A DNA stretch of 64,000 bases, taken from Psychroserpens damuponensis. GTDB lineage: Bacteria; Bacteroidota; Bacteroidia; Flavobacteriales; Flavobacteriaceae. The stretch is taken from the NCBI RefSeq assembly GCF_000826655.1, contig NZ_JXJO01000024.1:124001-188000 (forward strand), written 5' to 3'. A program made the translations under genes and the position numbers. Of this stretch, positions 1-64,000 are shown piece by piece. The notes beneath the pieces were generated by a model. It was not told the origin of the DNA. It saw only the letters and a program-made list of their open reading frames with translations, and made no database searches. Position 1 is the stretch's first letter. Every line of letters starts with the position of its first letter.

Positions 1-407
1 GTATATATAGAAACTTCCTTATAATAGGCACTTTCGTTCTCACCAGTATTAATATTTTTTACATCTATAGTAGAGAAACTTGCGCCACCCCAAAAACCAA
101 AAGTGAATTTTTTATTTTTAGAATTATATTCTAAACTCGTAGCAATCATTGCTCCTGGATGAACAACGAAACCATGCCAAGTATGCATGTTTTTTAAATG
201 CGCACTAATTGTAAAAGGAGAATCAATCGCTTCAGTAATTTGTTCATTTTCAATATCTAAATCATTATCGACTTCGTCAGTTTGAGCAAATGTATGTTGA
301 CTAAAGGTAAACATAACAATTACTAAAATTGATGAAATTAAACTAAATCGTTTTCGTACAATAAGGTTCAAATGATTCTCAAATAATATGTTTACGAGTT
401 TTTTCAT
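1..407 (-). CDS. Exported porin-like protein, N-terminal part (cut by window edge)
   Basis: The reading frame opens with ATG at 407 and runs off the left edge, giving about 135 residues. The N-terminus has a basic stretch, a hydrophobic core around residues 22-37 and an Ala-Gln cleavage-like site, so a secretory signal peptide is likely. The mature part is acidic at first. It then reads TWHGFVVHPGAMIATSLEY and FGFWGGAS, alternating short polar/hydrophobic stretches that resemble the first strands of TorF/Gcw_chp-like outer-membrane porins. The family assignment is inference from a partial sequence. The gene diverges from a NUDIX-type regulator and has a matching palindrome 32 bp upstream of its start, so it is a plausible target of that regulator. 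Confidence 0.55.
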   Translation of the reverse strand, partial: MKKLVNILFENHLNLIVRKRFSLISSILVIVMFTFSQHTFAQTDEVDNDLDIENEQITEAIDSPFTISAHLKNMHTWHGFVVHPGAMIATSLEYNSKNKKFTFGFWGGASFSTIDVKNINTGENESAYYKEVSIY

Positions 408-438
408 TTTTAAAGCTATTAAATTATGCTGTATTTAT

Positions 439-457
439 AAACGTCATATTTACGTTT
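439..457. promoter_or_regulatory. Candidate operator 1 of the NUDIX-type regulator
   Basis: The 19-bp sequence AAACGTCATATTTACGTTT has 6-bp inverted arms (AAACGT / ACGTTT) around a 7-bp centre. Its reverse complement matches the site at 589-607 in 16 of 19 positions, including 12 consecutive bases. It lies 32 bp upstream of the porin-like gene, where a repressor could block a promoter. The role as an operator is inference from symmetry, duplication and position next to a regulator gene. Confidence 0.5.
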
Positions 458-588
458 GTTTTTCAAATGTATTGTAAAAAATTGTAACAATCCTAATTAT
501 TTTGAAAAAATATATGTTAAATTATTAATTTTGTGTACTATATTGATAATTAAATTAGGATTATATCAATAAAAAACAGTAATATTGC

Positions 589-607
589 TAATGTAAATAT
601 GACGCTT
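589..607. promoter_or_regulatory. Candidate operator 2 of the NUDIX-type regulator
   Basis: This is the second copy of the palindrome-like element, TAATGTAAATATGACGCTT, in inverted orientation relative to 439-457 and 40 bp upstream of the regulator start. The two centres are 150 bp apart, with one site in front of each divergent gene. This fits autoregulation plus control of the neighbour. Confidence 0.5.
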
Positions 608-646
608 AATAAAAAAATAATAGTTTTATTTTAAAATTAATATCAA

Positions 647-1378
647 ATGAAGTCAGAAAAAATATTGAACATATCTGTTGATTGTGTCGTGTTTGGTTAT
701 GATATAAATACGAAGTCTTTAAACGTATTATTAATTGAACGTTATTTGGAATCTAAGGGTAACGTTATAGTTGACGATCATGTTTTAACGGGTTACCATG
801 TTTATACCCATGAAACTTTAGATCAAACAGCAACAAGAGTTTTAAAAGAGCTCACAGGATTAACCAATCAATACAAAAAGCAATTTAAAGCCTTTGGCAA
901 TCCAGATCGTTTAACAAATGAAAAGGACTTACTATGGATTAAAAATGAAGAGTTTAATGCTAGAACAATCACGGTAGCCTATTATTTTTTATTAAAAACA
1001 GAAGATGTCAATTTAGAAAACAACAAGAATAACGCAACATGGTTCCCTATAAACAACTTACCTAATTTAGGATTTGATCATAAAAAAATCATACAAGAAG
1101 CTTATGAGGATTTAAAGGTTAAGTGCTTATCTGAACCAATAATTTTTAAATTACTTCCTGATAAATTTACGATTAATGATGTACAAGATTTGTATGAATC
1201 TATTTTAGGAATAGAGATAGATAATAGAAATTTTAGAAGAAAACTAATTAATAAAAAATACATTATAGCTCTAGATGAAAAGCAAGTTGGAGTGTCTAAA
1301 AGACCTGCTCAGTTATATATGTTTAGTAAGGATATTTATGATAAAATCTTTCAAAAAAACTACCTCATAAGTATATAA
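647..1378 (+). CDS. NUDIX-type transcriptional regulator (NrtR/AraR-like)
   Basis: The protein has an N-terminal NUDIX fold (about residues 5-150) and a C-terminal winged-helix domain (about 160-235, containing NFRRKL and SKRPAQLY). This is the architecture of NrtR and of Bacteroidetes NUDIX sugar regulators such as AraR. The NUDIX box is degenerate. The segment RVLKELTGL replaces the catalytic REUxEExGU pattern, so two acidic metal ligands are lost. The domain probably senses a ligand instead of hydrolysing one. The gene diverges from a porin-like gene and the intergenic DNA holds two matching palindromes. The ligand and regulon cannot be read from the sequence. A sugar or sugar phosphate is a guess by analogy. 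Confidence 0.85.
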   Translation: MKSEKILNISVDCVVFGYDINTKSLNVLLIERYLESKGNVIVDDHVLTGYHVYTHETLDQTATRVLKELTGLTNQYKKQFKAFGNPDRLTNEKDLLWIKNEEFNARTITVAYYFLLKTEDVNLENNKNNATWFPINNLPNLGFDHKKIIQEAYEDLKVKCLSEPIIFKLLPDKFTINDVQDLYESILGIEIDNRNFRRKLINKKYIIALDEKQVGVSKRPAQLYMFSKDIYDKIFQKNYLISI

Positions 1379-1443
1379 TTAAGTTATTAAAAGTCGAGTA
1401 TTAATTGAGCAAACTAAAATAATACCTTTCGATTTACACAAAA

Positions 1444-1474
1444 AAAAAGCCCATCACATTGTGATGGGCTTTTT
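1444..1474. terminator. Bidirectional intrinsic terminator
   Basis: A perfect 14-bp stem (AAAAAGCCCATCAC / GTGATGGGCTTTTT) with a 3-nt loop and T-runs on both strands separates the convergent regulator and cold-shock genes. Confidence 0.9.
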
Positions 1475-1493
1475 ATTTTTGGTTAAGCGTATA

Positions 1494-1685
1494 TTAGATA
1501 ACTTTGACGTTAATTGCGTTTAATCCTTTTTTTCCTTCGGTTAAATCGAATTCTACTACATCGCCTTCGCGAATTTCATCGATTAATCCTGAAATGTGAA
1601 CAAAATGTTCGGTGTTTGAACCTTCTTCTGTGATAAATCCAAATCCTTTGGTGTCGTTGAAGAATTTTACTGTTCCTTTACTCAT
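1494..1685 (-). CDS. Cold-shock domain protein (CspA family)
   Basis: This 63-residue single cold-shock domain has the RNP1 motif KGFGFI near residues 13-18 and an RNP2-like motif HFVHIS near 27-32. It begins with the typical GTVKFFN strand. Such proteins bind single-stranded nucleic acid as RNA chaperones in the cytoplasm. The length is close to the 65-70 residues usual for the family. The second motif has His where many homologues have Val (VFVH), a small variation. It is monocistronic, with a shared terminator downstream. Confidence 0.95.
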   Translation of the reverse strand: MSKGTVKFFNDTKGFGFITEEGSNTEHFVHISGLIDEIREGDVVEFDLTEGKKGLNAINVKVI

Positions 1686-1746
1686 AATTGTAATATAATT
1701 TATTTATTAATACTAACTGATATTCAAATAGTATGCCATAAATTAA

Positions 1747-2736
1747 TTAACGTGCCAATTTCCGAAGCGCAACCCATTGTTTTAACATTTCTCTGGAGTC
1801 TACTGCAGGATAACCTAACACTGTTTTTCCTGCTTGCACATCATTCATAACTCCAGATCCTGCACCAACTGTTGCTCCAGAATGAATGGTTGTATGATCT
1901 TTAATTGAGGCACTACCTCCAATCATGACACCATCACCAAGTGTTACAGAACCTGCTAATCCGCTACTTCCTGCCATGATACAAAAACGTCCTAAAACAC
2001 AATTATGTCCAATTTGAACCAAGTTATCAATCTTACAGCCATCGCCAAGAATTGTAGAACTAAATTTTCCGCGGTCAACACAAGAATTTGCTCCAATTTC
2101 TACAGCATTTCCTATGACCACATTTCCAATATGTGGGATTTTAACCAAACCTCTACCGTCATCACTAGGTCGATATCCAAAACCATCTGCGCCAATACTT
2201 ACATTGGTATGAAAAATACAGTGACTTCCAATCACAGAGCGTTCTCTAATCACAGTACCAGACCAAATTGTGGTGTGATCTCCAATAGTGGTTTCATCCA
2301 TAATGGTCACATTTGGATATAACACCACACCTGCACCAATAACGACATCTTTACCAATAAAACAACCAGCTCCAACTCTACTACCTTCACCAATTACTGC
2401 TGAATCATCAATATTTGCTGATGGATGGATATCTGTCTCAAAATGTGGCGCATTTGGTGTAAATTCTTCTAATAATTTAGCCATTGCTAAATCGGCATTT
2501 TTAACCTTGATGATCACACGGTTCTCTCCAGGCTCTACATCGATATTGGCATTAGCAATTGCCAATGAAGCATTAGAATCTGCCCACATTGCGGCATATT
2601 TTCGGTTTCCTATAAATGTAGCTTGATTATTATTTGCTTTCTGGATTTGTTCTAAACCTGTGATTTCGTGGGTAGTTTCTCCTAGAATTTCTCCGTTTAA
2701 TAAGGTATTTATCTCTTGTATCGTTAGTGATTTCAT
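1747..2736 (-). CDS. LpxD-like UDP-3-O-acyl-glucosamine N-acyltransferase (paralogue 1)
   Basis: An LpxD-type N-terminal domain (about residues 1-95) is followed by a left-handed beta-helix of hexapeptide repeats (about 100-300). The segments [20 protein letters not shown] and [11 protein letters not shown] match the LpxD substrate loop and the catalytic His region. The known family reaction adds a 3-hydroxyacyl chain to UDP-3-O-acyl-glucosamine in lipid A synthesis. It is one of three LpxD-like genes in this window. The other two sit in the lpx block 55 kb away, and this one stands alone beside glycosyltransferases. Whether it works on lipid A or on another amino-sugar nucleotide is uncertain, so no symbol is given. 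Its last codons contain a copy of TTTCCGAAG (1759-1767). Confidence 0.8.
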
Positions 2737-2898
2737 TGATGTAATTTTAAAAATTATTTAGTTAGTGTGCACAAGATAGTAAATCGTTAGTAATGAATTC
2801 ATCTTGGTTTTTAGTTTCTTTTCTACGGAAATTTTAAAGTAACAAACTATTATTTCTTAAACAGATAAATTCATTTATATTTAACAGCAACTGATACA

Positions 2899-4077
2899 AT
2901 GACTCTAAAACCAGAATTTATTTACATTGCATTTGATGTGTTTCCTTCTCAAAAAGGAGCTGCAACACATATTGAACATTGCCTTAAAGCATTACAAGCT
3001 ACATTTAAATCGGGTTTATTAATTTGTCTAGGCAATGAAGAGATGCCTACTTTTCAATTTGATGAAGAACGACAGCTCTATGTGTACCGTTGGAAAGAAA
3101 AAGTAGTTAATTTTCTAGAACGTACTCAAAAATTTCAGGATGCTGTGACTAAGATTCTCAACCTTCCGCTTTGCGAAAACATACAATTAATTCATTTTAG
3201 AGATATTTGGGGAGGAATTCCCGTTTTGCAACACACTACAACGTATAAGACGGTTTTTGAAGTTAATGCATTTCAACATATAGAATTACCAAATAGATAT
3301 CCAACAATTAGCACTTCGGTTTTAGAAAAAATAAAGCAATTAGAACAGTTTTGTGTGTCACAATCTGACGTTTTAATTACACCCTCTATAGTGACTCAAA
3401 AATTCATTATTACACAGTATAAAGTAAATGCAAATAAAGTTACTGTCATTCCTAATGGTGTGACAATTTATGATGAAGACTCTAAGATTATCACTTTAAA
3501 TCGCGACAAAAATTACATTTTATATTTTGGTGCTTTACAGAAATGGCAAGGCATAAAAACGTTGTTTAAGGCTATTAAGGAATTGAAAGATTTAAATATT
3601 CAATTGGTAATTTGCACCTCTATCCCAGAAAAACGTACTGAAATTCATAAACAGCTAGCTCAAAACATTGGTGTTTTTGACAGTATAAACTGGCATTATG
3701 AATTAAACAAAAAGGAATTGGCTGTTATGATTAAAAATGCCATACTTACAGTGGCACCATTATCTGCTTGTGATCGTAATATTGTACAAGGTTGCAATCC
3801 GTTAAAAATATTAGAGTCAATGTCATATGGTATTCCTGTTGTGGCAAGTGACATTCCTGTTGTGAGAGAACTTATTGAGGATAATGTTACTGGGTTTTTA
3901 GTACCTCCAGATCGACCAGAAGATTTAGGCAGAGCAATTAGAGCATTATTAGAACAACCTGAAAAACTGAAAGCTATAGGCACTCATGCAAAACAACATA
4001 TTAAAAATAATTATCTTTGGATAGATCAAGAGTCAAAAATGAAAACTGTTTATAAAAATCGACTAACTTATGTTTGA
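2899..4077 (+). CDS. Glycosyltransferase family 4 protein
   Basis: This 392-residue GT-B enzyme has an N-terminal Rossmann half that begins FDVFPSQKGAATHI and a C-terminal nucleotide-sugar half. The latter carries VIPNGVTIY, YILYFGALQKWQG and the GNPLKILE-type donor-binding segment (here GCNPLKILESMSYGIPVVAS). It probably transfers a sugar from a nucleotide donor on the cytoplasmic side. The donor and acceptor are unknown. It is the first gene of a six-gene same-strand cluster and overlaps the next gene by 8 bp, so co-translation is likely. It diverges from the LpxD-like gene at 1747. Confidence 0.88.
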   Translation: MTLKPEFIYIAFDVFPSQKGAATHIEHCLKALQATFKSGLLICLGNEEMPTFQFDEERQLYVYRWKEKVVNFLERTQKFQDAVTKILNLPLCENIQLIHFRDIWGGIPVLQHTTTYKTVFEVNAFQHIELPNRYPTISTSVLEKIKQLEQFCVSQSDVLITPSIVTQKFIITQYKVNANKVTVIPNGVTIYDEDSKIITLNRDKNYILYFGALQKWQGIKTLFKAIKELKDLNIQLVICTSIPEKRTEIHKQLAQNIGVFDSINWHYELNKKELAVMIKNAILTVAPLSACDRNIVQGCNPLKILESMSYGIPVVASDIPVVRELIEDNVTGFLVPPDRPEDLGRAIRALLEQPEKLKAIGTHAKQHIKNNYLWIDQESKMKTVYKNRLTYV

Positions 4078-4960
4078 AAACGCACTGTTAAAGGATGGTC
4101 AATTCTTTATTAAAAGCAAAAAAATTAATGCTAAAAGACCAAGTGAATATTGGTTGTTGTTTTTAAAACGTTTTGTATTGTCATATAAAAAACCAAGATT
4201 TCAAACATGGATGGTTATGTTTTTTGTACCACTTTTGGTTTTTGCTGTGTTATTTGTTTTACAAATAGACTCTGAGCTGACAATGGTTATCACTATTATA
4301 AGTGTTTTTCTATCTTTTTTTATTGGTTTAATATGGAAATTTAGTACTAATATTGCTTTTGTACCTCTTGAGGAATTTCACGATTTAGCAAGATTCATTA
4401 TTTCTATAAAAGGTGATATTTATAAAAATATGATCAACTTACGCTTAAACACTGGAGTTATAGAAGATAAATTAAACCTTTTAAACCCAAGTGATATTGG
4501 CTTACAACGTGCTAGTGGTGTAAAATATCATCCCTATCAATTGGAGCGTTTTAAAGCTGTATTTCATTTAAAAGACGCAACGGTTTGTACCATTTCACTA
4601 CATCAAATCACCTTAAGAGTCACAACTACAAAGCGTAGAAGTAGCGGAAAAACAAAAACAAAGATGAAACGCAAACACAAATACTTTCATGCTTTAACTC
4701 TAAAATTAGACGCTTCACAATATGAGATATTAAATCAAGAACGTATCACTAACACTATTGATGGCTTTTATGATATTAGAGTTAAAACAGATGCAGGATT
4801 TCATTATGTTAAAGTAAAAACTAAGCAAAAGTTGACTTCAATTTCTTCTGAAATTAAAAAACACCATGTTCATAAAGATTCTATTTTCACTGAAATGATG
4901 CACTATTTAGAATCCAATAGCATTGTTAATTCAAAACCATCTCAAATCTTAATTCAATAA
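4070..4960 (+). CDS. Uncharacterised membrane protein of the glycosyltransferase operon
   Basis: I do not recognise this 296-residue protein. It has two hydrophobic segments (about residues 44-65 and 69-90) preceded by a basic stretch. A soluble domain of roughly 200 residues follows, rich in Lys, His and beta-type alternation, with a very basic patch near 180-200 (TKRRSSGKTKTKMKRKHK). The second half may face the cytoplasm if the two helices form a hairpin. It overlaps the upstream glycosyltransferase by 8 bp and lies 10 bp before the next gene, so it probably works with this gene set. A role as membrane anchor or partner is inference only. Confidence 0.7.
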   Translation: MFENALLKDGQFFIKSKKINAKRPSEYWLLFLKRFVLSYKKPRFQTWMVMFFVPLLVFAVLFVLQIDSELTMVITIISVFLSFFIGLIWKFSTNIAFVPLEEFHDLARFIISIKGDIYKNMINLRLNTGVIEDKLNLLNPSDIGLQRASGVKYHPYQLERFKAVFHLKDATVCTISLHQITLRVTTTKRRSSGKTKTKMKRKHKYFHALTLKLDASQYEILNQERITNTIDGFYDIRVKTDAGFHYVKVKTKQKLTSISSEIKKHHVHKDSIFTEMMHYLESNSIVNSKPSQILIQ

Positions 4961-4970
4961 TTTCAGCACT

Positions 4971-5396
4971 ATGACTTGTCAACAAAAATCTGGTGTATTT
5001 TTAAACATCAATTGCGATAACACAAAAGAAAAAACGTGTTACAGTTGTGAGAAAGAAGTTTGCCACACGCATAGTCACAAGTTAGAAGGACATGACCTCT
5101 GTGAAGACTGTTACTGGGAAATCTTTTTATTAAGTGCACAACCACAGCAAGACCATTCAATGGGTCAACATGACGATACTATCATCGTAGCAAGTACTCC
5201 ACATACAACTACAAATCCAAATACGAGCACACCATCACAACCTGAAGGGTTTGGAGATGGTTTTGGAGGAGGCGGTTTTAGTGGTGGAGGCGCAGGTGCT
5301 TCTTGGACCGAAGGAGATATGCAAAGTGTAACAGATACTGATGCGATAGGAAATAGTTTCACTGCAAATGGTGATGACACATTTTTTTACAGCTAA
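4971..5396 (+). CDS. Small Cys/His-rich putative zinc-binding protein with Gly-rich tail
   Basis: This 141-residue protein of unknown function has a clustered metal-ligand pattern in its first 50 residues. The residues are C15, C23, C26, C31, H34/H36, H41, C44 and C47, spaced like a B-box or treble-clef zinc site. The middle is Thr/Ser/Pro-rich. The tail is Gly-rich (GFGDGFGGGGFSGGGAGASW) and resembles the low-complexity ends of some Bacteroidetes membrane-associated proteins. No signal peptide is seen. The gene lies 10 bp after the membrane-protein gene and 9 bp before a glycosyltransferase gene, so it is part of the operon. Zinc binding is inferred from spacing only. Confidence 0.65.
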   Translation: MTCQQKSGVFLNINCDNTKEKTCYSCEKEVCHTHSHKLEGHDLCEDCYWEIFLLSAQPQQDHSMGQHDDTIIVASTPHTTTNPNTSTPSQPEGFGDGFGGGGFSGGGAGASWTEGDMQSVTDTDAIGNSFTANGDDTFFYS

Positions 5397-5405
5397 ACAC
5401 TTACA

Positions 5406-6530
5406 ATGACGATAACCTGGTTTACAGAAAATTATCCGCCAAATAAAGGAGGCATGTCTAGAAGTTGTGATCGTATCATCACAAATCTTAGAAAACATCA
5501 TACCATTCACATTTACCATTTTACTAATAAATGTAATGCCTTTTCTACTAAAACTCATGAAAACGGTTCCTATACAGCAGTCCCTGTTTTTGAAGATAGC
5601 TCTCACACCCTTAACATGTTATGGGCTTTTATTAAAGATAAGATTCATGTTAAAAATAGTGATTTGTACGTAGGCTTTGGAAGTCATTTGAACATTAAAG
5701 GCATTACGCTTATTTCAAAATGGCTGCAAAAACCAATTGTAATTTGCTTTAGAGGTAATGATTTTGATACCGCTATTTTTTCTCAAAAAAAGCAAGATTT
5801 ACTGTACAGTATTGAAAACGCCTCTGCCATTGCTTGCGTGACCAAAGAAAAGGTAAATCGCATTAAAAGCATGCACCTTAATCCTCATGTGTTTTTTACT
5901 CCAAACGCTATTCATTTTGAAAATTGGCAAATTTTAAAAGCAGATATTACCCTTTCCAACCGATACAAAACCGAATTACAGCTAACAAAAACAACAAAAG
6001 TTATAGGCCTAGTTGGATTTTTAAAACAGAAAAAAGGGATTGATTTTTTTATAAATTCTCTTCGGAAATCTCAACTTCTCAACACTGTTCATTTGCACAT
6101 AGTTGGTGAATTAGAACTCCATATTGAGGACATGTTACAATTGTATGATATTTCGTACTCTAAAGTAATTCCAGAATCTAAAAGCGAATTAATTGCTCAT
6201 TATTTAGTTTGTGACGCTGTTGCAATTCCTTCTATTTATGATGGAATGCCAAATGTTATTTTTGAAGCAGCAGCTTTAAACATTCCAGTAATAGCGTCTA
6301 GAGCTGGCGGAATTCCTGATATTTTAAACCAACACAATGCATTTCTCTTTGATGTACTTTCTGAAACATCGCTACTCCAAGCTTTATCAGCTTTTGATCA
6401 AGCTGATAATGAAAATTTAGAATCAAAAATAAAACAACTAAAGCTAACACTTCAAAATGAGTTTAGCACATCCCATGAAACTCAACATTATTTAGATATC
6501 TTTAATCACATAACATCCACAAACCTATGA
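5406..6530 (+). CDS. Glycosyltransferase family 4 protein
   Basis: This 374-residue GT-B enzyme has an N-terminal motif ENYPPNKGGMSRSCD, the Gly-rich opening typical of the family. The C-terminal half carries VIGLVGFLKQKKGIDFF and the donor site SIYDGMPNVIFEAAALNIPV. The EX7E motif appears here as Asp-x7-Glu (DGMPNVIFE), a conservative change. GGIPDIL follows as in active members. It is the second GT4 of the operon. The start is 9 bp after the Cys/His-rich gene, and the stop overlaps the lipoprotein gene by 4 bp (ATGA). The sugar and acceptor are unknown. Confidence 0.87.
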   Translation: MTITWFTENYPPNKGGMSRSCDRIITNLRKHHTIHIYHFTNKCNAFSTKTHENGSYTAVPVFEDSSHTLNMLWAFIKDKIHVKNSDLYVGFGSHLNIKGITLISKWLQKPIVICFRGNDFDTAIFSQKKQDLLYSIENASAIACVTKEKVNRIKSMHLNPHVFFTPNAIHFENWQILKADITLSNRYKTELQLTKTTKVIGLVGFLKQKKGIDFFINSLRKSQLLNTVHLHIVGELELHIEDMLQLYDISYSKVIPESKSELIAHYLVCDAVAIPSIYDGMPNVIFEAAALNIPVIASRAGGIPDILNQHNAFLFDVLSETSLLQALSAFDQADNENLESKIKQLKLTLQNEFSTSHETQHYLDIFNHITSTNL

Positions 6531-7084
6531 CAACTAAAACTTTAATTAGATCATTGTTATTAATGCTAACTATTAGTATAATAATTTCTTGTAATACGAG
6601 TACTAAAACAACTACGACTACAGATGATTCATCTCCTACAACAACTACGCAAACTCCAAGCAGTTATACGTCTAAAATGACAAAGTCTGATAAGAAAAAA
6701 TATTATGATGGTAGTACAGTCGTTTATGAAATCAAATACAAGCCAGATGGTTTTAAATTAAGAACAGCATCATCTCAATTAATATGGAAACTCAAACTTT
6801 ATGAGGATAAAATTAAAATTAGTGATAATGAGGAAAATTTGAATCCGTATGAAATTAAAATAACAAATAAGTATGAAGCAAAATTAGTAAAAGATGCTAT
6901 TATTTTAGCGAGAACGTCGTATGATTTAGACACTAAAACACAATCTATAGCTTCAAAAGATGATGCACAACCAAAATTTTATGAAGGCTCCTATTCTGTG
7001 AGCTATTTAGTCAATAGGATTCCTGAAATTAAAGCAGATCAACAGCAAATCATCATTGAGGAATTAAAGGCTAAAGGCTACTAA
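6527..7084 (+). CDS. Putative lipoprotein of the glycosyltransferase operon
   Basis: This 185-residue protein has a lipoprotein signal: basic n-region, hydrophobic core and lipobox IISC with the lipidated Cys at residue 22. A Thr/Ser-rich linker follows (about 23-50). The remaining domain of about 130 residues contains no motif I recognise. The product should sit in the inner or outer membrane facing the periplasm. Its start overlaps the GT4 stop by 4 bp, and the next gene begins directly after its stop, so translation is tightly coupled to the two transferases. Confidence 0.75.
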   Translation: MTTKTLIRSLLLMLTISIIISCNTSTKTTTTTDDSSPTTTTQTPSSYTSKMTKSDKKKYYDGSTVVYEIKYKPDGFKLRTASSQLIWKLKLYEDKIKISDNEENLNPYEIKITNKYEAKLVKDAIILARTSYDLDTKTQSIASKDDAQPKFYEGSYSVSYLVNRIPEIKADQQQIIIEELKAKGY

Positions 7085-7903
7085 ATGCATGTTTTTTATG
7101 CTCAAGGTGGCGGATTAGGACATTTAACACGAGTAGACACACTTATCAAAACCTTAGATATCCCTAAACGAGAGGTGATTATCATAACGCCTTCGGTATT
7201 TACCAATTATTTTAAAGGGTATCAATTTGTGCGGTTACGTTGGGATGAACATCATTATGATTGGGCGAAGACAATTGTACACACGCTTAAAAAATATCCG
7301 GTGACAAGGTTTTATGTGGATACGTTTCCATTTGGTTTAAAAGGCGAATTAAATCTGGTATACAGCACATTTCCGAAGTTAACGTACATCTACATTTCTA
7401 GAGTTTTAAAGTGGGATTTCTATACATCAACTGTAACCCAAAAAGCGTCTATTATTTTTTACAACACCTTGCTTTTAGAACCTTTATATGACGCACATTT
7501 AAATTGGATTACTTCTCATTCTACATCTGTAACACCAATAACTTTAAAAAGAGAAAGCCTCACTCCTATTTGTTACATGAAATCGGCTTATGTTTTGGTA
7601 GTACATTCTGGAGGAAAAGACGATGTTTTAAAAATTTGTAAGCAAGCCATTGAAGATTACAAAACACAAAATTCTATAAAAATTGTAGTGTTTACACAAG
7701 TTCATGTACACATTGAGAATGATAATGTTGTTGTAAAAAACGATGTATATCCTGTATCACAATATTTTGAAAATGCAATAAAAATTTATACAGCTGGAGG
7801 ATTTAATAGCATGCATGAATTAAAAAACTACAAAGAAAAACATGTTGCAGTAGCTTTAAATAAGTTATATGACGACCAAGAATTTAGAATTTTGAACTTA
7901 TAG
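7085..7903 (+). CDS. GT28/MurG-like glycosyltransferase
   Basis: The protein opens with MHVFYAQGGGLGHLTR, a Gly-rich loop like that of MurG and related GT-B enzymes. It ends with YTAGGFNSMHEL and a DDQ-type motif (YDDQEFRI), features of the nucleotide-sugar half. At 272 residues it is shorter than most relatives. The stop follows the DDQ motif closely, so the usual last helix may be reduced or missing. The start abuts the lipoprotein stop, and the end overlaps the convergent DUF6090 gene by 6 bp. It is the last gene of the cluster. The donor and acceptor are not evident. Confidence 0.75.
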   Translation: MHVFYAQGGGLGHLTRVDTLIKTLDIPKREVIIITPSVFTNYFKGYQFVRLRWDEHHYDWAKTIVHTLKKYPVTRFYVDTFPFGLKGELNLVYSTFPKLTYIYISRVLKWDFYTSTVTQKASIIFYNTLLLEPLYDAHLNWITSHSTSVTPITLKRESLTPICYMKSAYVLVVHSGGKDDVLKICKQAIEDYKTQNSIKIVVFTQVHVHIENDNVVVKNDVYPVSQYFENAIKIYTAGGFNSMHELKNYKEKHVAVALNKLYDDQEFRILNL

Positions 7904-8608
7904 ATGTTCTAACCTTGATTTAAATCCTGCTAAGTCGTTTTCAAATCCATAAACGATATCTCCATATAGATTTACATACAAAAAGCGTAGAGAGGCAATT
8001 TGAGATTTAAACTTGTTACTATTTAAATAGCGAATACAATCATCTTTACATTTATAATCTGTTATTAACTCAACGTACCAATCTTGAGTTTTTTCAATTT
8101 CGGTTAAATTAGAAGTCATCTTCTCATAAATGATATTTTCTATGTCATTAAAGTTTTTGGCATATAATTTATAGGTACTACTTAATGCAATTAATTCCTT
8201 GGATTTTTCGCTATTATCAAGGGCTGCATTATCAATTAAATTAATTGTTGTTTGATCTAAAGGCAAATCATAAACATCATATAATAAGGTGCTTATTGAA
8301 TAATCTAATCCTGTTTTTAAGCTATCATAATCTCTATCGAGCGCTTTTAAATAGATATTTTGAATGGTATCTAAATCTTTTTGAAATGCTTTAGTTTTTT
8401 GAATATCTCTTTGTAGTTGTATTATGACTTTTTTTGTTAATTCATTATTGATGTTGGCTAATTGCCTATTATTATTCCAGTTATTTATTCCTAAAGCAAT
8501 AAGAATTCCTATAATTACTAATAAAATTTCTCCAAAAGCATAGGTTAAGTATTTACTAAACCTTGTGCCTTTTAATAGTTGAAATCGTTTTTTGTGGAAT
8601 AGTTTCAT
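7898..8608 (-). CDS. DUF6090 family membrane protein
   Basis: This 236-residue protein has the DUF6090 signature: a short basic N-terminus, then YAFGEILLVIIGILIALGIN with one transmembrane helix (about residues 28-45) ending in NNWNN. A mostly helical domain of about 190 residues follows, predicted outside the membrane. The function of this Bacteroidetes family is not established. It is the second of two adjacent paralogues, with a 4-bp overlap with the upstream copy at 8605-9324. Two cysteines close to each other (KCKDDC) may form a disulfide. Confidence 0.8.
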   Translation of the reverse strand: MKLFHKKRFQLLKGTRFSKYLTYAFGEILLVIIGILIALGINNWNNNRQLANINNELTKKVIIQLQRDIQKTKAFQKDLDTIQNIYLKALDRDYDSLKTGLDYSISTLLYDVYDLPLDQTTINLIDNAALDNSEKSKELIALSSTYKLYAKNFNDIENIIYEKMTSNLTEIEKTQDWYVELITDYKCKDDCIRYLNSNKFKSQIASLRFLYVNLYGDIVYGFENDLAGFKSRLEHL

Positions 8609-9324
8609 GTTTTTTTATCTTTTAAGAGCTTAATTAAGTTTTTGATTTCGACTTGGTATTCTTTAATCATGGTTAAATAATTATCAAAATACAGTGCTTC
8701 AAAATAGGTCAATCGGTTTCTATAATCGGCACTATCAAAATAGTTTAAACAGTCTTCATTACAATAGCTTCCTACATAATAATCTGAATACCAACTATAA
8801 TTATCTCTAAGATATTTCATGTTATCTACAATTTCAGAAATTATGATGTTATTTTGAAAATCAAATCCTTCTTTATCGTATTTATTATAGAACCAAAGTA
8901 TAGAGTCTACTTTAGCATTTAAACTTTTAGCTTCTTTATTAAAATTGCTCAGCATATTATATCCTTGCCTATTAAAATTTGAGATATTACCTGAAGTCAT
9001 CAAATATCTACAATCTTGGCAGTTTCTAATGGAGTCTTGAAATTTACCGTTGTACAGGATTTTAACTATTAACTTATTGGGCTCTTTAGAGAATTCTATA
9101 ATTTCAGTAGTTTCATTGAGATCATCGTTTAAATCATTTTTAACCACTTGAATGATCCGGTTTAATTCGGCTACTTCGGCTCTATTAGTTTTCCAATTAT
9201 TAATTGCCAAGGCAATAAGAATACCTATAACAACTAATATAATTTCGCCAACAGCATATATAACATATTTTTGTAATCGTTTCCCTCTTAACAATTGAAA
9301 TCGATTGGTATTGAAAAACTTCAT
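8605..9324 (-). CDS. DUF6090 family membrane protein (tandem paralogue)
   Basis: This 239-residue protein is a paralogue of the next gene. It has the same basic N-terminus, the helix YAVGEIILVVIGILIALAIN and NNW boundary, and a soluble helical domain with paired cysteines (NCQDC and CNEDC). The two copies have diverged strongly outside the membrane segment, so the duplication is old. The 4-bp overlap indicates a two-gene operon. No biochemical role is known. Confidence 0.8.
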   Translation of the reverse strand: MKFFNTNRFQLLRGKRLQKYVIYAVGEIILVVIGILIALAINNWKTNRAEVAELNRIIQVVKNDLNDDLNETTEIIEFSKEPNKLIVKILYNGKFQDSIRNCQDCRYLMTSGNISNFNRQGYNMLSNFNKEAKSLNAKVDSILWFYNKYDKEGFDFQNNIIISEIVDNMKYLRDNYSWYSDYYVGSYCNEDCLNYFDSADYRNRLTYFEALYFDNYLTMIKEYQVEIKNLIKLLKDKKT

Positions 9325-9365
9325 TTATTACGTTGTTGGTTAATCTAATCACTCAAATATAAACA

Positions 9366-9403
9366 ATAAAAAACACCTTCTCAATATTAGTAAGAAGGTG
9401 TTC
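9366..9403 (-). terminator. Intrinsic terminator after the metalloprotease gene
   Basis: Read on the minus strand, AACACCTTCT and AGAAGGTGTT form a 10-bp stem around an 11-nt loop, followed by a T-run. It lies 30 bp downstream of the stop at 9435. A copy of TTTCCGAAG (9419-9427) lies between the stop and the hairpin. Confidence 0.85.
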
Positions 9404-9434
9404 TAATTTTATTTTTTTCTTCGGAAATTCTAAT

Positions 9435-11912
9435 TTATTTGGGATCTAAGATCTCTTCAATACGTTTTACTAAATCTCTATAATGATACTTCGTCACTGT
9501 ATTAACCTGTCTGTTTCCGGCAGCTGCCACTTGACGTTTAAGCGTATTTAACTCACCACGAACTAAGGCTCTAACATCACTTTGTGATACATTATAATAA
9601 TCATCATTTCGTCTAGACTCTAAATCTTGAGTCATTAAAAACGCCATGCGATCTACATAAGCACGTTGTAAATTTCTACGGTACACATCTACATTTTTAG
9701 TGATTTTCGCTTCAGAAAACACACCTTTTCGTAAATCTTGCATCATTGTTAATGCACTGTAATTTGTAGCATCAATACTTTCGTGATCTATTAAACGTCC
9801 CAATTTATCAAAACTTAATAAACTGTTTAAATATCTGCTTTGCAAGCGTCTTAATCGCTCTGTATATCCATTATAATCAATATTTTGAAGCAAGGTTTTA
9901 TCTACTAACCAACGTGGTGTTTCAAAAGCATTGTCATGTAACCATTGCATGGATTGTTGTTGTTTTAACTTCGGAACAGCTTGATAAGCAATGCCACCTT
10001 GGCTTGGTGTAATTAAATGCTCTTCAACACCACCAACATTTCCTAAAACGTGACCAACATATCTATTATAACAACCCAGTAATTCACCATACAACTCTTC
10101 TAAATCCTCATAATTATTAGTTTGACTGCTCGTCCATTGCGGAAGATTTTGAGCTACATATTTCAGATTTTTAAGCGCATAATTAGACGCTTTTATGGCA
10201 TCGTTACCAATATCTTCTGTTTGCGACGTAGGGTCAAATCTAGACCGTTGCCTTCCGAAGACATATTTTGGATCACCTGCTTTATCCATTATCCATTGAT
10301 CTAGCGTTGTTTTTTCAGCTTCAGCCGAAAATGTGCCAGGAATATTACGATATCCCCAATTTATGGCATAATGATCGTAAGGACCTATTTGACGAACAAA
10401 CCTAATATTCTCATCTCCAGGTTGGGCTATATAATTGTAACGTGCATAATCCATAATTGTAGAGGCAATACCAAACTCTTGCGTAAAAGCACCATTTCTA
10501 TAACTCTCTACATCATAAGCTTTACTCGCGCTCATATTATGAGGTAAACCTAAGGCATGACCTACCTCATGGGCAATTACCATTTTCATCATTTCGCCAA
10601 TATCTTCAGCAGGTGTATCTAAGGTTCTTGCACTTGGATTTGCCGCACCTGTTTCTAACAAATATCGATTTCTATATGAACGTAAATGGTTATGGTACCA
10701 TATAATATCACTTTCTATAATTTCACCACTACGAGGATCAGACACACTTGGTCCCATTGCATTTCTAGTTTCACTAGCTACATATCTAATCACAGAATAC
10801 CTAATATCTTCTGGGCTAAAATCTGGATCTTCCTCTTTTGTTGGTGGATATTTAGCAATAATTGCATTTTTAAAACCTGCACTTTCAAAAGGTTCTTGCC
10901 AAAGCTCAATACCTTCTTTTATGTATTTACGTAAACTTTCTGGTGTTGCCGGATCCAAATAATATATAATAGGTTTTACTGGCTCTACCAATTCGCCTCT
11001 TGCATAAGCTTCAGGGTCTTTTGGTTCTAAACGCCATCTTTGAATGTAGGTTTTGCGATCTGCTTTTAGCTTCTCACTACCGTAGTCAACTTGACTAAAA
11101 GTAAACCAACCTACACGATCATCGGCAAAACGCGGTTGCATAGGTTTTTCTGGTAGTAAAATCATAGATTGATTCATTTGTAAACTAATCGTTTCTGCAG
11201 ATCTCGCTGAAGGCGGATTAGATGCATTATATGTCATGTCTTGTACGACTTCTATATTTTGCGGAAAACTCTTCATACCATTTATAAAACTACGTGAAGC
11301 ATCTAAATTTCTAACCTTATATGAACTTCTTAAATAGCTTGGCAAACCACTAATAGCCTTAACATCACTACTATAAAATTTTGTCACATCAACCACTATA
11401 GCGGTAGAGTCTTTACTAAATGCAACAATATCAAATCCAAATAATGTAGGTTCATAATTATTAGATTTTACTGAAATGCTAATTGGCAACTCTTCATCGG
11501 CCACAGCATTATACGATCGTTCTTTAATTAACACTTTATTATCAAAACGCTGCCAAGCTACAAGTCGCTCGCCTGTTTTTGAGCCTGCATTAATATAACC
11601 TCCTCCTAAATTGGCTGGGATTTTTGCTATTCTACTTACTAGGAGCATATCTTTTCCTAAATGCTCATTTGGAATTTCAAAAAAGTACTTCTCTCCTACT
11701 TTATGAACTTTAAATAAACCATCATCTGTAATAGCATCTTTGGTAATGACCTTATCATAAGGTTTTATTTTGCCTTGATTTTTTTTAGGTGCAGGTTGAG
11801 CAACTTCCGTAGTATTCTTTTTTTTACGCTTACTTTTTTTAGACTGTGCTTGATGAGTTAAAGGCATTAATGACATGAGTAATGCCAATGCATACAGAAA
11901 CGTTTTTTTCAT
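9435..11912 (-). CDS. Secreted zinc metalloprotease (DUF5117/DUF5118 type)
   Basis: This 825-residue protein starts with a clear signal peptide (MKKTFLYALALLMSLMPL, cleavage after an Ala-Gln-like site). A very basic Lys/Arg stretch follows, then the DUF5118 and DUF5117 regions in about residues 45-300. The metzincin motif HEVGHALGLPH lies near residue 445 with a downstream Met-turn STIMDYARYNY. The three His are the zinc ligands and the Glu is the catalytic base. It should act in the periplasm or at the cell surface. Its substrate is unknown. It is transcribed alone, with a terminator downstream. Confidence 0.9.
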   Translation of the reverse strand: MKKTFLYALALLMSLMPLTHQAQSKKSKRKKKNTTEVAQPAPKKNQGKIKPYDKVITKDAITDDGLFKVHKVGEKYFFEIPNEHLGKDMLLVSRIAKIPANLGGGYINAGSKTGERLVAWQRFDNKVLIKERSYNAVADEELPISISVKSNNYEPTLFGFDIVAFSKDSTAIVVDVTKFYSSDVKAISGLPSYLRSSYKVRNLDASRSFINGMKSFPQNIEVVQDMTYNASNPPSARSAETISLQMNQSMILLPEKPMQPRFADDRVGWFTFSQVDYGSEKLKADRKTYIQRWRLEPKDPEAYARGELVEPVKPIIYYLDPATPESLRKYIKEGIELWQEPFESAGFKNAIIAKYPPTKEEDPDFSPEDIRYSVIRYVASETRNAMGPSVSDPRSGEIIESDIIWYHNHLRSYRNRYLLETGAANPSARTLDTPAEDIGEMMKMVIAHEVGHALGLPHNMSASKAYDVESYRNGAFTQEFGIASTIMDYARYNYIAQPGDENIRFVRQIGPYDHYAINWGYRNIPGTFSAEAEKTTLDQWIMDKAGDPKYVFGRQRSRFDPTSQTEDIGNDAIKASNYALKNLKYVAQNLPQWTSSQTNNYEDLEELYGELLGCYNRYVGHVLGNVGGVEEHLITPSQGGIAYQAVPKLKQQQSMQWLHDNAFETPRWLVDKTLLQNIDYNGYTERLRRLQSRYLNSLLSFDKLGRLIDHESIDATNYSALTMMQDLRKGVFSEAKITKNVDVYRRNLQRAYVDRMAFLMTQDLESRRNDDYYNVSQSDVRALVRGELNTLKRQVAAAGNRQVNTVTKYHYRDLVKRIEEILDPK

Positions 11913-12096
11913 ATTGATTGAATGTGATTAATTTGAATAGTTTCTAAAATTAATAAAACCAACTTAGGAAATTATGAATTTCACAAAATTTTAAGGGCTT
12001 TCTACTCCATTTAGCATATGAGATAAAAATGTTAAGGATAGCGATACTATGGTTACTTAGTAAATTGTAAGTTGGACCAAACTAAAAATATAAATT

Positions 12097-12399
12097 ATGA
12101 AAATCAATTATGAATATAATGATGTTACGGCTAGTAAAAGCTTAGAAACATTTACAGAAGAAAAATTAGAATCTATTTTCACACGTTTTGAATTTGTTAT
12201 TAGAGCTGATGTGTTTTTTAAAACTGAAAACACATCTAGTGATGAAACCGGAATGCAATGTGGTATTAGATTAAGCGCACCAGGACCACGTTTATTTGCT
12301 GAAGCTTCTCATGATAATTTTAGGGATGCCGTTTCAGAAACTGTTAACGAACTCACTAAACAGCTGCAAAAACGTAAAGAAAAAATAAAAACCTATTAA
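12097..12399 (+). CDS. hpf: Ribosome hibernation promoting factor / RaiA family
   Basis: This 100-residue protein matches the beta-alpha-beta-beta-beta-alpha fold of short HPF/RaiA. It has an N-terminal strand (KINYEYNDVTAS), the helix LETFTEEKLESIF, a strand with F-F-K alternation and a C-terminal helix ending KQLQKRKEKIK. Such proteins bind the small ribosomal subunit and silence or dimerise ribosomes in slow growth. It lacks the extra C-terminal dimerisation domain of long HPF. It is monocistronic. Confidence 0.85.
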   Translation: MKINYEYNDVTASKSLETFTEEKLESIFTRFEFVIRADVFFKTENTSSDETGMQCGIRLSAPGPRLFAEASHDNFRDAVSETVNELTKQLQKRKEKIKTY

Positions 12400-12550
12400 A
12401 GCAATTAATCACTTGTTATTGTGAATCTTAAACAAAATGAGATGTTTTTAATTTTCTTAAAATATTCACAATTTTAATAAATTATAGTCCGTATCGGCAT
12501 TAACATCGTAAATATAATCGTAAACCAATTTTTTAAACTAATTAAACAAT

Positions 12551-13375
12551 ATGAAACGAATTTCAGTAATAGTACTATCAGCAATATTTTTCACAGCATG
12601 TGTTTCTAAAAAGAAATACTTGGCTTTAGAGCAAGATAATGGAGAATTAAAGAGTGAACTAACTAAAACTAAAGTCGCCAATGAAGAACTAGAATCTAAG
12701 TTTGCTAAAATACAGCAACGTGTAGATAGTTATAATTCTAAAATTAATGAATTAACAGATGATAACAATGCTAAATTGGTTTCTGTTGATGGTGTTGTAA
12801 TTTCAGAAAACCAAAAAGTTGCAATGCGAGAATCTCTTAAAAATGTACCGCCAGCTTATATGGCTACTGCAAAAACGCTAAAAGATTCAATGAACTTAGC
12901 CATGCAATTTAACTTAAAGTCATCATTAGAAAACATTGATGAAGATGAGGATATTGCTATTAATATTGAAGAAACCGTTGTGATGATTTCAATTTCAGAT
13001 AAAATGTTATTCAACTCTGGAAGTTATAAGATTAGCAATAAAGCAGATGAAATTTTACAGAAAATCGCAAATGTGATTAATTCTGAAGAAAGTTTAGACG
13101 TTATGGTTGAAGGTCATACAGATAATAAACTAATGAAAAACACAGCTGCAGTAAAAGATAACTGGGACTTAAGTGTTTTAAGAGCAACTTCTGTAGTTAG
13201 AAAATTACAAAATGAATATAATGTAGCTCCAGAGCAATTAATTGCTGCAGGTCGTAGCTTTTATAAACCATTAACAACAAATGATACAAACGAGAACAGA
13301 GCTACAAACCGTAGAACTCGTATCGTTATTTTACCAAATATTGACAAATTCTTTGCGATGATGTCATCTAATTAA
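12551..13375 (+). CDS. OmpA family lipoprotein
   Basis: The protein has a lipobox FFTAC with Cys17, a coiled-coil-like stretch (about residues 22-75) and a C-terminal OmpA peptidoglycan-binding domain (about 140-265). Recognisable parts of that domain are VMVEGHTDN, DLSVLRATSVV and the end NRATNRRTRIVI. The family anchors the outer membrane to peptidoglycan through diaminopimelate contacts. The 274-residue length is normal for coiled-coil/OmpA lipoproteins of Bacteroidetes. A terminator follows 45 bp after the stop. Confidence 0.9.
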   Translation: MKRISVIVLSAIFFTACVSKKKYLALEQDNGELKSELTKTKVANEELESKFAKIQQRVDSYNSKINELTDDNNAKLVSVDGVVISENQKVAMRESLKNVPPAYMATAKTLKDSMNLAMQFNLKSSLENIDEDEDIAINIEETVVMISISDKMLFNSGSYKISNKADEILQKIANVINSEESLDVMVEGHTDNKLMKNTAAVKDNWDLSVLRATSVVRKLQNEYNVAPEQLIAAGRSFYKPLTTNDTNENRATNRRTRIVILPNIDKFFAMMSSN

Positions 13376-13420
13376 TACTTACTTAACCTATAGTAATTTG
13401 TGGTTAATTAATCCTGAAAA

Positions 13421-13447
13421 GGCCGTTGTTTCAACGGTCTTTTTTTT
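13421..13447 (+). terminator. Intrinsic terminator after the OmpA-family gene
   Basis: GGCCGTTG and CAACGGTC form an 8-bp stem with one wobble pair and a 3-nt loop, followed by eight T. Confidence 0.85.
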
Positions 13448-13506
13448 GTTTAATATGCTTAGTATCAAAAACTTTTTTAAATTTGAGACGAATCTAAGCT
13501 TAACCT

Positions 13507-15675
13507 ATGAAAAAAATTACATTTTTAATTCTATTATTTTTTGCAACTTACTCTCAAGCACAACATACTGTTGCGAGAGATTGGAATGAAATGACGTTAA
13601 CTGCTATTAGAGCTGATTTTGCAAGACCTACAGTTCATGCTAGAAATTTATTTCACTCATCAGTGTTGATGTATGATGCTTGGGCAATGTTTGATGCACA
13701 AGCCCAAACTGTATTTCTAGGTAAAACGTTTGGAGGTTATAATTGTAACTTTAATGGTATTGCTGTACCTGTAAATATCGACACAGCAAGGCATGAAATT
13801 ATAAGTTATGCTATGTATAGATTACTCAATCATCGTTTTCAAAATTCTCCTGGAGGTTCTGCGTTATTAGATGAATTTGAATTACTTTTTACTTCATATG
13901 GTTACGACACAAGTTTTACATCTATAGATTATAGTACGAATTCATATGCTGCCTTAGGAAATTATATGGCTAGTGAAATGATTGCTTTTGGTTTACAGGA
14001 TCATTCTAACGAACAAAATGATTATGCTAATCAATATTACGGATCAGTAAATCCGCCATTAATATTAGAAAACTATTACAATACAAATGATATAAACCCA
14101 AATCGTTGGCAACCTTTAGCTTTTGATGTATTTGTTGACCAAAGTGGCAACGAATACCCATTAGACACACCTCCTTTTTTAAGTCCAGAATGGGGAGAAG
14201 TCACTCCTTTTTCATTATCTGCTACAGATTTACAAATTTTAAACAATGGTTTTGACAGTTATATCTATAACGATCCTGGAGCTCCTGCTTATATTCAAAA
14301 TTCAAATGAAGATGGCATTACTGATCCTTACAAATGGAATTTTGCGTTAGTCGCAGCATGGTCTGCACATTTAGATCCTAACGATCCTACATTAATTGAT
14401 ATTTCACCTGGTGCCATAGGGAATTATGATTTAAGCAATTATCCAGATACTTTTGCTGAATATCAAGCCTTTTATGATTTCACTAATGGTGGTGACGCGA
14501 GTACAGGACATCCTGTGAACCCAAAAACTGGACTATCATACACACCTCAAATGGTTAAACGTTCTGATTATGCAAGAGTTCTTGCAGAATTTTGGGCAGA
14601 TGGACCAGACTCTGAGACACCTCCTGGACATTGGTTTACATTATTAAATTATGTGAGTGATCATCCTTCCGTAGTAAAAAAAATAGCAGGTGTTGGTGCT
14701 GTAGTTCCCGATTTAGAATGGGATGTTAAATCGTATCTAGCGCTCGGTGGAGCTATGCATGATGCAGCCATTAATACTTGGGGAATTAAAGGATATTATG
14801 ACTATGTACGACCAATTTCAGCCATTCGATATATGGCAGGTAAAGGACAAAGTACAGATGCTAGTTTACCGAGTTATGATCCTCATGGTATTCCATTAAT
14901 CAATGGTCTTATTGAGTTAATTGAAACTGGCGATCCTTTAAGTGGTGAGAATGATGAAAATGTTAACCGAATTAAAATTAAAGCTTGGAAAGGACCTGAC
15001 TTTATTTCTGATCCAACTACAGATACTGCAGGTGTAGATTGGATTATCGGTACCCATTGGTGGCCATACCAACGAGGTACCTTTGTAACACCTCCTTTTG
15101 CTGGCTATTTATCTGGTCACTCCACGTTTTCTCGTGCAGCAGCCGAAGTGTTAACTCAATTTACTGGTGACGCATTTTTTCCTGGCGGAATGGGAACTTT
15201 TGATATTACACAAAATGATTTTCTAGTATTTGAAGTTGGTCCTAGTCAAAGTTTTACGCTACAATGGGCAACATATCAAGATGCATCAGACCAAACAAGT
15301 TTATCAAGAATTTGGGGGGGAATTCATCCTCCTGAAGATGATATTAAAGGACGAATTATTGGAGATAAAATTGGACGCGAAGCTTTTAACCTTGCTTTAG
15401 CATATTTTGAAGGTACATTAAACATCGATGATTATACTACTGAAGAAACCGTTATCATTTCTCCAATACCTTTTAGAGATCACCTTACAGTATCTACAAA
15501 CCAAGCCTATCATATTGATATTTATACATTAGATGGAAAACTAGTTTTAGAAAATCAGGTTTTAAACGGTCAAAATACTTTAAACACAACACATTTAGAA
15601 TCTGGACTATATTTTGCAAAATTTAGTTCTCAAACTAATAACAGTTCAATTATTAAAAAAATCATAAAATACTAG
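13507..15675 (+). CDS. Vanadium-dependent haloperoxidase-like phosphatase, T9SS-exported
   Basis: This 722-residue protein has a signal peptide (residues 1-19). A large helical domain carries all three vanadate/phosphate-site motifs of the haloperoxidase/PAP2 superfamily: KGYYDYVRP (K-x6-RP, near residue 426), LSGHS (near 536) and SRIWGGIHPPED (SR-x5-H-x3-D, near 600). The last 75 residues (from about ISPIPFRDHL to IIKKIIKY) form a type A T9SS sorting domain, so it is exported across the outer membrane. Either halide oxidation or acid phosphatase activity is possible. The motifs do not separate the two. It is monocistronic. I start at the ATG before the signal peptide, since the frame at 13398 overlaps a terminator. 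Confidence 0.9.
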   Translation: MKKITFLILLFFATYSQAQHTVARDWNEMTLTAIRADFARPTVHARNLFHSSVLMYDAWAMFDAQAQTVFLGKTFGGYNCNFNGIAVPVNIDTARHEIISYAMYRLLNHRFQNSPGGSALLDEFELLFTSYGYDTSFTSIDYSTNSYAALGNYMASEMIAFGLQDHSNEQNDYANQYYGSVNPPLILENYYNTNDINPNRWQPLAFDVFVDQSGNEYPLDTPPFLSPEWGEVTPFSLSATDLQILNNGFDSYIYNDPGAPAYIQNSNEDGITDPYKWNFALVAAWSAHLDPNDPTLIDISPGAIGNYDLSNYPDTFAEYQAFYDFTNGGDASTGHPVNPKTGLSYTPQMVKRSDYARVLAEFWADGPDSETPPGHWFTLLNYVSDHPSVVKKIAGVGAVVPDLEWDVKSYLALGGAMHDAAINTWGIKGYYDYVRPISAIRYMAGKGQSTDASLPSYDPHGIPLINGLIELIETGDPLSGENDENVNRIKIKAWKGPDFISDPTTDTAGVDWIIGTHWWPYQRGTFVTPPFAGYLSGHSTFSRAAAEVLTQFTGDAFFPGGMGTFDITQNDFLVFEVGPSQSFTLQWATYQDASDQTSLSRIWGGIHPPEDDIKGRIIGDKIGREAFNLALAYFEGTLNIDDYTTEETVIISPIPFRDHLTVSTNQAYHIDIYTLDGKLVLENQVLNGQNTLNTTHLESGLYFAKFSSQTNNSSIIKKIIKY

Positions 15676-15721
15676 TACTTTCTGTAAGACATAAGGTAAT
15701 TTTGCATAAAATATTTCACCT

Positions 15722-16018
15722 ATGTTTTCTTTATTTAAAAGTTTCAAAATAGTAGCCCTTTTAGAAGGTATATCTTACTTAGTATTGTTTGGTAATATGC
15801 TTTTTATTAAGCCGTATTACTTAGATATTTATAATACATTGTTGTTTCCTGTAGGTATGGCTCATGGTTTATTATTTGTAGCCTATATTATTTTAGCGCT
15901 TTTCCTTTCTAATGCACTTAAATGGGATATCAAAACCACGCTTATTGTTTTAGTGGCTTCTATCATACCTTTTGGTACATTTTATATTGAGAAGAAATAC
16001 TTAAAATCGCACTCATAA
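15722..16018 (+). CDS. DUF3817 family small membrane protein
   Basis: This 98-residue protein has three hydrophobic segments (about residues 8-28, 43-63 and 70-86) and the family-like opening FKIVALLEGISYLVLFG and PVGMAHGLLFV. It is an integral inner-membrane protein of unknown function. Its TAA stop shares one base with the ATG of the mechanosensitive channel gene, so the two are probably co-translated. Confidence 0.85.
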   Translation: MFSLFKSFKIVALLEGISYLVLFGNMLFIKPYYLDIYNTLLFPVGMAHGLLFVAYIILALFLSNALKWDIKTTLIVLVASIIPFGTFYIEKKYLKSHS

Positions 16019-17256
16019 TGGAGCAAGCACAATGTTTTTTTTACGATTATTTTATTTCTATTGGCATATCTGACTTATCTGCCAAATATTTTAATATGAT
16101 GGTATTACTCCTCATATTATTAGTCTTTATTTATTTAGCCGATCGTATTACTAGAAGAATTTTGATTAATCTCTTCGGAAAATTTTCTGAGCAAACTAAG
16201 ACTAATTTTGATGACCTTTTAGTAAATAATCGAGCTCCAAGTAACATTGCGCATCTTGTACCATTAATTTTAACTATAAAATTGTTTCCATTTGTTTTCA
16301 AAGATTTTCCTCAGTTTGAAACAAATATATTAATGCTTCTAAAAGTGTGTGCTATCGTACTTACACTTTGGATTATACGTAGCATACTTAAAACTTTTGA
16401 AGCGTATTTTAAAACCTTACCAAGATTAAAAGACAAACCTATTGATAGTTACATTCAAGTGGTTATGCTTTTTCTTTGGATTGTAGGTGTTGCCTCAATT
16501 TTAGCGATATTAATTAACTTATCATTCTTAAAATTCTTTACAACTCTTGGTGCTGCATCAGCAGTATTATTATTGATTTTTAAGGATACAATTTTAGGTT
16601 TTGTTGCAAGTATACAAGTTGCAATTAACGATAGTGTTAGAATTGGAGATTGGATTACCATGGAAAAATATGGAGCCGATGGTGATGTGATTGAAATAAA
16701 TTTATCTACTGTACAGGTTCAAAATTTTGACATGACGATTACTAATATTCCAACTTATGCCTTGATTTCAGATTCATTTAAGAATTGGAGAGGAATGACA
16801 TCATCTGGTGGAAGACGTATTAAGCGATCAATTATTTTAAAAGCAAAAAGTATTAAGTATTTAAGTAATGATGATATTGAAAAGCTTAAAAAAATTGAGT
16901 TAGTCACGAGCTATCTTACACAACGTCAAAAAGATATTAATGCGTCAAATACTGATAAAAGTGTTGACAAATCTGTTTTGATAAATGGACGAAACATGAC
17001 CAATCTTGGTGTGTTTAGAAAGTATTTACAAACGTATGTTGAGCAACACAGTGCTGTTAATAAAGATATGTTTATTATGGTAAGACAGTTAGCGCCTACG
17101 TCTCAAGGCTTGCCTTTAGAAATATACTGTTTTAGTAGTGATAAACGCTGGGAAAATTACGAGTATATTATGAGTGACATATTTGATCATGCACTTGCTG
17201 CTGTACCCTATTTTGATTTAGAAATATTTGAATTAAATGCAGGACTTGTAGAGTAA
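16018..17256 (+). CDS. MscS-family mechanosensitive ion channel (YbdG-like, long form)
   Basis: This 412-residue protein has an N-terminal set of membrane helices (about residues 20-40, 75-92, 100-120 and 145-170). The pore-lining TM3 and beta domain of MscS follow, recognised by LLIFKDTILGFVASIQVAIND and VRIGDWITMEKYGADGDV (about 185-230). The long cytoplasmic C-terminus has an insertion typical of the YbdG/MiniMscS subgroup. It should act as a membrane tension-gated safety valve. The start overlaps the DUF3817 stop by one base. A second, shorter MscS relative lies at 19444-20349. Confidence 0.9.
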   Translation: MEQAQCFFYDYFISIGISDLSAKYFNMMVLLLILLVFIYLADRITRRILINLFGKFSEQTKTNFDDLLVNNRAPSNIAHLVPLILTIKLFPFVFKDFPQFETNILMLLKVCAIVLTLWIIRSILKTFEAYFKTLPRLKDKPIDSYIQVVMLFLWIVGVASILAILINLSFLKFFTTLGAASAVLLLIFKDTILGFVASIQVAINDSVRIGDWITMEKYGADGDVIEINLSTVQVQNFDMTITNIPTYALISDSFKNWRGMTSSGGRRIKRSIILKAKSIKYLSNDDIEKLKKIELVTSYLTQRQKDINASNTDKSVDKSVLINGRNMTNLGVFRKYLQTYVEQHSAVNKDMFIMVRQLAPTSQGLPLEIYCFSSDKRWENYEYIMSDIFDHALAAVPYFDLEIFELNAGLVE

Positions 17257-17649
17257 TTATTTATCCTCTAACCTATCTTTTACAAACTCTATTTGTACTT
17301 TGCCATGTGGTGCTGGTTTACCATCTACGCCAAGGTTTACCATAATTATATTGTCTACGGTTAAAATGGTCTCGCGAGTCATTTTATTACGCACTTCACT
17401 CTTTAGTGTTAGTGATGAACGACCAAACTTAAGAACTTCAATACCTATTTCAATAATATCTCCTTGTTTGGCTGAAGACATAAAATTAATTTCAGACATA
17501 TATTTAGTTACAATCTTAGAGTTTTCTAATTGAATGATGGTGTACAAAGCTGCCTCTTCATCGATCCAGGCTAATAACTGACCTCCAAATAGTGTTTGAT
17601 TAGGATTTAAATCTTCGGGTTTTACCCATTTTCTCGTATGAAATCTCAT
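17257..17649 (-). CDS. Acyl-CoA thioesterase, hotdog fold
   Basis: This 130-residue protein carries the YciA/BFIT-like pattern LNPNQTLFGGQLLAWIDEEAA. Here Asn and Gly-Gly-Gln shape the CoA site and Asp is the catalytic acid. It would hydrolyse short or medium acyl-CoA esters in the cytoplasm. It ends immediately after the convergent MscS gene with no overlap and no obvious terminator. Confidence 0.85.
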   Translation of the reverse strand: MRFHTRKWVKPEDLNPNQTLFGGQLLAWIDEEAALYTIIQLENSKIVTKYMSEINFMSSAKQGDIIEIGIEVLKFGRSSLTLKSEVRNKMTRETILTVDNIIMVNLGVDGKPAPHGKVQIEFVKDRLEDK

Positions 17650-17958
17650 ATTTTATATGTTAATGCTTTTAAAGTTTAAGACCTCAAAAGGTGTGTTATG
17701 TTTTATGTTTAGAAAAGAATGCTATTGCTTTTAACAGTTTTGAGTTTTTAAAATTTCCGAAGTAAAAATAACAGTTAAACGTCTGCTCCTCTTCAAATCA
17801 AATGTAGGCGTTTATTATGGAACCTTGTTAGTTTACTAATTAGAAAAAACTATAAATATATAGTCATACTAAATTTGTTAATAACACCGTTGAAAACATA
17901 TAAGTTAGCCGTTTAATTCACCCTTACATAATCTCTATATTTAATAAAAATTAAAGCC
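17650..17958. other. Divergent intergenic region (309 bp) without a gene
   Basis: This is the space between the start of the thioesterase gene and the start of the gene at 17959. No reading frame with coding character was seen. It holds one copy of TTTCCGAAG (17754-17762) and a weak inverted repeat AAACGTCT / AGGCGTTT around 17777-17815 (8 bp with a wobble, loop over 20 nt). Promoters for both flanking genes must lie here, but I could not assign boxes with confidence. Confidence 0.5.
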
Positions 17959-18372
17959 ATGAATGATCGATCTACAAACTTAAAGTCTATACGTCCTATC
18001 ATTGCAACTGCTCAAGTTAATGACGCTATGACTATGGATGAATGCTTTCAAAATGGGACTTTACGCCCAATTATAAAAATGCAAAACCACTTACTTATTG
18101 TGGTTTTTAGAAACTATATTAAGAAGCGAAAAAATGTGTTTTATGATTTATCATTACCTAAACAATTGGCCTATATAGATCACACCATTACTAAAGATAT
18201 TAAGTTTAGAAATTCACTTAAAGGTATGATTATTGGACAATTTACTGTTGAAGAATATGAAGTTTATATCCAAAATTCGTCGGCATTAAATAAACGTATG
18301 ATGTCGATTGTAAAAGAGCGATTGGTTAGTAATATTCAATTATTTAGTCAACCGCTTGCTACAGCCATTTAG
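17959..18372 (+). CDS. Conserved flavobacterial protein of unknown function
   Basis: This 137-residue soluble protein has no signal peptide and a predicted mixed helical fold. It contains conserved-looking segments (NGTLRPIIKMQNHLL, RNSLKGMIIGQFTVEEY, SSALNKRMM). I recall related proteins in other flavobacteria, sometimes labelled glyoxalase. I see no VOC metal-ligand pattern to support that. It stands alone with long upstream DNA. Confidence 0.75.
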   Translation: MNDRSTNLKSIRPIIATAQVNDAMTMDECFQNGTLRPIIKMQNHLLIVVFRNYIKKRKNVFYDLSLPKQLAYIDHTITKDIKFRNSLKGMIIGQFTVEEYEVYIQNSSALNKRMMSIVKERLVSNIQLFSQPLATAI

Positions 18373-18397
18373 GCTATAATCATTGACGTTTAAAAAA

Positions 18398-19078
18398 TTA
18401 AATTATTGACTCTCCGTTTAAATTTGTAGTCAATACGTCACTCATATAATCAAAAAATGGTCTAATTGCAATAAAAGAAGCATTGACATCATTTATAAAT
18501 TGATCGCTAACAACTTCTTTATCTGTATAGTTTTTAGTGAAAATGAATTGTTTTTTACGTATAAGATCAATAGCAGGATGTTCTTTATCAAAATCGCGAG
18601 GTGCTGTTTTTAGCTCATCACCAACAAATTCACCCCAAACCGATGTAAATTTTTTGTTAGCAAGAATGGCTCTAATGTCTTCATCATCTTGTTCAAATTC
18701 TCGTCTAATTCTTAATAAATCTTCCTTATTTGGTTGCCAAAATCCAGTGGCAATAAATGATTTGTTATTAGGTTCGATATGAACGTAATAACCACCTCTT
18801 AAGTCTGGTTTTTTTCTACTGAAAGATCCACCAAAGTGAGTTTTATATGGTAATTTGTTTTTTGAGAATCTCACATCTCTATATATTCTAAAAAGCTTAA
18901 AACCATCTACAATGTCATGTTTGTTTAAATGATCGTAAATATGCTTATAAGCTACTTTTGCTTGAGTTTCTAGTTTTTTAAACTCTGGCTTATGGTCATT
19001 AAACCAATCTCTATTGTTATTTTTTTCTAGTTTTTTAAAGAAATCTAAAATGTCTTTAGAGAAATGAGGTGTAATCAT
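18398..19078 (-). CDS. DUF2461 (TIGR02453) family protein
   Basis: I set the start at the ATG at 19078 (MITPHFSKDILDFFKKL). A longer frame would run through the terminator of the upstream gene. The 226-residue protein has the family features FFKKLEKNNNRDWFNDHK near the start, FRIYRDVRFSKNKLPYKTHFG, and GGYYVHIEP in the middle. The function of the family is unknown. It is found widely in bacteria and fungi. It is cytoplasmic, with no signal peptide. Confidence 0.88.
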   Translation of the reverse strand: MITPHFSKDILDFFKKLEKNNNRDWFNDHKPEFKKLETQAKVAYKHIYDHLNKHDIVDGFKLFRIYRDVRFSKNKLPYKTHFGGSFSRKKPDLRGGYYVHIEPNNKSFIATGFWQPNKEDLLRIRREFEQDDEDIRAILANKKFTSVWGEFVGDELKTAPRDFDKEHPAIDLIRKKQFIFTKNYTDKEVVSDQFINDVNASFIAIRPFFDYMSDVLTTNLNGESII

Positions 19079-19108
19079 AGAATTTTGTATTTGCTTGAAT
19101 AAAAGTAC

Positions 19109-19136
19109 AAAAAAAGCCTTGACTAAAGCCAAGACT
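19109..19136 (-). terminator. Intrinsic terminator after the acidic lipoprotein gene
   Basis: On the minus strand AGTCTTG and CAAGGCT form a 7-bp stem (one wobble) with an 8-nt loop, followed by seven T. It lies 26 bp after the stop at 19162. Confidence 0.8.
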
Positions 19137-19161
19137 TTTTAATAATTAGGTGTTCATCTAT

Positions 19162-19368
19162 TTACTGATTATCTTCAGCAGCCTCCTCTATTTCTTCTGC
19201 TAAATCGTCTGCTGCATCTTGCACATCGTCAGATGCATCTTCAACATCATCTTTAACGTCATCCATTGCTGCTTCAACTTTTTCTTCAGGTGTTTTTTCG
19301 TCTCTACAACTTGTAAATACTGTTGCAAGTGAAAATATAAATACGAATGTTAGAATTATTTTTTTCAT
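19162..19368 (-). CDS. Small acidic lipoprotein
   Basis: This 68-residue protein has a lipoprotein signal with lipobox VFTSC and Cys21. The mature part of about 47 residues is almost only Asp, Glu, Ala, Val and Lys in a heptad-like helical repeat (DVKDDVEDASDDVQDAADDL). It probably forms one long acidic helix in the periplasm. No function is known. It lies between a terminator and the small MscS gene. Confidence 0.8.
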   Translation of the reverse strand: MKKIILTFVFIFSLATVFTSCRDEKTPEEKVEAAMDDVKDDVEDASDDVQDAADDLAEEIEEAAEDNQ

Positions 19369-19443
19369 AATATTTAATTTTAATAGTTAATTTTAATAGT
19401 TAATTTTTTGTTTAATAATAGGCTATCGATTTTCTCGAGATTA

Positions 19444-20349
19444 TTAGTTATTTGAGAATGTACTTTCTGAATTTTCAGGTGTATTAATAGATAATTTACT
19501 ATCAAACTGTAAGGTTCTAATTGGGAAAGGTATGTTTATACCTGCTTTATCGTATGCTTTCTTTATCTCAATAATAGCTTTAGTTTTTGCTCTTAGTTTT
19601 TCTAGCATACTTTCAGCATCTATCCAAAATCGGCATAAATAATTAATTGAGCTATCACCAAATTCTGTATAATAAAACTCAACATCTTCCGATTTTTCTA
19701 CCTGTTTAAAATGCGTAGCTATAGTTTCTTTGGTAAGCTGCTCAACAGCCTCTAAATCTGACTCATAACCTACACCACATTCTAATGTTACTCTCATTCT
19801 TGTAGTAAGCGAATAGTTTTTAATTGGATTCTCTAAAATCATTTTATTAGGTACAACTACAATATTATTGTCTGATTCTTTTAAAATGAACGTATTTAAG
19901 TTTATGTCCATAACTTCACCAGAATACCCATTGGTTTCTACCCAATTCCCTATTCTAATTCTGTTTCTAAATGATAATACTATACCTGAAACCGTATTAG
20001 ACAATGTACCTTGTAATGCTAGACCTACAACCAAACCAATAACTCCAGCACCTGCTAAAAGAGATGTTAATGCTTGACTAAGATTTAATATACCTAAAGC
20101 CAAAAACAAACCTACTAAAACTGTAATTACAGAAGCTATTCTAGAAACCACTAGACTAATAGATTTCTGCTCTACTCGCCTACTTACAAGTTTTTCAACC
20201 AGCTTGCTTACATATCGTGCTATAAAAAATGCTGCAACAAAAACTAAAATTGCTAAAACTAGGTTTGGTAAATTTGCTATAATAGCATTGAACCATCCAA
20301 AAAGTTTGTCTTTAAGATTTCCAAATGCTGTATTTAATTGATCGTTCAT
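19444..20349 (-). CDS. Small-conductance mechanosensitive channel (MscS)
   Basis: This 301-residue protein has the classic MscS layout: three transmembrane helices (about residues 22-45, 65-88 and 93-125) with a Gly/Ala-rich TM3 (LLAGAGVIGLVVGLALQGTL). A beta domain follows with FRNRIRIGNWVETNGYSGEV, then a C-terminal alpha-beta domain (about 180-275). The size is close to the 286 residues of the E. coli protein. It should release osmolytes on hypo-osmotic shock. It lies downstream of dps on the same strand, separated by a stem-loop. Confidence 0.92.
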   Translation of the reverse strand: MNDQLNTAFGNLKDKLFGWFNAIIANLPNLVLAILVFVAAFFIARYVSKLVEKLVSRRVEQKSISLVVSRIASVITVLVGLFLALGILNLSQALTSLLAGAGVIGLVVGLALQGTLSNTVSGIVLSFRNRIRIGNWVETNGYSGEVMDINLNTFILKESDNNIVVVPNKMILENPIKNYSLTTRMRVTLECGVGYESDLEAVEQLTKETIATHFKQVEKSEDVEFYYTEFGDSSINYLCRFWIDAESMLEKLRAKTKAIIEIKKAYDKAGINIPFPIRTLQFDSKLSINTPENSESTFSNN

Positions 20350-20412
20350 AATATTTTTTTTAAATTTTAATTTAGGTAGACTAATATTCAGTCTTGCTTA
20401 CCATACAAATAA

Positions 20413-20460
20413 CATCAAAAAGTAGCACGTGAGTTTGCTCATATCATGAACTTTTTGATG
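20413..20460 (-). terminator. Stem-loop between dps and mscS (possible weak terminator)
   Basis: CATCAAAAAGT and ACTTTTTGATG are perfect 11-bp inverted arms around a 26-nt loop that contains further symmetry (CACGTG and GAG-TTTG-CTC). The downstream strand is only moderately T-rich. It may terminate dps or be a processing or stability element. Confidence 0.5.
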
Positions 20461-20489
20461 TATATAAAGTGTATTGCTTAAAATTTAAA

Positions 20490-20993
20490 TTATGATGATA
20501 TTATATTTTTATTGAGTTTTTCTGATGTTTTTTTAGTCCAAGCGTCTAACATCCAACTCGATTTTTCTAATTCTCTAATATAGGCTCCAATTAAATCAAT
20601 TGTACCTTCATCTTTAGCCTCATCTGCCTTTTCTATTACTTTACTCATTTGAGCGAGTAGAATTTTGTGGTCACTTATAATTTGTAAAACCATTTCTTGA
20701 TCTGACTGTAGTGGTGACGTTTCTTTTACTTCGGAAATTTCTAAATAATCCGACAATTTACTCATTGGATGATATCTTAAAGTTAAGATTCGTTCTGCGA
20801 TGTCATCAATCTTGGTTCGTGCATCAGTATACAATTCTTCAAATTTATTGTGAAGATCAAAGAAATTTTCTCCTAAAACGTTCCAATGGAAACTTCTTAA
20901 TTTTTGGTAATAAGTATGGTAACTAGCTAATAAAGTATTTAGCTCTACTACTACTGGTATTAACTTTTCATCTTGCATATTCAAATAACTCAT
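20490..20993 (-). CDS. dps: Dps family DNA-binding ferritin-like protein
   Basis: This 167-residue four-helix-bundle protein carries the Dps intersubunit ferroxidase pattern: His in LRSFHWNVLG and Asp/Glu in DDIAERI about 26 residues later. It forms 12-subunit shells that oxidise and store iron and protect DNA in starvation or peroxide stress. I use the first ATG. A second Met five codons later is possible. The neighbours mscS and corA are on the same strand, but their spacing suggests separate transcription. The frame contains one TTTCCGAAG copy. Confidence 0.9.
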   Translation of the reverse strand: MSYLNMQDEKLIPVVVELNTLLASYHTYYQKLRSFHWNVLGENFFDLHNKFEELYTDARTKIDDIAERILTLRYHPMSKLSDYLEISEVKETSPLQSDQEMVLQIISDHKILLAQMSKVIEKADEAKDEGTIDLIGAYIRELEKSSWMLDAWTKKTSEKLNKNIISS

Positions 20994-21111
20994 GTTGTTA
21001 GTTTTTAAGTGTTAATAATTAATTACACTATATAAACTATGGGTTTTTTGAAATTTGCCAAGCGATTTAACAGCCTTTAACGCTTAGCAAAATATGTTAA
21101 CATAATTTATG

Positions 21112-22182
21112 TTAAAGCCATCGCTTTCTTCTAAAATAGATTAACATAAAAATGAAAAGTATAAACATAACACCCAATAAAATAAAATATCCATTATCTG
21201 TATTAAGTTCTGGCATATTCTTAAAATTCATTCCGTAGATACCAGCAATAAACGTTAGAGGAATAAAGATAGTCGCAATAATTGTAAGCACTTTCATGAT
21301 TTCATTCATCTTATTGCTTATAATAGTCATATACATATCCATTAAACTCCAAATCATCTCACGATATAAATCAATAGATTCACTCACTTGTATGATATGA
21401 TCGTGTAGATCACGTAAATAACTGTGCGTTTTCTCCTCAATAAAAGCAAAATCTGTTTTCTCTATGCGACTAATAACTTCACGTAAGGGATAAATTGAAC
21501 GACGCATTCGTAATATTTCTTGCTTTAGTTGCTGTATTTGTCCTGGTGTACGATCATCTGCTTTATTAGACTGAAATAGCAAACCTTCTAAGTCTTCAAC
21601 TTTATCACCTAAAACCTCTATAACTGTAAAATAATTATCTACGACGGCATCTAAAATGGCATACATTAAATAGTCAGATCCTTGAGAGCGTATACGTCCT
21701 TTTGCAGATTGCAATCGCTCTCTTAAATCATCAAAAACATCTCCATCTGCTTCCTGAAACGTCAACACATAATCTTCACCTACAATTAAGCTCAAGTGCT
21801 CATAATGAATTTCATCATCATTTTTAATGAACAACATTTTAAAAACAACGAACATGTAGTTTTCAAACTCTTCTAGTTTTGGACGCTGTCCTGTATTTAC
21901 AATATCTTCTAAGGTGAGTGGATGCAATTTATAATGTAAACCCAAGGTTTCAATATCATTTACATTATTTAATCCATTTATATTTATCCAAGTGACGTGC
22001 TCATTACCTTTAAAATTAAAAGCCTCTTGAACAGCTCCTGTATTTAAAATTGTACATTTATCTTTTGAGTAATTTATAATCTCAATATTAGTGGCTACAG
22101 ATTGCTTTTTACCTCTATAAGCTATTGTTCCTGGTGGAAGATTTGATGCTTTGTAAGATTTTTTTTTCTTTTTTAAGTTCAT
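21112..22182 (-). CDS. corA: CorA-type magnesium/cobalt transporter
   Basis: This 356-residue protein has a long soluble N-terminal domain (about 1-290) and two C-terminal transmembrane helices. The signature YGMNF (GMN motif) lies near residue 318, followed by an acidic loop and a second helix ending in a basic tail (YFRRKRWL). The N-terminus is unusually Lys-rich (MNLKKKKKSYK). The family forms pentameric inner-membrane channels for Mg2+ or Co2+. It is monocistronic. Confidence 0.93.
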   Translation of the reverse strand: MNLKKKKKSYKASNLPPGTIAYRGKKQSVATNIEIINYSKDKCTILNTGAVQEAFNFKGNEHVTWININGLNNVNDIETLGLHYKLHPLTLEDIVNTGQRPKLEEFENYMFVVFKMLFIKNDDEIHYEHLSLIVGEDYVLTFQEADGDVFDDLRERLQSAKGRIRSQGSDYLMYAILDAVVDNYFTVIEVLGDKVEDLEGLLFQSNKADDRTPGQIQQLKQEILRMRRSIYPLREVISRIEKTDFAFIEEKTHSYLRDLHDHIIQVSESIDLYREMIWSLMDMYMTIISNKMNEIMKVLTIIATIFIPLTFIAGIYGMNFKNMPELNTDNGYFILLGVMFILFIFMLIYFRRKRWL

Positions 22183-22378
22183 AAATACGATGCCATGTGT
22201 TGTAGTTAAATGTATAAAAACTTTTTGGTATTGTACACATCAATACCACAATTACTAATTACAATATAAAGCGCTGTATTGCAGGCTTTAAAACAATTAC
22301 TTTTGAAATAATATTAAACAACTTGCATATTGTACTTTTTTTTATTAATATGCAGATTATATTTACAAATACAGATAC

Positions 22379-22603
22379 ATGGGAAGACCTCCAACAAGAC
22401 CAATAAAATTTAGAGATGGATTTTATTTAGAAATCCGAAATAAAGGTAAAAGTACTGGAATCAAATTACACAGAGACACCAAAGAGCAAATGATGCGCAC
22501 TATTAAAGAATATGAGCATAGCAAAGATGTTTATATTTTGGGTGAATCTAAAAATGGAAAATGGGTTAATAAAACACCTATTCATCATGTTGTAGAAGAT
22601 TAA
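22379..22603 (+). CDS. Small conserved protein of unknown function
   Basis: This 74-residue soluble basic protein contains GRPPTRPIKFRDGFYLEIRN and two short predicted strands followed by a helix (KEQMMRTIKEYEHSK). The opening GRPP resembles the minor-groove contact of AT-hook proteins, which is only a suggestion. A strong terminator follows 26 bp after the stop, which supports a real transcription unit. Confidence 0.7.
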   Translation: MGRPPTRPIKFRDGFYLEIRNKGKSTGIKLHRDTKEQMMRTIKEYEHSKDVYILGESKNGKWVNKTPIHHVVED

Positions 22604-22628
22604 AGTTAATACAAATTTAAGTGTTTAT

Positions 22629-22676
22629 ACTCAACTTAGTTTTATATAGTTTATATAAAATTAGGTTGAGTTTTTT
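22629..22676 (+). terminator. Long intrinsic terminator
   Basis: A stem of about 20 bp with two wobble pairs (ACTCAACTTAGTTTTATATA against TATATAAAATTAGGTTGAGT) and a 3-nt loop is followed by a T-run. It ends the gene at 22379-22603. Confidence 0.9.
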
Positions 22677-22734
22677 ATTTTACATAGTTTATTTTATAAA
22701 TTGTTAGACATTAACTAACTAAAATCAAAAAATT

Positions 22735-23157
22735 ATGACAAATTCTTCAACTAACAAACCACCTGTTTGGTTTTGGATTATCGCAGTAGTCGCATTACTT
22801 TGGAATGCCATGGGAGTTATGGCTTATATGGTTCAGGCTTTTATTACAGACGAAATGATTGCTGAATTACCACAAGAACAACAAGCTGAAATGTTATATG
22901 AGCATCCTGCTTGGTACACTTCTGTTTTTGCTCTAGCTGTATTTTGTGGTGCTTTAGCGTGTATTGCACTATTAATTAGAAAAAAATGGGCTTACTATTT
23001 ATTTATTGTATCGTTTATTTGTGCAACAGTACAACAAGTGTATTTGATGATAGAAATAGAAAATGTTAACAAAATAATGCCAATCATGATTATCGTGGTT
23101 TGTGCATTTTTAATTTGGCTATCTAAGCATGCCATTTCGAAAGCATGGATACGATAA
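22735..23157 (+). CDS. Four-helix membrane protein of unknown function
   Basis: This 140-residue protein has four hydrophobic segments (about residues 11-33, 61-81, 86-105 and 112-130). A polar acidic loop (DEMIAELPQEQQAEMLYEHP) lies between the first two. Similar flavobacterial proteins are sometimes called sugar transporters, but I see no transporter motif. A strong bidirectional terminator follows. Confidence 0.75.
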   Translation: MTNSSTNKPPVWFWIIAVVALLWNAMGVMAYMVQAFITDEMIAELPQEQQAEMLYEHPAWYTSVFALAVFCGALACIALLIRKKWAYYLFIVSFICATVQQVYLMIEIENVNKIMPIMIIVVCAFLIWLSKHAISKAWIR

Positions 23158-23181
23158 GTATTAACCAACCCTATTTAATTA

Positions 23182-23216
23182 AAAAAAGGCATTAGAAAAT
23201 TCTAATGCCTTTTTTA
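23182..23216. terminator. Bidirectional intrinsic terminator
   Basis: A perfect 15-bp stem (AAAAAAGGCATTAGA / TCTAATGCCTTTTTT) with a 4-nt loop lies between convergent genes and serves both strands. Confidence 0.92.
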
Positions 23217-23251
23217 AATATATTGAATAGCGTTATGATGTTCTATAAAAA

Positions 23252-24112
23252 CTATAAGCTTTTAGTATGATATTGTACGAGACCTTCTATTGGTCTTCTT
23301 TCAAAATTACCAACAGTAAATCCTAATTCTTCTGCTACTTCCTTGATTTCAGTTTCAGCAAAAAACGCTATTGAACCTGCAAAATGTACTGGTACAATTT
23401 TAATTTCTTCTTTATACTGAAATATCATGTTCTTGGCAAATCGTCTAATTCCTTCTTTTATTAGTTCTTTAATATACTTAGAGTCTTTATTTAAAAACAT
23501 AAATTCGGCAAAATTGGCGAGATATGCATTTGGATTAGGTTGTTTGTATAGATTATACTTAATGTAATCTGCATCAAGATTATGCTTATGCTCAAATGCT
23601 ATTTTAATATCTTCTGGCATATTATTAAAATAATAATCTCTTATAAGCTCTTTTCCGTAGTAATTACCAGAAGCGTCATCCATGAGTGTATAACCTAAAG
23701 ATAAAACACGTTGGTGTAAACGTTTACCATCAAAATAACTACAATTAGATCCAGTTCCCATAATGCAAACCACAGCAGCTTCGTCATCACGATTTATAGT
23801 TGCTCGTACAGCAGCCATTGTATCTTCTTGAACGTCAATTTCGGCATTAATAAAAATGGATTCTAAAATTTCAGTAAGTATAACTTTGGGATTTGTAGTT
23901 CCACAACCAGCTCCATAGAAAAAAATATGCGTCACTTGGCTGCTAATCCTCATGAGGTCATCACTTTTTCTAATGATTTTTTTTAATTTCTTTTCTTTTA
24001 AAATAGCAGGATTAAGTCCTTTTGTTCTAATTTTTTCGTGAAGTTGCTTTCCATTATTATCTACAACAATCCAATCGCATTTTGTAGAACCACCATCTGT
24101 AATTAAAATCAT
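23252..24112 (-). CDS. BadF/BadG-type ATPase, N-acetylglucosamine kinase-like
   Basis: This 286-residue ASKHA-fold protein begins with the phosphate-binding loop LITDGGSTKCDW. It has a second loop MGTGSNCSYFDG near residue 120 and DDASGNYYGKEL near 145. These features match the BadF/BcrA ATPase family that includes GlcNAc kinases. The single-domain length and lack of an Fe-S site argue for sugar phosphorylation and against an anaerobic reductase activator. It lies 66 bp downstream of gapA on the same strand and may be transcribed with the glycolytic genes. Confidence 0.8.
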   Translation of the reverse strand: MILITDGGSTKCDWIVVDNNGKQLHEKIRTKGLNPAILKEKKLKKIIRKSDDLMRISSQVTHIFFYGAGCGTTNPKVILTEILESIFINAEIDVQEDTMAAVRATINRDDEAAVVCIMGTGSNCSYFDGKRLHQRVLSLGYTLMDDASGNYYGKELIRDYYFNNMPEDIKIAFEHKHNLDADYIKYNLYKQPNPNAYLANFAEFMFLNKDSKYIKELIKEGIRRFAKNMIFQYKEEIKIVPVHFAGSIAFFAETEIKEVAEELGFTVGNFERRPIEGLVQYHTKSL

Positions 24113-24178
24113 GAGCTTGATATAAAAAATAAATCTGTAGCTTTTAAAGTAAAACTACAGATTTAAATGACATTAATA

Positions 24179-25192
<1,014 letters not shown>

Positions 25193-25231
25193 TTATTACT
25201 ATTATTTTTCTTTTAATTTTCTTCGGAAATA

Positions 25232-26218
25232 TTAAGTTGACATAATATCTGAGACTCTTAATAATTCCATATTTATTTCAGATTTTCCTTTGACTGCTTG
25301 ATCTAAAGGTGTCACGTTTATTTTATCACTGAGTAAGCCTACCATTAAATTGGTTTCTCCTTCTAATAAAGATTCTACAGCTTTTACGCCCATTCTACTG
25401 GCCAGCACTCGATCAAAACACGATGGAGAACCACCACGTTGCATATGGCCTAAAACCGAAACGCGTACATCGTACTCGATCATGTTTTCTTCAACATAAT
25501 CTTTAAGTTCAAAAACACTTTTACCTATTTTATCACCTTCTGCTACAATAACGATACTTGATGCTTTACCAGATTTCTTACTGCGACGTAATGATTCTAA
25601 TAAACGATCTAACCCTAAATCTTCTTCAGGAATTAAAATTTCTTCAGCACCTGCTCCTATTCCAACATTTAAGGCTATATGACCAGCATCTCGTCCCATA
25701 ACTTCAACAAAAAACAATCTGTTATGTGAACTTGCAGTATCTCTAATTTTATCTACTGCATCTACAACTGTATTTAAAGCGGTATCATAACCTAACGTAT
25801 GTGAAGTTCCGAAGATATCATTATCAATAGTACCTGGAATTCCCATTACTGGAAAATCAAATTCCTGATTAAAAACCATAGCTCCAGTAAAAGTACCATC
25901 ACCACCAATAGCTACTAGAGCATCAATGTTGGCATCGGTTAAATGTTTATGGGCTTTTTGTCTTCCTTCAGGAGTTTTAAACTCCATAGAACGAGCCGAT
26001 TTTAAAACGGTTCCTCCTTTATTGATGATCCCTTTTACACTACGTGCATTCATTTCTTTGAAGTCGCCTTCAATCATACCTTCATAACCTCTATAAATGC
26101 CAACGCATTCAATATTATGAAAAGCACAAGTTCTAACTACAGATCGTATGGCAGCATTCATTCCTGGAGAATCTCCTCCTGATGTAAAAACACCAATTTT
26201 ATTTATCTTTTTTGACAT
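25232..26218 (-). CDS. pfkA: ATP-dependent 6-phosphofructokinase
   Basis: This 328-residue enzyme shows GVFTSGGDSPGMNAAIR at the N-terminus and AIGGDGTFTGA for nucleotide binding. It also has PGTIDNDIFGT with the catalytic Asp and the effector-site region FVEVMGRDAGHIAL. The Gly in GGDGTF is typical of ATP-dependent, not PPi-dependent, enzymes. It phosphorylates fructose 6-phosphate. Its frame contains one TTCCGAAG octamer. Confidence 0.96.
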   Translation of the reverse strand: MSKKINKIGVFTSGGDSPGMNAAIRSVVRTCAFHNIECVGIYRGYEGMIEGDFKEMNARSVKGIINKGGTVLKSARSMEFKTPEGRQKAHKHLTDANIDALVAIGGDGTFTGAMVFNQEFDFPVMGIPGTIDNDIFGTSHTLGYDTALNTVVDAVDKIRDTASSHNRLFFVEVMGRDAGHIALNVGIGAGAEEILIPEEDLGLDRLLESLRRSKKSGKASSIVIVAEGDKIGKSVFELKDYVEENMIEYDVRVSVLGHMQRGGSPSCFDRVLASRMGVKAVESLLEGETNLMVGLLSDKINVTPLDQAVKGKSEINMELLRVSDIMST

Positions 26219-26356
26219 GTATTTTTATGTTTCAAAAAGTAAAGCTAGTAAACAAAAACTATAATAAAAGTGGAATTGGATTTTATTTAACAACACGATA
26301 ATAATTCAAACGTTTTCGTTAATAAGTATTATTAAAATTGTTAAAAAATGATGTAT

Positions 26357-29300
26357 TTAATTGCTTTTTGCGTCTTTTTTTGACTTGAAATTTATGAAAT
26401 CCGGAGTGAGTTTTTCTTCGTTTTCTTTATTTTCGTCCTCTTTTGGCTTCTCTTCTTTTTTGTTTTTTCCCGAAAAGATAATTTGAAGTAATTCTTTGAA
26501 GGTATCAAACTCTACATTATAAGTTAAACCTGCTCCTTGAGTATAACCAATCTCTTCACCAAAATTTCTAATACTATTTTCTCTATTAAAAAACGTAGCT
26601 TTTAACGTACCATCATCATTTAATAGTACATCAATTTGAACATCTCCTGCAATCACAGTTTGGTTAACTCCTCCTATTGGCACACCTACTTTACCATTAA
26701 TAAGTACACGATCACTAATTTTAGTGCTTAATGTTAAACCAAGTCTGTCGTCAGTTTGATAGTCTGTAGTTACAGCTCCTGCTTCATAATTAAAATTCAC
26801 TTGTAGTTTACTATCATCATTAGATAAAAAACTATTAAACAAAGAATTCACACGATCTGATATTGTACCATAAGCTTGTTGGCCTAAACTTACTTCACTA
26901 GCAAATGAGCCTGTTGATAATAAAAAGAGTGCTTGGTTTTCTCTGCTTTCTTTGGTTTCTAACCTATAATCTAACTCAGATTTTATTGTGGTTTCAACGG
27001 TTGGAAAATTAAATGTAAAATCTGGATCTGGCTGCTCTAATTGTCCTGAGAGGTTAATTTCAACTTCAACATCAATACTCCTATTAATTGGTGCATCTAA
27101 TAATACAGAAGGGTTAGCCCTTGTTGCATATACAGCTGTTAATCCTACTTGTGCCTTCAATGGATCACCTTCCCAACGTATATAACCATTGGGCTTTACT
27201 GTTAATTTTTTTTGTATTAAGCCACCATAAGCAAAATTATATGTTCCTTCTACAATTTGAAAATCTCCAAACATTTGAAATTTACCATTAGTATTAATAT
27301 CGAACAATAAATTTCCGTTTCCTTTTCCTTGAATGGTACTTCCTGAGTTTTTGTCAATTACAATTTCAATATCAGCATAAGGATTTACAAAAAGATTAAA
27401 TTCTAATTCTAATCCTTTTACTTCAGTATTATTAATAACTTCTCCTCTTAATCGCGCTTCTTTCTCTTCTGGACTTAAAAAATGGATATATGAATTATCT
27501 CCATAGCTTTCTAAATCGCTTAACGGAATTTTAAAAACTGTACCTTGGGCTGTACTTCCGTTAAATTCAATTTTAAGGTTATCGGTTGGTCCAGAGATTT
27601 CAGCTTTACCATTAACGAAGGCTGTACCATAATATAACTCTTCTTCTTCACCTGTAGAATCTGTATTTAAAACCAATAAACGATCTGTATCAATTTCTAA
27701 ACCTAGTTTCCAATCTGAGAAATTTTGGTGTGCGATGTAACCATTTAAAATTGCTTTAGAAAAATATTCAGAATCTGTAATTTCAACTTCCTGAAACATA
27801 AATCGTTGTGACTCTAACTTTACATGAGAATCAAAATCAAAACTATAATCTACATTAAGATACGGTATAGTTAAGCCTGCATTATCTAGCAATAAATCAC
27901 CACTAAATTGAGGGTCACTTAATTTACCGGTAACTTTTGCATCACCAGTGACTAAGCCTCGTATATTTGTTATGACACCTTCACCTAATGGATCTAAAGG
28001 GTCTAATAAAAACTCTTCAAAGGTGACATCCAGATCAATTACATTAGCATCAACATCAATTAATCCTCTAGCAGCTAAAGATTTTAGGTTATCATTTTTA
28101 AGTGAAACGTCGACACTATAATTGGTTAAAGAATTATTTCCATTTATACGTGCTGTAAGTTCGCCCAACTCATAATCATTTGCTTTAAAACCACTAATAA
28201 CAACATTAGAATTTGGCAAGTAAACGCCCTCTTGTTGTAAAATATCTATTTTACCATTAACACGACCATCAAGTGATAAACTATCAATTCTAGGAGTGAT
28301 TTTTTTAAGATCAACATCTGTTAAATCTAATTTTATATCTTTAAAGTCATCACCAATAATTTGTCCAGATAATTCAATACGTTCGTCAAAATGATTCATC
28401 ACCATTTCGCTAATATCAAAGTTTTTAAAATCGCGTGTAAACGTTATTTTGTTGCGTTTATTTTTGTCTTCGTTGATTACCCATTTATTATTTTTAAAGA
28501 CGGCTTCAGATTTCCTGAAACCTACAACAGATTTAGAATTTTCATCTATTGTATAAAACATATTGAGATTAAAATCATCTGAATTTTGTTTACCTCCTTT
28601 AAATTCAGATTTAATAAATAACGTATCTCTTTGGGTCACATTAATTAAACTAAATTTAGACACATCATAATATTTTGTGCTTAATGTATCAATCTCAATA
28701 TAGGTATTAAATAAGGGGTTACTATTATCAATTAATACTGAAATATCATTTGCAAAATAATCAATGAGTTTTATTTGAGGTGAGTTAAACGAGAGGTTAA
28801 ATTGTTTCTCATCGGTTTCTATCCTACCTTTTATAGTCGTGTTTGGTCCTAGTTCTAAATCGTGATAAAAGACTTCTACAATTTTATTATAAATTTTAAA
28901 ATCGAACTCTAGATATTGATCGGTTTCAATGCTATTAGGAATAAAATTAGTATAAATACTTCCTACAGAATTCTCAACTAGTTTCCCAATATCAGCGAAC
29001 TTGAAATCACCACTCATTGTACCTTCAATAATATCTGGAGAGTTTATGGTAAGGATTCGTTTATTATTTTGAAATTGAGATTCTATCTTAAAGTCTTTAA
29101 AAAAATACTCATCATTTTCATTAATGTAGGTCGTGTTTTCAAAATTCAAAGTTCCAAAGGCATCATCAAATGTAGACCCTTTCATTGAAGTAGTTACTTT
29201 TCCTCTAAAAACCGAAATACTATCTTTTGATATAAAATTAAGAGCTCTTAAATTAGCATATTCTACATTGGCATTAAAATCAAAAGCTTTGATTTCTTTT

Positions 29301-30763
29301 GACAAATCGGCTAATCCATCAAATTTAAACTTAAAATTTTCGTCCTTAGACACTAAAAGTCCATTAAAAATTTGATTTCCTAGTTTACCAGAGATTTCGA
29401 CATCTTGATACTTATAATTGTTATAATCGACATGATATATTTGGCCATTTACTTGTGTACTCAGGTTATCTAAAGTAAAGCCTTTACCGTCAACATCTAG
29501 ATTAAACGATGTGGTTTTCACTTTAGGATCATTAAGCAATTCTCCTAAGTTAAATTCATCAAAAACGACGTTACCTATATAACTGGCATTGTCAATATCA
29601 TCAACATGTGTCATTTTCATATCTGACACAATTAAACCTAAATTAGTATTAATATTTAAGTTGGCATCAATAGTAGTATCTGTAATATATGACGTTCCTG
29701 TAATTCTAAAATCTCCAAGTTTTGAAAACACAGATGGAATAGATTCACCAAGAATATTGGGCAATAAAGCTCTTAAATCGTAATAATTTGAAGAAAGATT
29801 ATCAAACCTTGCATTCATAGAAAAATCACCTTCTTTTGTACTTAATAAGTTTTTAAATGTGATATCGCCATAAATTTTACTTCGACCACTAGCATTTAAT
29901 TCTAAGTTTTCCGCATGTAAATCATTAAGCGTTCCTGATAAGTTAACATTTAATTTTGCTGTTTGATTTTCTCCAAATTCATTATAAAATGTATTTAAAT
30001 CATTGAGATATACTTCAGAATTTTTAAAATTCGCTGTGACTTGAACTTTATTTTCAAAATCACCAAAATCTTCACGGTTGTAGTCAAAACGCAAATTTCC
30101 GAGGAGATTAGATTTTTCGGTTGTAATACTTAAATTATCAAAAACCATGTACTTTGGTGTGTACTCAAAATTGGTAACTAGATTCTTTACAAAAGCACCA
30201 CGGCTATCCTTAAAATTAAGAGTATTTATACGAGCATCAACATCACTACCTGCAATAACAAAATTTGTCGCATTAATATTTAAATCATAAAACTCAAGTA
30301 CTTTTTGTGTCTCTTTATTTTCATCAATAAGCCTAAAAGTCCCATCATATATAGAAACATCACTAGACGATAATAAAAATGTACTCTTTTCTGGTCGTGG
30401 GTTATCTTCGTCAAATTTAGCGACGAAAATATCAAGATTAGTATCTTTTTCTCCTTTATACGTTTTAACATTGAATGTTAAATTCATTATATCAATATCA
30501 CCAAAATTTAAGGTACCATTAATAATATTTCTATAGTTAACGATAGAGGTATTTAACTCATCTATAGCAATTAATGTGTCTTTTTTATAATCTTCTACAT
30601 AAACTTCTTTAAGTTCAACGTCACCATTAAATTGGAGTCCTACTTTACCTATATTAATATTGGTACCATAGTCATCATTGATACGTTTTGTTAAGCGTTG
30701 ACCTAAATTTGTTTGTACCGCTGGAATGGAAAGTATGAGCACCAAAATGATGAATAATAGCAA
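26357..30763 (-). CDS. tamB: TamB/DUF490 family translocation and assembly protein
   Basis: This very long protein (about 1470 residues) starts with a transmembrane anchor (LLFIILVLILSIPAVQ) and continues as beta-strand repeats. The C-terminal TamB domain has IPLSDLESYGDNSYIHFLSP, FQIVEGTYNFAYGGL and the end region ADVQIDVLLNDDGTLK. The family bridges inner and outer membranes, probably for lipid or protein delivery to the outer membrane. The given start is a TTG inside the hydrophobic helix. The same frame stays open 57 bp further upstream to just after a TAA at 30821-30823. That extension encodes a basic, anchor-like stretch (LSKRIKKFLKIVSKILAII) without ATG, GTG or TTG, so the true start is unresolved. 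It is divergent from tsaD, as in related genomes. Confidence 0.88.
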   Translation of the reverse strand: MLLFIILVLILSIPAVQTNLGQRLTKRINDDYGTNINIGKVGLQFNGDVELKEVYVEDYKKDTLIAIDELNTSIVNYRNIINGTLNFGDIDIMNLTFNVKTYKGEKDTNLDIFVAKFDEDNPRPEKSTFLLSSSDVSIYDGTFRLIDENKETQKVLEFYDLNINATNFVIAGSDVDARINTLNFKDSRGAFVKNLVTNFEYTPKYMVFDNLSITTEKSNLLGNLRFDYNREDFGDFENKVQVTANFKNSEVYLNDLNTFYNEFGENQTAKLNVNLSGTLNDLHAENLELNASGRSKIYGDITFKNLLSTKEGDFSMNARFDNLSSNYYDLRALLPNILGESIPSVFSKLGDFRITGTSYITDTTIDANLNINTNLGLIVSDMKMTHVDDIDNASYIGNVVFDEFNLGELLNDPKVKTTSFNLDVDGKGFTLDNLSTQVNGQIYHVDYNNYKYQDVEISGKLGNQIFNGLLVSKDENFKFKFDGLADLSKEIKAFDFNANVEYANLRALNFISKDSISVFRGKVTTSMKGSTFDDAFGTLNFENTTYINENDEYFFKDFKIESQFQNNKRILTINSPDIIEGTMSGDFKFADIGKLVENSVGSIYTNFIPNSIETDQYLEFDFKIYNKIVEVFYHDLELGPNTTIKGRIETDEKQFNLSFNSPQIKLIDYFANDISVLIDNSNPLFNTYIEIDTLSTKYYDVSKFSLINVTQRDTLFIKSEFKGGKQNSDDFNLNMFYTIDENSKSVVGFRKSEAVFKNNKWVINEDKNKRNKITFTRDFKNFDISEMVMNHFDERIELSGQIIGDDFKDIKLDLTDVDLKKITPRIDSLSLDGRVNGKIDILQQEGVYLPNSNVVISGFKANDYELGELTARINGNNSLTNYSVDVSLKNDNLKSLAARGLIDVDANVIDLDVTFEEFLLDPLDPLGEGVITNIRGLVTGDAKVTGKLSDPQFSGDLLLDNAGLTIPYLNVDYSFDFDSHVKLESQRFMFQEVEITDSEYFSKAILNGYIAHQNFSDWKLGLEIDTDRLLVLNTDSTGEEEELYYGTAFVNGKAEISGPTDNLKIEFNGSTAQGTVFKIPLSDLESYGDNSYIHFLSPEEKEARLRGEVINNTEVKGLELEFNLFVNPYADIEIVIDKNSGSTIQGKGNGNLLFDINTNGKFQMFGDFQIVEGTYNFAYGGLIQKKLTVKPNGYIRWEGDPLKAQVGLTAVYATRANPSVLLDAPINRSIDVEVEINLSGQLEQPDPDFTFNFPTVETTIKSELDYRLETKESRENQALFLLSTGSFASEVSLGQQAYGTISDRVNSLFNSFLSNDDSKLQVNFNYEAGAVTTDYQTDDRLGLTLSTKISDRVLINGKVGVPIGGVNQTVIAGDVQIDVLLNDDGTLKATFFNRENSIRNFGEEIGYTQGAGLTYNVEFDTFKELLQIIFSGKNKKEEKPKEDENKENEEKLTPDFINFKSKKDAKSN

Positions 30764-30802
30764 AATTATGGCTAAAATCTTCGATACTATTTTGAGGAAT
30801 TT

Positions 30803-30831
30803 TTTGATACGCTTTGAAAGTTATAACTTTG
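30803..30831 (+). promoter_or_regulatory. Candidate promoter of tsaD
   Basis: TTTG (30803-30806) and TAACTTTG (30824-30831) are separated by 17 bp. They match the Bacteroidetes -33 / -7 pattern TTTG / TAnnTTTG. The ATG of tsaD lies 38 bp further on. The boxes overlap the unannotated N-terminal extension of the divergent tamB frame. Confidence 0.5.
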
Positions 30832-30869
30832 AGCTCAAAATTAACAATTATTGTGCCTAATTTGTATTA

Positions 30870-31892
30870 ATGACCTCACAAAATATATATATTCTTGCTA
30901 TCGAGTCATCTTGTGATGATACTGCCGCTGCCGTAATGCTTAACGGTAAAATTTTAAGCAACATTGTGGCTAGCCAAAAAATCCATGAAGCTTATGGTGG
31001 CGTTGTTCCGGAGTTAGCCTCAAGAGCACATCAACAAAACATAGTTCCTGTTGTAGATCAAGCACTTAAAAAAGCTGGTATTGATAAATCTCAATTAAGT
31101 GCTATTGCCTTTACTCGTGGACCTGGATTGATGGGTTCATTGCTTGTAGGTACGTCTTTTGCAAAGTCTTTGGCCTTTGGATTAGATATTCCTTTAATTG
31201 ATGTTAACCACATGCAAGCTCATATTCTTGCTCATTTTATTGAAGAAACTGATTTTAAAAAACCACCTTTCCCGTTTTTAGCGATGACCATTTCGGGTGG
31301 ACATACACAAATTGTAAGAGTAGATTCATATTTTAAAATGGTAGTGATTGGAGAAACCATTGATGATGCTGTTGGTGAAGCCTTTGATAAAAGCGGGAAA
31401 CTACTAGGCTTAGGCTATCCTGCTGGTCCAGAAATTGATAGACGTGCAAAACTAGGAAACCCTAAAGCTTTTGCTTTCACCAAACCTAAAGTTGGTGGTT
31501 TAAACTTTAGTTTCTCTGGTTTTAAAACTGCAGTACTTTATTTTGTACAGAAACAAGTTAAATTAAACCCTAACTTTATTGAAGAGAATTTAAACGATAT
31601 TTGCGCATCTATTCAATATACTATTATTGGTATTTTAATTGACAAACTCAAACTTGCGACCAAACAAACAGATATTAAACATATTGCAATTGGAGGTGGT
31701 GTTTCGGCGAATTCAGGAATTCGTCAAGCATTAAAAGATGGCGAACATAAATTTGGGTGGACAACCTATGTTCCTAAATTTGAATACACAACAGACAATG
31801 CTGCGATGATTGCCATTGTTGGATATTTAAAGTTTTTAGAAGGTGATTATGCTGCGCAAAATGTGATGGCTTCTTCAAGACTTAAAATTTAG
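30870..31892 (+). CDS. tsaD: tRNA N6-adenosine threonylcarbamoyltransferase
   Basis: This 340-residue protein opens with ILAIESSCDDTAAAVM and has the metal-binding NHMQAHILAH (HxxxH). It also carries LTISGGHTQ-like and IAIGGGVSANSGIR motifs of the TsaD/Kae1 family. It transfers the threonylcarbamoyl group to A37 of tRNAs that read ANN codons, acting with TsaB, TsaC and TsaE in the cytoplasm. The length is normal. It is an essential core gene, divergent from tamB. Confidence 0.97.
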   Translation: MTSQNIYILAIESSCDDTAAAVMLNGKILSNIVASQKIHEAYGGVVPELASRAHQQNIVPVVDQALKKAGIDKSQLSAIAFTRGPGLMGSLLVGTSFAKSLAFGLDIPLIDVNHMQAHILAHFIEETDFKKPPFPFLAMTISGGHTQIVRVDSYFKMVVIGETIDDAVGEAFDKSGKLLGLGYPAGPEIDRRAKLGNPKAFAFTKPKVGGLNFSFSGFKTAVLYFVQKQVKLNPNFIEENLNDICASIQYTIIGILIDKLKLATKQTDIKHIAIGGGVSANSGIRQALKDGEHKFGWTTYVPKFEYTTDNAAMIAIVGYLKFLEGDYAAQNVMASSRLKI

Positions 31893-32001
31893 ACACCTAT
31901 TAAGTGCTTAGTATTTACCCTAATAGATGTTTTTTGTAGTTTTACAAAACACTATCAAACACTTAATTGTGGTGATATTATGCTTATAAATAATTTAATA
32001 G

Positions 32002-32529
32002 ATGCATAATTTGAAAATTCATCATTGGTTTTGGATGTCATTGATTCCAATCTCAGGCGTATGGTTATACTTTTTCATTAATAGTGAACTACTTCTAAAT
32101 ATAAATACTCACGATACATATGTTGTTATTTCATATGCTGATGTATTTGTTTTAATAGCAACCTATTTTTTCGTCATCGGTAATATTTATTTTTTATGTC
32201 ATTTTTGGGCTATTTCTTTGGTTATATTATTAAACAGAGTTCATAAATATGCTTCCATTACAAGTTTAATATCACTGGTTATCATTAAGCTATATTATAT
32301 GAATTTTGTAAAACAAGATTTTCCTTTATTTGATAATTCTACACTCGAAACAACTTACGTAACTATTATACTTGGCGTTTTTTTAATTTCCCAATTCTTA
32401 TTTTTTATTAATATTATTCTTAGTACATTCAACGAACAACTCGCAAGCAGAATTAGAGAACAACTCAGGTTTTTTCCTGATGATTTTACCGAAAAAAAAG
32501 ATGTTTGGTGGTATCTCCTTTTTGCATAA
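32002..32529 (+). CDS. Small membrane protein with HDTY motif, fused at its end to a TfoX fragment
   Basis: This 175-residue frame has four to five hydrophobic segments (about residues 10-27, 45-68, 70-98 and 114-140). The segment INTHDTYVVISYADVF resembles the HDTYFVVAHFHYV region of haem-copper oxidase subunit I, but the protein is far too short to be an oxidase. The last about 30 residues (FNEQLASRIREQL to FTEKK) do not look like a membrane protein tail. They look like the N-terminal helix of a TfoX protein, whose remainder continues in the +1 frame. The natural C-terminus of the membrane protein was therefore probably lost in a deletion. Its function is unknown. Confidence 0.65.
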   Translation: MHNLKIHHWFWMSLIPISGVWLYFFINSELLLNINTHDTYVVISYADVFVLIATYFFVIGNIYFLCHFWAISLVILLNRVHKYASITSLISLVIIKLYYMNFVKQDFPLFDNSTLETTYVTIILGVFLISQFLFFINIILSTFNEQLASRIREQLRFFPDDFTEKKDVWWYLLFA

Positions 32530-32749
32530 AGGAAAAATGACAATTGGCGTAATGAAAGAAGATGTAATGGTAAGAATCCTCTCAAGTAAAATAGAATCCG
32601 AATTAGCAAAAGTACATGTAAGACCAATGGATTTTACCAAAAAGCCCATAAAAGAGTTTGTATATGTCTCACAAGAAGTAATAAAAACCGAAACCGAATT
32701 ATTACATTATATTGAATTAGGTTTGATGCACGCCAAAAGCAAACTATAA
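32428..32749 (+). pseudogene. Frameshifted TfoX N-terminal domain protein
   Basis: The frame from 32480 encodes the TfoX/Sxy N-terminal domain almost completely (KKMFGGISFLHKGKM, VMVRI, RPMDFTKKPIKEFVYV, YIELGLMHAKS). It lacks the first helix. That helix is found just upstream in the other frame (FNEQLASRIREQLRF, then DDFTEKK). The frames meet at a run of eight A (32492-32499). With seven A the protein would read on as TEKKMFGG, the family pattern. No ATG precedes the helix, which is fused in frame to the membrane protein at 32002. The gene is thus either broken, a sequencing error, or expressed by slippage at the A-run. Confidence 0.75.
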
Positions 32750-33340
32750 ATGGATACGCAAGCCTATAAAATAATCAACTCTATTTCCAATTTTTTAGAA
32801 GGACTCGTTTTTGGTTTTTGTATTGTAACCTTACTTGCGGTATTAGTTTATGTTTTTTATAAAAAGACAAAATTACGAACCTTTATCACCTACTCAGTTC
32901 TTGTCGCTAAAAATCTAGCTATTTTTTATGGTGTTGTTTACACCTTATCGCTAATCATTTATTACACCTCAAAAGAATTTGATGTATTCTCCCAAAGAGC
33001 TACAGGACCTTACGCTTGGGCTTATTGGCTAATGCTATTAAGACCATTAGTATGTTGTGCACTACTGCAATTATTTTGGATTAAAAAAATGAGAAAAACA
33101 TTAAAATATATAACACTTATCACTTTTTTAGTGTTAATTGTTTCGCTCTTTTCAGGCACCATAATTGAACGATTTGTAATAATTACAGCTTCAATTCATA
33201 GAGATACTTTTGCAGAAAGTACGCTATCAGAAACTAACGTATTACTACTTATTCTATTATATATTATTGAAAAAACCGTGCTTTTTAGCGCACTAGTATT
33301 TGTGAGTTGGGCCATTTATAAAAATAAAAAACTTGACTAA
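32750..33340 (+). CDS. Six-helix membrane protein, distantly NrfD/ActC-like
   Basis: This 196-residue protein has about six hydrophobic segments. The stretch ATGPYAWAYWLMLLRPLV and the later ERFVIITASIHRD resemble the GPYWWAYW and ERFVIIVTSLHRD segments of the NrfD-like ActC/ActF subunits of alternative complex III. It has only half their length, so it cannot be a complete quinol-binding subunit. It starts directly after the TfoX stop. A link with the oxidase-like membrane protein upstream is possible but unproven. Confidence 0.6.
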   Translation: MDTQAYKIINSISNFLEGLVFGFCIVTLLAVLVYVFYKKTKLRTFITYSVLVAKNLAIFYGVVYTLSLIIYYTSKEFDVFSQRATGPYAWAYWLMLLRPLVCCALLQLFWIKKMRKTLKYITLITFLVLIVSLFSGTIIERFVIITASIHRDTFAESTLSETNVLLLILLYIIEKTVLFSALVFVSWAIYKNKKLD

Positions 33341-33405
33341 TTCTCTAAAAAACAACCACCATAATTGACTGTCTTGATTAATTCTAAAAGACAATACAAA
33401 AAGGA

Positions 33406-34188
33406 CTACTCAAACTCAACCGCATTTAATATTAAACCAGATGCAGGAGCAACAAAATCCATAACTTCAGTACTGTCAGGTTTTAAAGAGTTTTCTATAT
33501 AAGCCAAGTCAACTTCACCTCGACCCAATTTAATAAGTGTTCCCATCATGAGCCTGATTTGGTTTCTACCAAAACCTTTACCTTTTACAATAAGTGTATA
33601 TGTTTTCTTCGGAAAAAAATTCGCTGTAAACAAGGTGTTATCAGTAAGTTGACAACTTTCAATCGTCCTTCTATACAAACCTTTATCTGTTGCTCTAAAA
33701 CAATAGGGTTTAAAATTGTGAGTGCCCTCAAATAATTGAGCGCCTTGCTTCATAATCTCAATATCCAAATCATCAAGAATGGTTGTCATTAGAGGTGCAC
33801 AAAACGGGTGACATTTATTTCCGAAGGTAAATAAATACACATATTCTTTAATTTTAGAATGCTGTATAATATTAAACTCGGCATCAACTTCTTCAATAGC
33901 TAAGGCTCGTAAATCTTGCGGAAGATTATGATTAAATAAGGCTAAAAACGCCGTTTCATCTTCAATTTTTTTATACACAAACAACTCAAAAGCCGTTTCA
34001 TTTGCCGAAACCATAGCATCTGTACGTCCAGAACCTAGTGTTTTAAAAGGTTTTCCGTCGAGAATAAAATTAAAAGTTCTATCAATCATTAAATGAACCG
34101 TTTTTAATTTTGGTTGTTTTTGCCAACCATGAAAACGATAGCCTAAATATTGAATCTTTATGAGATAATAATAACGTTTGTTAAACAT
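33406..34188 (-). CDS. TruA-family tRNA pseudouridine synthase (divergent)
   Basis: This 260-residue protein has the TruA opening YYLIKIQYLGYRFHGWQKQ and the catalytic motif LGSGRTDAMVSA with Asp57. The C-terminal domain contains KGKGFGRNQIRLMMGTLIKLG. The usual motif is GRTDAGVHA, and here the residues after Asp-Ala are Met-Val-Ser-Ala. It could be a paralogue of canonical TruA with another target site, so no symbol is given. Catalytic Asp and the RNA-binding core are present, so activity is likely. Two TTTCCGAAG copies fall in this gene. Confidence 0.85.
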   Translation of the reverse strand: MFNKRYYYLIKIQYLGYRFHGWQKQPKLKTVHLMIDRTFNFILDGKPFKTLGSGRTDAMVSANETAFELFVYKKIEDETAFLALFNHNLPQDLRALAIEEVDAEFNIIQHSKIKEYVYLFTFGNKCHPFCAPLMTTILDDLDIEIMKQGAQLFEGTHNFKPYCFRATDKGLYRRTIESCQLTDNTLFTANFFPKKTYTLIVKGKGFGRNQIRLMMGTLIKLGRGEVDLAYIENSLKPDSTEVMDFVAPASGLILNAVEFE

Positions 34189-34311
34189 GTAAAACTAAAA
34201 TTGATCTGAAAAATAACAAGAACGCTATTTTATGAGTGTTTACAAAATTTTTAAACGCATTGTTATTGGTAGTTCTGTTTGAAGTTATATTTTTAAACTT
34301 TAAATACATCT

Positions 34312-35109
34312 GTGAATACCAAATACCCATTTGATCCATCTTTAAAAAACCATGCTATAATTGCTTTGGGTTTAGCGTTATGGATATTTCTATTTCTGTT
34401 TTTTACAGAACCTATGGATGTTAACGAGTTTAGTGATATAGAAAAATTAATCTATCTTCCTCTCTACGGACTCATAATCGCAATTTGCTACTTGTGCTTT
34501 ATGCCGTTGCAAACCGGTCTATTTAGAAAAAGCAAGTCTAATTGGAAAATTAAGCATGAACTCCTATTTCTGTTGAGCTTCACCCTTTTATCAATGACCA
34601 TTGCAAGATTATTTTATTTATGTATCATCGTACCAAATGAGCCCAATCCTTACCCATTGTGGTATCATACCAAAAGTATATTTTTACCAGCTTTAACCGT
34701 TATTTTACCTATTCTCATTATTGGTCGTTTTGCCTTCGGAAAATATAAAAACAAAAAACTTGAGGAACAAAAAATAGAAATTCAGGGCGAAGGTAACTAT
34801 GAAAGCTTACGTTTATTACTGAATGATTTAATCTGCATCCAATCATCTGATAATTATGTAGAAGTTTTTTATCTCGACGGTAACGAGCTTAAAAAAAGTT
34901 TGATTAGAAATTCATTATCAAAAGTGTCTATCGCATTCCCACAATTATTAAAGACGCATCGTAGTTTTATAATCAATCCGTTTCATTTTAAATCTTGGAA
35001 AACCGAAAAAGGAAAGCATTTTTTAATGCTCTCCCAATCCATAGAAGCTCCAATTTCTAAAACCTATCTAGTAGACGTAAAAGCTCAGCTTCATTCTACC
35101 ACAGAATAG
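34312..35109 (+). CDS. Membrane-bound LytTR-family transcriptional regulator
   Basis: The 265-residue protein starts at a GTG. The N-terminal half has four hydrophobic segments (about residues 14-32, 48-66, 84-104 and 123-143). The C-terminal LytTR DNA-binding domain (about 165-262) shows DLICIQSSDNYVEVFYLDG, RNSLSKV and FPQLLKTHRSFIINP, all typical. It lacks a receiver domain and may sense something through its membrane part. The S41 peptidase gene 96 bp downstream has its own promoter-like boxes. Confidence 0.9.
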   Translation: MNTKYPFDPSLKNHAIIALGLALWIFLFLFFTEPMDVNEFSDIEKLIYLPLYGLIIAICYLCFMPLQTGLFRKSKSNWKIKHELLFLLSFTLLSMTIARLFYLCIIVPNEPNPYPLWYHTKSIFLPALTVILPILIIGRFAFGKYKNKKLEEQKIEIQGEGNYESLRLLLNDLICIQSSDNYVEVFYLDGNELKKSLIRNSLSKVSIAFPQLLKTHRSFIINPFHFKSWKTEKGKHFLMLSQSIEAPISKTYLVDVKAQLHSTTE

Positions 35110-35138
35110 GTGCATTTCGCCCCAAACACTCATTATTA

Positions 35139-35170
35139 TTGTATTACAAGTGATTTCTAAAATATCTTTG
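35139..35170 (+). promoter_or_regulatory. Candidate promoter of the S41 peptidase gene
   Basis: TTG at 35139-35141 and TATCTTTG at 35163-35170 (21-bp spacer) match the Bacteroidetes TTTG / TAnnTTTG consensus. The ATG at 35206 lies 35 bp downstream. Confidence 0.5.
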
Positions 35171-35205
35171 TTTCAGAAAGTTTAATCACATTAAAAACAA
35201 TTATC

Positions 35206-36441
35206 ATGACAAAATCACTCACAATTTTACTTGTATTTCTATTGACAATCACTTCTGTTTTTTCACAATCTAAAACCTGTGATTGTAAAACAGATTTAGA
35301 TTTTCTAGTTGAGAAAATGAAAAAAATGCCATCATTTAAAAAACAAATTAAAGCTGATAAAAAAGACGAATTTGAAAATACATATCGAGAATTAGCATCA
35401 CAAATGACACAATCAATACCTGTTGAAGATTGTTATAAATTATTAATACAACAAACGCTTTTAGTTAATGATGTACATTTTAGTTTAGGCTATAAAAATA
35501 AAATTCTATCTAATGAGATATTAAATGATAGTTTAAAATTAGACGCTTTTAAACAAAGTGCAGCCTTTACAAATCATCCAAAAATCGATATTAATTTGGA
35601 GGAGCTAAAACAAAAATTAAAATCAAAACCATTACATGCAATAGAGGGCATTTACAGGTATGGCGAATTTCAGAAAATAGGAGTATATTTTTCCGAAGAT
35701 AAAAAAACACTTACTGGAGTTTTACTAGAAAATACTTTAAGCCAATGGGAAATTGGAGAAGTTAGATTTGTTGCAACACACATTAGTGATCAAAAATACA
35801 ATGTGTATTATTATGATGCAGATACGAGAAAACCTGGCTTTGTAAAAAGTCTCTCTTTAGAAAATGGTCGCTTATGGTCTTATAAAAAAGTAGGTAATGA
35901 CAACAATTATGAGTTACCAATTAAAGATCAAAGTAATTGGGCATTTAAAACCTTAACCAACGAGACTCAATATATCTATCTAGGTACTTTTGGAAACAGC
36001 AACAAGAAGAAACACCAATCGTTTTACAAAGAGGTTGAGCATAAATTAACGGCTAAAAACGTTATTGTAGACCTAAGAAGTAATGGTGGTGGTAATGATA
36101 AATTCTCAGATCCTTACGTAAAACTACTAAAAAATAAAAACGTATATATTATCACTAATTGCTTTGCTGGTAGTAATGGTGAACAATTTACTTTAAAACT
36201 ACTTCAAAATAAAAATGCTAAGCATCTAGGTCAAACAACTCGTGGTATTATTGCTTACGGGAAAAATTATGGATATCACTATGATACACCTTCAGGATAT
36301 TTTAATGTGACACCAACCGATATGAATTTTCATAAATTTATTGAATATGAAAGCAAAGGTATTACACCAGAAATCAAACTAGATTTTGATAAAGATTGGA
36401 TAGAGCAAACTTTAGAAATCATAGCAAGTGATGCGCAATAA
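35206..36441 (+). CDS. S41 family peptidase, exported
   Basis: This 411-residue protein has a signal peptide (about residues 1-20, ending VFSQS). The C-terminal half is a C-terminal-processing/tricorn-like core. NVIVDLRSNGGGNDKF forms the beta-strand before the active site. FAGSNGEQF contains the probable nucleophilic Ser, and LGQTTRGIIAYG follows. The catalytic Lys of CtpA is not evident, which fits the IRBP/tricorn branch of S41. No PDZ domain is clear. It is probably periplasmic or surface-exposed. A strong terminator follows. Confidence 0.85.
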   Translation: MTKSLTILLVFLLTITSVFSQSKTCDCKTDLDFLVEKMKKMPSFKKQIKADKKDEFENTYRELASQMTQSIPVEDCYKLLIQQTLLVNDVHFSLGYKNKILSNEILNDSLKLDAFKQSAAFTNHPKIDINLEELKQKLKSKPLHAIEGIYRYGEFQKIGVYFSEDKKTLTGVLLENTLSQWEIGEVRFVATHISDQKYNVYYYDADTRKPGFVKSLSLENGRLWSYKKVGNDNNYELPIKDQSNWAFKTLTNETQYIYLGTFGNSNKKKHQSFYKEVEHKLTAKNVIVDLRSNGGGNDKFSDPYVKLLKNKNVYIITNCFAGSNGEQFTLKLLQNKNAKHLGQTTRGIIAYGKNYGYHYDTPSGYFNVTPTDMNFHKFIEYESKGITPEIKLDFDKDWIEQTLEIIASDAQ

Positions 36442-36498
36442 ATTATCAAAGTTTAAGTGTTTCTAATGCGCGATTAAACTTTCTATTTTTCATTAGAA

Positions 36499-36528
36499 AA
36501 AAAGCCATCACAACTGTGATGGCTTTTT
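36499..36528. terminator. Bidirectional intrinsic terminator
   Basis: AAAAAGCCATCAC and GTGATGGCTTTTT form a 13-bp stem with a 4-nt loop between convergent genes. Its core resembles the terminator at 1444-1474 (GCCCATCAC). Confidence 0.92.
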
Positions 36529-36575
36529 AAGTATAATTAATGTATAATTTATATCATAAAATTATGTTTTATAAT

Positions 36576-38345
36576 TTAATTAATAAGTAATTTTTGTGTT
36601 CGCTTAAGGTTTGTGTCATTATTTAATTCTAATACATATATACCAGCACTTAATTGACTAACATCTAAAGTTCTATTAGTTCTATCATTTAAATTAAACG
36701 TATTAACCAAACGACCATTTACATCATATAAATTGGCATTAGTATCGCTATTTAAAGGACCTGAAACAACAATAACATCATTATTACGGTTTACATAAAT
36801 TTCTAATGAATCTAATTCAGACTCTTCAGTTGTTAATGTATCTGTACCAAAACTTAAGAAAAAACGACCTGTTCCAGATAAATCTGTTGTAGGAGTAAAT
36901 ACATAATCCATATCTGATAATAATGTAATTGTATTATTAACATTGTCTTCTAAATAAACATCTACATTGGTAGGCATATCAGTATCTAGAATGCTAATAG
37001 TTAATTCTTGACCTTGATAAGCGTTAACACCTAAAGGAACTACTGTATTTAACATATCGTCTGGATGCGTAGATTGAATAGCAAATGGTGTTGTAGTAGT
37101 ATTAGAAATTAATTGAGAATATATAGAAAATGGTGGAGGCGTACTTTCATATAAAGTTGTATCATAACCTAAATCAAAACCTTGGGTAGTATTGGTATTA
37201 AAGTACAAGTCTGTACTATAACTTGAATTAGATGTATTTGAACCTAATTTTAAATAACCATAATGTGGAGACTCAGCATTTCTTCCTGCAATAAAATCGT
37301 CTGAATCACCCATACAACGCATTGCTGTTGTAAAATCTATTTGTCCACCACCAGATTTAGCCTTCACATAAAATGCTTGTCCTGGTGCTATTAATTCTTT
37401 ATGTACTGGAGAGTCAATTGCAGCTTGGTTCCAAATAGTCCATCCATTTGTAGCATCACCATCATAACCATAAATTGCTTGATACGATACGAGATCAAAT
37501 TGATCTTTGTTATGCGTAAAGAACGCATTAAAATCGATATAAGAAGGATAAGGATTCCCAACCAAATTCCAACCGCCTCCAGGAGCAGTATCCAAAATTG
37601 GAATATCTAATACATCATCAGATCTAACAGTTCCTGTAAAAGTTAAAGAACTTCCAGCAATTGTTGCTGCTCTATACCCTTTTCCTGATTCAATTTCAGT
37701 TATTGCATGTGTTACAATGTTGTAATTTTGATATTCGCCAATTGTCGTATTATAAGGAGCAAAAGCTCTTATATTACCTGAAGCTGCTAGATTACCAGTA
37801 TTTACAGTAGCAAATGCAAGAAATAATTCGCTTGAAACAGGCGATGCAATTAAATCATTGGTCCCAATTTGAGATGTATATCTATGATAATTGACTACAC
37901 CAACTATATTTCCATTTAATATTAAACCTGAATAAAGTGCTGATGTAGAATTTAAATCAACTAGTGCAGCAGTTAAAGTTACACCTGCGTCAATAGTTAC
38001 GGTAGCTCCTGGGTTTACAATGAAATTATCGCATATCGTGTTAGTCGTGATGCTTAAACTTCCAGATTCTATAATGACTGTATCTAAAGAAGTGGCTAAA
38101 CCAATTGGGTTACTTGGTGACCAACTACCATTATAGGTAAAAGTAATTGGCACTGATCGCATAGATGCTCCATCATTCTCTAAAGCGTTTGGAGATGTAT
38201 TGTCCTGGTTTGGATTTTGACTCACCATCTCTAAAGTATTGAGTTGGTTTTCTATGTTATTTAATCCATTTTTTTCTTGTGCTGTTGCAAAATTCAAATA
38301 AAATGAGGCAATTAAAAACAACAACGTAGGTTTTGTAGTTTTCAT
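36576..38345 (-). CDS. T9SS-exported surface protein
   Basis: This 589-residue protein has a signal peptide (about 1-22, ending NFATAQ). A long beta-rich, Ser/Thr/Asn/Gly-rich passenger follows. The last about 80 residues form a type A T9SS sorting domain (VYLEDN upstream, then SLEIYVNRNNDVIVV, LYDVNGRLV, LSAGIYVLEL and LKRTQKLLIN). The passenger includes an adhesin-like segment GGGWNLVGNPYPS common in Bacteroidetes surface proteins. The role is unknown, with adhesion or matrix binding plausible. It is monocistronic. Confidence 0.85.
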   Translation of the reverse strand: MKTTKPTLLFLIASFYLNFATAQEKNGLNNIENQLNTLEMVSQNPNQDNTSPNALENDGASMRSVPITFTYNGSWSPSNPIGLATSLDTVIIESGSLSITTNTICDNFIVNPGATVTIDAGVTLTAALVDLNSTSALYSGLILNGNIVGVVNYHRYTSQIGTNDLIASPVSSELFLAFATVNTGNLAASGNIRAFAPYNTTIGEYQNYNIVTHAITEIESGKGYRAATIAGSSLTFTGTVRSDDVLDIPILDTAPGGGWNLVGNPYPSYIDFNAFFTHNKDQFDLVSYQAIYGYDGDATNGWTIWNQAAIDSPVHKELIAPGQAFYVKAKSGGGQIDFTTAMRCMGDSDDFIAGRNAESPHYGYLKLGSNTSNSSYSTDLYFNTNTTQGFDLGYDTTLYESTPPPFSIYSQLISNTTTTPFAIQSTHPDDMLNTVVPLGVNAYQGQELTISILDTDMPTNVDVYLEDNVNNTITLLSDMDYVFTPTTDLSGTGRFFLSFGTDTLTTEESELDSLEIYVNRNNDVIVVSGPLNSDTNANLYDVNGRLVNTFNLNDRTNRTLDVSQLSAGIYVLELNNDTNLKRTQKLLIN

Positions 38346-38501
38346 AAGGTTTGGGGTATTATAATTTGGTTAAACGATTAATTTCCACAAACTTATAAAA
38401 ACATTAAGAACAACAAATGGTTTTTTTTGTTTTTCGATTAAAAACCAAATAAAATCGTTAAAAAGCATATTTATTCGTCGAAATGCACAATTTCATGTTT
38501 T

Positions 38502-39095
38502 TCACGATCTACTTTTTAAAACGTTTACGACATCATTTAACTCAAATCCTTTGGCTTTCAATAAAATAAGATAGTGAAAAAGCAAGTCTGCACTTTCATC
38601 TAAAAACAGCGTTTTATCATCATCTTTTGCCTCAATTACAACTTCTACTGCCTCCTCTCCTACTTTTTGAGCAATTTTATTAATTCCTTTTGCAAATAGA
38701 GATGCCACATATGACTTATTCTCTGATTTACTGTTTTTTCTACTTTCAATTACTGCTTCTAATTCTGAGAGGAAACCATAACTTTGAGAATTTGCAGTAT
38801 TCCAACACGTATCTGATCCCTTGTGACATGTTGGACCTTTTGGATTTACCTGCACTAAAAGCGTATCATTATCACAATCTAATTTGATATTTACCAAATT
38901 TAGTACGTTACCGCTATCTTCACCTTTAGTCCATAAACGTTGTTTTGACCTGCTAAAAAAGGTTACCAAATTGGTTTCAATTGTTTTCTTTACTGCTGCT
39001 TCATTCATATAACCCAACATTAACACCTTATTTGTTATAGCGTCTTGAATGATGGCAGGTACTAGTCCGTTATTTTTTTCGTAATCTATATTCAT
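38502..39095 (-). CDS. hisIE: Bifunctional phosphoribosyl-AMP cyclohydrolase / phosphoribosyl-ATP pyrophosphatase
   Basis: This 197-residue protein has the HisI domain in about residues 1-110 (MLGYMNEAAVKKT, SRSKQRLWTKGEDSGN, GPTCHKGSDTCW with zinc-binding Cys/His). The HisE domain follows in about 115-197 (KGINKIAQKVGEEAVEVVIEA). It catalyses steps 2 and 3 of histidine synthesis. It is the last gene of the minus-strand his operon, 127 bp after hisF. Confidence 0.96.
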   Translation of the reverse strand: MNIDYEKNNGLVPAIIQDAITNKVLMLGYMNEAAVKKTIETNLVTFFSRSKQRLWTKGEDSGNVLNLVNIKLDCDNDTLLVQVNPKGPTCHKGSDTCWNTANSQSYGFLSELEAVIESRKNSKSENKSYVASLFAKGINKIAQKVGEEAVEVVIEAKDDDKTLFLDESADLLFHYLILLKAKGFELNDVVNVLKSRS

Positions 39096-39222
39096 CGAAA
39101 ATTCATTTTTGCTTCTGTAAAACAGAAATCTTTTAATTATTTATTTTTATTTTATGTTAAATTCTGACTAGCTTTAATACTATCAAACTTAAGCCTTAAT
39201 CGTTGTATTTAAAAAACGACAG

Positions 39223-39978
39223 TTACAGCCTCACTTCTATATGATGTTCTCTCAATTCTTTTTTTAATTCCATAATTTCGATTTCACCAAAATGAAATAC
39301 ACTAGCAGCAAGAGCAGCATCTGCATTACCTTCTTTAAATGTATCTACAAAATGTTGCACAGTTCCTGCACCACCTGAAGCAATAATAGGAATATTCAAT
39401 GTCCTTGAAAGTTTCGCCAAAGCTTCATTTGCGAAACCTGCTTTTGTACCATCATTATTCATTGAAGTAAATAAAATTTCTCCTGCTCCTCTTTGCTCTA
39501 CTTCTTTTGCCCAATCAAATAAATTAAGTGTTGTAGGGATTGTTCCTCCAGCTAAATGCACTATCCATTCATTATTAATTTGTTTGGCATCTATGGCGAC
39601 AACTACACATTGGCTACCAAATTTTTCAGACAATTCATTAACTAACTCTGGACGTTTCACTGCACTTGAATTGATGGATATCTTATCGGCTCCACAATGC
39701 AATAAGGCATCAACATCACTTATGGATGAAATTCCGCCACCAACCGTAAACGGGATATTAACGTGCTCTGCAACTTTTAGCACCATATCATGCATTGTTT
39801 TACGACCTTCTAATGTTGCTGAAATATCTAAAAACACCAATTCGTCTGCTCCCAATTTGGCATATTGCTTTGCAAGCTCTACAGGATCTCCTGCATCTCT
39901 TAAGTCTACAAAATTGACACCTTTAACGGTTCTTCCGTTTTTGATATCTAAACATGGAATGATTCTTTTTGTTAGCAT
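39223..39978 (-). CDS. hisF: Imidazole glycerol phosphate synthase, cyclase subunit
   Basis: This 251-residue (beta-alpha)8 barrel has the start [20 protein letters not shown] with catalytic Asp11. It also carries [18 protein letters not shown] with the second Asp, and IIASGGAG. With HisH it makes imidazole glycerol phosphate and AICAR from PRFAR. It lies 116 bp downstream of hisA. That spacer carries a repeat-like element near 39985-40010. Confidence 0.97.
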
Positions 39979-40094
39979 ATTTACTTCCCTTGAAAATAGG
40001 AATCCTTTATTTAATTATTTATTTTTAAATACATTCATCTAGATGTATTCTCTAATATGTAATACTCAAATTTGTTTTAATTTCACATATCAAT

Positions 40095-40811
40095 TTAAAA
40101 TTTTGTTTCCAAATCCTTCAAACTGATATGACCTTCATAAAGTGCTTTCCCAATAATAGCACCTTCACATCCCAAATCTTCAAGTTTATTAAGATCATCA
40201 ATTGAGGTTACACCACCCGAAGCTATAAGTTTTATATTTTTAGATGTATCTAAAATACGTTTATACAAATCAAACGATGGTCCTTCTAACATGCCATCTT
40301 TTGCGATATCTGTGCAAATCACATAAGAAACCCCTTTTTGTTCAAAGCTTTTAATAAATGGAATCACTTCCAAATCACTTTCTTCTTGCCATCCGCTTAC
40401 TGCAATTTTTTCGTTATTACAGTCTGCACCTAAAATAATTTTTGTGCCTCCATAATTTTGAATCCAACTTTCAAATCGTTGAGCATCTTTAACTGCGATA
40501 CTTCCTCCAGTAATTTGATTTGCACCAGAATTAAAAGCAATATGTAAATCTTCATCAGATTTTAAACCACCTCCAAAATCAATTTTTAAATTTGTTTTAG
40601 AAGTTATCTGTTCTAGTATTTTATAATTAACTATGTGCTTAGCTTTTGCGCCATCTAAATCTACAACATGTAAGTATTGAATTCCTGAAGCTTCAAACTC
40701 TTTTGCTACTTCTACTGGATTTTCATTATAGACTTTTTTGGTGCTGTAATCGCCTTTCGTTAACCGCACACATTTACCGTCTATAATGTCTATTGCTGGT
40801 ATTATTCTCAT
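40095..40811 (-). CDS. hisA: 1-(5-phosphoribosyl)-5-[(5-phosphoribosylamino)methylideneamino]imidazole-4-carboxamide isomerase
   Basis: This 238-residue (beta-alpha)8 barrel is homologous to HisF. It has [20 protein letters not shown] with catalytic Asp8, [20 protein letters not shown] with the second catalytic Asp, and LIASGGVTS. It performs the Amadori isomerisation that feeds HisHF. It sits 45 bp downstream of hisH. Confidence 0.97.
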
Positions 40812-40856
40812 AAATTAGTTTTAGATATAAAATATTTATTTTTTGCCTTCTTTAGT

Positions 40857-41438
40857 TTATAGGTTGATAAAATTTTTCAAGACCTGTGCTCCGGCTTCTC
40901 CACTTTTTTCAGGATGAAATTGTACACCATAAAAATTGTCTTTTTGTAATGCTGACGCATAGTCTAATTGATAATGAGTAGACGAAATAGCTTCATGGCA
41001 CATTTCGGCATAATAACTATGAACAAGATACATGAATTCACCATCTTTAATATTGGTAAACAAGTTTGATGTTACGTCTGTTATGGTGTTCCATCCCATT
41101 TGTGGCACTTTTACCGTATTTGAAAAACGTTTGATATCAACATTAAAAATCCCTAATCCTTTTGTATCACCTTCTTCGCTAGAATTACACATCAATTGCA
41201 TACCCAAGCAAATACCTAAAACAGGTTGTTTTAACTGCGGAATGAGTGTATCTAATTTACTTAATTTAAGCATATTCATTGCAGAACTCGCTTCTCCAAC
41301 TCCAGGGAAAATAATGCGATCTGCAGATGTAATAACATCAGGGTCACTTGATAAAACTGCATCTAACCCTAGACGTTTAAAAGCAAACTGTATGCTTTTA
41401 ATGTTTCCTGCACCATAATCTATAATTACTAGTTTCAT
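40857..41438 (-). CDS. hisH: Imidazole glycerol phosphate synthase, glutaminase subunit
   Basis: This 193-residue class I glutamine amidotransferase begins LVIIDYGAGNIKS. The nucleophile elbow is LGICLGMQLM (Cys) and the His-Glu pair lies in QFHPEKSGEAG. It supplies ammonia to HisF. Its start shares one base with the hisB stop, indicating translational coupling. Confidence 0.97.
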   Translation of the reverse strand: MKLVIIDYGAGNIKSIQFAFKRLGLDAVLSSDPDVITSADRIIFPGVGEASSAMNMLKLSKLDTLIPQLKQPVLGICLGMQLMCNSSEEGDTKGLGIFNVDIKRFSNTVKVPQMGWNTITDVTSNLFTNIKDGEFMYLVHSYYAEMCHEAISSTHYQLDYASALQKDNFYGVQFHPEKSGEAGAQVLKNFINL

Positions 41439-42571
41439 TATAACATCCCTTTTGTTGATGGTAATATCATTTTTTCTACATCACGTTTTACAGCCATTTT
41501 AATAGCTTTTGCAAAAGCCTTAAAAATAGCTTCAATTTTATGATGCTCATTGGTGCCTTCTGCTTTTATATTTAAGTTGCATTTTGCACCATCTGTGAAC
41601 GATTTAAAAAAGTGATAAAACATTTCGGTTGGCATTTTACCTATCATTTCACGTTTAAAATCGGCTTCCCATACTAACCAGTTACGTCCACCAAAATCTA
41701 TCGCTGCCTGCGCAAAACAATCGTCCATTGGTAATGAGAATCCATAACGCTCAATTCCTAATTTATCACCTAAAGTTGTAGAAAATAATTCTCCTAAAGC
41801 AATAGCAGTATCTTCAATAGTGTGGTGTTCATCAACATCTAAATCACCATCTACTTTAAGGTCTAAATCTAATTGACCATGACGTGCAATTTGATCTAGC
41901 ATATGATCAAAAAAAGCAATTCCAGTATCAATATTACTGTTACCAGTACCATCAAGATTTAAATCAATTTTAATTTTAGTTTCATTGGTATTTCGTTCAA
42001 TACTGCCTGTTCTTGCATCTGTTTTTAAAAACGCATAAATAGCTTCCCAATCGTTGCTTTCTAAAGCAATAAATTCATCTAAAGCTTCGCGTTTGACGGT
42101 AATTTCATCGGTTCCTAAATTGGTATTATCATTAATAAAAATTCCTTTTGCGCCTAAATTTTTAGCAAGTTCAATATCAGTTAACCGATCGCCAATTACG
42201 AAGGAGTTTGCTAAATCATATTCCGAAGAAAAATAGCGTGTCAACAATCCAGTATTTGGCTTACGTGTTGGAGCATTGTCTTTGGCAAAGGTTCTATCTA
42301 TAAATTGCTCTTTAAAAATGACGCCTTCTGCTTCAAAGGTTTTAAGCACAAAATTATGCACTGGCCAAAATGTATTTTCAGGATACACCTCTGTACCTAA
42401 ACCATCTTGATTTGTAATCATTACGATTTCAAAATCTAACTCTTTAGCAATTTTACTTAAATATTGAAACACTTTTGGATAGAAATCTAGTTTTTCAAAA
42501 GAGTCAATTTGCTCATCTGCTGGCTCTTTAATTATGGTTCCGTCTCTGTCTATAAATAATACTCGCATCAT
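41438..42571 (-). CDS. hisB: Bifunctional histidinol-phosphatase / imidazoleglycerol-phosphate dehydratase
   Basis: I start at the ATG at 42571 (a second ATG follows directly), since the longer frame begins with TTG inside the end of hisC. The HAD phosphatase domain occupies about residues 1-170 with FIDRDGTI and [13 protein letters not shown]. The dehydratase domain occupies about 185-377 with [21 protein letters not shown] and [10 protein letters not shown]. It catalyses steps 7 and 9 of histidine synthesis. A hairpin repeat separates it from the hisC coding end. Confidence 0.95.
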
Positions 42572-42587
42572 GTTTATCTGTTTATGA

Positions 42588-42618
42588 GACCTTACAGGTT
42601 TTAACAACCTGCCAGGTC
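42588..42618. repeat. Hairpin repeat overlapping the 3' end of hisC
   Basis: GACCTTACAGGTT and AACCTGCCAGGTC are inverted arms (11 of 13 paired) with a 5-nt loop. The element supplies the last codons and stop of hisC (Asp-Leu-Ala-Gly-Cys-stop). I recall similar AACCTGACAGGTT palindromes scattered between flavobacterial genes. Confidence 0.55.
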
Positions 42619-43653
42619 TTTTAAGGCTTTAATTAATTTTAAATTCTCTTGTTGCGTTCCAACCGTAAACCGCAAACAATTTTCACATAATGGCTGTGAT
42701 GTTCTATTTCTCACCACAATCCCTTTTTCTATTAATTGAGAATAGCGCTTACTAGCTTCATCTACTTTTACTAAAATAAAATTAGCATCTGACGCGTAAA
42801 CAATTTTCACAAGTTCATTTTTTTTCAATTCTGAAATGAGCCAATCTCGTTGTGTAATAATTCTATTTATTTCTTCGGAAACATCTTCGGGTTTTAGCAA
42901 GCGCTCCAAAGCTTTTAATTGTGTTAATTCATTCACATTATATGGTGGCTTTACTCTATTTAATATTGAAATTATTTCTTTTGAAGCATAACAAACACCC
43001 AACCTAATTCCGGCCATACCGTAAGCTTTTGATAAGGTTTGCGTCACAATTAGATTTGGAAAATCAGCTAATCTAGAAATCCATGATTCATTATTAGAAA
43101 AATCTATATAAGCTTCATCAATTACAACGATACCCTTAAAACTTGACACTAGCTTTTCAATATTTTTTGCACTAAAACTATTCGCTGTAGGATTATTAGG
43201 CGAACATAAAAACAATAATTTTGATTGACTTGTTGCTGATTTTAAAATTTGATCAACCTGAGGCTCAAAATTAGAATTTAATTCTACTCTAATATTTGCT
43301 ACAGCATTTATATTTGCCAAAACATAATACATACCATACGTTGGTGGTAATGTTATAATTGTATCTTTATTGGGTTCACAAAACGCTCTAAAAATTAAAT
43401 CAAGTACTTCATCACTACCATTACCCAATAAAATGTTCTCTGGAGCCACATTTTTTAATTTAGACAACTGCGCTTTTACTTTATGTTGTTGCGGATCTGG
43501 ATAGCGATTTACTCCATTTTGAAACGGATTTTCATTCGCATCTAAAAACACCATATTCTCAGTCAACTCTTTATATTCATCTCTTGCCGAGGAATACGGT
43601 TTAAGCATTTTGATGTTCTCACGAATGAGATTGTTTATGTTGAATTGTTTCAT
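42601..43653 (-). CDS. hisC: Histidinol-phosphate aminotransferase
   Basis: This 350-residue fold-type I PLP enzyme has FLDANENPF near the N-terminus, [12 protein letters not shown] for cofactor contact and [10 protein letters not shown]. The Schiff-base Lys lies in [16 protein letters not shown]. It converts imidazole acetol phosphate to histidinol phosphate. Its last codons lie within a palindromic hairpin (42588-42618), as if a repeat had inserted at the gene end and replaced it. Confidence 0.97.
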
Positions 43654-43675
43654 TTTTTTCTATTTATTATTCCAA

Positions 43676-43728
43676 ACAACGTGAGGAAACTCATTACTTA
43701 GATGCTTCGGTTCGCTCTGAATGACAGT
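43676..43728. repeat. Repeat-like remnant in the hisD-hisC spacer
   Basis: The 75-bp spacer contains GCTTCGGTTCGCTCTGAATGACA (43703-43725) in an otherwise A+T-rich gap. This resembles dispersed Bacteroidetes intergenic palindromes of the CTTCG..CGCTC..ATGACA type. It is seen once in this window, so repeat status rests on recall. Confidence 0.35.
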
Positions 43729-45012
43729 TTACTTTAAATCATTTAATCTTAGTGTTACTGCATTTTTATGCGCTTGTAAACCTTCAGCCTCTGCCATTAA
43801 CTCTATAGTTGTACCAATATTTTGAATACCTTCTTTTGATATTTTCTGAAATGTGATACTCTTCGTAAAACTATCTAAATTAACTCCAGAATAGGCTTTA
43901 CTAAACCCGTTGGTTGGCAATGTATGATTGGTTCCAGAAGCGTAATCTCCTGCGCTTTCTGGTGTATAATTACCAATAAATACAGATCCAGCGTTTGAGA
44001 TATTATCAACATAAAAGTCTTCATTTTTTGTGCAAATAATAAAATGTTCTGGCGCATATTCGTTAATGAGATCTAGAGCCGTTTCATCGTTCTCAACATA
44101 AATTAATTTAGAATTGTCAATTGCCTTTTGTGTCATTTCTTGTCGAGGTAACAGTTTGATTTGCTGTTCAATTTCCGAAGAGACATCATTTATAAGTTGC
44201 TTTGATGTCGACACTAAAATCACTTGACTATCTGCTCCATGTTCGGCTTGGCTCAACAAATCTGAAGCCACATAACTTGCTTTTGCGGTATCGTCTGCCA
44301 CAACTAGTAATTCACTTGGACCTGCTGGCATATCAATGGCAACACCATATTTTGTAGCGAGTTGCTTTGCTACAGTTACATATTGATTACCTGGTCCGAA
44401 AATTTTATAAACCTGCGGAATGGATTCTGTTCCAAACGTTAAACCTGCAATAGCTTGAATTCCTCCTACCTTTATAATTTTTGTGACACCACATAATTGG
44501 GCAGTGTACAAAATTTCATTGGCAATTTTGCCGTCTTTATTTGGTGGAGAACATAATACGATTTCCTTACAACCTGCGATATTTGCTGGTACAGTTAGCA
44601 TTAAAACTGTAGAAAACAAAGGTGCTGTGCCACCAGGAATGTATAATCCTATTTTTTGGATTGGACGTTTTTCCTGCCAACATTCAACGCCTTTTGAAGT
44701 TTTAACAGAAACGCGATTTGTTTTTTGTGCTGCATGAAATATTTCAATATTTTGTTTTGCTGTTTGGATGGCAACTTTCAAGTTTTGAGACACTAAACTT
44801 GACGCTTTTTCAATCTCTTCTGAAGAAACAATCATAGACTCTAATTGAACACCATCAAATAACTCGGTATATTTTGAAACTGCCTTATCGCCTTGTCGCT
44901 GAATATCTGTAAAAATTTCGGAAACGGTGTTTTCTATATTTTCAACGGTTTGTGTTGGCCTTTTTAATAATTCTGACCAATCTGCTTTGGTTGGGTTAAG
45001 TAGTGTTTTCAT
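43729..45012 (-). CDS. hisD: Histidinol dehydrogenase
   Basis: This 427-residue enzyme has VGLYIPGG-like GLYIPGGTAPLFSTVLM, FGPGNQYVTVAKQLA, DMPAGPSELLVVAD and LSQAEHGADSQ with zinc/catalytic residues. The C-terminal GSVFIGNYTPESAGDYASGTNH segment is also present. It performs the last two oxidations, histidinol to histidine, with NAD. The start overlaps the hisG stop by one base. Confidence 0.97.
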   Translation of the reverse strand: MKTLLNPTKADWSELLKRPTQTVENIENTVSEIFTDIQRQGDKAVSKYTELFDGVQLESMIVSSEEIEKASSLVSQNLKVAIQTAKQNIEIFHAAQKTNRVSVKTSKGVECWQEKRPIQKIGLYIPGGTAPLFSTVLMLTVPANIAGCKEIVLCSPPNKDGKIANEILYTAQLCGVTKIIKVGGIQAIAGLTFGTESIPQVYKIFGPGNQYVTVAKQLATKYGVAIDMPAGPSELLVVADDTAKASYVASDLLSQAEHGADSQVILVSTSKQLINDVSSEIEQQIKLLPRQEMTQKAIDNSKLIYVENDETALDLINEYAPEHFIICTKNEDFYVDNISNAGSVFIGNYTPESAGDYASGTNHTLPTNGFSKAYSGVNLDSFTKSITFQKISKEGIQNIGTTIELMAEAEGLQAHKNAVTLRLNDLK

Positions 45013-45869
45013 TATAATACCATGTTTTCAATTGGACATACTAAAATACCTTCGGCTCCATTTTGTTTGAGTTCATCAATAACTTCCCAAAATTCATTTT
45101 TATTAATAACCGAGTGTAATGAACTCCAGCCTTCTTTTGCTAGTGGCAAAATGGTTGGACTGTTCATTCCTGGTAAAAGATTGATGATGGTTTCTAGTTT
45201 TTCATTAGGCGCATTTAATAATACATATTTGCTTTGCCTGCCACGAAGAACAGATTGTAATCTAAACTGTATTTTGTTTAAAATTTGTTGATTTTCCGAA
45301 GAAATTAAAGGAGAAACTGCTAATACAGCTTCAGATTTTAGAAGGACTTCAACCTCTTTTAATCCATTTTTAAATAGCGTACTTCCACTAGAAACAATAT
45401 CTACAATGGCATCTGCCAACCCAATATTTGGAGCAATTTCAACCGAACCGTTTATAATGTGTAAATTAGCATTTACATTATTTTTATCTAAAAATTGATT
45501 AACTGTATTTGGATATGACGTCGCTATACGTTTGCCTTCTAAGTCTTTTATAGTGTTATACGTTGTAGATTTTGGAACTGCAATTGAGACTTTACAAGAT
45601 GAGAATCCTAATTTTTCTATGATGGTAATACCATTTCCTTTTTCTATTAAAACATTCTCTCCAATGATTGCTACATCAACAACACCGTCTTTTAAATATT
45701 GAGGAATATCACCATTTCTGAGGTAAAATACTTCTAAAGGAAAATTCTTTGCAGATGCTTTGAGTTGATCTTTACCATTGTCTATAGAAATCCCAATATC
45801 TTTTAGGATTTTCATAGAATCTTCATTAAGTCGTCCTGATTTTTGTACAGCTATTTTTAATTTTTTCAT
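45012..45869 (-). CDS. hisG: ATP phosphoribosyltransferase (long form)
   Basis: This 285-residue protein has the catalytic domains (LKIAVQKSGRLNEDS, VDVAIIGENVL and IVDIVSSGSTLFKNGLKEVE, which binds PRPP). A C-terminal ACT-like regulatory domain occupies about residues 210-285, so this is the hexameric long form inhibited by histidine. It catalyses the first step. It is the first structural gene of the operon and follows a leader peptide and attenuator. Confidence 0.97.
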   Translation of the reverse strand: MKKLKIAVQKSGRLNEDSMKILKDIGISIDNGKDQLKASAKNFPLEVFYLRNGDIPQYLKDGVVDVAIIGENVLIEKGNGITIIEKLGFSSCKVSIAVPKSTTYNTIKDLEGKRIATSYPNTVNQFLDKNNVNANLHIINGSVEIAPNIGLADAIVDIVSSGSTLFKNGLKEVEVLLKSEAVLAVSPLISSENQQILNKIQFRLQSVLRGRQSKYVLLNAPNEKLETIINLLPGMNSPTILPLAKEGWSSLHSVINKNEFWEVIDELKQNGAEGILVCPIENMVL

Positions 45870-45896
45870 AGTATTTTCCTGAGAAAGCAGGAATCT
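45868..45896. repeat. Repeat-like palindrome upstream of hisG
   Basis: TTTTCCTGAGAAAGCAGGAATC contains CCTG...CAGG arms and resembles the ATTCCTGC-TTTC-GCAGGAAT elements I recall from flavobacterial intergenic DNA. Degenerate relatives (AGGAATC or AGAAATC followed by an AATTATTTATTTTTA tail) lie upstream of hisF (39990-40026) and hisIE (39118-39144). Confidence 0.4.
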
Positions 45897-45936
45897 TTTG
45901 TTTTAAGCTTGATACCAGTAAAGACCTTTTTAAAAA

Positions 45937-45973
45937 CAAAAAACCCATCTGAAATATCAAACGGGTTTTTAAA
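45937..45973 (-). terminator. his operon attenuator terminator
   Basis: On the minus strand AAAACCC and GGGTTTT pair around an inner stem (TTTGA / TCAGA), followed by a run of six T. It lies between the leader peptide stop (46003) and the hisG start (45869), so it can stop transcription before the structural genes. Confidence 0.85.
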
Positions 45974-46002
45974 ATATATTTTTGAATTTATTCAATACAC
46001 TT

Positions 46003-46056
46003 TCACCTCGCTTGAGCGATTACATGAAAATGATGATGTAAAGAAATAAAATTCAT
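46003..46056 (-). CDS. hisL: his operon leader peptide
   Basis: A 17-codon frame encodes MNFISLHHHFHVIAQAR and a TGA stop. Four of five consecutive codons (residues 7-11) are His, the signature of a histidine leader peptide. Directly after these codons, TCGCT-CA-AGCGA forms a small inverted repeat, and the terminator begins about 30 nt after the stop. Ribosome stalling at the His codons in histidine shortage would favour another RNA fold and readthrough. The frame and the hairpin are seen; the mechanism is inferred by analogy with enterobacterial his attenuation. Confidence 0.85.
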   Translation of the reverse strand: MNFISLHHHFHVIAQAR

Positions 46057-46073
46057 AATTGTTTTTGTCTCAA

Positions 46074-46106
46074 CAAAGATTGCAAATTATTATTTGAAAT
46101 TCCAAA
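46074..46106 (-). promoter_or_regulatory. Candidate his operon promoter
   Basis: On the minus strand TTTG (46106-46103) and AATCTTTG (46081-46074), separated by 21 bp, resemble TTTG / TAnnTTTG with one mismatch. The leader peptide ATG lies 17 nt downstream of the -7-like box, which fits a short 5' leader. Confidence 0.4.
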
Positions 46107-46157
46107 TCTTACAAGACGATTTATGATATTATTAATATTTAGGTCTTTATTTATAGA

Positions 46158-46700
46158 TTACTCATATTTGAGGCAAACCGTCCAAGGATAGGCACATTGA
46201 TCTTTAAAATAGAGCCAACCTTCTATCGTTTTTTTACCTACTTGAAATTGTACTTTTGCCCATAAATCACTAATTTCAATCACCGAGGTTATTTGATAGT
46301 TATTCACTTTATGAATTTTGTTTGCTTTTTTTGAAGGCAAATCATACAAATACACTTGATGATTTTCATCATAATTATCTACATGAATTATGAAGTTTTT
46401 TGAGGTCACCCAATGATTTTCATAACCATAATCTTTTAGAGTATTGGGCAACTTTTGAATATTTTTGATTTTAAACCAGCCATATTCACTGCTTATGATA
46501 GCAATTTTATAATAATCTAATGCATTCTCAATTGGCTGCAGCGTATCAACAATATTACCATTTATTTGATCATAAACGTATAAAGGTACTTTACTTTCTT
46601 TATGATGATAAGCTTCAACAAAATCAAGATAATGATGTTTGGTGTTTTCTTGAGCAGCAAGATTATAACTTATAAAAAATATGAAAATAAAGCGTCTCAT
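46158..46700 (-). CDS. Secreted protein with SH3-like repeats
   Basis: This 180-residue protein has a short signal peptide (MRRFIFIFFISYNLAAQ). Two similar beta-rich modules follow, with VPLYVYDQINGNIVDTL and GWFKIKN in the first and VYLYDLPSKKANKI and GWLYFKDQC in the second, as in bacterial SH3-like domains. It ends with a Cys pair. A periplasmic binding role is likely but the ligand is unknown. It is 5 bp downstream of the prohibitin-family gene, so it is probably in the same operon. Confidence 0.65.
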   Translation of the reverse strand: MRRFIFIFFISYNLAAQENTKHHYLDFVEAYHHKESKVPLYVYDQINGNIVDTLQPIENALDYYKIAIISSEYGWFKIKNIQKLPNTLKDYGYENHWVTSKNFIIHVDNYDENHQVYLYDLPSKKANKIHKVNNYQITSVIEISDLWAKVQFQVGKKTIEGWLYFKDQCAYPWTVCLKYE

Positions 46701-46705
46701 TCTAC

Positions 46706-47518
46706 TTATTGGTTACCTAAAATAATTGGCATCCCAGAATCTCCAGATCCAATTACAATGACTTTACTATTTGGTGATTCAGATAGTTTAATCGTAGCAT
46801 CAATCCCTTTATCTTGCAAAATTTTATCTGTTAAAGAGGCACTCAAAATTCTATTAGATTCGGCTTTACCTTTTGCTTCAATAATTACTTTTTCGGCCTC
46901 CTTTTCAGCAGTAACTAATCTAAACTCATATTCTAAAGACTCTTGTTCTTGCTTTAATTTTCGCTCAATAGCTTCTTTAATGGTAGGTGGCAAAGTCACA
47001 TCTCTAATTAAAATATTATTAAGTTGAATAAATTGTGGTTCAACAATTTTTTTAGTTTCTTCAAAAATTTCATCTTGAATCGCATCACGCTTACTAGAAT
47101 ATAATTGCTCAGGCGTATAACGTCCAACAACACTTCTGGCTGCACTTCTAATTGCTGGCTGTAATACTCTACTAATATACTCTCTACCTTTTTCTTTATG
47201 TAACCTACTCAAATTACTATAATCTGGTTGATATAACACAGAGGCATCTAATTTAATATCTAAACCATTTGAAGATAAAACCGACATTTTTTCTGGTAAT
47301 TCCTGTTGTCTCACTTCATAATCAATGACGCTATTCCATGGTGCAACAAAATTAATACCTTCACCTAATGGTTCGCTTTCTGGATCAACTCCACCTCCTA
47401 ATTGGTATAAAACTCCTGCATGACCAGAGTCTATCGTGACAACAGATTTGAATAATAATATTAATACGCCTACAATAATAATAAGTGTGATAACACCTCC
47501 TTTAGGTAATTTTTCCAT
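46706..47518 (-). CDS. Prohibitin-family SPFH/Band 7 membrane protein
   Basis: This 270-residue protein has an N-terminal transmembrane anchor (about residues 10-27). The SPFH domain follows (SGHAGVLYQLGG, REYISRVLQPAIRSAARSVVGRYTPEQLYSSKRD), then a Glu/Lys/Ala-rich coiled coil (about 180-225) as in prohibitins. Such proteins form large membrane-bound ring assemblies that modulate membrane proteases. It lies 11 bp after the VWA-like gene on the same strand. Confidence 0.9.
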   Translation of the reverse strand: MEKLPKGGVITLIIIVGVLILLFKSVVTIDSGHAGVLYQLGGGVDPESEPLGEGINFVAPWNSVIDYEVRQQELPEKMSVLSSNGLDIKLDASVLYQPDYSNLSRLHKEKGREYISRVLQPAIRSAARSVVGRYTPEQLYSSKRDAIQDEIFEETKKIVEPQFIQLNNILIRDVTLPPTIKEAIERKLKQEQESLEYEFRLVTAEKEAEKVIIEAKGKAESNRILSASLTDKILQDKGIDATIKLSESPNSKVIVIGSGDSGMPIILGNQ

Positions 47519-47529
47519 AGTTTAAGTTT

Positions 47530-49563
47530 TTAAATAAGTCCGTTGTATTTTCTAATAAACCACTCAGCTGCTAGACTTAAAGCAATGAGTATTAACAGGT
47601 ATTTCCAATCTATCAAAGGTACAACTTTTTTAGTGCTTTTTTGAATGGTTGCAAACCTAGAATCGTTTATTAAATCATCAATTAATGTTGATGTATCCTC
47701 AATAAAATAAGAGGTTGCATCACTATTAGTCGCTAAGGTTTGAAGTTTTGTTACATTAGCATTTAAAAATTGTTGCTCTACATTGTAATCTAGAATTTTA
47801 AGCGTTCCAGATTTTGAAATATTCTCATTATTCACCTTGACTGTAAATGTATAGTCTCCAGCTTCTAATCCGCTTAAATCAACTTCGTAACTAGCGTTTT
47901 TGAGTACGAAGGGCAGCGTTTTTTCATTGGTAGTTTCACTATTTTTTAATATTATGTTTAAATCTACATTGTCTTCAAATTCATAATTTTTATTAAAAAA
48001 CTGAGCTGTAATTTTTACATTATCATTACCATTATAAAATGACTCGTAATTAACGTTTAAGCGTGTTCTGCGTTGATTAGTACTTAAATATTGTACTAAT
48101 TTCCCTATAAAATTATCAAACGTATTGAAGGAGTTTTCATTAAGATACGCTTGGGCTCTCCATCTCCATAACCCTTCTCCTAGAATTAAGGCTTCGCGTT
48201 TATCATTAATTTCAAAAGTTGCTAAAAGTGGTTCATCAATTTGAGTTCCGTTTATGGTTTTGTACAGTATAGTTTCAAAAGGGACAGTGAAAGAGGTTTG
48301 GCCAAATGCTCCATGTAACGGCGGAAATTCGCTAAAATTTAAGTTATCAACTATAAAAGTTCCATAGTTAGGATTTAAACTTGGTTGATACTCTTCATCT
48401 TGACGAGTTATTTCTTGCTTATAATTACTTTGCAATTGATTAAGTAATGACCAATTTGTTTTTGTACCCGTAATAACAATTTTATTGAGCTTTAATTTGT
48501 CGATTTCTTTAAATAAAGCTCTAAAATTATTGGTTGGTTGATATACAATTACCAATTGATAATCATTGGATGTATTTAAAAACTCAAGTGTTGATACAAT
48601 ATCTGCATTGCGTTGCTCATTGCTTTCAATTGATTTTTTAAGTGCTCCTAAATCTGGATGCAATATATCTGAAACAATAGCCACGTTTGTTTTTTGATCT
48701 ATAACTTCAACCGCAAAATTCTTGACGTTATTAATCGTGTTTTTTTCGTTATCTAAAGGCACAACTTGTGCTTTATAAGTTGAAACTCCTACTCTATTTG
48801 CTGGTAATGTGAAGTTAACAATTTGCGACGTTTGAGTTTTACTAAAGGTTAAGGGTTTTGAAAATACGGTTGCATTTCCTACAGAAATTTTTAATTGTGT
48901 ATTAACTGTTGAGTTTCCATTATAAGTTGCTATGACTTCTACTGGGAACTTATTTTTTAAATACGCATAACGATTCACATTTAATTGTTGAATTTTCAAA
49001 TCTGTATACGTTATCGTGTCTCCTAAAATAACCGGAAACACAGATTGTTTATAGCGTTTGGTCATGTAAGCATAATCGTTTCCGTAGGTTTGGTTTCCGT
49101 CGGAAATGATAAGGGTTGGAGAAATGGTGTTGTTGTACACTTCTGATAAGCGTTCAAACACTAAAGCGAGATTAGACTGCTTTTCATTGAAACTTAAAGA
49201 ATCTGATTGTTGCAGCTCTTTTCCGAAGCTATAAAACTCAACATCAAAATTCTCGTTTAAGGCGTCGTTTGCTTTTAAATTTTGAATTAAATCTAAAGTA
49301 TTTTGTGATTGTTTAAGATAGGTTACAGATTCTGAATTATCTACAGCCACCACTAAATTTGGTTTTTCGTTGTAATACGTAACTTTATCAAATTTAGGAT
49401 TTATCAATAATAAAAAAATGGAGAAGTATGTTACAAAACGAAGCGCAGTTAATACCCAAGCACGTTTACCTTTGAGTTTAGATTTAAAAGCATACTGAAA
49501 AAGCGCTAATGCTAACGCTATAATTCCTGCTATTATGATAAATGTTAAGGTTTGGGTTTGCAA
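47530..49563 (-). CDS. Membrane protein with VWA-like domain
   Basis: This 677-residue protein has two N-terminal helices (about residues 7-24 and 37-55). A VWA-like domain follows with a MIDAS-type motif VAVDNSESV (D75-x-S-x-S) and LIISDGNQTYG. A long beta-rich periplasmic region comes next, then a C-terminal helix (WKYLLILIALSLAAEWFIRKY). This matches the large Bacteroidetes VWA membrane proteins, related in layout to BatA-like proteins. The function is unknown. The downstream prohibitin suggests a joint membrane role. Confidence 0.75.
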   Translation of the reverse strand: MQTQTLTFIIIAGIIALALALFQYAFKSKLKGKRAWVLTALRFVTYFSIFLLLINPKFDKVTYYNEKPNLVVAVDNSESVTYLKQSQNTLDLIQNLKANDALNENFDVEFYSFGKELQQSDSLSFNEKQSNLALVFERLSEVYNNTISPTLIISDGNQTYGNDYAYMTKRYKQSVFPVILGDTITYTDLKIQQLNVNRYAYLKNKFPVEVIATYNGNSTVNTQLKISVGNATVFSKPLTFSKTQTSQIVNFTLPANRVGVSTYKAQVVPLDNEKNTINNVKNFAVEVIDQKTNVAIVSDILHPDLGALKKSIESNEQRNADIVSTLEFLNTSNDYQLVIVYQPTNNFRALFKEIDKLKLNKIVITGTKTNWSLLNQLQSNYKQEITRQDEEYQPSLNPNYGTFIVDNLNFSEFPPLHGAFGQTSFTVPFETILYKTINGTQIDEPLLATFEINDKREALILGEGLWRWRAQAYLNENSFNTFDNFIGKLVQYLSTNQRRTRLNVNYESFYNGNDNVKITAQFFNKNYEFEDNVDLNIILKNSETTNEKTLPFVLKNASYEVDLSGLEAGDYTFTVKVNNENISKSGTLKILDYNVEQQFLNANVTKLQTLATNSDATSYFIEDTSTLIDDLINDSRFATIQKSTKKVVPLIDWKYLLILIALSLAAEWFIRKYNGLI

Positions 49564-49592
49564 TTATTTTTTATTTTCTTCAATTTTATTAA

Positions 49593-49946
49593 TTATACCA
49601 TTTGGCCAAAAGTTAGCAAATTATTATCTGGATCTAACAAGGCAAACTCTTTCATGTGCCAAGGTTTAATTTCTAAATCTCCATTGGGATGAATGTCAAC
49701 ATTATTATCTAAACAGAACTTATACATCTCATCAATAGTATCTGTTCTCATATAAACCATCCCATAATTCTCTTTTGTATTCAACGCTGTAAATTCAAAA
49801 AAATGAATCTCAATATCATCTTTTATAAGCATTAAATAACCATCATAATCTATATCTCCCAATGGTTTAAATCCCAAATTGTAGTAATACGCTTTTGTGA
49901 TTGCTTTGTTGCGCATTGGTAGTTTTGGGATTATTGATTTGAGCAT
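49593..49946 (-). CDS. VOC family (glyoxalase/bleomycin resistance-like) protein
   Basis: I start at the ATG at 49946 (MLKSIIPKLPMRN). The longer frame starts with TTG and overlaps the upstream gene. The 117-residue protein has one VOC module: PKLPMRNKAITKAYYYNLGF, DDIEIHFFEF and HMKEFALLDPDNNLLTFGQ. It resembles bleomycin-resistance-type proteins that bind a small ligand, but most homologues are uncharacterised. Confidence 0.85.
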   Translation of the reverse strand: MLKSIIPKLPMRNKAITKAYYYNLGFKPLGDIDYDGYLMLIKDDIEIHFFEFTALNTKENYGMVYMRTDTIDEMYKFCLDNNVDIHPNGDLEIKPWHMKEFALLDPDNNLLTFGQMV

Positions 49947-49983
49947 GTTACCAGTTTTATTTACTACGTATTGACATTCATTT

Positions 49984-50493
49984 TTATTCAAATTTTGATA
50001 AATCAGAGCTCATTAATTCAATTCTATTGAGATACTCTATATTGATTTTGTCTTCACTCGCAATTAACAGTTGTCTTTTTAAAGCTATTAAAGTTAACGC
50101 CTTTAATTTTTTATCAATTTTTCCTGTAATTTTAATTTGACCAAAGCCAGTTGCTATTATAGAATTATCCATGGCTAAAATTAAAAATTCATCTTTGTCA
50201 TCAATTTCTTTAATTGTTTTTAAATCTAATAGTGTTGAGCAGCTTTCACTTTGAAATTCAAAACCCATTTCGTCGATTTGGTTGAACATCCATTTTACAA
50301 TATTTCGAGTCCATTTTTTTTCTCTGTACCAATCTTCGAGATTATATAACAAATCTGCGCCATCGTCATTTCCAAAGGGAGAACATTCATCTAGACAACT
50401 AAAATAGAAGTCAGATGTCATTGCATTCACAAAGTTAGGATGTGACGTTTCTCTAGATGGACCGTTATCTTCAGTATCGAAATAGTATTTCAT
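49984..50493 (-). CDS. Conserved protein of unknown function (possibly DUF4259-like)
   Basis: I start at the ATG at 50493 (MKYYFDTEDNGP), three codons inside a TTG-started frame. The 169-residue acidic protein is predicted soluble and mostly alpha/beta. It contains no motif I can name with confidence. It lies 22 bp after fabG and before a VOC gene on the same strand, so these may share transcription. Confidence 0.65.
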   Translation of the reverse strand: MKYYFDTEDNGPSRETSHPNFVNAMTSDFYFSCLDECSPFGNDDGADLLYNLEDWYREKKWTRNIVKWMFNQIDEMGFEFQSESCSTLLDLKTIKEIDDKDEFLILAMDNSIIATGFGQIKITGKIDKKLKALTLIALKRQLLIASEDKINIEYLNRIELMSSDLSKFE

Positions 50494-50515
50494 TAGTGCC
50501 AACTATGATAACTTT

Positions 50516-51262
50516 TTAAGTTAACATACCACCATCAACATTCAATGTTTGTCCTGTAACATAAGCACTCATATCACTTGCTAAAAACACACATGCGTTA
50601 GCGATATCTTCAGGACTTCCACCACGTTTTAATGGGATGGCATTTCTCCAACCTTTAACGGTTTCTTCGTCTAATTTTGCTGTCATTTCTGTTTCTATAA
50701 AACCTGGAGCAATCACGTTGCTTCTAATGTTTCTTGAGCCTAACTCTAAAGCTACAGATTTAGAGAACCCAATAATACCTGCTTTTGATGCTGCGTAATT
50801 GGTTTGTCCTGCGTTACCTTTTACTCCAACTACAGAACTCATATTAATAATAGACCCTTTACGCTGTTTCAACATGGTACGTTGAACCGCTTTGGTCATG
50901 TTAAAAACCGATTTTAAGTTGACCTCAATGACTTTATCAAAATCATCTTCTCCCATTCTCATGAGTAAATTATCTTTTGTGATTCCTGCATTATTTACAA
51001 GAATATCGATGCTACCAAACTCGGCTAATACATCCTCTGCCAATTTTTGAGACTCTTCAAAATTTGCTGCATTACTTTGATAACCTTTTGCTTTGATACC
51101 TAAAGTTGTAAGTTCTTTTTCTAATGCGTTTGCTGCCTCTACTGATGAGCTATATGTGAATGCAACATTTGCACCATGTTGTGCAAAAACTTCTGCGATT
51201 CCTTTTCCTATACCTCGGCTTGCACCTGTTATTATTGCTGTTTTTCCTTCTAGTAGTTTCAT
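50516..51262 (-). CDS. fabG: 3-oxoacyl-ACP reductase
   Basis: This 248-residue short-chain dehydrogenase has TGASRGIGKGIAE for NADPH and LVNNAGITKDNLLMRM. The catalytic Ser is in NMSSVVG, YAASK is the YxxxK pair, and the C-terminus is YVTGQTLNVDGGM. Length and motifs fit FabG of fatty-acid elongation. Confidence 0.93.
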   Translation of the reverse strand: MKLLEGKTAIITGASRGIGKGIAEVFAQHGANVAFTYSSSVEAANALEKELTTLGIKAKGYQSNAANFEESQKLAEDVLAEFGSIDILVNNAGITKDNLLMRMGEDDFDKVIEVNLKSVFNMTKAVQRTMLKQRKGSIINMSSVVGVKGNAGQTNYAASKAGIIGFSKSVALELGSRNIRSNVIAPGFIETEMTAKLDEETVKGWRNAIPLKRGGSPEDIANACVFLASDMSAYVTGQTLNVDGGMLT

Positions 51263-51410
51263 GAGTTGGTTGTTATTTTTGTTAGTGTCTCATGGAACAT
51301 TTAATTCTTTAAAACCCATAGATTGACTAAAGGTTTAAGATTAAATGTTTCATTATTTGTGTTTTAAAATTTGGTATTCAAATATAATGAATACAAGTTC
51401 TGCAACATAT

Positions 51411-51440
51411 AAAAACCTCACAAATTCTTGTGAGGTTTTT
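51411..51440. terminator. Intrinsic terminator upstream of fabG
   Basis: A perfect 13-bp stem (AAAAACCTCACAA / TTGTGAGGTTTTT) with a 4-nt loop and T-runs on both strands lies in the 299-bp gap between the M16 peptidase gene and fabG. Confidence 0.9.
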
Positions 51441-51492
51441 AACAGTGTATTTACTTTAAATGACAATACATATATGTTGCGTTACGTGTATT

Positions 51493-51527
51493 AAAAAAAG
51501 CAGCTACAAATATATGCAACTGCTTTT
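51493..51527 (-). terminator. Second terminator after the M16 peptidase gene
   Basis: On the minus strand AGCAGTTGCA and TGTAGCTGCT pair (two wobbles) around a short loop, followed by seven T. It lies 35 bp after the M16 stop, so two terminators in series insulate fabG. Confidence 0.8.
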
Positions 51528-51561
51528 GAATTATAATATTTCCGAAGAAATTGAGATAAAA

Positions 51562-54537
51562 TTACATCTTGACTTCTTCTGGTTGCTCATAATTAAATAG
51601 ATAATCAATATCCATTTCTTGAAGCTTACCTAATTTTTCTAATGATTTGAAATCGATGTCTTTTTTATTACCAATTACCATCACGTTGTAGTTTTCGCCT
51701 TTAATATTAGAGTTGAAAAAATCACGTAAATCATCCATAGTCATGTTTTTTATGGTATTGTACAATTCTTCTCTATTATCGTTATCGATTCCTAATTTTT
51801 TAAGTCGTTCGTAACTCCAAAATATACCAGATTTAGTAATACGTTGTGCTGCTAATTTCTTCAATGTTGCCTCTTTAGCTGCATTAAATTGCTCTTCTGC
51901 TTCTGGCATGTTTGTCATTAACTCCATCATAGCATCAACGGCTTGTGGCATTTTGTTGGCTTGCGTTCCCATGTAGGCCATCACATAATTGTTGTTCTCC
52001 TTTTTACTGGCATTGCTATAGCTTGAAAATGCCGAGTAAGCCAATGATTTAGATTCTCTAATTTCTTGGAAAACGATGGATGATAATCCGCTACCAAAAT
52101 ACGTATTAAACAATGTTGAAGCTGCCATATTCTCTGCTTTAAAAGGATCTCCTTTTGCTAAGAATAACATTTCAGATTGTACCATATCAAAATCAACGAA
52201 GTATACATTTCCTCCAGTTTCTTTTTCTAGATAAGCCATTGCTTCTGGGTAGGTTTTTAATTCTTCGGAAACTTTATGACTCGTATTTAAAGCTGCTACA
52301 GCTGCATCGATATCTTTTCCGTAGTAAAAAATACGTTGTTCAAAATCTTTCATTCCTTTTACGATATCTACTAATTGAGCAGGATCCATTGCATTAAGCT
52401 CTTTGGTTTGGTAGATGTTTCTTAAACGCGAATTTTCCCCATATTTACCGTAATTCATTAAACCGTTCCAAAGAATATTTCCTTTTTGCGATTTACCATC
52501 TACTCTACCTTTTGTGATTGACTCTACATATTTTGTATAGGCTTCTTGATCTGGCACAGCATTGTTCCAGAGATGCTCTAAAAGTTCTAATCCTTTAGGC
52601 AAGTTTTCTTTAAGACCGTTTAATCCAACATAGGTTGTTTCTGCTCCTGCACTTACATAATATTTAATACCTAATTTGTAAAATTCTTTCTTTAATTCTT
52701 CAGCAGAATATTTATCAGTACCTAGATATTCCATATAACCAGCAGCCAATCCTAACTTTTTATCGTTATCGCTACCCATATCAAAAATGATATTCATATC
52801 GAATAAATCATTCATTTCATTCTCTATATAAGACACTTTAATACCGTTATCTAAGTCTGTTTCTTTGATTGCTTCTTTGTAATTAACGAACTTAGGTTGT
52901 AAATCTTCAGACTCTATTGCATTAAAATCTTGCATGTATTGAGATGTTTTGTCTCTATTTAAATTCACAGGTGTAATTCCTGGATTAGCAACTTTTACAA
53001 TAGACGTATCTTCACCTTGACGCTTGTATGTTACAACGTAGTTATCTTTATAAAATCTGTTAGCAAAATCAACAACTTCTTGTTTGGTTACTTTTTTTAA
53101 ATCGTCTAAAAATTTCACTTTATTAGCCCAATCTTCATGATGAATAAACGCATTATAATACATAGACGCTAAGGCAGTACTATTTTCATATTGTTGTGTT
53201 TGACTTAATTTTAAATCATTAACAACAGCATCAATCATCCAATCTTCAAACTCACCTTTTTTAAGTTTTTCTATTTGCGCTAAAATTAAATCTTTAACTT
53301 CATCAAGAGTTTGCCCTTCTTTTGGAGAACCATCAAAAGAATGATATCCATAATCGTTTAAAAATGTTGGAGAGCAACCTGCATATTGTACTGCTTGTTT
53401 TTGATTTAAATTTAAATCAATTAAACCAGCGTTACCGTTTGCCAAAATCATATCGGCAACCGTCATTAATTTTTCTTCTTCGGTATTTACACCTTTAGAT
53501 CTAAATGCAATAGAAACCGTTTCTGCTGTAGGGCCAAAAACTTCTTTTATTATAGGAGAAGTAATAGGATCTTCTTTTGGAAGTGTAGGGTGTACAACCT
53601 CTTTCTTTTCTAGTTTACCAAAAGTTTCATTTACTTTTTTAATTGTTGCATCAAAATCCAAATCACCTACTAATACCATTGCCATGTTATTTGGCACATA
53701 ATATTTCTCAAAATAATTATTAATATCTACTAATGACGGATTTTTTAAATGCTCAGCAACTCCTATTGTTGATTGTTGACCATAAGGATGATTAGGAAAC
53801 AAACCTTCTAACATTGCTGCATAGCTTTTTCTATAATCGTTATCTTGACCTCTATTAAATTCTTCAAAAACAGCTTCTAATTCTGTGTGAAATAATCGTA
53901 ATACAAGCTCACTAAAACGTTCGCTCTCTAATGCTAACCACTTATTTAATTCATTAGCAGGTATTTTATTTTTGTAAACTGTTTCTTCAAACCACGTATG
54001 TGCATTTGTACCAGTTGCTCCAAGCGAGCTCGTCATTTTATCATACTCATTAGCCACACTAAAATTTGAAGCCTCTAAAGACACTTCATCAATTTTTTTA
54101 TATAAGGCTAATTTTTTATCAGGATCAGATTCTGCTCTGTGTTGCTCATACAAATCTGAAATTTGATCTAAATACGCTTTTTCTTTTTCCCAGTCTACTG
54201 TACCTACTTCGCTTGTACCTTTAAACACCATATGTTCTAGATAATGTGCTAATCCTGTAGATTCTTTTGGATCATAATTAGAGCCAGCTCTTACTGCGAT
54301 GTAGGTTTGAATTTTTGGTTCTTCTACGTTTTTACTGAGGTACACTTTTAATCCGTTTTCTAAGGTATACAGACGTAAACCTGTTGGGTCATTTGTTACT
54401 GTTTCGTAAGCAATGCCATTGGCATCTTTGTTAGATTTAACTGCGTAAGCCAAATCTTTGTTGTTGTTGTTTTCTGTTTTACAATTGTACGCAAGCGCGA
54501 CAATACAAAACAACATGATTAGTTTAATGTGTTTCAT
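51562..54537 (-). CDS. M16 family zinc peptidase, lipoprotein
   Basis: This 991-residue protein has a lipobox AYNC with Cys19. Two pitrilysin-like halves follow. The first carries the inverted zinc motif HYLEH (H98, E101, H102) with a downstream Glu ligand region ELEAVFEEFNRG. The second half lacks the motif, as usual for the non-catalytic half. It should be a membrane-anchored periplasmic or outer-membrane peptidase that degrades peptides. It is monocistronic. Confidence 0.93.
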   Translation of the reverse strand: MKHIKLIMLFCIVALAYNCKTENNNNKDLAYAVKSNKDANGIAYETVTNDPTGLRLYTLENGLKVYLSKNVEEPKIQTYIAVRAGSNYDPKESTGLAHYLEHMVFKGTSEVGTVDWEKEKAYLDQISDLYEQHRAESDPDKKLALYKKIDEVSLEASNFSVANEYDKMTSSLGATGTNAHTWFEETVYKNKIPANELNKWLALESERFSELVLRLFHTELEAVFEEFNRGQDNDYRKSYAAMLEGLFPNHPYGQQSTIGVAEHLKNPSLVDINNYFEKYYVPNNMAMVLVGDLDFDATIKKVNETFGKLEKKEVVHPTLPKEDPITSPIIKEVFGPTAETVSIAFRSKGVNTEEEKLMTVADMILANGNAGLIDLNLNQKQAVQYAGCSPTFLNDYGYHSFDGSPKEGQTLDEVKDLILAQIEKLKKGEFEDWMIDAVVNDLKLSQTQQYENSTALASMYYNAFIHHEDWANKVKFLDDLKKVTKQEVVDFANRFYKDNYVVTYKRQGEDTSIVKVANPGITPVNLNRDKTSQYMQDFNAIESEDLQPKFVNYKEAIKETDLDNGIKVSYIENEMNDLFDMNIIFDMGSDNDKKLGLAAGYMEYLGTDKYSAEELKKEFYKLGIKYYVSAGAETTYVGLNGLKENLPKGLELLEHLWNNAVPDQEAYTKYVESITKGRVDGKSQKGNILWNGLMNYGKYGENSRLRNIYQTKELNAMDPAQLVDIVKGMKDFEQRIFYYGKDIDAAVAALNTSHKVSEELKTYPEAMAYLEKETGGNVYFVDFDMVQSEMLFLAKGDPFKAENMAASTLFNTYFGSGLSSIVFQEIRESKSLAYSAFSSYSNASKKENNNYVMAYMGTQANKMPQAVDAMMELMTNMPEAEEQFNAAKEATLKKLAAQRITKSGIFWSYERLKKLGIDNDNREELYNTIKNMTMDDLRDFFNSNIKGENYNVMVIGNKKDIDFKSLEKLGKLQEMDIDYLFNYEQPEEVKM

Positions 54538-54555
54538 TTAGATTGATTTAGTTGT

Positions 54556-54594
54556 AAAAAAAATTCCGCTAACAAGATAATGTCAACGGAATTA
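54556..54594 (-). terminator. Intrinsic terminator after sucD
   Basis: On the minus strand AATTCCG and CGGAATT form the outer stem around a partly paired inner region, followed by eight T. It is 40 bp after the sucD stop. Confidence 0.75.
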
Positions 54595-54633
54595 TAACGT
54601 AAAAGTTTTGTGTTTATTTTAACAAGAAATATC

Positions 54634-55509
54634 TTAGCTATTCATTACTTCTGCTACTTTCTTTCCAATTTCAGCAGGAGAATCAACAACGTGAATACCA
54701 CATTCTCTCATAATTTTCTTTTTTGCTTGAGCCGTATCATCACTACCTCCAACAATTGCTCCAGCATGACCCATTGTACGTCCTGCAGGTGCAGTTTCTC
54801 CAGCGATAAATCCAATAACTGGTTTTTTGCTTCCACTAGCTTTGTACCAGTTTGCAGCATCTGCTTCTAATTGACCTCCAATTTCACCAATCATAACAAC
54901 AGCTTCCGTTTCAGGATCGTTAATTAATAGCTCAACCGCTTCTTTAGTTGTTGTACCAATAATAGGATCTCCTCCAATACCAATTGCAGTTGTGATACCT
55001 AAACCTTGTTTTACAACTTGATCTGCAGCTTCATAAGTTAATGTTCCAGATTTAGAAACGATACCTACATTCCCTTTTTTGAAAACGAAACCTGGCATAA
55101 TACCAACTTTAGCTTCACCTGGTGTAATAACACCTGGACAATTAGGTCCAATTAATCTACAATCTCTATCTTTAATATATGTTGAGGCTTTAATCATATC
55201 TGCAACAGGAATTCCTTCAGTAATTGTAATAATCACTTTGATGCCAGCATCTGCTGCTTCCATAATTGCATCTGCAGCAAATGCAGGTGGTACAAAAATA
55301 ATAGTTGTGTCTGCCCCAACTTCTTTTACAGCTTCAGCAACTGTATTAAAAACAGGCTTATCTAAATGTGTTTGACCTCCTTTTCCTGGAGTTACACCAC
55401 CAACAACATTTGTACCATATTCAATCATTTGACCTGCGTGAAATGTACCTTCACTACCTGTAAACCCTTGAACAATTATTTTTGAATCTTTGTTAACTAA
55501 AACGCTCAT
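54634..55509 (-). CDS. sucD: Succinate-CoA ligase, alpha subunit
   Basis: This 291-residue protein has the CoA-binding Rossmann opening [20 protein letters not shown] and [14 protein letters not shown]. The phosphohistidine segment is [13 protein letters not shown]. It forms the TCA-cycle enzyme with SucC, which is not in this window. It is downstream of the lpx block on the same strand. A TTTCCGAAG copy lies 26 bp upstream of its start. Confidence 0.96.
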
Positions 55510-55661
55510 TTGTGTTTGTTTTATTGCCTTTTTTCTTCGGAAATTTAAAATTTTAAGAAGTTATAGGCTATTTATGATTTTGATTTTATGTTTTTGTGTA
55601 TTCAGTTGATATTTCCGAATAATGACAAAAATAAGATATTGCTTATTATTTTTAAACCTTT

Positions 55662-56066
55662 TTAAACTTTAATTTCAGCATAAGAGTTTAAGCTTTCAGA
55701 ACTATCATCTGGCAACTGACTTATTTCATATCCTTTATATAATTTTCCGTCCTTAACTTCCCAAATAGTAATAAAATGAGCTAAGGTATCCTCCTTTTCA
55801 GGACGTTCTATAGAAGTAACATAAATGGTATATCTAGCTGTAACCATATTGCCATCTTCTAATAAATGACTTAATCTAGACTTAAATGAGTGAAAAGATT
55901 GCTTTAAACCTTCAAGCATCTCTTCTAGTCCATTATAATTTAATTTTGTAAAGCCTTTACTACTATGCCATCTCAACTCACAATCTTTATGGTAGTGACT
56001 TAAGATATTCTCATCTTTTACTAAGTCTAAATCATAAAATGCTTTGACAATTTGTTTTGCAGACAT
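55662..56066 (-). CDS. NTF2-like / SnoaL-like small protein
   Basis: This 134-residue protein shows a cone-shaped alpha+beta pattern of the NTF2 superfamily (IVKAFYDLDLV, YHKDCELRWHSSKGF, ITIWEVKDGKLYKGYEIS). Such proteins bind small ligands or act as isomerases, and no catalytic set is clear. Its start abuts the stop of the LpxD-like gene, so it is translated with the lpx block. Confidence 0.8.
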   Translation of the reverse strand: MSAKQIVKAFYDLDLVKDENILSHYHKDCELRWHSSKGFTKLNYNGLEEMLEGLKQSFHSFKSRLSHLLEDGNMVTARYTIYVTSIERPEKEDTLAHFITIWEVKDGKLYKGYEISQLPDDSSESLNSYAEIKV

Positions 56067-57002
56067 TTATTTAGTTTTTAATTGCTTTAATATTTTTGGG
56101 ATTTGTCTCAGGTAAGCCATTTCTTTAAATTTTTCGCGTGCTTCAATTGCTGGCGATCCAAAATACGTTCCGTTTGGTTTTGTTGAATGGCCTAAACCAG
56201 ATTGCGCATACAACACAGTACCTTTTGCGATGGTGATTCCGCTTTTCACACCTACTTGTCCCCAAATAGTGACTTCATCTTCTACTACAACGCATCCTGC
56301 GATTCCTGTTTGTGAGGCTATTAAACATTTTTTACCGATTACAGTATCATGCCCAATTTGAATTTGATTATCTAATTTTGAGCCTTCACCAATAGTTGTA
56401 TCTCCTGTTACACCTCTATCAATAGTACATAATGCACCAATGTCTACATTGTTTTCAATAATAACACGACCACCTGATTGCAATTGATCAAAACCTTCTG
56501 GTCTGTTTTTATAATAAAAAGCACTTGCTCCTAAACTGGTGCCTGCATGTACAGTCACATTATTACCAATAATCGTATCGTCATAGATACTTACATTGGA
56601 ATGTATGATACAATTATCACCAATAATTACATTGTTACCTATAAAACAATTAGGTTGAATTATTGTATTTAGACCAATTTTAGCAGAAGCTGCTACTGCA
56701 GCATTTGAGGCTTGAAATGGTTTAAAGTGAGCGGTTAATGTATTAAAATCTCTAAATGGATCATCAGATATTAAAAGCGCTTTTCCTATTGGGCACTCTA
56801 CTTTTTTATTAATTAAAATAATTGTTGCCGCACTTTCTAATGCTTTATCATAATATTTTGGATGATCTACAAATACAATATCTCCAGGTTCTACAACATG
56901 TATTTCATTCATTCCTAACACTGGAAAATCGTCTGCTCCTATATATTCAGTAGAAATAAGGTGAGCTATTTCCTTTAGTGTATGTGGTTGTGGGAATTTC
57001 AT
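56067..57002 (-). CDS. LpxD-like acyltransferase (paralogue 2)
   Basis: This 311-residue hexapeptide-repeat protein has an LpxD-like N-domain (about 1-95) and beta-helix (about 100-280). The segments IDRGVTGDTTI and NQIQIGHDTVIGKKCLIASQTG include the catalytic His. The substrate loop is altered (ASAFYYKNRPEGFD instead of ADGFGF), which suggests a different acyl or sugar specificity. It lies in the lpx block but is separated from efp by a repeat-like spacer. One of two LpxD-like genes in this block. Confidence 0.85.
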   Translation of the reverse strand: MKFPQPHTLKEIAHLISTEYIGADDFPVLGMNEIHVVEPGDIVFVDHPKYYDKALESAATIILINKKVECPIGKALLISDDPFRDFNTLTAHFKPFQASNAAVAASAKIGLNTIIQPNCFIGNNVIIGDNCIIHSNVSIYDDTIIGNNVTVHAGTSLGASAFYYKNRPEGFDQLQSGGRVIIENNVDIGALCTIDRGVTGDTTIGEGSKLDNQIQIGHDTVIGKKCLIASQTGIAGCVVVEDEVTIWGQVGVKSGITIAKGTVLYAQSGLGHSTKPNGTYFGSPAIEAREKFKEMAYLRQIPKILKQLKTK

Positions 57003-57023
57003 GTTGTTTAGTATACAGGTGGT

Positions 57024-57085
57024 GATTTACAGTTTACAGTCTCGAGTGAGTATGACTTACTTAAGACTGACTACTGCTTCTTAAT
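57024..57085. repeat. Repeat-like spacer between efp and the LpxD-like gene
   Basis: The spacer contains a direct repeat TTTACAG-TTTACAG and further short CAGT/ACTG/GACT units (for example GACTGACTACTG). This low-complexity pattern resembles CAGT-type intergenic repeats I recall from other flavobacteria. It has no coding character. Confidence 0.35.
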
Positions 57086-57088
57086 GTC

Positions 57089-57655
57089 TTATTCTTTTAC
57101 ACGTTCTTTATACGTTCCTTTATCTGTCTCTACTTTAATTTTATCACCTTCATTGATAAATAAGGGTACATTTACCTCTGCTCCTGTTTCTACGGTTGCA
57201 GGTTTTGTAGCGTTAGTTGCAGTATTTCCTTTCACTCCTGGCTCTGTAGCCGTTACTTCTAAAATTACGGTTGCAGGCATATCTACCGATAACGGCATAT
57301 TATCTTCTGTATTAATTTGGATTGTAACTACTTCTCCTTCTTTCATGAGGTCTGAACGGTCTAAAGCAGATTCTAATAATCGAATTTGCGTGTAATCTGC
57401 TTCATTCATAAAATGGAAAAATTCTCCATCATGGTATAAAAACTGGAATTTATGAGTTTCAACGCGTACATCTTCAATTTTATGACCTGCAGAAAATGTA
57501 TTATCTAAAACTTTTCCTGTTGTCACACTTTTCATTTTTGTTCTTACAAATGCTGGACCTTTACCAGGTTTTACATGTAAAAATTCAATGATTTTATATA
57601 TATCATTGTTATATCTAATGCATAATCCGTTTCTAATATCTGAAGTACTTGCCAT
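57089..57655 (-). CDS. efp: Elongation factor P
   Basis: This 188-residue protein has the three-barrel EF-P layout. The conserved loop is VKPGKGPAFV near residue 34, whose Lys is the modified residue in many bacteria. The C-terminal domain contains NTATNATKPATVETGAEVNVPLFI. It relieves ribosome stalling at polyproline. Which modification is used here is not known; no epmA/epmB or earP gene is in the window. Confidence 0.96.
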   Translation of the reverse strand: MASTSDIRNGLCIRYNNDIYKIIEFLHVKPGKGPAFVRTKMKSVTTGKVLDNTFSAGHKIEDVRVETHKFQFLYHDGEFFHFMNEADYTQIRLLESALDRSDLMKEGEVVTIQINTEDNMPLSVDMPATVILEVTATEPGVKGNTATNATKPATVETGAEVNVPLFINEGDKIKVETDKGTYKERVKE

Positions 57656-57741
57656 TTTTTTGGTGTTTTGTATTTAGTGTATTGTTTTGCGTTATTGAAT
57701 TAAACGCAAGGGTTTGGTGTTATTTAGTTTCCGAAGAAAAC

Positions 57742-58527
57742 TTAATTTGATTTAAAATATCCTTTCATAATTCCGCGATGTGAATTCTTAATAAACTGAA
57801 GAATTTCATCACGCTCTGGAGTTGCCTCCATTTCAGCCTCTATTAAATCTGAAGCTTGTGAATTATTATAATTTTTTTGATATAGCATTCTATATATATC
57901 TTGTATTTCTCTAATTTTCTCTGTTGTAAAGCCTCTACGACGTAAACCTACAGAGTTAATACCTACATATGATAACGGCTCACGACCAGCTTTTACATAA
58001 GGTGGAACATCTTTTCTAACTAGAGATCCTCCAGTTACAAAGGCATGATTACCTACAGATACAAATTGATGTACTGCAGTCATACCTGCTAATACAACAT
58101 AATCTCCAATGGTGATGTGTCCTGCAAGCGTACTATTATTTGAAAATATACAGTTATTACCAACGATACAATCGTGTGCTACGTGGCAATATGCCATAAT
58201 AAGACAGTTATTACCTATAACTGTTTTCATTTTATCTGTAGTTCCTCTATTGATGGTAACACACTCTCTAATAGTAACATTATCGCCAATTACGGTAAGT
58301 GTATCTTCATCGTTATATTTTAAATCTTGAGGTACTGCAGAAATTACAGAACCAGGAAAAATATTACAATTTTTTCCAATTCTTGCACCTTCCATTATGG
58401 TCACATTACTACCTATCCAAGTTCCTTCTCCAATGGTGACATTACTATAGATTGTAGTAAAAGGCTCTATTACTACATTCTTAGCTATTTTTGCTCCAGG
58501 ATGTACATATGCTAAAGGTTGGTTCAT
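57742..58527 (-). CDS. lpxA: Acyl-ACP--UDP-GlcNAc O-acyltransferase
   Basis: This 261-residue left-handed beta-helix enzyme has VHPGAKIAKNVVIEPF, the catalytic His in AYCHVAHDCIVGNNC, and HQFVSVGNHAFVTGGSLVRKDVPPY. It is followed by a C-terminal helical domain (about 190-261). It catalyses the first step of lipid A synthesis. It lies 82 bp downstream of lpxC-fabZ. A TTTCCGAAG copy is 6 bp after its stop. Confidence 0.97.
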   Translation of the reverse strand: MNQPLAYVHPGAKIAKNVVIEPFTTIYSNVTIGEGTWIGSNVTIMEGARIGKNCNIFPGSVISAVPQDLKYNDEDTLTVIGDNVTIRECVTINRGTTDKMKTVIGNNCLIMAYCHVAHDCIVGNNCIFSNNSTLAGHITIGDYVVLAGMTAVHQFVSVGNHAFVTGGSLVRKDVPPYVKAGREPLSYVGINSVGLRRRGFTTEKIREIQDIYRMLYQKNYNNSQASDLIEAEMEATPERDEILQFIKNSHRGIMKGYFKSN

Positions 58528-58609
58528 TTTTTTAATTTTTTTGATACATATTAAGTTATTTAAAACTTAATAAAATTGATTGATGCGCTAAAAATACGTT
58601 AAATATTGT

Positions 58610-60016
58610 TTATTTAACTTTAGAAATTTGTGCCATTAATTCTGCCTCAGCACATAATTGTCCGTTAGCATAAGCATAGCCTTGCATATGACAAATACCT
58701 CTACGAATAGGTGTAATTAAATCACACTTAAATATAAGTGTATCACCAGGAACAACTTTTTTCTTAAATTTAACTTTATCGATCTTCATAAAGAATGTTA
58801 GATAGTTTTCAGGATCTGGAACGGTACTTAATACAAGTATTCCTCCAGTTTGCGCCATAGCTTCAACTATTAAAACGCCAGGCATTACAGGTGCTCCAGG
58901 AAAGTGGCCTTTAAAGAACTCTTCGTTCATGGTCACATTTTTCATTCCAATAACTCCAGAGTCTGATAATTCAAAAACTTTGTCTAGTAATAAAAAAGGC
59001 TGTCTGTGTGGCAACATATCCATAATTTGATTCACATCCATTAGCGGTTGTTGATTCAAATCAATTTGAGGCACATTATTACGACGTTCATTTTTTATAA
59101 TCTTTGATAGTTTTTTGGCGAACTGTGTATTTATAAAATGACCAGGTTTGTTTGCAATAACTTTACCTTTAATACGTGTACCTACGAGAGATAAATCACC
59201 AATAACATCTAAAAGCTTGTGTCTTGCGGCTTCATTTGGATGATGAAGCGTTAAATTATCTAAAATTCCATTTTGCTTAATCGCTATAGAATCTTTTTTA
59301 AATGCGACTTTAAGTTTCTCCATAGTTTCTGGAGATAGCTCTTTATCTACATAAACAATAGCATTATTTAAATCACCACCTTTTATAAGGCCATGTTCTA
59401 ATAACATTTCTAATTCGTGAAGAAAGCTAAAGGTTCTAGAATCTGAAATATCCTCTTTAAAATCTAACAATCGGTTTAAAGTTGCGTTTTGAGTGCCTAA
59501 AACTTTAGTACCAAAATCAACCATTGTGGTGACTTGATATTCTTTTGAAGGCATAACAATAATTTCGCTTCCAGATTCTTCATCAGCATAAGAAATCACA
59601 TCTGTTACCACGTATTCTTCTCTAAAATCATCTTGCTCTACAATACCTGCTTTTTCAATGGCTTCAACAAAAAACTTTGATGATCCATCCATAATTGGAG
59701 GCTCTGCAGCATTAAGCTCGATAATTGCGTTGTCAATATCCATACCAACCAAAGCCGCTAATACATGCTCTGATGTTTGAATAGTCACACCATTTCTTTC
59801 AATGCATGTTCCACGTTGTGTATTTGTTACATAATTTGCATCTGCCTCAATTACTGGAGATCCCTCAAGATCAATTCTTTTAAAAGAAAACCCGTTATTA
59901 ACTGGTGCAGGACAAAATGTTATGGTTACATCATTCCCTGTATGTAATCCAACGCCTTGTAGAGAGACTTGATTCTCTATAGTTTTTTGCTTAATGTCTG
60001 TTTTAATTATTCCCAT
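58610..60016 (-). CDS. lpxC-fabZ: Bifunctional UDP-3-O-acyl-GlcNAc deacetylase / 3-hydroxyacyl-ACP dehydratase
   Basis: This 468-residue natural fusion has LpxC in about residues 1-310 ([19 protein letters not shown] with zinc-binding His, [18 protein letters not shown]). FabZ follows in about 320-468 ([37 protein letters not shown] with catalytic His and Glu). It links lipid A deacetylation with fatty-acid dehydration. The fusion is typical for Bacteroidetes. The start overlaps lpxD by 14 bp. Confidence 0.97.
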
Positions 60017-61031
60017 TTATTTTCTTTTCTAAATCATTAATAGATTTAACAATCTTTGGTAAATTTTTAAAATGTACGTACGATTTATTCCAGTCTCCAA
60101 ATGAAAACGATGGAGATCCTTGCAATATTTCATTGTCTTTTACATGTCTTCCAATACCCGATTGTGCTTGTACACGCACATTATTACCAATTACAAAATG
60201 ACCAGCAATTCCTACTTGGCCACCTATAAGGCAATTTTCGCCAATTTTGGCAGATCCAGCCACTCCTGTTTGAGCAGCTATGACTGTGTTTTTGCCAATT
60301 TCAACATTATGTGCTATTTGTATTTGATTATCTAATTTTACACCTCTTCTAATAATTGTAGAGCCTAAAGTTGCTCTATCAATAGTGGTAGCTGCACCAA
60401 CATCAACAAAATCCTCTATAATTACATTACCAATTTGAGGTATTTTGCTATATTCTCCTTCGTTGTCTGGCACAAAACCAAAACCATCTGCTCCAATAAT
60501 AACACCTGAGTTAATGACACAGTTATTACCTATAACGCTTTCAGAATAAATTTTAGCTCCCGAAAATATAATTGTATTATCACCAATAGTAACATTATCA
60601 CCAATGTACGCATTAGGAAATACCTTAACATTATTACCTAAAGTCACATTATCACTAATGTAACTAAATGCACCAATATAAATATCACTTCCCATTTTTG
60701 CCGTGTCAGAAATAAACGAAGGCTGTTCTATACCTTGTTTATTTAACTTCACTTGGTTATAATATTCTAATAGTTTAGAAAAAGATTGGTAGGCATCATC
60801 AACCTTAATTAAGGTTGTTGAGAGTTCATTTTCTGGTTCAAAAGTTTTATTTACAATTGTAATAGATGCTTTTGTAGAATATATATATGAATTGTACTTA
60901 GGATTTGCTAAAAAGGTTAAAGAGCCTTCTATTCCTTCTTCAATTTTAGAAAGTTTAGAAACTTCTACCTCAGGATTACCTACGATATCACCTTCTAAAA
61001 TTCCAGCTATTTGTTGTGCTGTAAAGTTCAT
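60003..61031 (-). CDS. lpxD: UDP-3-O-(3-hydroxyacyl)glucosamine N-acyltransferase
   Basis: This 342-residue enzyme has the LpxD N-domain (about 1-105, [19 protein letters not shown]), the beta-helix (about 110-310), the canonical ADGFGFVPD loop, [11 protein letters not shown] and [22 protein letters not shown] with the catalytic His. It is the canonical third-step enzyme. It overlaps lpxC-fabZ by 14 bp in the order lpxD, lpxC-fabZ, lpxA. This makes it the best candidate for true LpxD among three paralogues. Confidence 0.95.
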
Positions 61032-61214
61032 CTTCGCAAAAATAGGAAAAATGTATAAATAAAAGTTAGGTGTTGAGTTGTTTGTTGTTAGGTCTCCTCA
61101 ATTTTAATACTAATTGTAATGTTTTTGTGAGGTTTAACTTTAAAATGTTTTACTTCGGAAATTCTAAAATTCAAAAACATAGCCTCTGTATTCTAAACAT
61201 TTACAAAACTTAAA

Positions 61215-62441
61215 CTATTCAATTTTAGGATAACAGATATAATATTTAGTAATGGATTTAGACAAGGCCTTTATATTAAATTGATCTGATGCTTTGGTGA
61301 TATCAACCACTCTACCCGATTTTTGTAATATTTTTATTTTTTGCGTTTTTGATTGATACGCCAAATTTGAAATCTCATCAATAAACACAAAATACTCAGC
61401 TTCTTTTTTAGAGATATTATGTTTTTCCATAAGTTGAGACTTATGTTTATCTAATGTAGAGCGTTTTATTGGTTTATTTTTAAGCTTAATTTTTAACAAA
61501 TCTCTGTTAATAATCATACTACTTAGTTCGCTTAGCACAAAGTCATCATGGTATTGCCAATCTTTCATTGCCGAAACAATATCTGTATCATCCAATCTAG
61601 AGAAAATCTCTAAGGTATCATCATTAAAGTTATTATTAGAAATTTCATTCCGAAGAAAAAATGACAACGCATCACTTGCTCTTAAAGTTACACCTTGTCG
61701 CGATAACTCTTTGGCTCTTTTTAATACACGAGTTAAAAGTTGCTCTGCTACTACACCTGTTTTATGAAGATAAACTTGCCAATACATAAAACGTCTAGCT
61801 ACTAAAAATTTCTCAACACTGTAAATGCCTTTTTGCTCAACAACGAGTCGGTCATCAACTACATTAAGCATGGTTATTAATCGTTCGCTATTTACATTAC
61901 CTTCTGCAACGCCTGTATAAAAACTATCGCGTTTGAGATAATCTGCTCTATCCATATCAAATTGGCTAGAAATAAGTTCACATAAAAACGGTCTATCGTA
62001 CTTGCCTTCAAAAATTTGAATGGCTAGCGTTAAACTTCCGTTAAATTCTTCATTGAGTTTTTGCATAAAACGCATTGAAATTTCTTCATGTGAAATTCCA
62101 TTTACAATACTATGCTCCATGGCATGAGAGAATGGACCATGACCAATATCATGCAATAAAATGGCGATATAGAGCGCTCTTTCTTCTTCTTCAGAAATCG
62201 TAACACCTTTAAAACTAAGAACATTCACCGCTTTCTGCATAAGATACATGCAACCTATAGCATGATGAAATCTTGTATGATTTGCTCCTGGATATACAAG
62301 ATACGATAAACCCATTTGAGAAATTCGTCTAAGCCTTTGGAAATATTTATGTTCAATTAAGTCAAAAATATCCGAATTTGGAATAGTAATAAATCCGTAA
62401 ATTGGGTCGTTAAAGATTTTAAGTTTGTTACTTGTCTTCAA
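61215..62441 (-). CDS. HD-domain phosphohydrolase (dGTPase/SamHD1-like)
   Basis: This 408-residue protein has the HD metal motif set HTRFHHAIGCMYLM and LLHDIGHGPFSHAMEH (His...His-Asp), followed by QFDMDRADYLKRDSFYTG. It belongs to the YdhJ/SamHD1-like branch, which includes nucleotide triphosphohydrolases. The substrate is unknown. It diverges from porX with only 36 bp between the starts. In its upstream direction it is separated from lpxD by 183 bp containing a TTTCCGAAG copy. Confidence 0.9.
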   Translation of the reverse strand: MKTSNKLKIFNDPIYGFITIPNSDIFDLIEHKYFQRLRRISQMGLSYLVYPGANHTRFHHAIGCMYLMQKAVNVLSFKGVTISEEEERALYIAILLHDIGHGPFSHAMEHSIVNGISHEEISMRFMQKLNEEFNGSLTLAIQIFEGKYDRPFLCELISSQFDMDRADYLKRDSFYTGVAEGNVNSERLITMLNVVDDRLVVEQKGIYSVEKFLVARRFMYWQVYLHKTGVVAEQLLTRVLKRAKELSRQGVTLRASDALSFFLRNEISNNNFNDDTLEIFSRLDDTDIVSAMKDWQYHDDFVLSELSSMIINRDLLKIKLKNKPIKRSTLDKHKSQLMEKHNISKKEAEYFVFIDEISNLAYQSKTQKIKILQKSGRVVDITKASDQFNIKALSKSITKYYICYPKIE

Positions 62442-62477
62442 ACACTATGCTTTTACATTAATTTTAAACAAATATAC

Positions 62478-64000
62478 ATGAACACTATAAATATTCTTTG
62501 GGTTGACGACGAAATCGATCTTTTAAAACCACATATCATCTTTTTAGAGCAAAAACAATATAAGGTAACAACCTGCCAAAGTGGTACAGAAGCTATCGAA
62601 ATTATTGATGACACCAATTTTGATATTGTGTTCTTAGATGAAAATATGCCTGGACTTACAGGGTTAGAAACACTACATGAAATTAAAGAGCGACGTGCAA
62701 ATTTACCAGTAGTAATGATAACTAAAAGTGAAGAGGAATATATTATGGAAGAGGCTATTGGAAATAAAATAGCCGATTATTTGATAAAGCCTGTGAACCC
62801 AAATCAGATCTTACTTAGTTTAAAAAAGAATTTAGATCATTCTAGGCTCATTTCAGAAAAAACAACATCAAACTACCAGCAAGAGTTTAGAAAAATTGCG
62901 ATGGATATGTCTATGGTTAATAGTTTTGAGGAATGGAGCGATTTATATCAAAAATTGGTGTATTGGGAGTTACAGCTCGAAGATATAGAGGATGTTGGTA
63001 TGACTGAAATTCTAGAATCTCAAAAAAATGAGGCCAATCTACAATTTGGGAAATTTATTGAAAAAAATTATGAAGATTGGTTTGATCATGATTCTGATGG
63101 ACCGATTTTGTCTCATGATTTATTTAAAGAAAAAGTTGTGCCAGAGCTAAGCAAAGACCAACCTACGCTTTTTATTGTGATAGATAACTTGCGTTATGAC
63201 CAATGGAAAGCATTTGAGCCTATCGTCAATAATTACTATAAAAAAATTAGTGAAGAACCGTTTTACAGTATTTTGCCTACAGCAACGCAATATGCTAGAA
63301 ACGCAATATTTTCTGGTCTCACACCTTTAGATATGGAAAGACTACATCCTAATTTATGGAAAAATGATACTGATGATGGTGGTAAAAACATGTTTGAAAA
63401 TGAGTTTCTTCAAGGTCAACTTAAACGATTAGGTTTACAAAACTTGAAAACATCATATCATAAGATCACAAATTTAAAAGCTGGAAAGAAGTTGGTAGAA
63501 AACTTCAAAACCTTAAAAGATGACGATTTATCTGTTATTGTATACAATTTTGTAGATATGCTTTCGCATTCAAAGACTGAAATGGATGTGGTTAAAGAAT
63601 TAGCGTCCAATGACAAATCGTACCGTTCGTTAACAGTGAGTTGGTTTAAAAACTCACCATTATTAGAAATGATTCAACAAGCGCAAAATTTAGGTTTTAA
63701 ATTAATACTCACAACAGATCACGGAACAATAAATGTAAAGAATCCTTCTAAGGTTATTGGAGATCGAGAAACAAGTTTAAATTTACGCTATAAAACAGGT
63801 CGCAGCCTAACATATGAAGATCGAGAGGTAATGGTAGCGAAAGATCCAAAGTCTATTCACTTACCATCTATTAACATGAGTAATTCATTTATTTTTGCTA
63901 AAAGTGACTATTTTTTAGCTTACCCAAACAACTACAATCATTATGTGAGTTACTATAGAAATACGTATCAACATGGAGGTGTGTCTTTAGAAGAAATGAT
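62478..64000 (+). CDS. porX: PorX, T9SS response regulator with PglZ domain (partial)
   Basis: The frame starts with ATG at 62478 and is open to the window end (507 codons); little seems missing, since PorX is about 515-520 residues. Residues 1-120 form a CheY-like receiver (VDDEIDLL, phospho-acceptor D54 in FLDENMPGL, and Lys in YLIKPVNP). Residues from about 160 form a PglZ/alkaline-phosphatase-superfamily domain (FIVIDNLRYDQW, LPTATQYARNAIFSG, LTTDHGT). PorX with PorY controls T9SS in Bacteroidetes. Two T9SS cargo genes lie in this window (13507 and 36576). Confidence 0.93.
   Translation, partial: MNTINILWVDDEIDLLKPHIIFLEQKQYKVTTCQSGTEAIEIIDDTNFDIVFLDENMPGLTGLETLHEIKERRANLPVVMITKSEEEYIMEEAIGNKIADYLIKPVNPNQILLSLKKNLDHSRLISEKTTSNYQQEFRKIAMDMSMVNSFEEWSDLYQKLVYWELQLEDIEDVGMTEILESQKNEANLQFGKFIEKNYEDWFDHDSDGPILSHDLFKEKVVPELSKDQPTLFIVIDNLRYDQWKAFEPIVNNYYKKISEEPFYSILPTATQYARNAIFSGLTPLDMERLHPNLWKNDTDDGGKNMFENEFLQGQLKRLGLQNLKTSYHKITNLKAGKKLVENFKTLKDDDLSVIVYNFVDMLSHSKTEMDVVKELASNDKSYRSLTVSWFKNSPLLEMIQQAQNLGFKLILTTDHGTINVKNPSKVIGDRETSLNLRYKTGRSLTYEDREVMVAKDPKSIHLPSINMSNSFIFAKSDYFLAYPNNYNHYVSYYRNTYQHGGVSLEEM

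Follow-up and report, generated by a model that had tools for sequence, protein, structure and literature searches.

The uptake signal sequences (USS) of Pasteurellaceae comprise a 9-bp core, AAGTGCGGT, with an AT-rich 3' flank, occur in both orientations with a preference for non-coding DNA, and exist as dialects within one family (PMC1626085); a bias to gene ends has been described as well (PMC2346458), and DNA recovered after uptake has been sequenced for Haemophilus (PMC7811141). The DUS of Neisseriaceae, GCCGTCTGAA, is read by the minor pilin ComP, varies in dialect between species (PMC3630211), and shows an atypical distribution in acquired DNA (PMC7371117). In 2006, uptake sequences were described as not known outside these two families (PMC1626085), and the statements we found in the later literature still name the same two. 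Riemerella columbina prefers its own DNA in uptake, and the k-mer table given for this species contains A/T-rich words only and no motif (PMC7965970). No uptake signal sequence was reported for Bacteroidota in the literature that we searched, in agreement with the first-pass annotation, which knew of no established motif of this kind in flavobacteria.

The motif analyzed here was noticed in the window, a stretch of 64,000 nt of the flavobacterium Psychroserpens damuponensis. It shares with the USS of Pasteurellaceae a 9-bp core, an AT-rich 3' flank, the occurrence in both orientations, the preference for non-coding DNA, and the occurrence in several members of a family. On the other hand, the core is unrelated and belongs to another phylum, neither a gene-end bias nor a regular spacing accompanies it, singly mismatched copies (hereafter one-offs) are relatively more numerous, and six motif-rich genomes are without the type IV pilus/T2SS ATPase family. 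Like the DUS of Neisseriaceae, the motif amounts to hundreds to thousands of copies without strand bias, and it may resemble the DUS in an atypical distribution in acquired DNA and in dialects between species, whereas its core differs, inverted pairs are not in excess, and the reader is probably not a ComP-type pilin. The density of 0.42-0.63 cores per kb is lower than that of the classical uptake sequences (approximately 1 per kb). Altogether, we regard it as probable, from the genomic footprint, that TTTCCGAAGnnA followed by A-rich DNA serves as an uptake signal sequence.

Copies of the motif in the window and in the genome

An exact count on both strands of the window recovered 26 copies of TTCCGAAG, 14 on the forward (+) and 12 on the reverse (-) strand, at all of the positions given by the first-pass annotation, while 0.59 copies are expected under an order-2 Markov model and 1.09 from the composition alone. 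The two further claims made there, that 21 of the copies extend to TTTCCGAAG and that seven are intergenic, were also borne out. The intergenic copies, all of the extended form, lie at 17755..17762, 51540..51547, and 57729..57736 (+) and at 9419..9426, 25221..25228, 55535..55542, and 61153..61160 (-). The extended copies inside genes are those at 1760..1767, 7371..7378, 33819..33826, 35691..35698, 44173..44180, 45294..45301, and 49221..49228 (+) and at 6060..6067, 16173..16180, 20729..20736, 33607..33614, 34734..34741, 42873..42880, and 52263..52270 (-). The remaining five, which match the core TTCCGAAG only, are inside genes at 10253..10260, 25807..25814, 42221..42228, and 61648..61655 (+) and at 9969..9976 (-).

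The abundance was not confined to the window. In a 3.95-Mb Psychroserpens genome, TTTCCGAAG was found 573 and 561 times on the two strands (1134 in total) against 26 and 36 times (62 in total) for the reversed control. TTCCGAAG was the top 8-mer in a 462-kb sample, with 192 copies against 4.85 expected (z = 85), which upholds the initial impression of strong over-representation; counting the stretches of this sample unjoined gave 191, one copy presumably lying across a stretch end. Among the 192 copies, T precedes the core (position -1) in 70% and A occupies position +10 in 75%, and the sequence around and after the motif is A-rich. Except for this A-rich tail, the flanks have little in common.

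The consensus is sharp. In G000, 192 perfect cores were counted where 4.9 are expected, and the 24 kinds of one-off together came to 327 (200 expected), corresponding to 39-fold over expectation for the perfect form and 1.6-fold for the pooled one-offs. The commonest one-off in this genome, TTCTGAAG, occurs 45 times (19.7 expected), and several other one-offs fall below expectation. G006 possesses 250 perfect cores and 372 one-offs (226 expected), the commonest of the latter with 63 copies. In raw totals, one-offs (327) outnumber perfect copies (192), whereas the excess over chance is 187 for the perfect form and 127 for the one-offs; the published trait of a strong surplus of perfect over singly mismatched copies is therefore seen only once the chance expectation is subtracted.

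Distribution among relatives

The counts in the 23 Psychroserpens genomes ranged from 110 to 1347, an approximately 12-fold spread in one genus. In the family Flavobacteriaceae, at least 300 copies were found in 32 of 395 genomes, which belong to 15 genera (hand tally), and none of the 237 genomes sampled from Bacteroidia outside this family exceeded 203 copies. The core is the leading 8-mer in G309, G034, G428, G426, and G457 and takes second place in G049; at position +10, all six genomes have A most often. In 29 of 81 site-by-genome comparisons, a site of the own genome was also intact in the relative, with approximately 9 expected from matched 8-mers (sums by hand; as 14 sites were reused, the comparisons are not independent). 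Our search for a second uptake word in samples of 40-200 kb from ten unenriched genomes yielded no clear case and a single lead, in G045.

The motif-poor members of Psychroserpens may differ from the rich ones in their near-matches. The one-off excess per perfect copy was 4.2-4.5 in the poor genomes (G002 and a pool of eight), as compared with 0.6-0.7 in G000 and G006, although four rich genomes taken together as a small pool reached 1.7. A part of this excess is TTCTGAAG, which is common in motif-free genomes too. Five other near-matches were over expectation by 3.4-fold in G002 and 4.9-fold in the poor pool, but by only 1.2-fold in the poor genome G020 (2 copies in 40 kb), as compared with 0.6-2.1 times the expectation in 11 motif-free samples. 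These figures are no more than suggestive of an erosion of the tags in the motif-poor genomes.

Placement of the copies and competing readings

The first-pass annotation likened the pattern to uptake signals or, alternatively, to a recombination or nucleoid-protein site. The genomic footprint fits the uptake signal better than the other two, and the function as an uptake signal remains predicted. The uptake-like character of the footprint resides in the absence of strand bias, the sharp consensus, the preference for non-coding DNA, the patchy occurrence in relatives, and the absence from a surface-polysaccharide gene locus, which forms a copy-free stretch of 38 kb (C1:161737-199848, GC 0.29-0.32). 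The footprint has most of the published genomic traits of USS and DUS. Regular spacing is not among them: the gaps were no more regular than random, with a coefficient of variation of 1.40 against 0.99 +/- 0.07 in G000 and 1.00 against 1.06 +/- 0.09 in G006.

Codon pairs, terminators, or a small mobile element could give rise to the word as a by-product, since the coding copies favour Ser-Glu, Phe-Gly, and Pro-Lys frames and CTTCGG on the reverse strand could form a UUCG loop. Yet shuffling of synonymous codons keeps only approximately 6% of the coding copies (159 observed against 9.2 +/- 2.9 in G000, 207 against 13.4 in G006), so that codon-pair usage, which the first-pass annotation had named as a refuting alternative should it explain the motif in full, does not explain it. 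Intergenic copies number 33 against 0.37 expected (89-fold over) in the former genome and 40 against 0.56 in the latter. Only eight of the 16 pairs less than 60 bp apart are inverted, the other eight being direct, which lends no support to terminators or hairpins, and the flanks have little in common beyond the A-rich tail; we consider such a by-product extremely improbable. A drift of sequences towards TTCCGAAG, caused by biased mutation or repair or by a modification system, would affect both strands equally and coding as well as non-coding DNA, as is seen here. The density in intergenic DNA is, however, up to nearly twice that in coding DNA (0.712 against 0.391 per kb in G000 and 0.860 against 0.597 in G006), and we hold this explanation to be highly unlikely.

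The remaining alternatives invoke a protein acting on DNA inside the cell. Chi sites, which are attenuators of AddAB/RecBCD, resemble the motif in being short, frequent, asymmetric words present in coding and non-coding DNA, and an orientation site guiding FtsK would be of a similar kind. Both Chi- and KOPS-like sites are oriented with replication. In contrast, 20 evenly spaced 20-kb pieces of G006 contained 120 leading and 130 lagging copies as judged by local GC skew (p = 0.57), and a strand-oriented site is therefore rejected. In addition, a tenfold spread within one genus is ill-suited to a core recombination signal, and the usual Chi excess is far below the approximately 40-fold excess observed here. 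Thus, a Chi-like or chromosome-orientation role appears very unlikely. A binding site of an intracellular protein (a nucleoid-associated protein, a global regulator, or a genome-organising factor) that is kept by selection agrees with the non-coding preference, the conservation above matched 8-mers in relatives, and the number of near-matches. The contrast between the 39-fold and 1.6-fold enrichments is nevertheless sharper than that of usual regulatory sites, and a 12-fold difference in counts among congeners is not what this explanation leads one to expect. Nor do the copies gather upstream of genes: they are spread evenly along them with no gene-end bias seen (p = 0.88 and 0.67), and the gaps between divergent genes hold 12 of 64 intergenic copies in 15.1 of the 70.7 kb of intergenic DNA counted. 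We regard an intracellular binding site as unlikely.

Uptake machinery and candidate receptors

If the motif is an uptake signal, the DNA-uptake machinery would prefer fragments bearing TTTCCGAAGnnA, such fragments would enter the cell and recombine with the chromosome at a higher frequency than others, and the word would pile up in the genome, where preferential uptake would keep it. The organism would then be naturally competent, and a surface or outer-membrane protein would read the word. We detected comEC in all of the 16 genomes searched, motif-rich or not, and its presence thus does not track the motif. The type IV pilus/T2SS ATPase family (PF00437) was above the cut-off in 11 of the 22 Psychroserpens genomes, and was not in six motif-rich genomes, namely G003, G005, G006, G014, G016, and G018, in a search that covered the ATPase and not pilins or secretin (the assemblies of G003 and G006 consist of one contig each, and that of G018 reaches 88% completeness). 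As several of the richest genomes are without this ATPase family, a pilin, as in Neisseria, is an improbable receptor. A likelier frame, by analogy, is a Riemerella-like flavobacterial route comprising a TonB-type barrel and a surface lipoprotein besides comEC. In the own genome, a TonB-type barrel adjoins a DUF5689 lipoprotein (L125:6631-10873), and the domains and their order are as in two R. anatipestifer genes described as required for transformation (PMC8459023). Among solved structures, no relatives of the barrel, the lipoprotein, or the 583-aa protein described below were found, the sorting domain excepted.

None of three receptor candidates tracked the motif cleanly, being either confounded or not following it. 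The first, encoded at L117:8763-10514, is a T9SS-sorted protein of 583 aa that carries a DUF5689 domain (PF18942). It was found in eight of the 23 Psychroserpens genomes (at least 44% identity over nearly the whole of a 290-aa query), whose motif counts are 425-1347; the 15 genomes without it have counts of 110-513, and 12 of these match the front part of the query only. The difference is significant in a Mann-Whitney test (p = 2e-4), a statistic that ignores relatedness. We did not accept this candidate, as the Psychroserpens tree, which covers 19 of the 23 genomes (the other four yielded only a marker paralogue), leaves few independent events, and as relatives of the protein occur in G031 and G080 without motif enrichment while the enriched G029 and G034 are without it. 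The second candidate, a jelly-roll T9SS protein of approximately 320 aa, occupies the same gene slot in other genera. In a survey of 80 genomes chosen by eye, it was detected (E < 1e-20) in six of 17 Psychroserpens; among the other genomes, 21 of the 34 whose counts are raised have it, and none of the 29 whose counts are not. Twelve of the 21 are in the tree (33 rows; G013, an empty row, was left out) and all fall in one group, so that shared descent may explain the pattern; the motif-rich g8 is also without the protein, and this candidate was not accepted either. The third, a lipoprotein resembling R. anatipestifer RA0C_RS04920 with a DUF5689 match in 30/30, was rejected, as its tree is scrambled with respect to species relationships and the motif is not distributed according to its types.

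We tentatively propose that the motif is a self-DNA tag of Flavobacteriaceae's own, with a predicted reader that is not a type IV pilin but a surface or outer-membrane protein, of either the TonB-barrel/lipoprotein or the T9SS-secreted kind, and that the loss of this reader may have eroded the tags in some Psychroserpens. If the uptake-signal reading is true, a very different bacterial group may likewise tag its DNA and recognise it as self, and uptake specificity would have originated independently, and with different machinery, in a further phylum. Such a case, in genomes that lack the pilus ATPase, would mean that self-recognition at the level of DNA arose more than once. It would make testable the identity of the flavobacterial outer-membrane DNA receptor and the question of why tags accumulate, for which a genus with a 12-fold spread in copies is a natural experiment, and would be of practical use in the transformation of marine flavobacteria.

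Motif copies in the window and the own genome

The 26 copy positions claimed for the window by the first-pass annotation are all exact and 7 of the 26 copies are intergenic, as it had stated; an order-2 model predicts 0.59 copies of this word in the window, which spans C24:124001-188000 of a 393-kb contig (own genome, 3.95 Mb in 106 contigs). The over-representation extends beyond the window: a sample of 462,575 own-genome bases (the window plus 20 stretches picked by place, not content) contains 192 copies of the core TTCCGAAG against 4.85 expected. The best extended form in this sample was TTTCCGAAG, followed by A at +10 (75%) in A-rich surroundings. Genome-wide, TTTCCGAAG was found 573 times on the forward and 561 times on the reverse strand, bearing out the near-equal orientations noted earlier, while the reversed pattern, our control, was found 26 and 36 times.

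Coding copies in this sample of the own genome (G000) numbered 159 against 9.2 ± 2.9 after synonymous shuffling (20 shuffles), and intergenic copies 33 against 0.37 expected, with gene calls made by a simple longest-ORF rule. Thus, the motif is not a by-product of coding, and the codon-usage explanation left open by the first-pass annotation fails. The single-contig Psychroserpens genome G006 gave 207 against 13.4 (coding) and 40 against 0.56 (intergenic), and all six reading frames are used by the copies, albeit unevenly. Terminators are not supported as the source either, since only 8 of the 16 pairs less than 60 bp apart in the G000 and G006 samples were inverted, the other 8 being direct. 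Likewise, a replication-oriented site is rejected by the 120 leading and 130 lagging copies in G006 (p 0.57), where the side was assigned from the GC-skew sign of each 20-kb sample.

The 24 one-off words in the G000 sample summed to 327 against 200 expected and outnumbered the 192 perfect copies, which somewhat weakens the likeness to the classical USS. The commonest was TTCTGAAG (45 against 19.7 expected), and TTCCGTAG (35 against 5.8), TTCGGAAG (28 against 4.9; partly the other strand of CTTCCGAAG), TTCCGCAG (25 against 3.8), TGCCGAAG (25 against 2.8) and TACCGAAG (25 against 5.1) were also in excess. Below expectation were TTCCGAAT (3 against 9.7), TTCCGAAC (1 against 5.0) and TTTCGAAG (5 against 12.7).

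Only two gaps longer than 12 kb were free of copies in the 462-kb sample, namely C1:161737-199848 (38 kb) and C2:111243-124089 (12.8 kb). The ORFs of the former, named by eye from their sequences, are predicted to encode glycosyltransferases, acyltransferase-like membrane proteins, sulfotransferase-like proteins and an ABC-2 type exporter with its ATPase; judged from these predictions, it is a surface-polysaccharide locus. Loci of such kind are swapped between strains. Two of the 20 G006 samples contained just 2 copies each (mean 12.5).

Spread among relatives

An 825-aa protein of the own genome was 89, 86 and 84% identical to those of P. burtonensis, P. algicola and P. jangbogonensis, up to 91% to those of uncultured Psychroserpens and 90% to that of Arcticiflavibacter luteus. 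These closest matches place the genome in Psychroserpens. Counts of TTTCCGAAG ranged from 110 to 1347 in 23 Psychroserpens genomes. Among 395 Flavobacteriaceae genomes, 32 from 15 genera (hand tally) had at least 300 copies, one of them (G152) merely about twice its control, and many others were near or below the reversed control. Outside the family, none of 237 genomes, out of the 246 surveyed, exceeded 203 copies, a total reached by a 7.7-Mb genome that also gave 131 matches to the control.

In short samples from other genera (60 kb each), the ratio of core copies to expectation was 24.6 in G428, 10.8 in G034, 9.3 in G426, 9.2 in G309, 8.0 in G277, 5.3 in G049, 4.9 in G140, 4.2 in G457, 3.9 in G353 (6 copies) and 2.6 in G156 (7 copies). 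Unenriched genomes gave 0-2.1, apart from 5.1 on 3 copies in G130, and the motif-poor Psychroserpens G020 and G002 gave 8.0 (4 copies, 40 kb) and 6.3-6.4, respectively. The left part is longer in G428, where 84% of 19 copies have A at -4 and -2; this looks like a dialect. The majority of the rich genera fell into one group in a tree of 33 genomes; g8 and Psychroserpens form additional rich lineages next to poor relatives. This tree, which is of a single gene, midpoint-rooted and with many weak forks, does not separate an old origin followed by losses from transfer, either of which may account for the rich lineages.

The first-pass annotation had also raised the conservation of positions in relatives. 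With two own-genome regions aligned, 29 of 81 site-by-genome comparisons showed the own site intact against about 9 expected (summed rates of GC- and CpG-matched 8-mers), a result to be read as a direction, not a p-value, because 14 sites were reused across up to 13 genomes. In the only locus from another genus (L127, G031), 0 of 3 were intact.

Other repeats were seen in the sampled relatives. Through 20 kb of G002 (C1:2000001-2020000; L302) lie 25 AACAACGTGTATAA-like sites, 20 of them oriented alike and most separated by several hundred bases. They resemble a cassette array, which may be a chromosomal integron. In 60 kb of G045 (L274-L276), CTTTGGCA occurred 26 times against 2.8 expected and CTTTGGCAAAG 10 times against 0.09; these words, partly within a longer repeat, may be a different uptake word, or else a small palindromic repeat. 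In G156, a 237-bp unit is repeated in tandem about 12 times (L298:13763-16550).

Possible uptake machinery and receptor candidates

comEC was present in 16 of 16 genomes. PilB/PilT/GspE ATPases (PF00437) were above the cut-off in 11 of the 22 Psychroserpens genomes searched, a patchy distribution not following the motif; the own genome had one such match (G000:C19:26142-27251). Six motif-rich genomes of the 22, two of them single-contig, had none above the cut-off, and a type IV pilus is therefore unlikely as the general reader of the motif.

Work with transposon mutants of R. anatipestifer found that transformation requires the CarboxypepD_reg barrel protein RA0C_RS04915 and its DUF5689 neighbour RS04920, together with ComEC, DprA, ComF, RecA and one HHH and one DUF1343 protein (PMC8459023). 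The own genome has an adjoining pair that is alike, as compared by domains and adjacency alone: the first protein, of 926 aa, carries CarboxypepD_reg and has a weak TonB-plug match, and the second is a 493-aa DUF5689 protein with choice-of-anchor J above and the NCBIfam M949_1556 lipoprotein below the model cut-off. R. columbina shows a preference for its own DNA, and the k-mers listed from the authors' repeat search are all A/T-rich (PMC7965970). TonB mutants show lowered transformation, ascribed by the authors partly to iron (PMC8383284).

Three receptor candidates were tested and none was accepted. The slot upstream of a LuxE-like gene, occupied on own contig C16 by a 583-aa T9SS-sorted DUF5689 protein (L117:8763-10514), holds very different T9SS-sorted surface proteins by species, or no such gene, in L211-L240, and a PhoB-type regulator adjoins where the region is in view. 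The tree of the lipoprotein resembling RA0C_RS04920 (L125:9392-10873; L241-L267, L112, L114 and L115) conflicts with species relationships and has long branches, and DUF5689 is doubled in some genera, a pattern that a surface gene undergoing fast exchange would be expected to show.

Likeness to uptake sequences

In the literature collection searched, no paper contains TTCCGAAG or CTTCGGAA as whole words, and searches on uptake sequences and Riemerella gave no flavobacterial or Bacteroidota uptake motif in the titles and abstract openings they covered, although earlier reports are possible, especially in subscription papers and preprints. We compared the motif with a published list of features common to USS and DUS, among them a high number of copies, equal use of both orientations, a preference for non-coding DNA, presence in related genera, more perfect than mismatched copies, regular spacing and inverted pairs (PMC1626085). 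The motif shares the first four; perfect copies exceed mismatched ones only once chance is subtracted, spacing is not regular, and inverted pairs exist without excess. Its density is 0.42-0.63 copies per kb against about 1 in the classical cases, and the AT-rich 3' flank of the Haemophilus USS is a further likeness. On this comparison, we read the motif as probably an uptake signal sequence. A working likeness is better supported than membership of the class, because the latter is defined by stimulation of uptake and the evidence here is genomic. By analogy with the classical cases, the motif would accumulate by uptake plus recombination.
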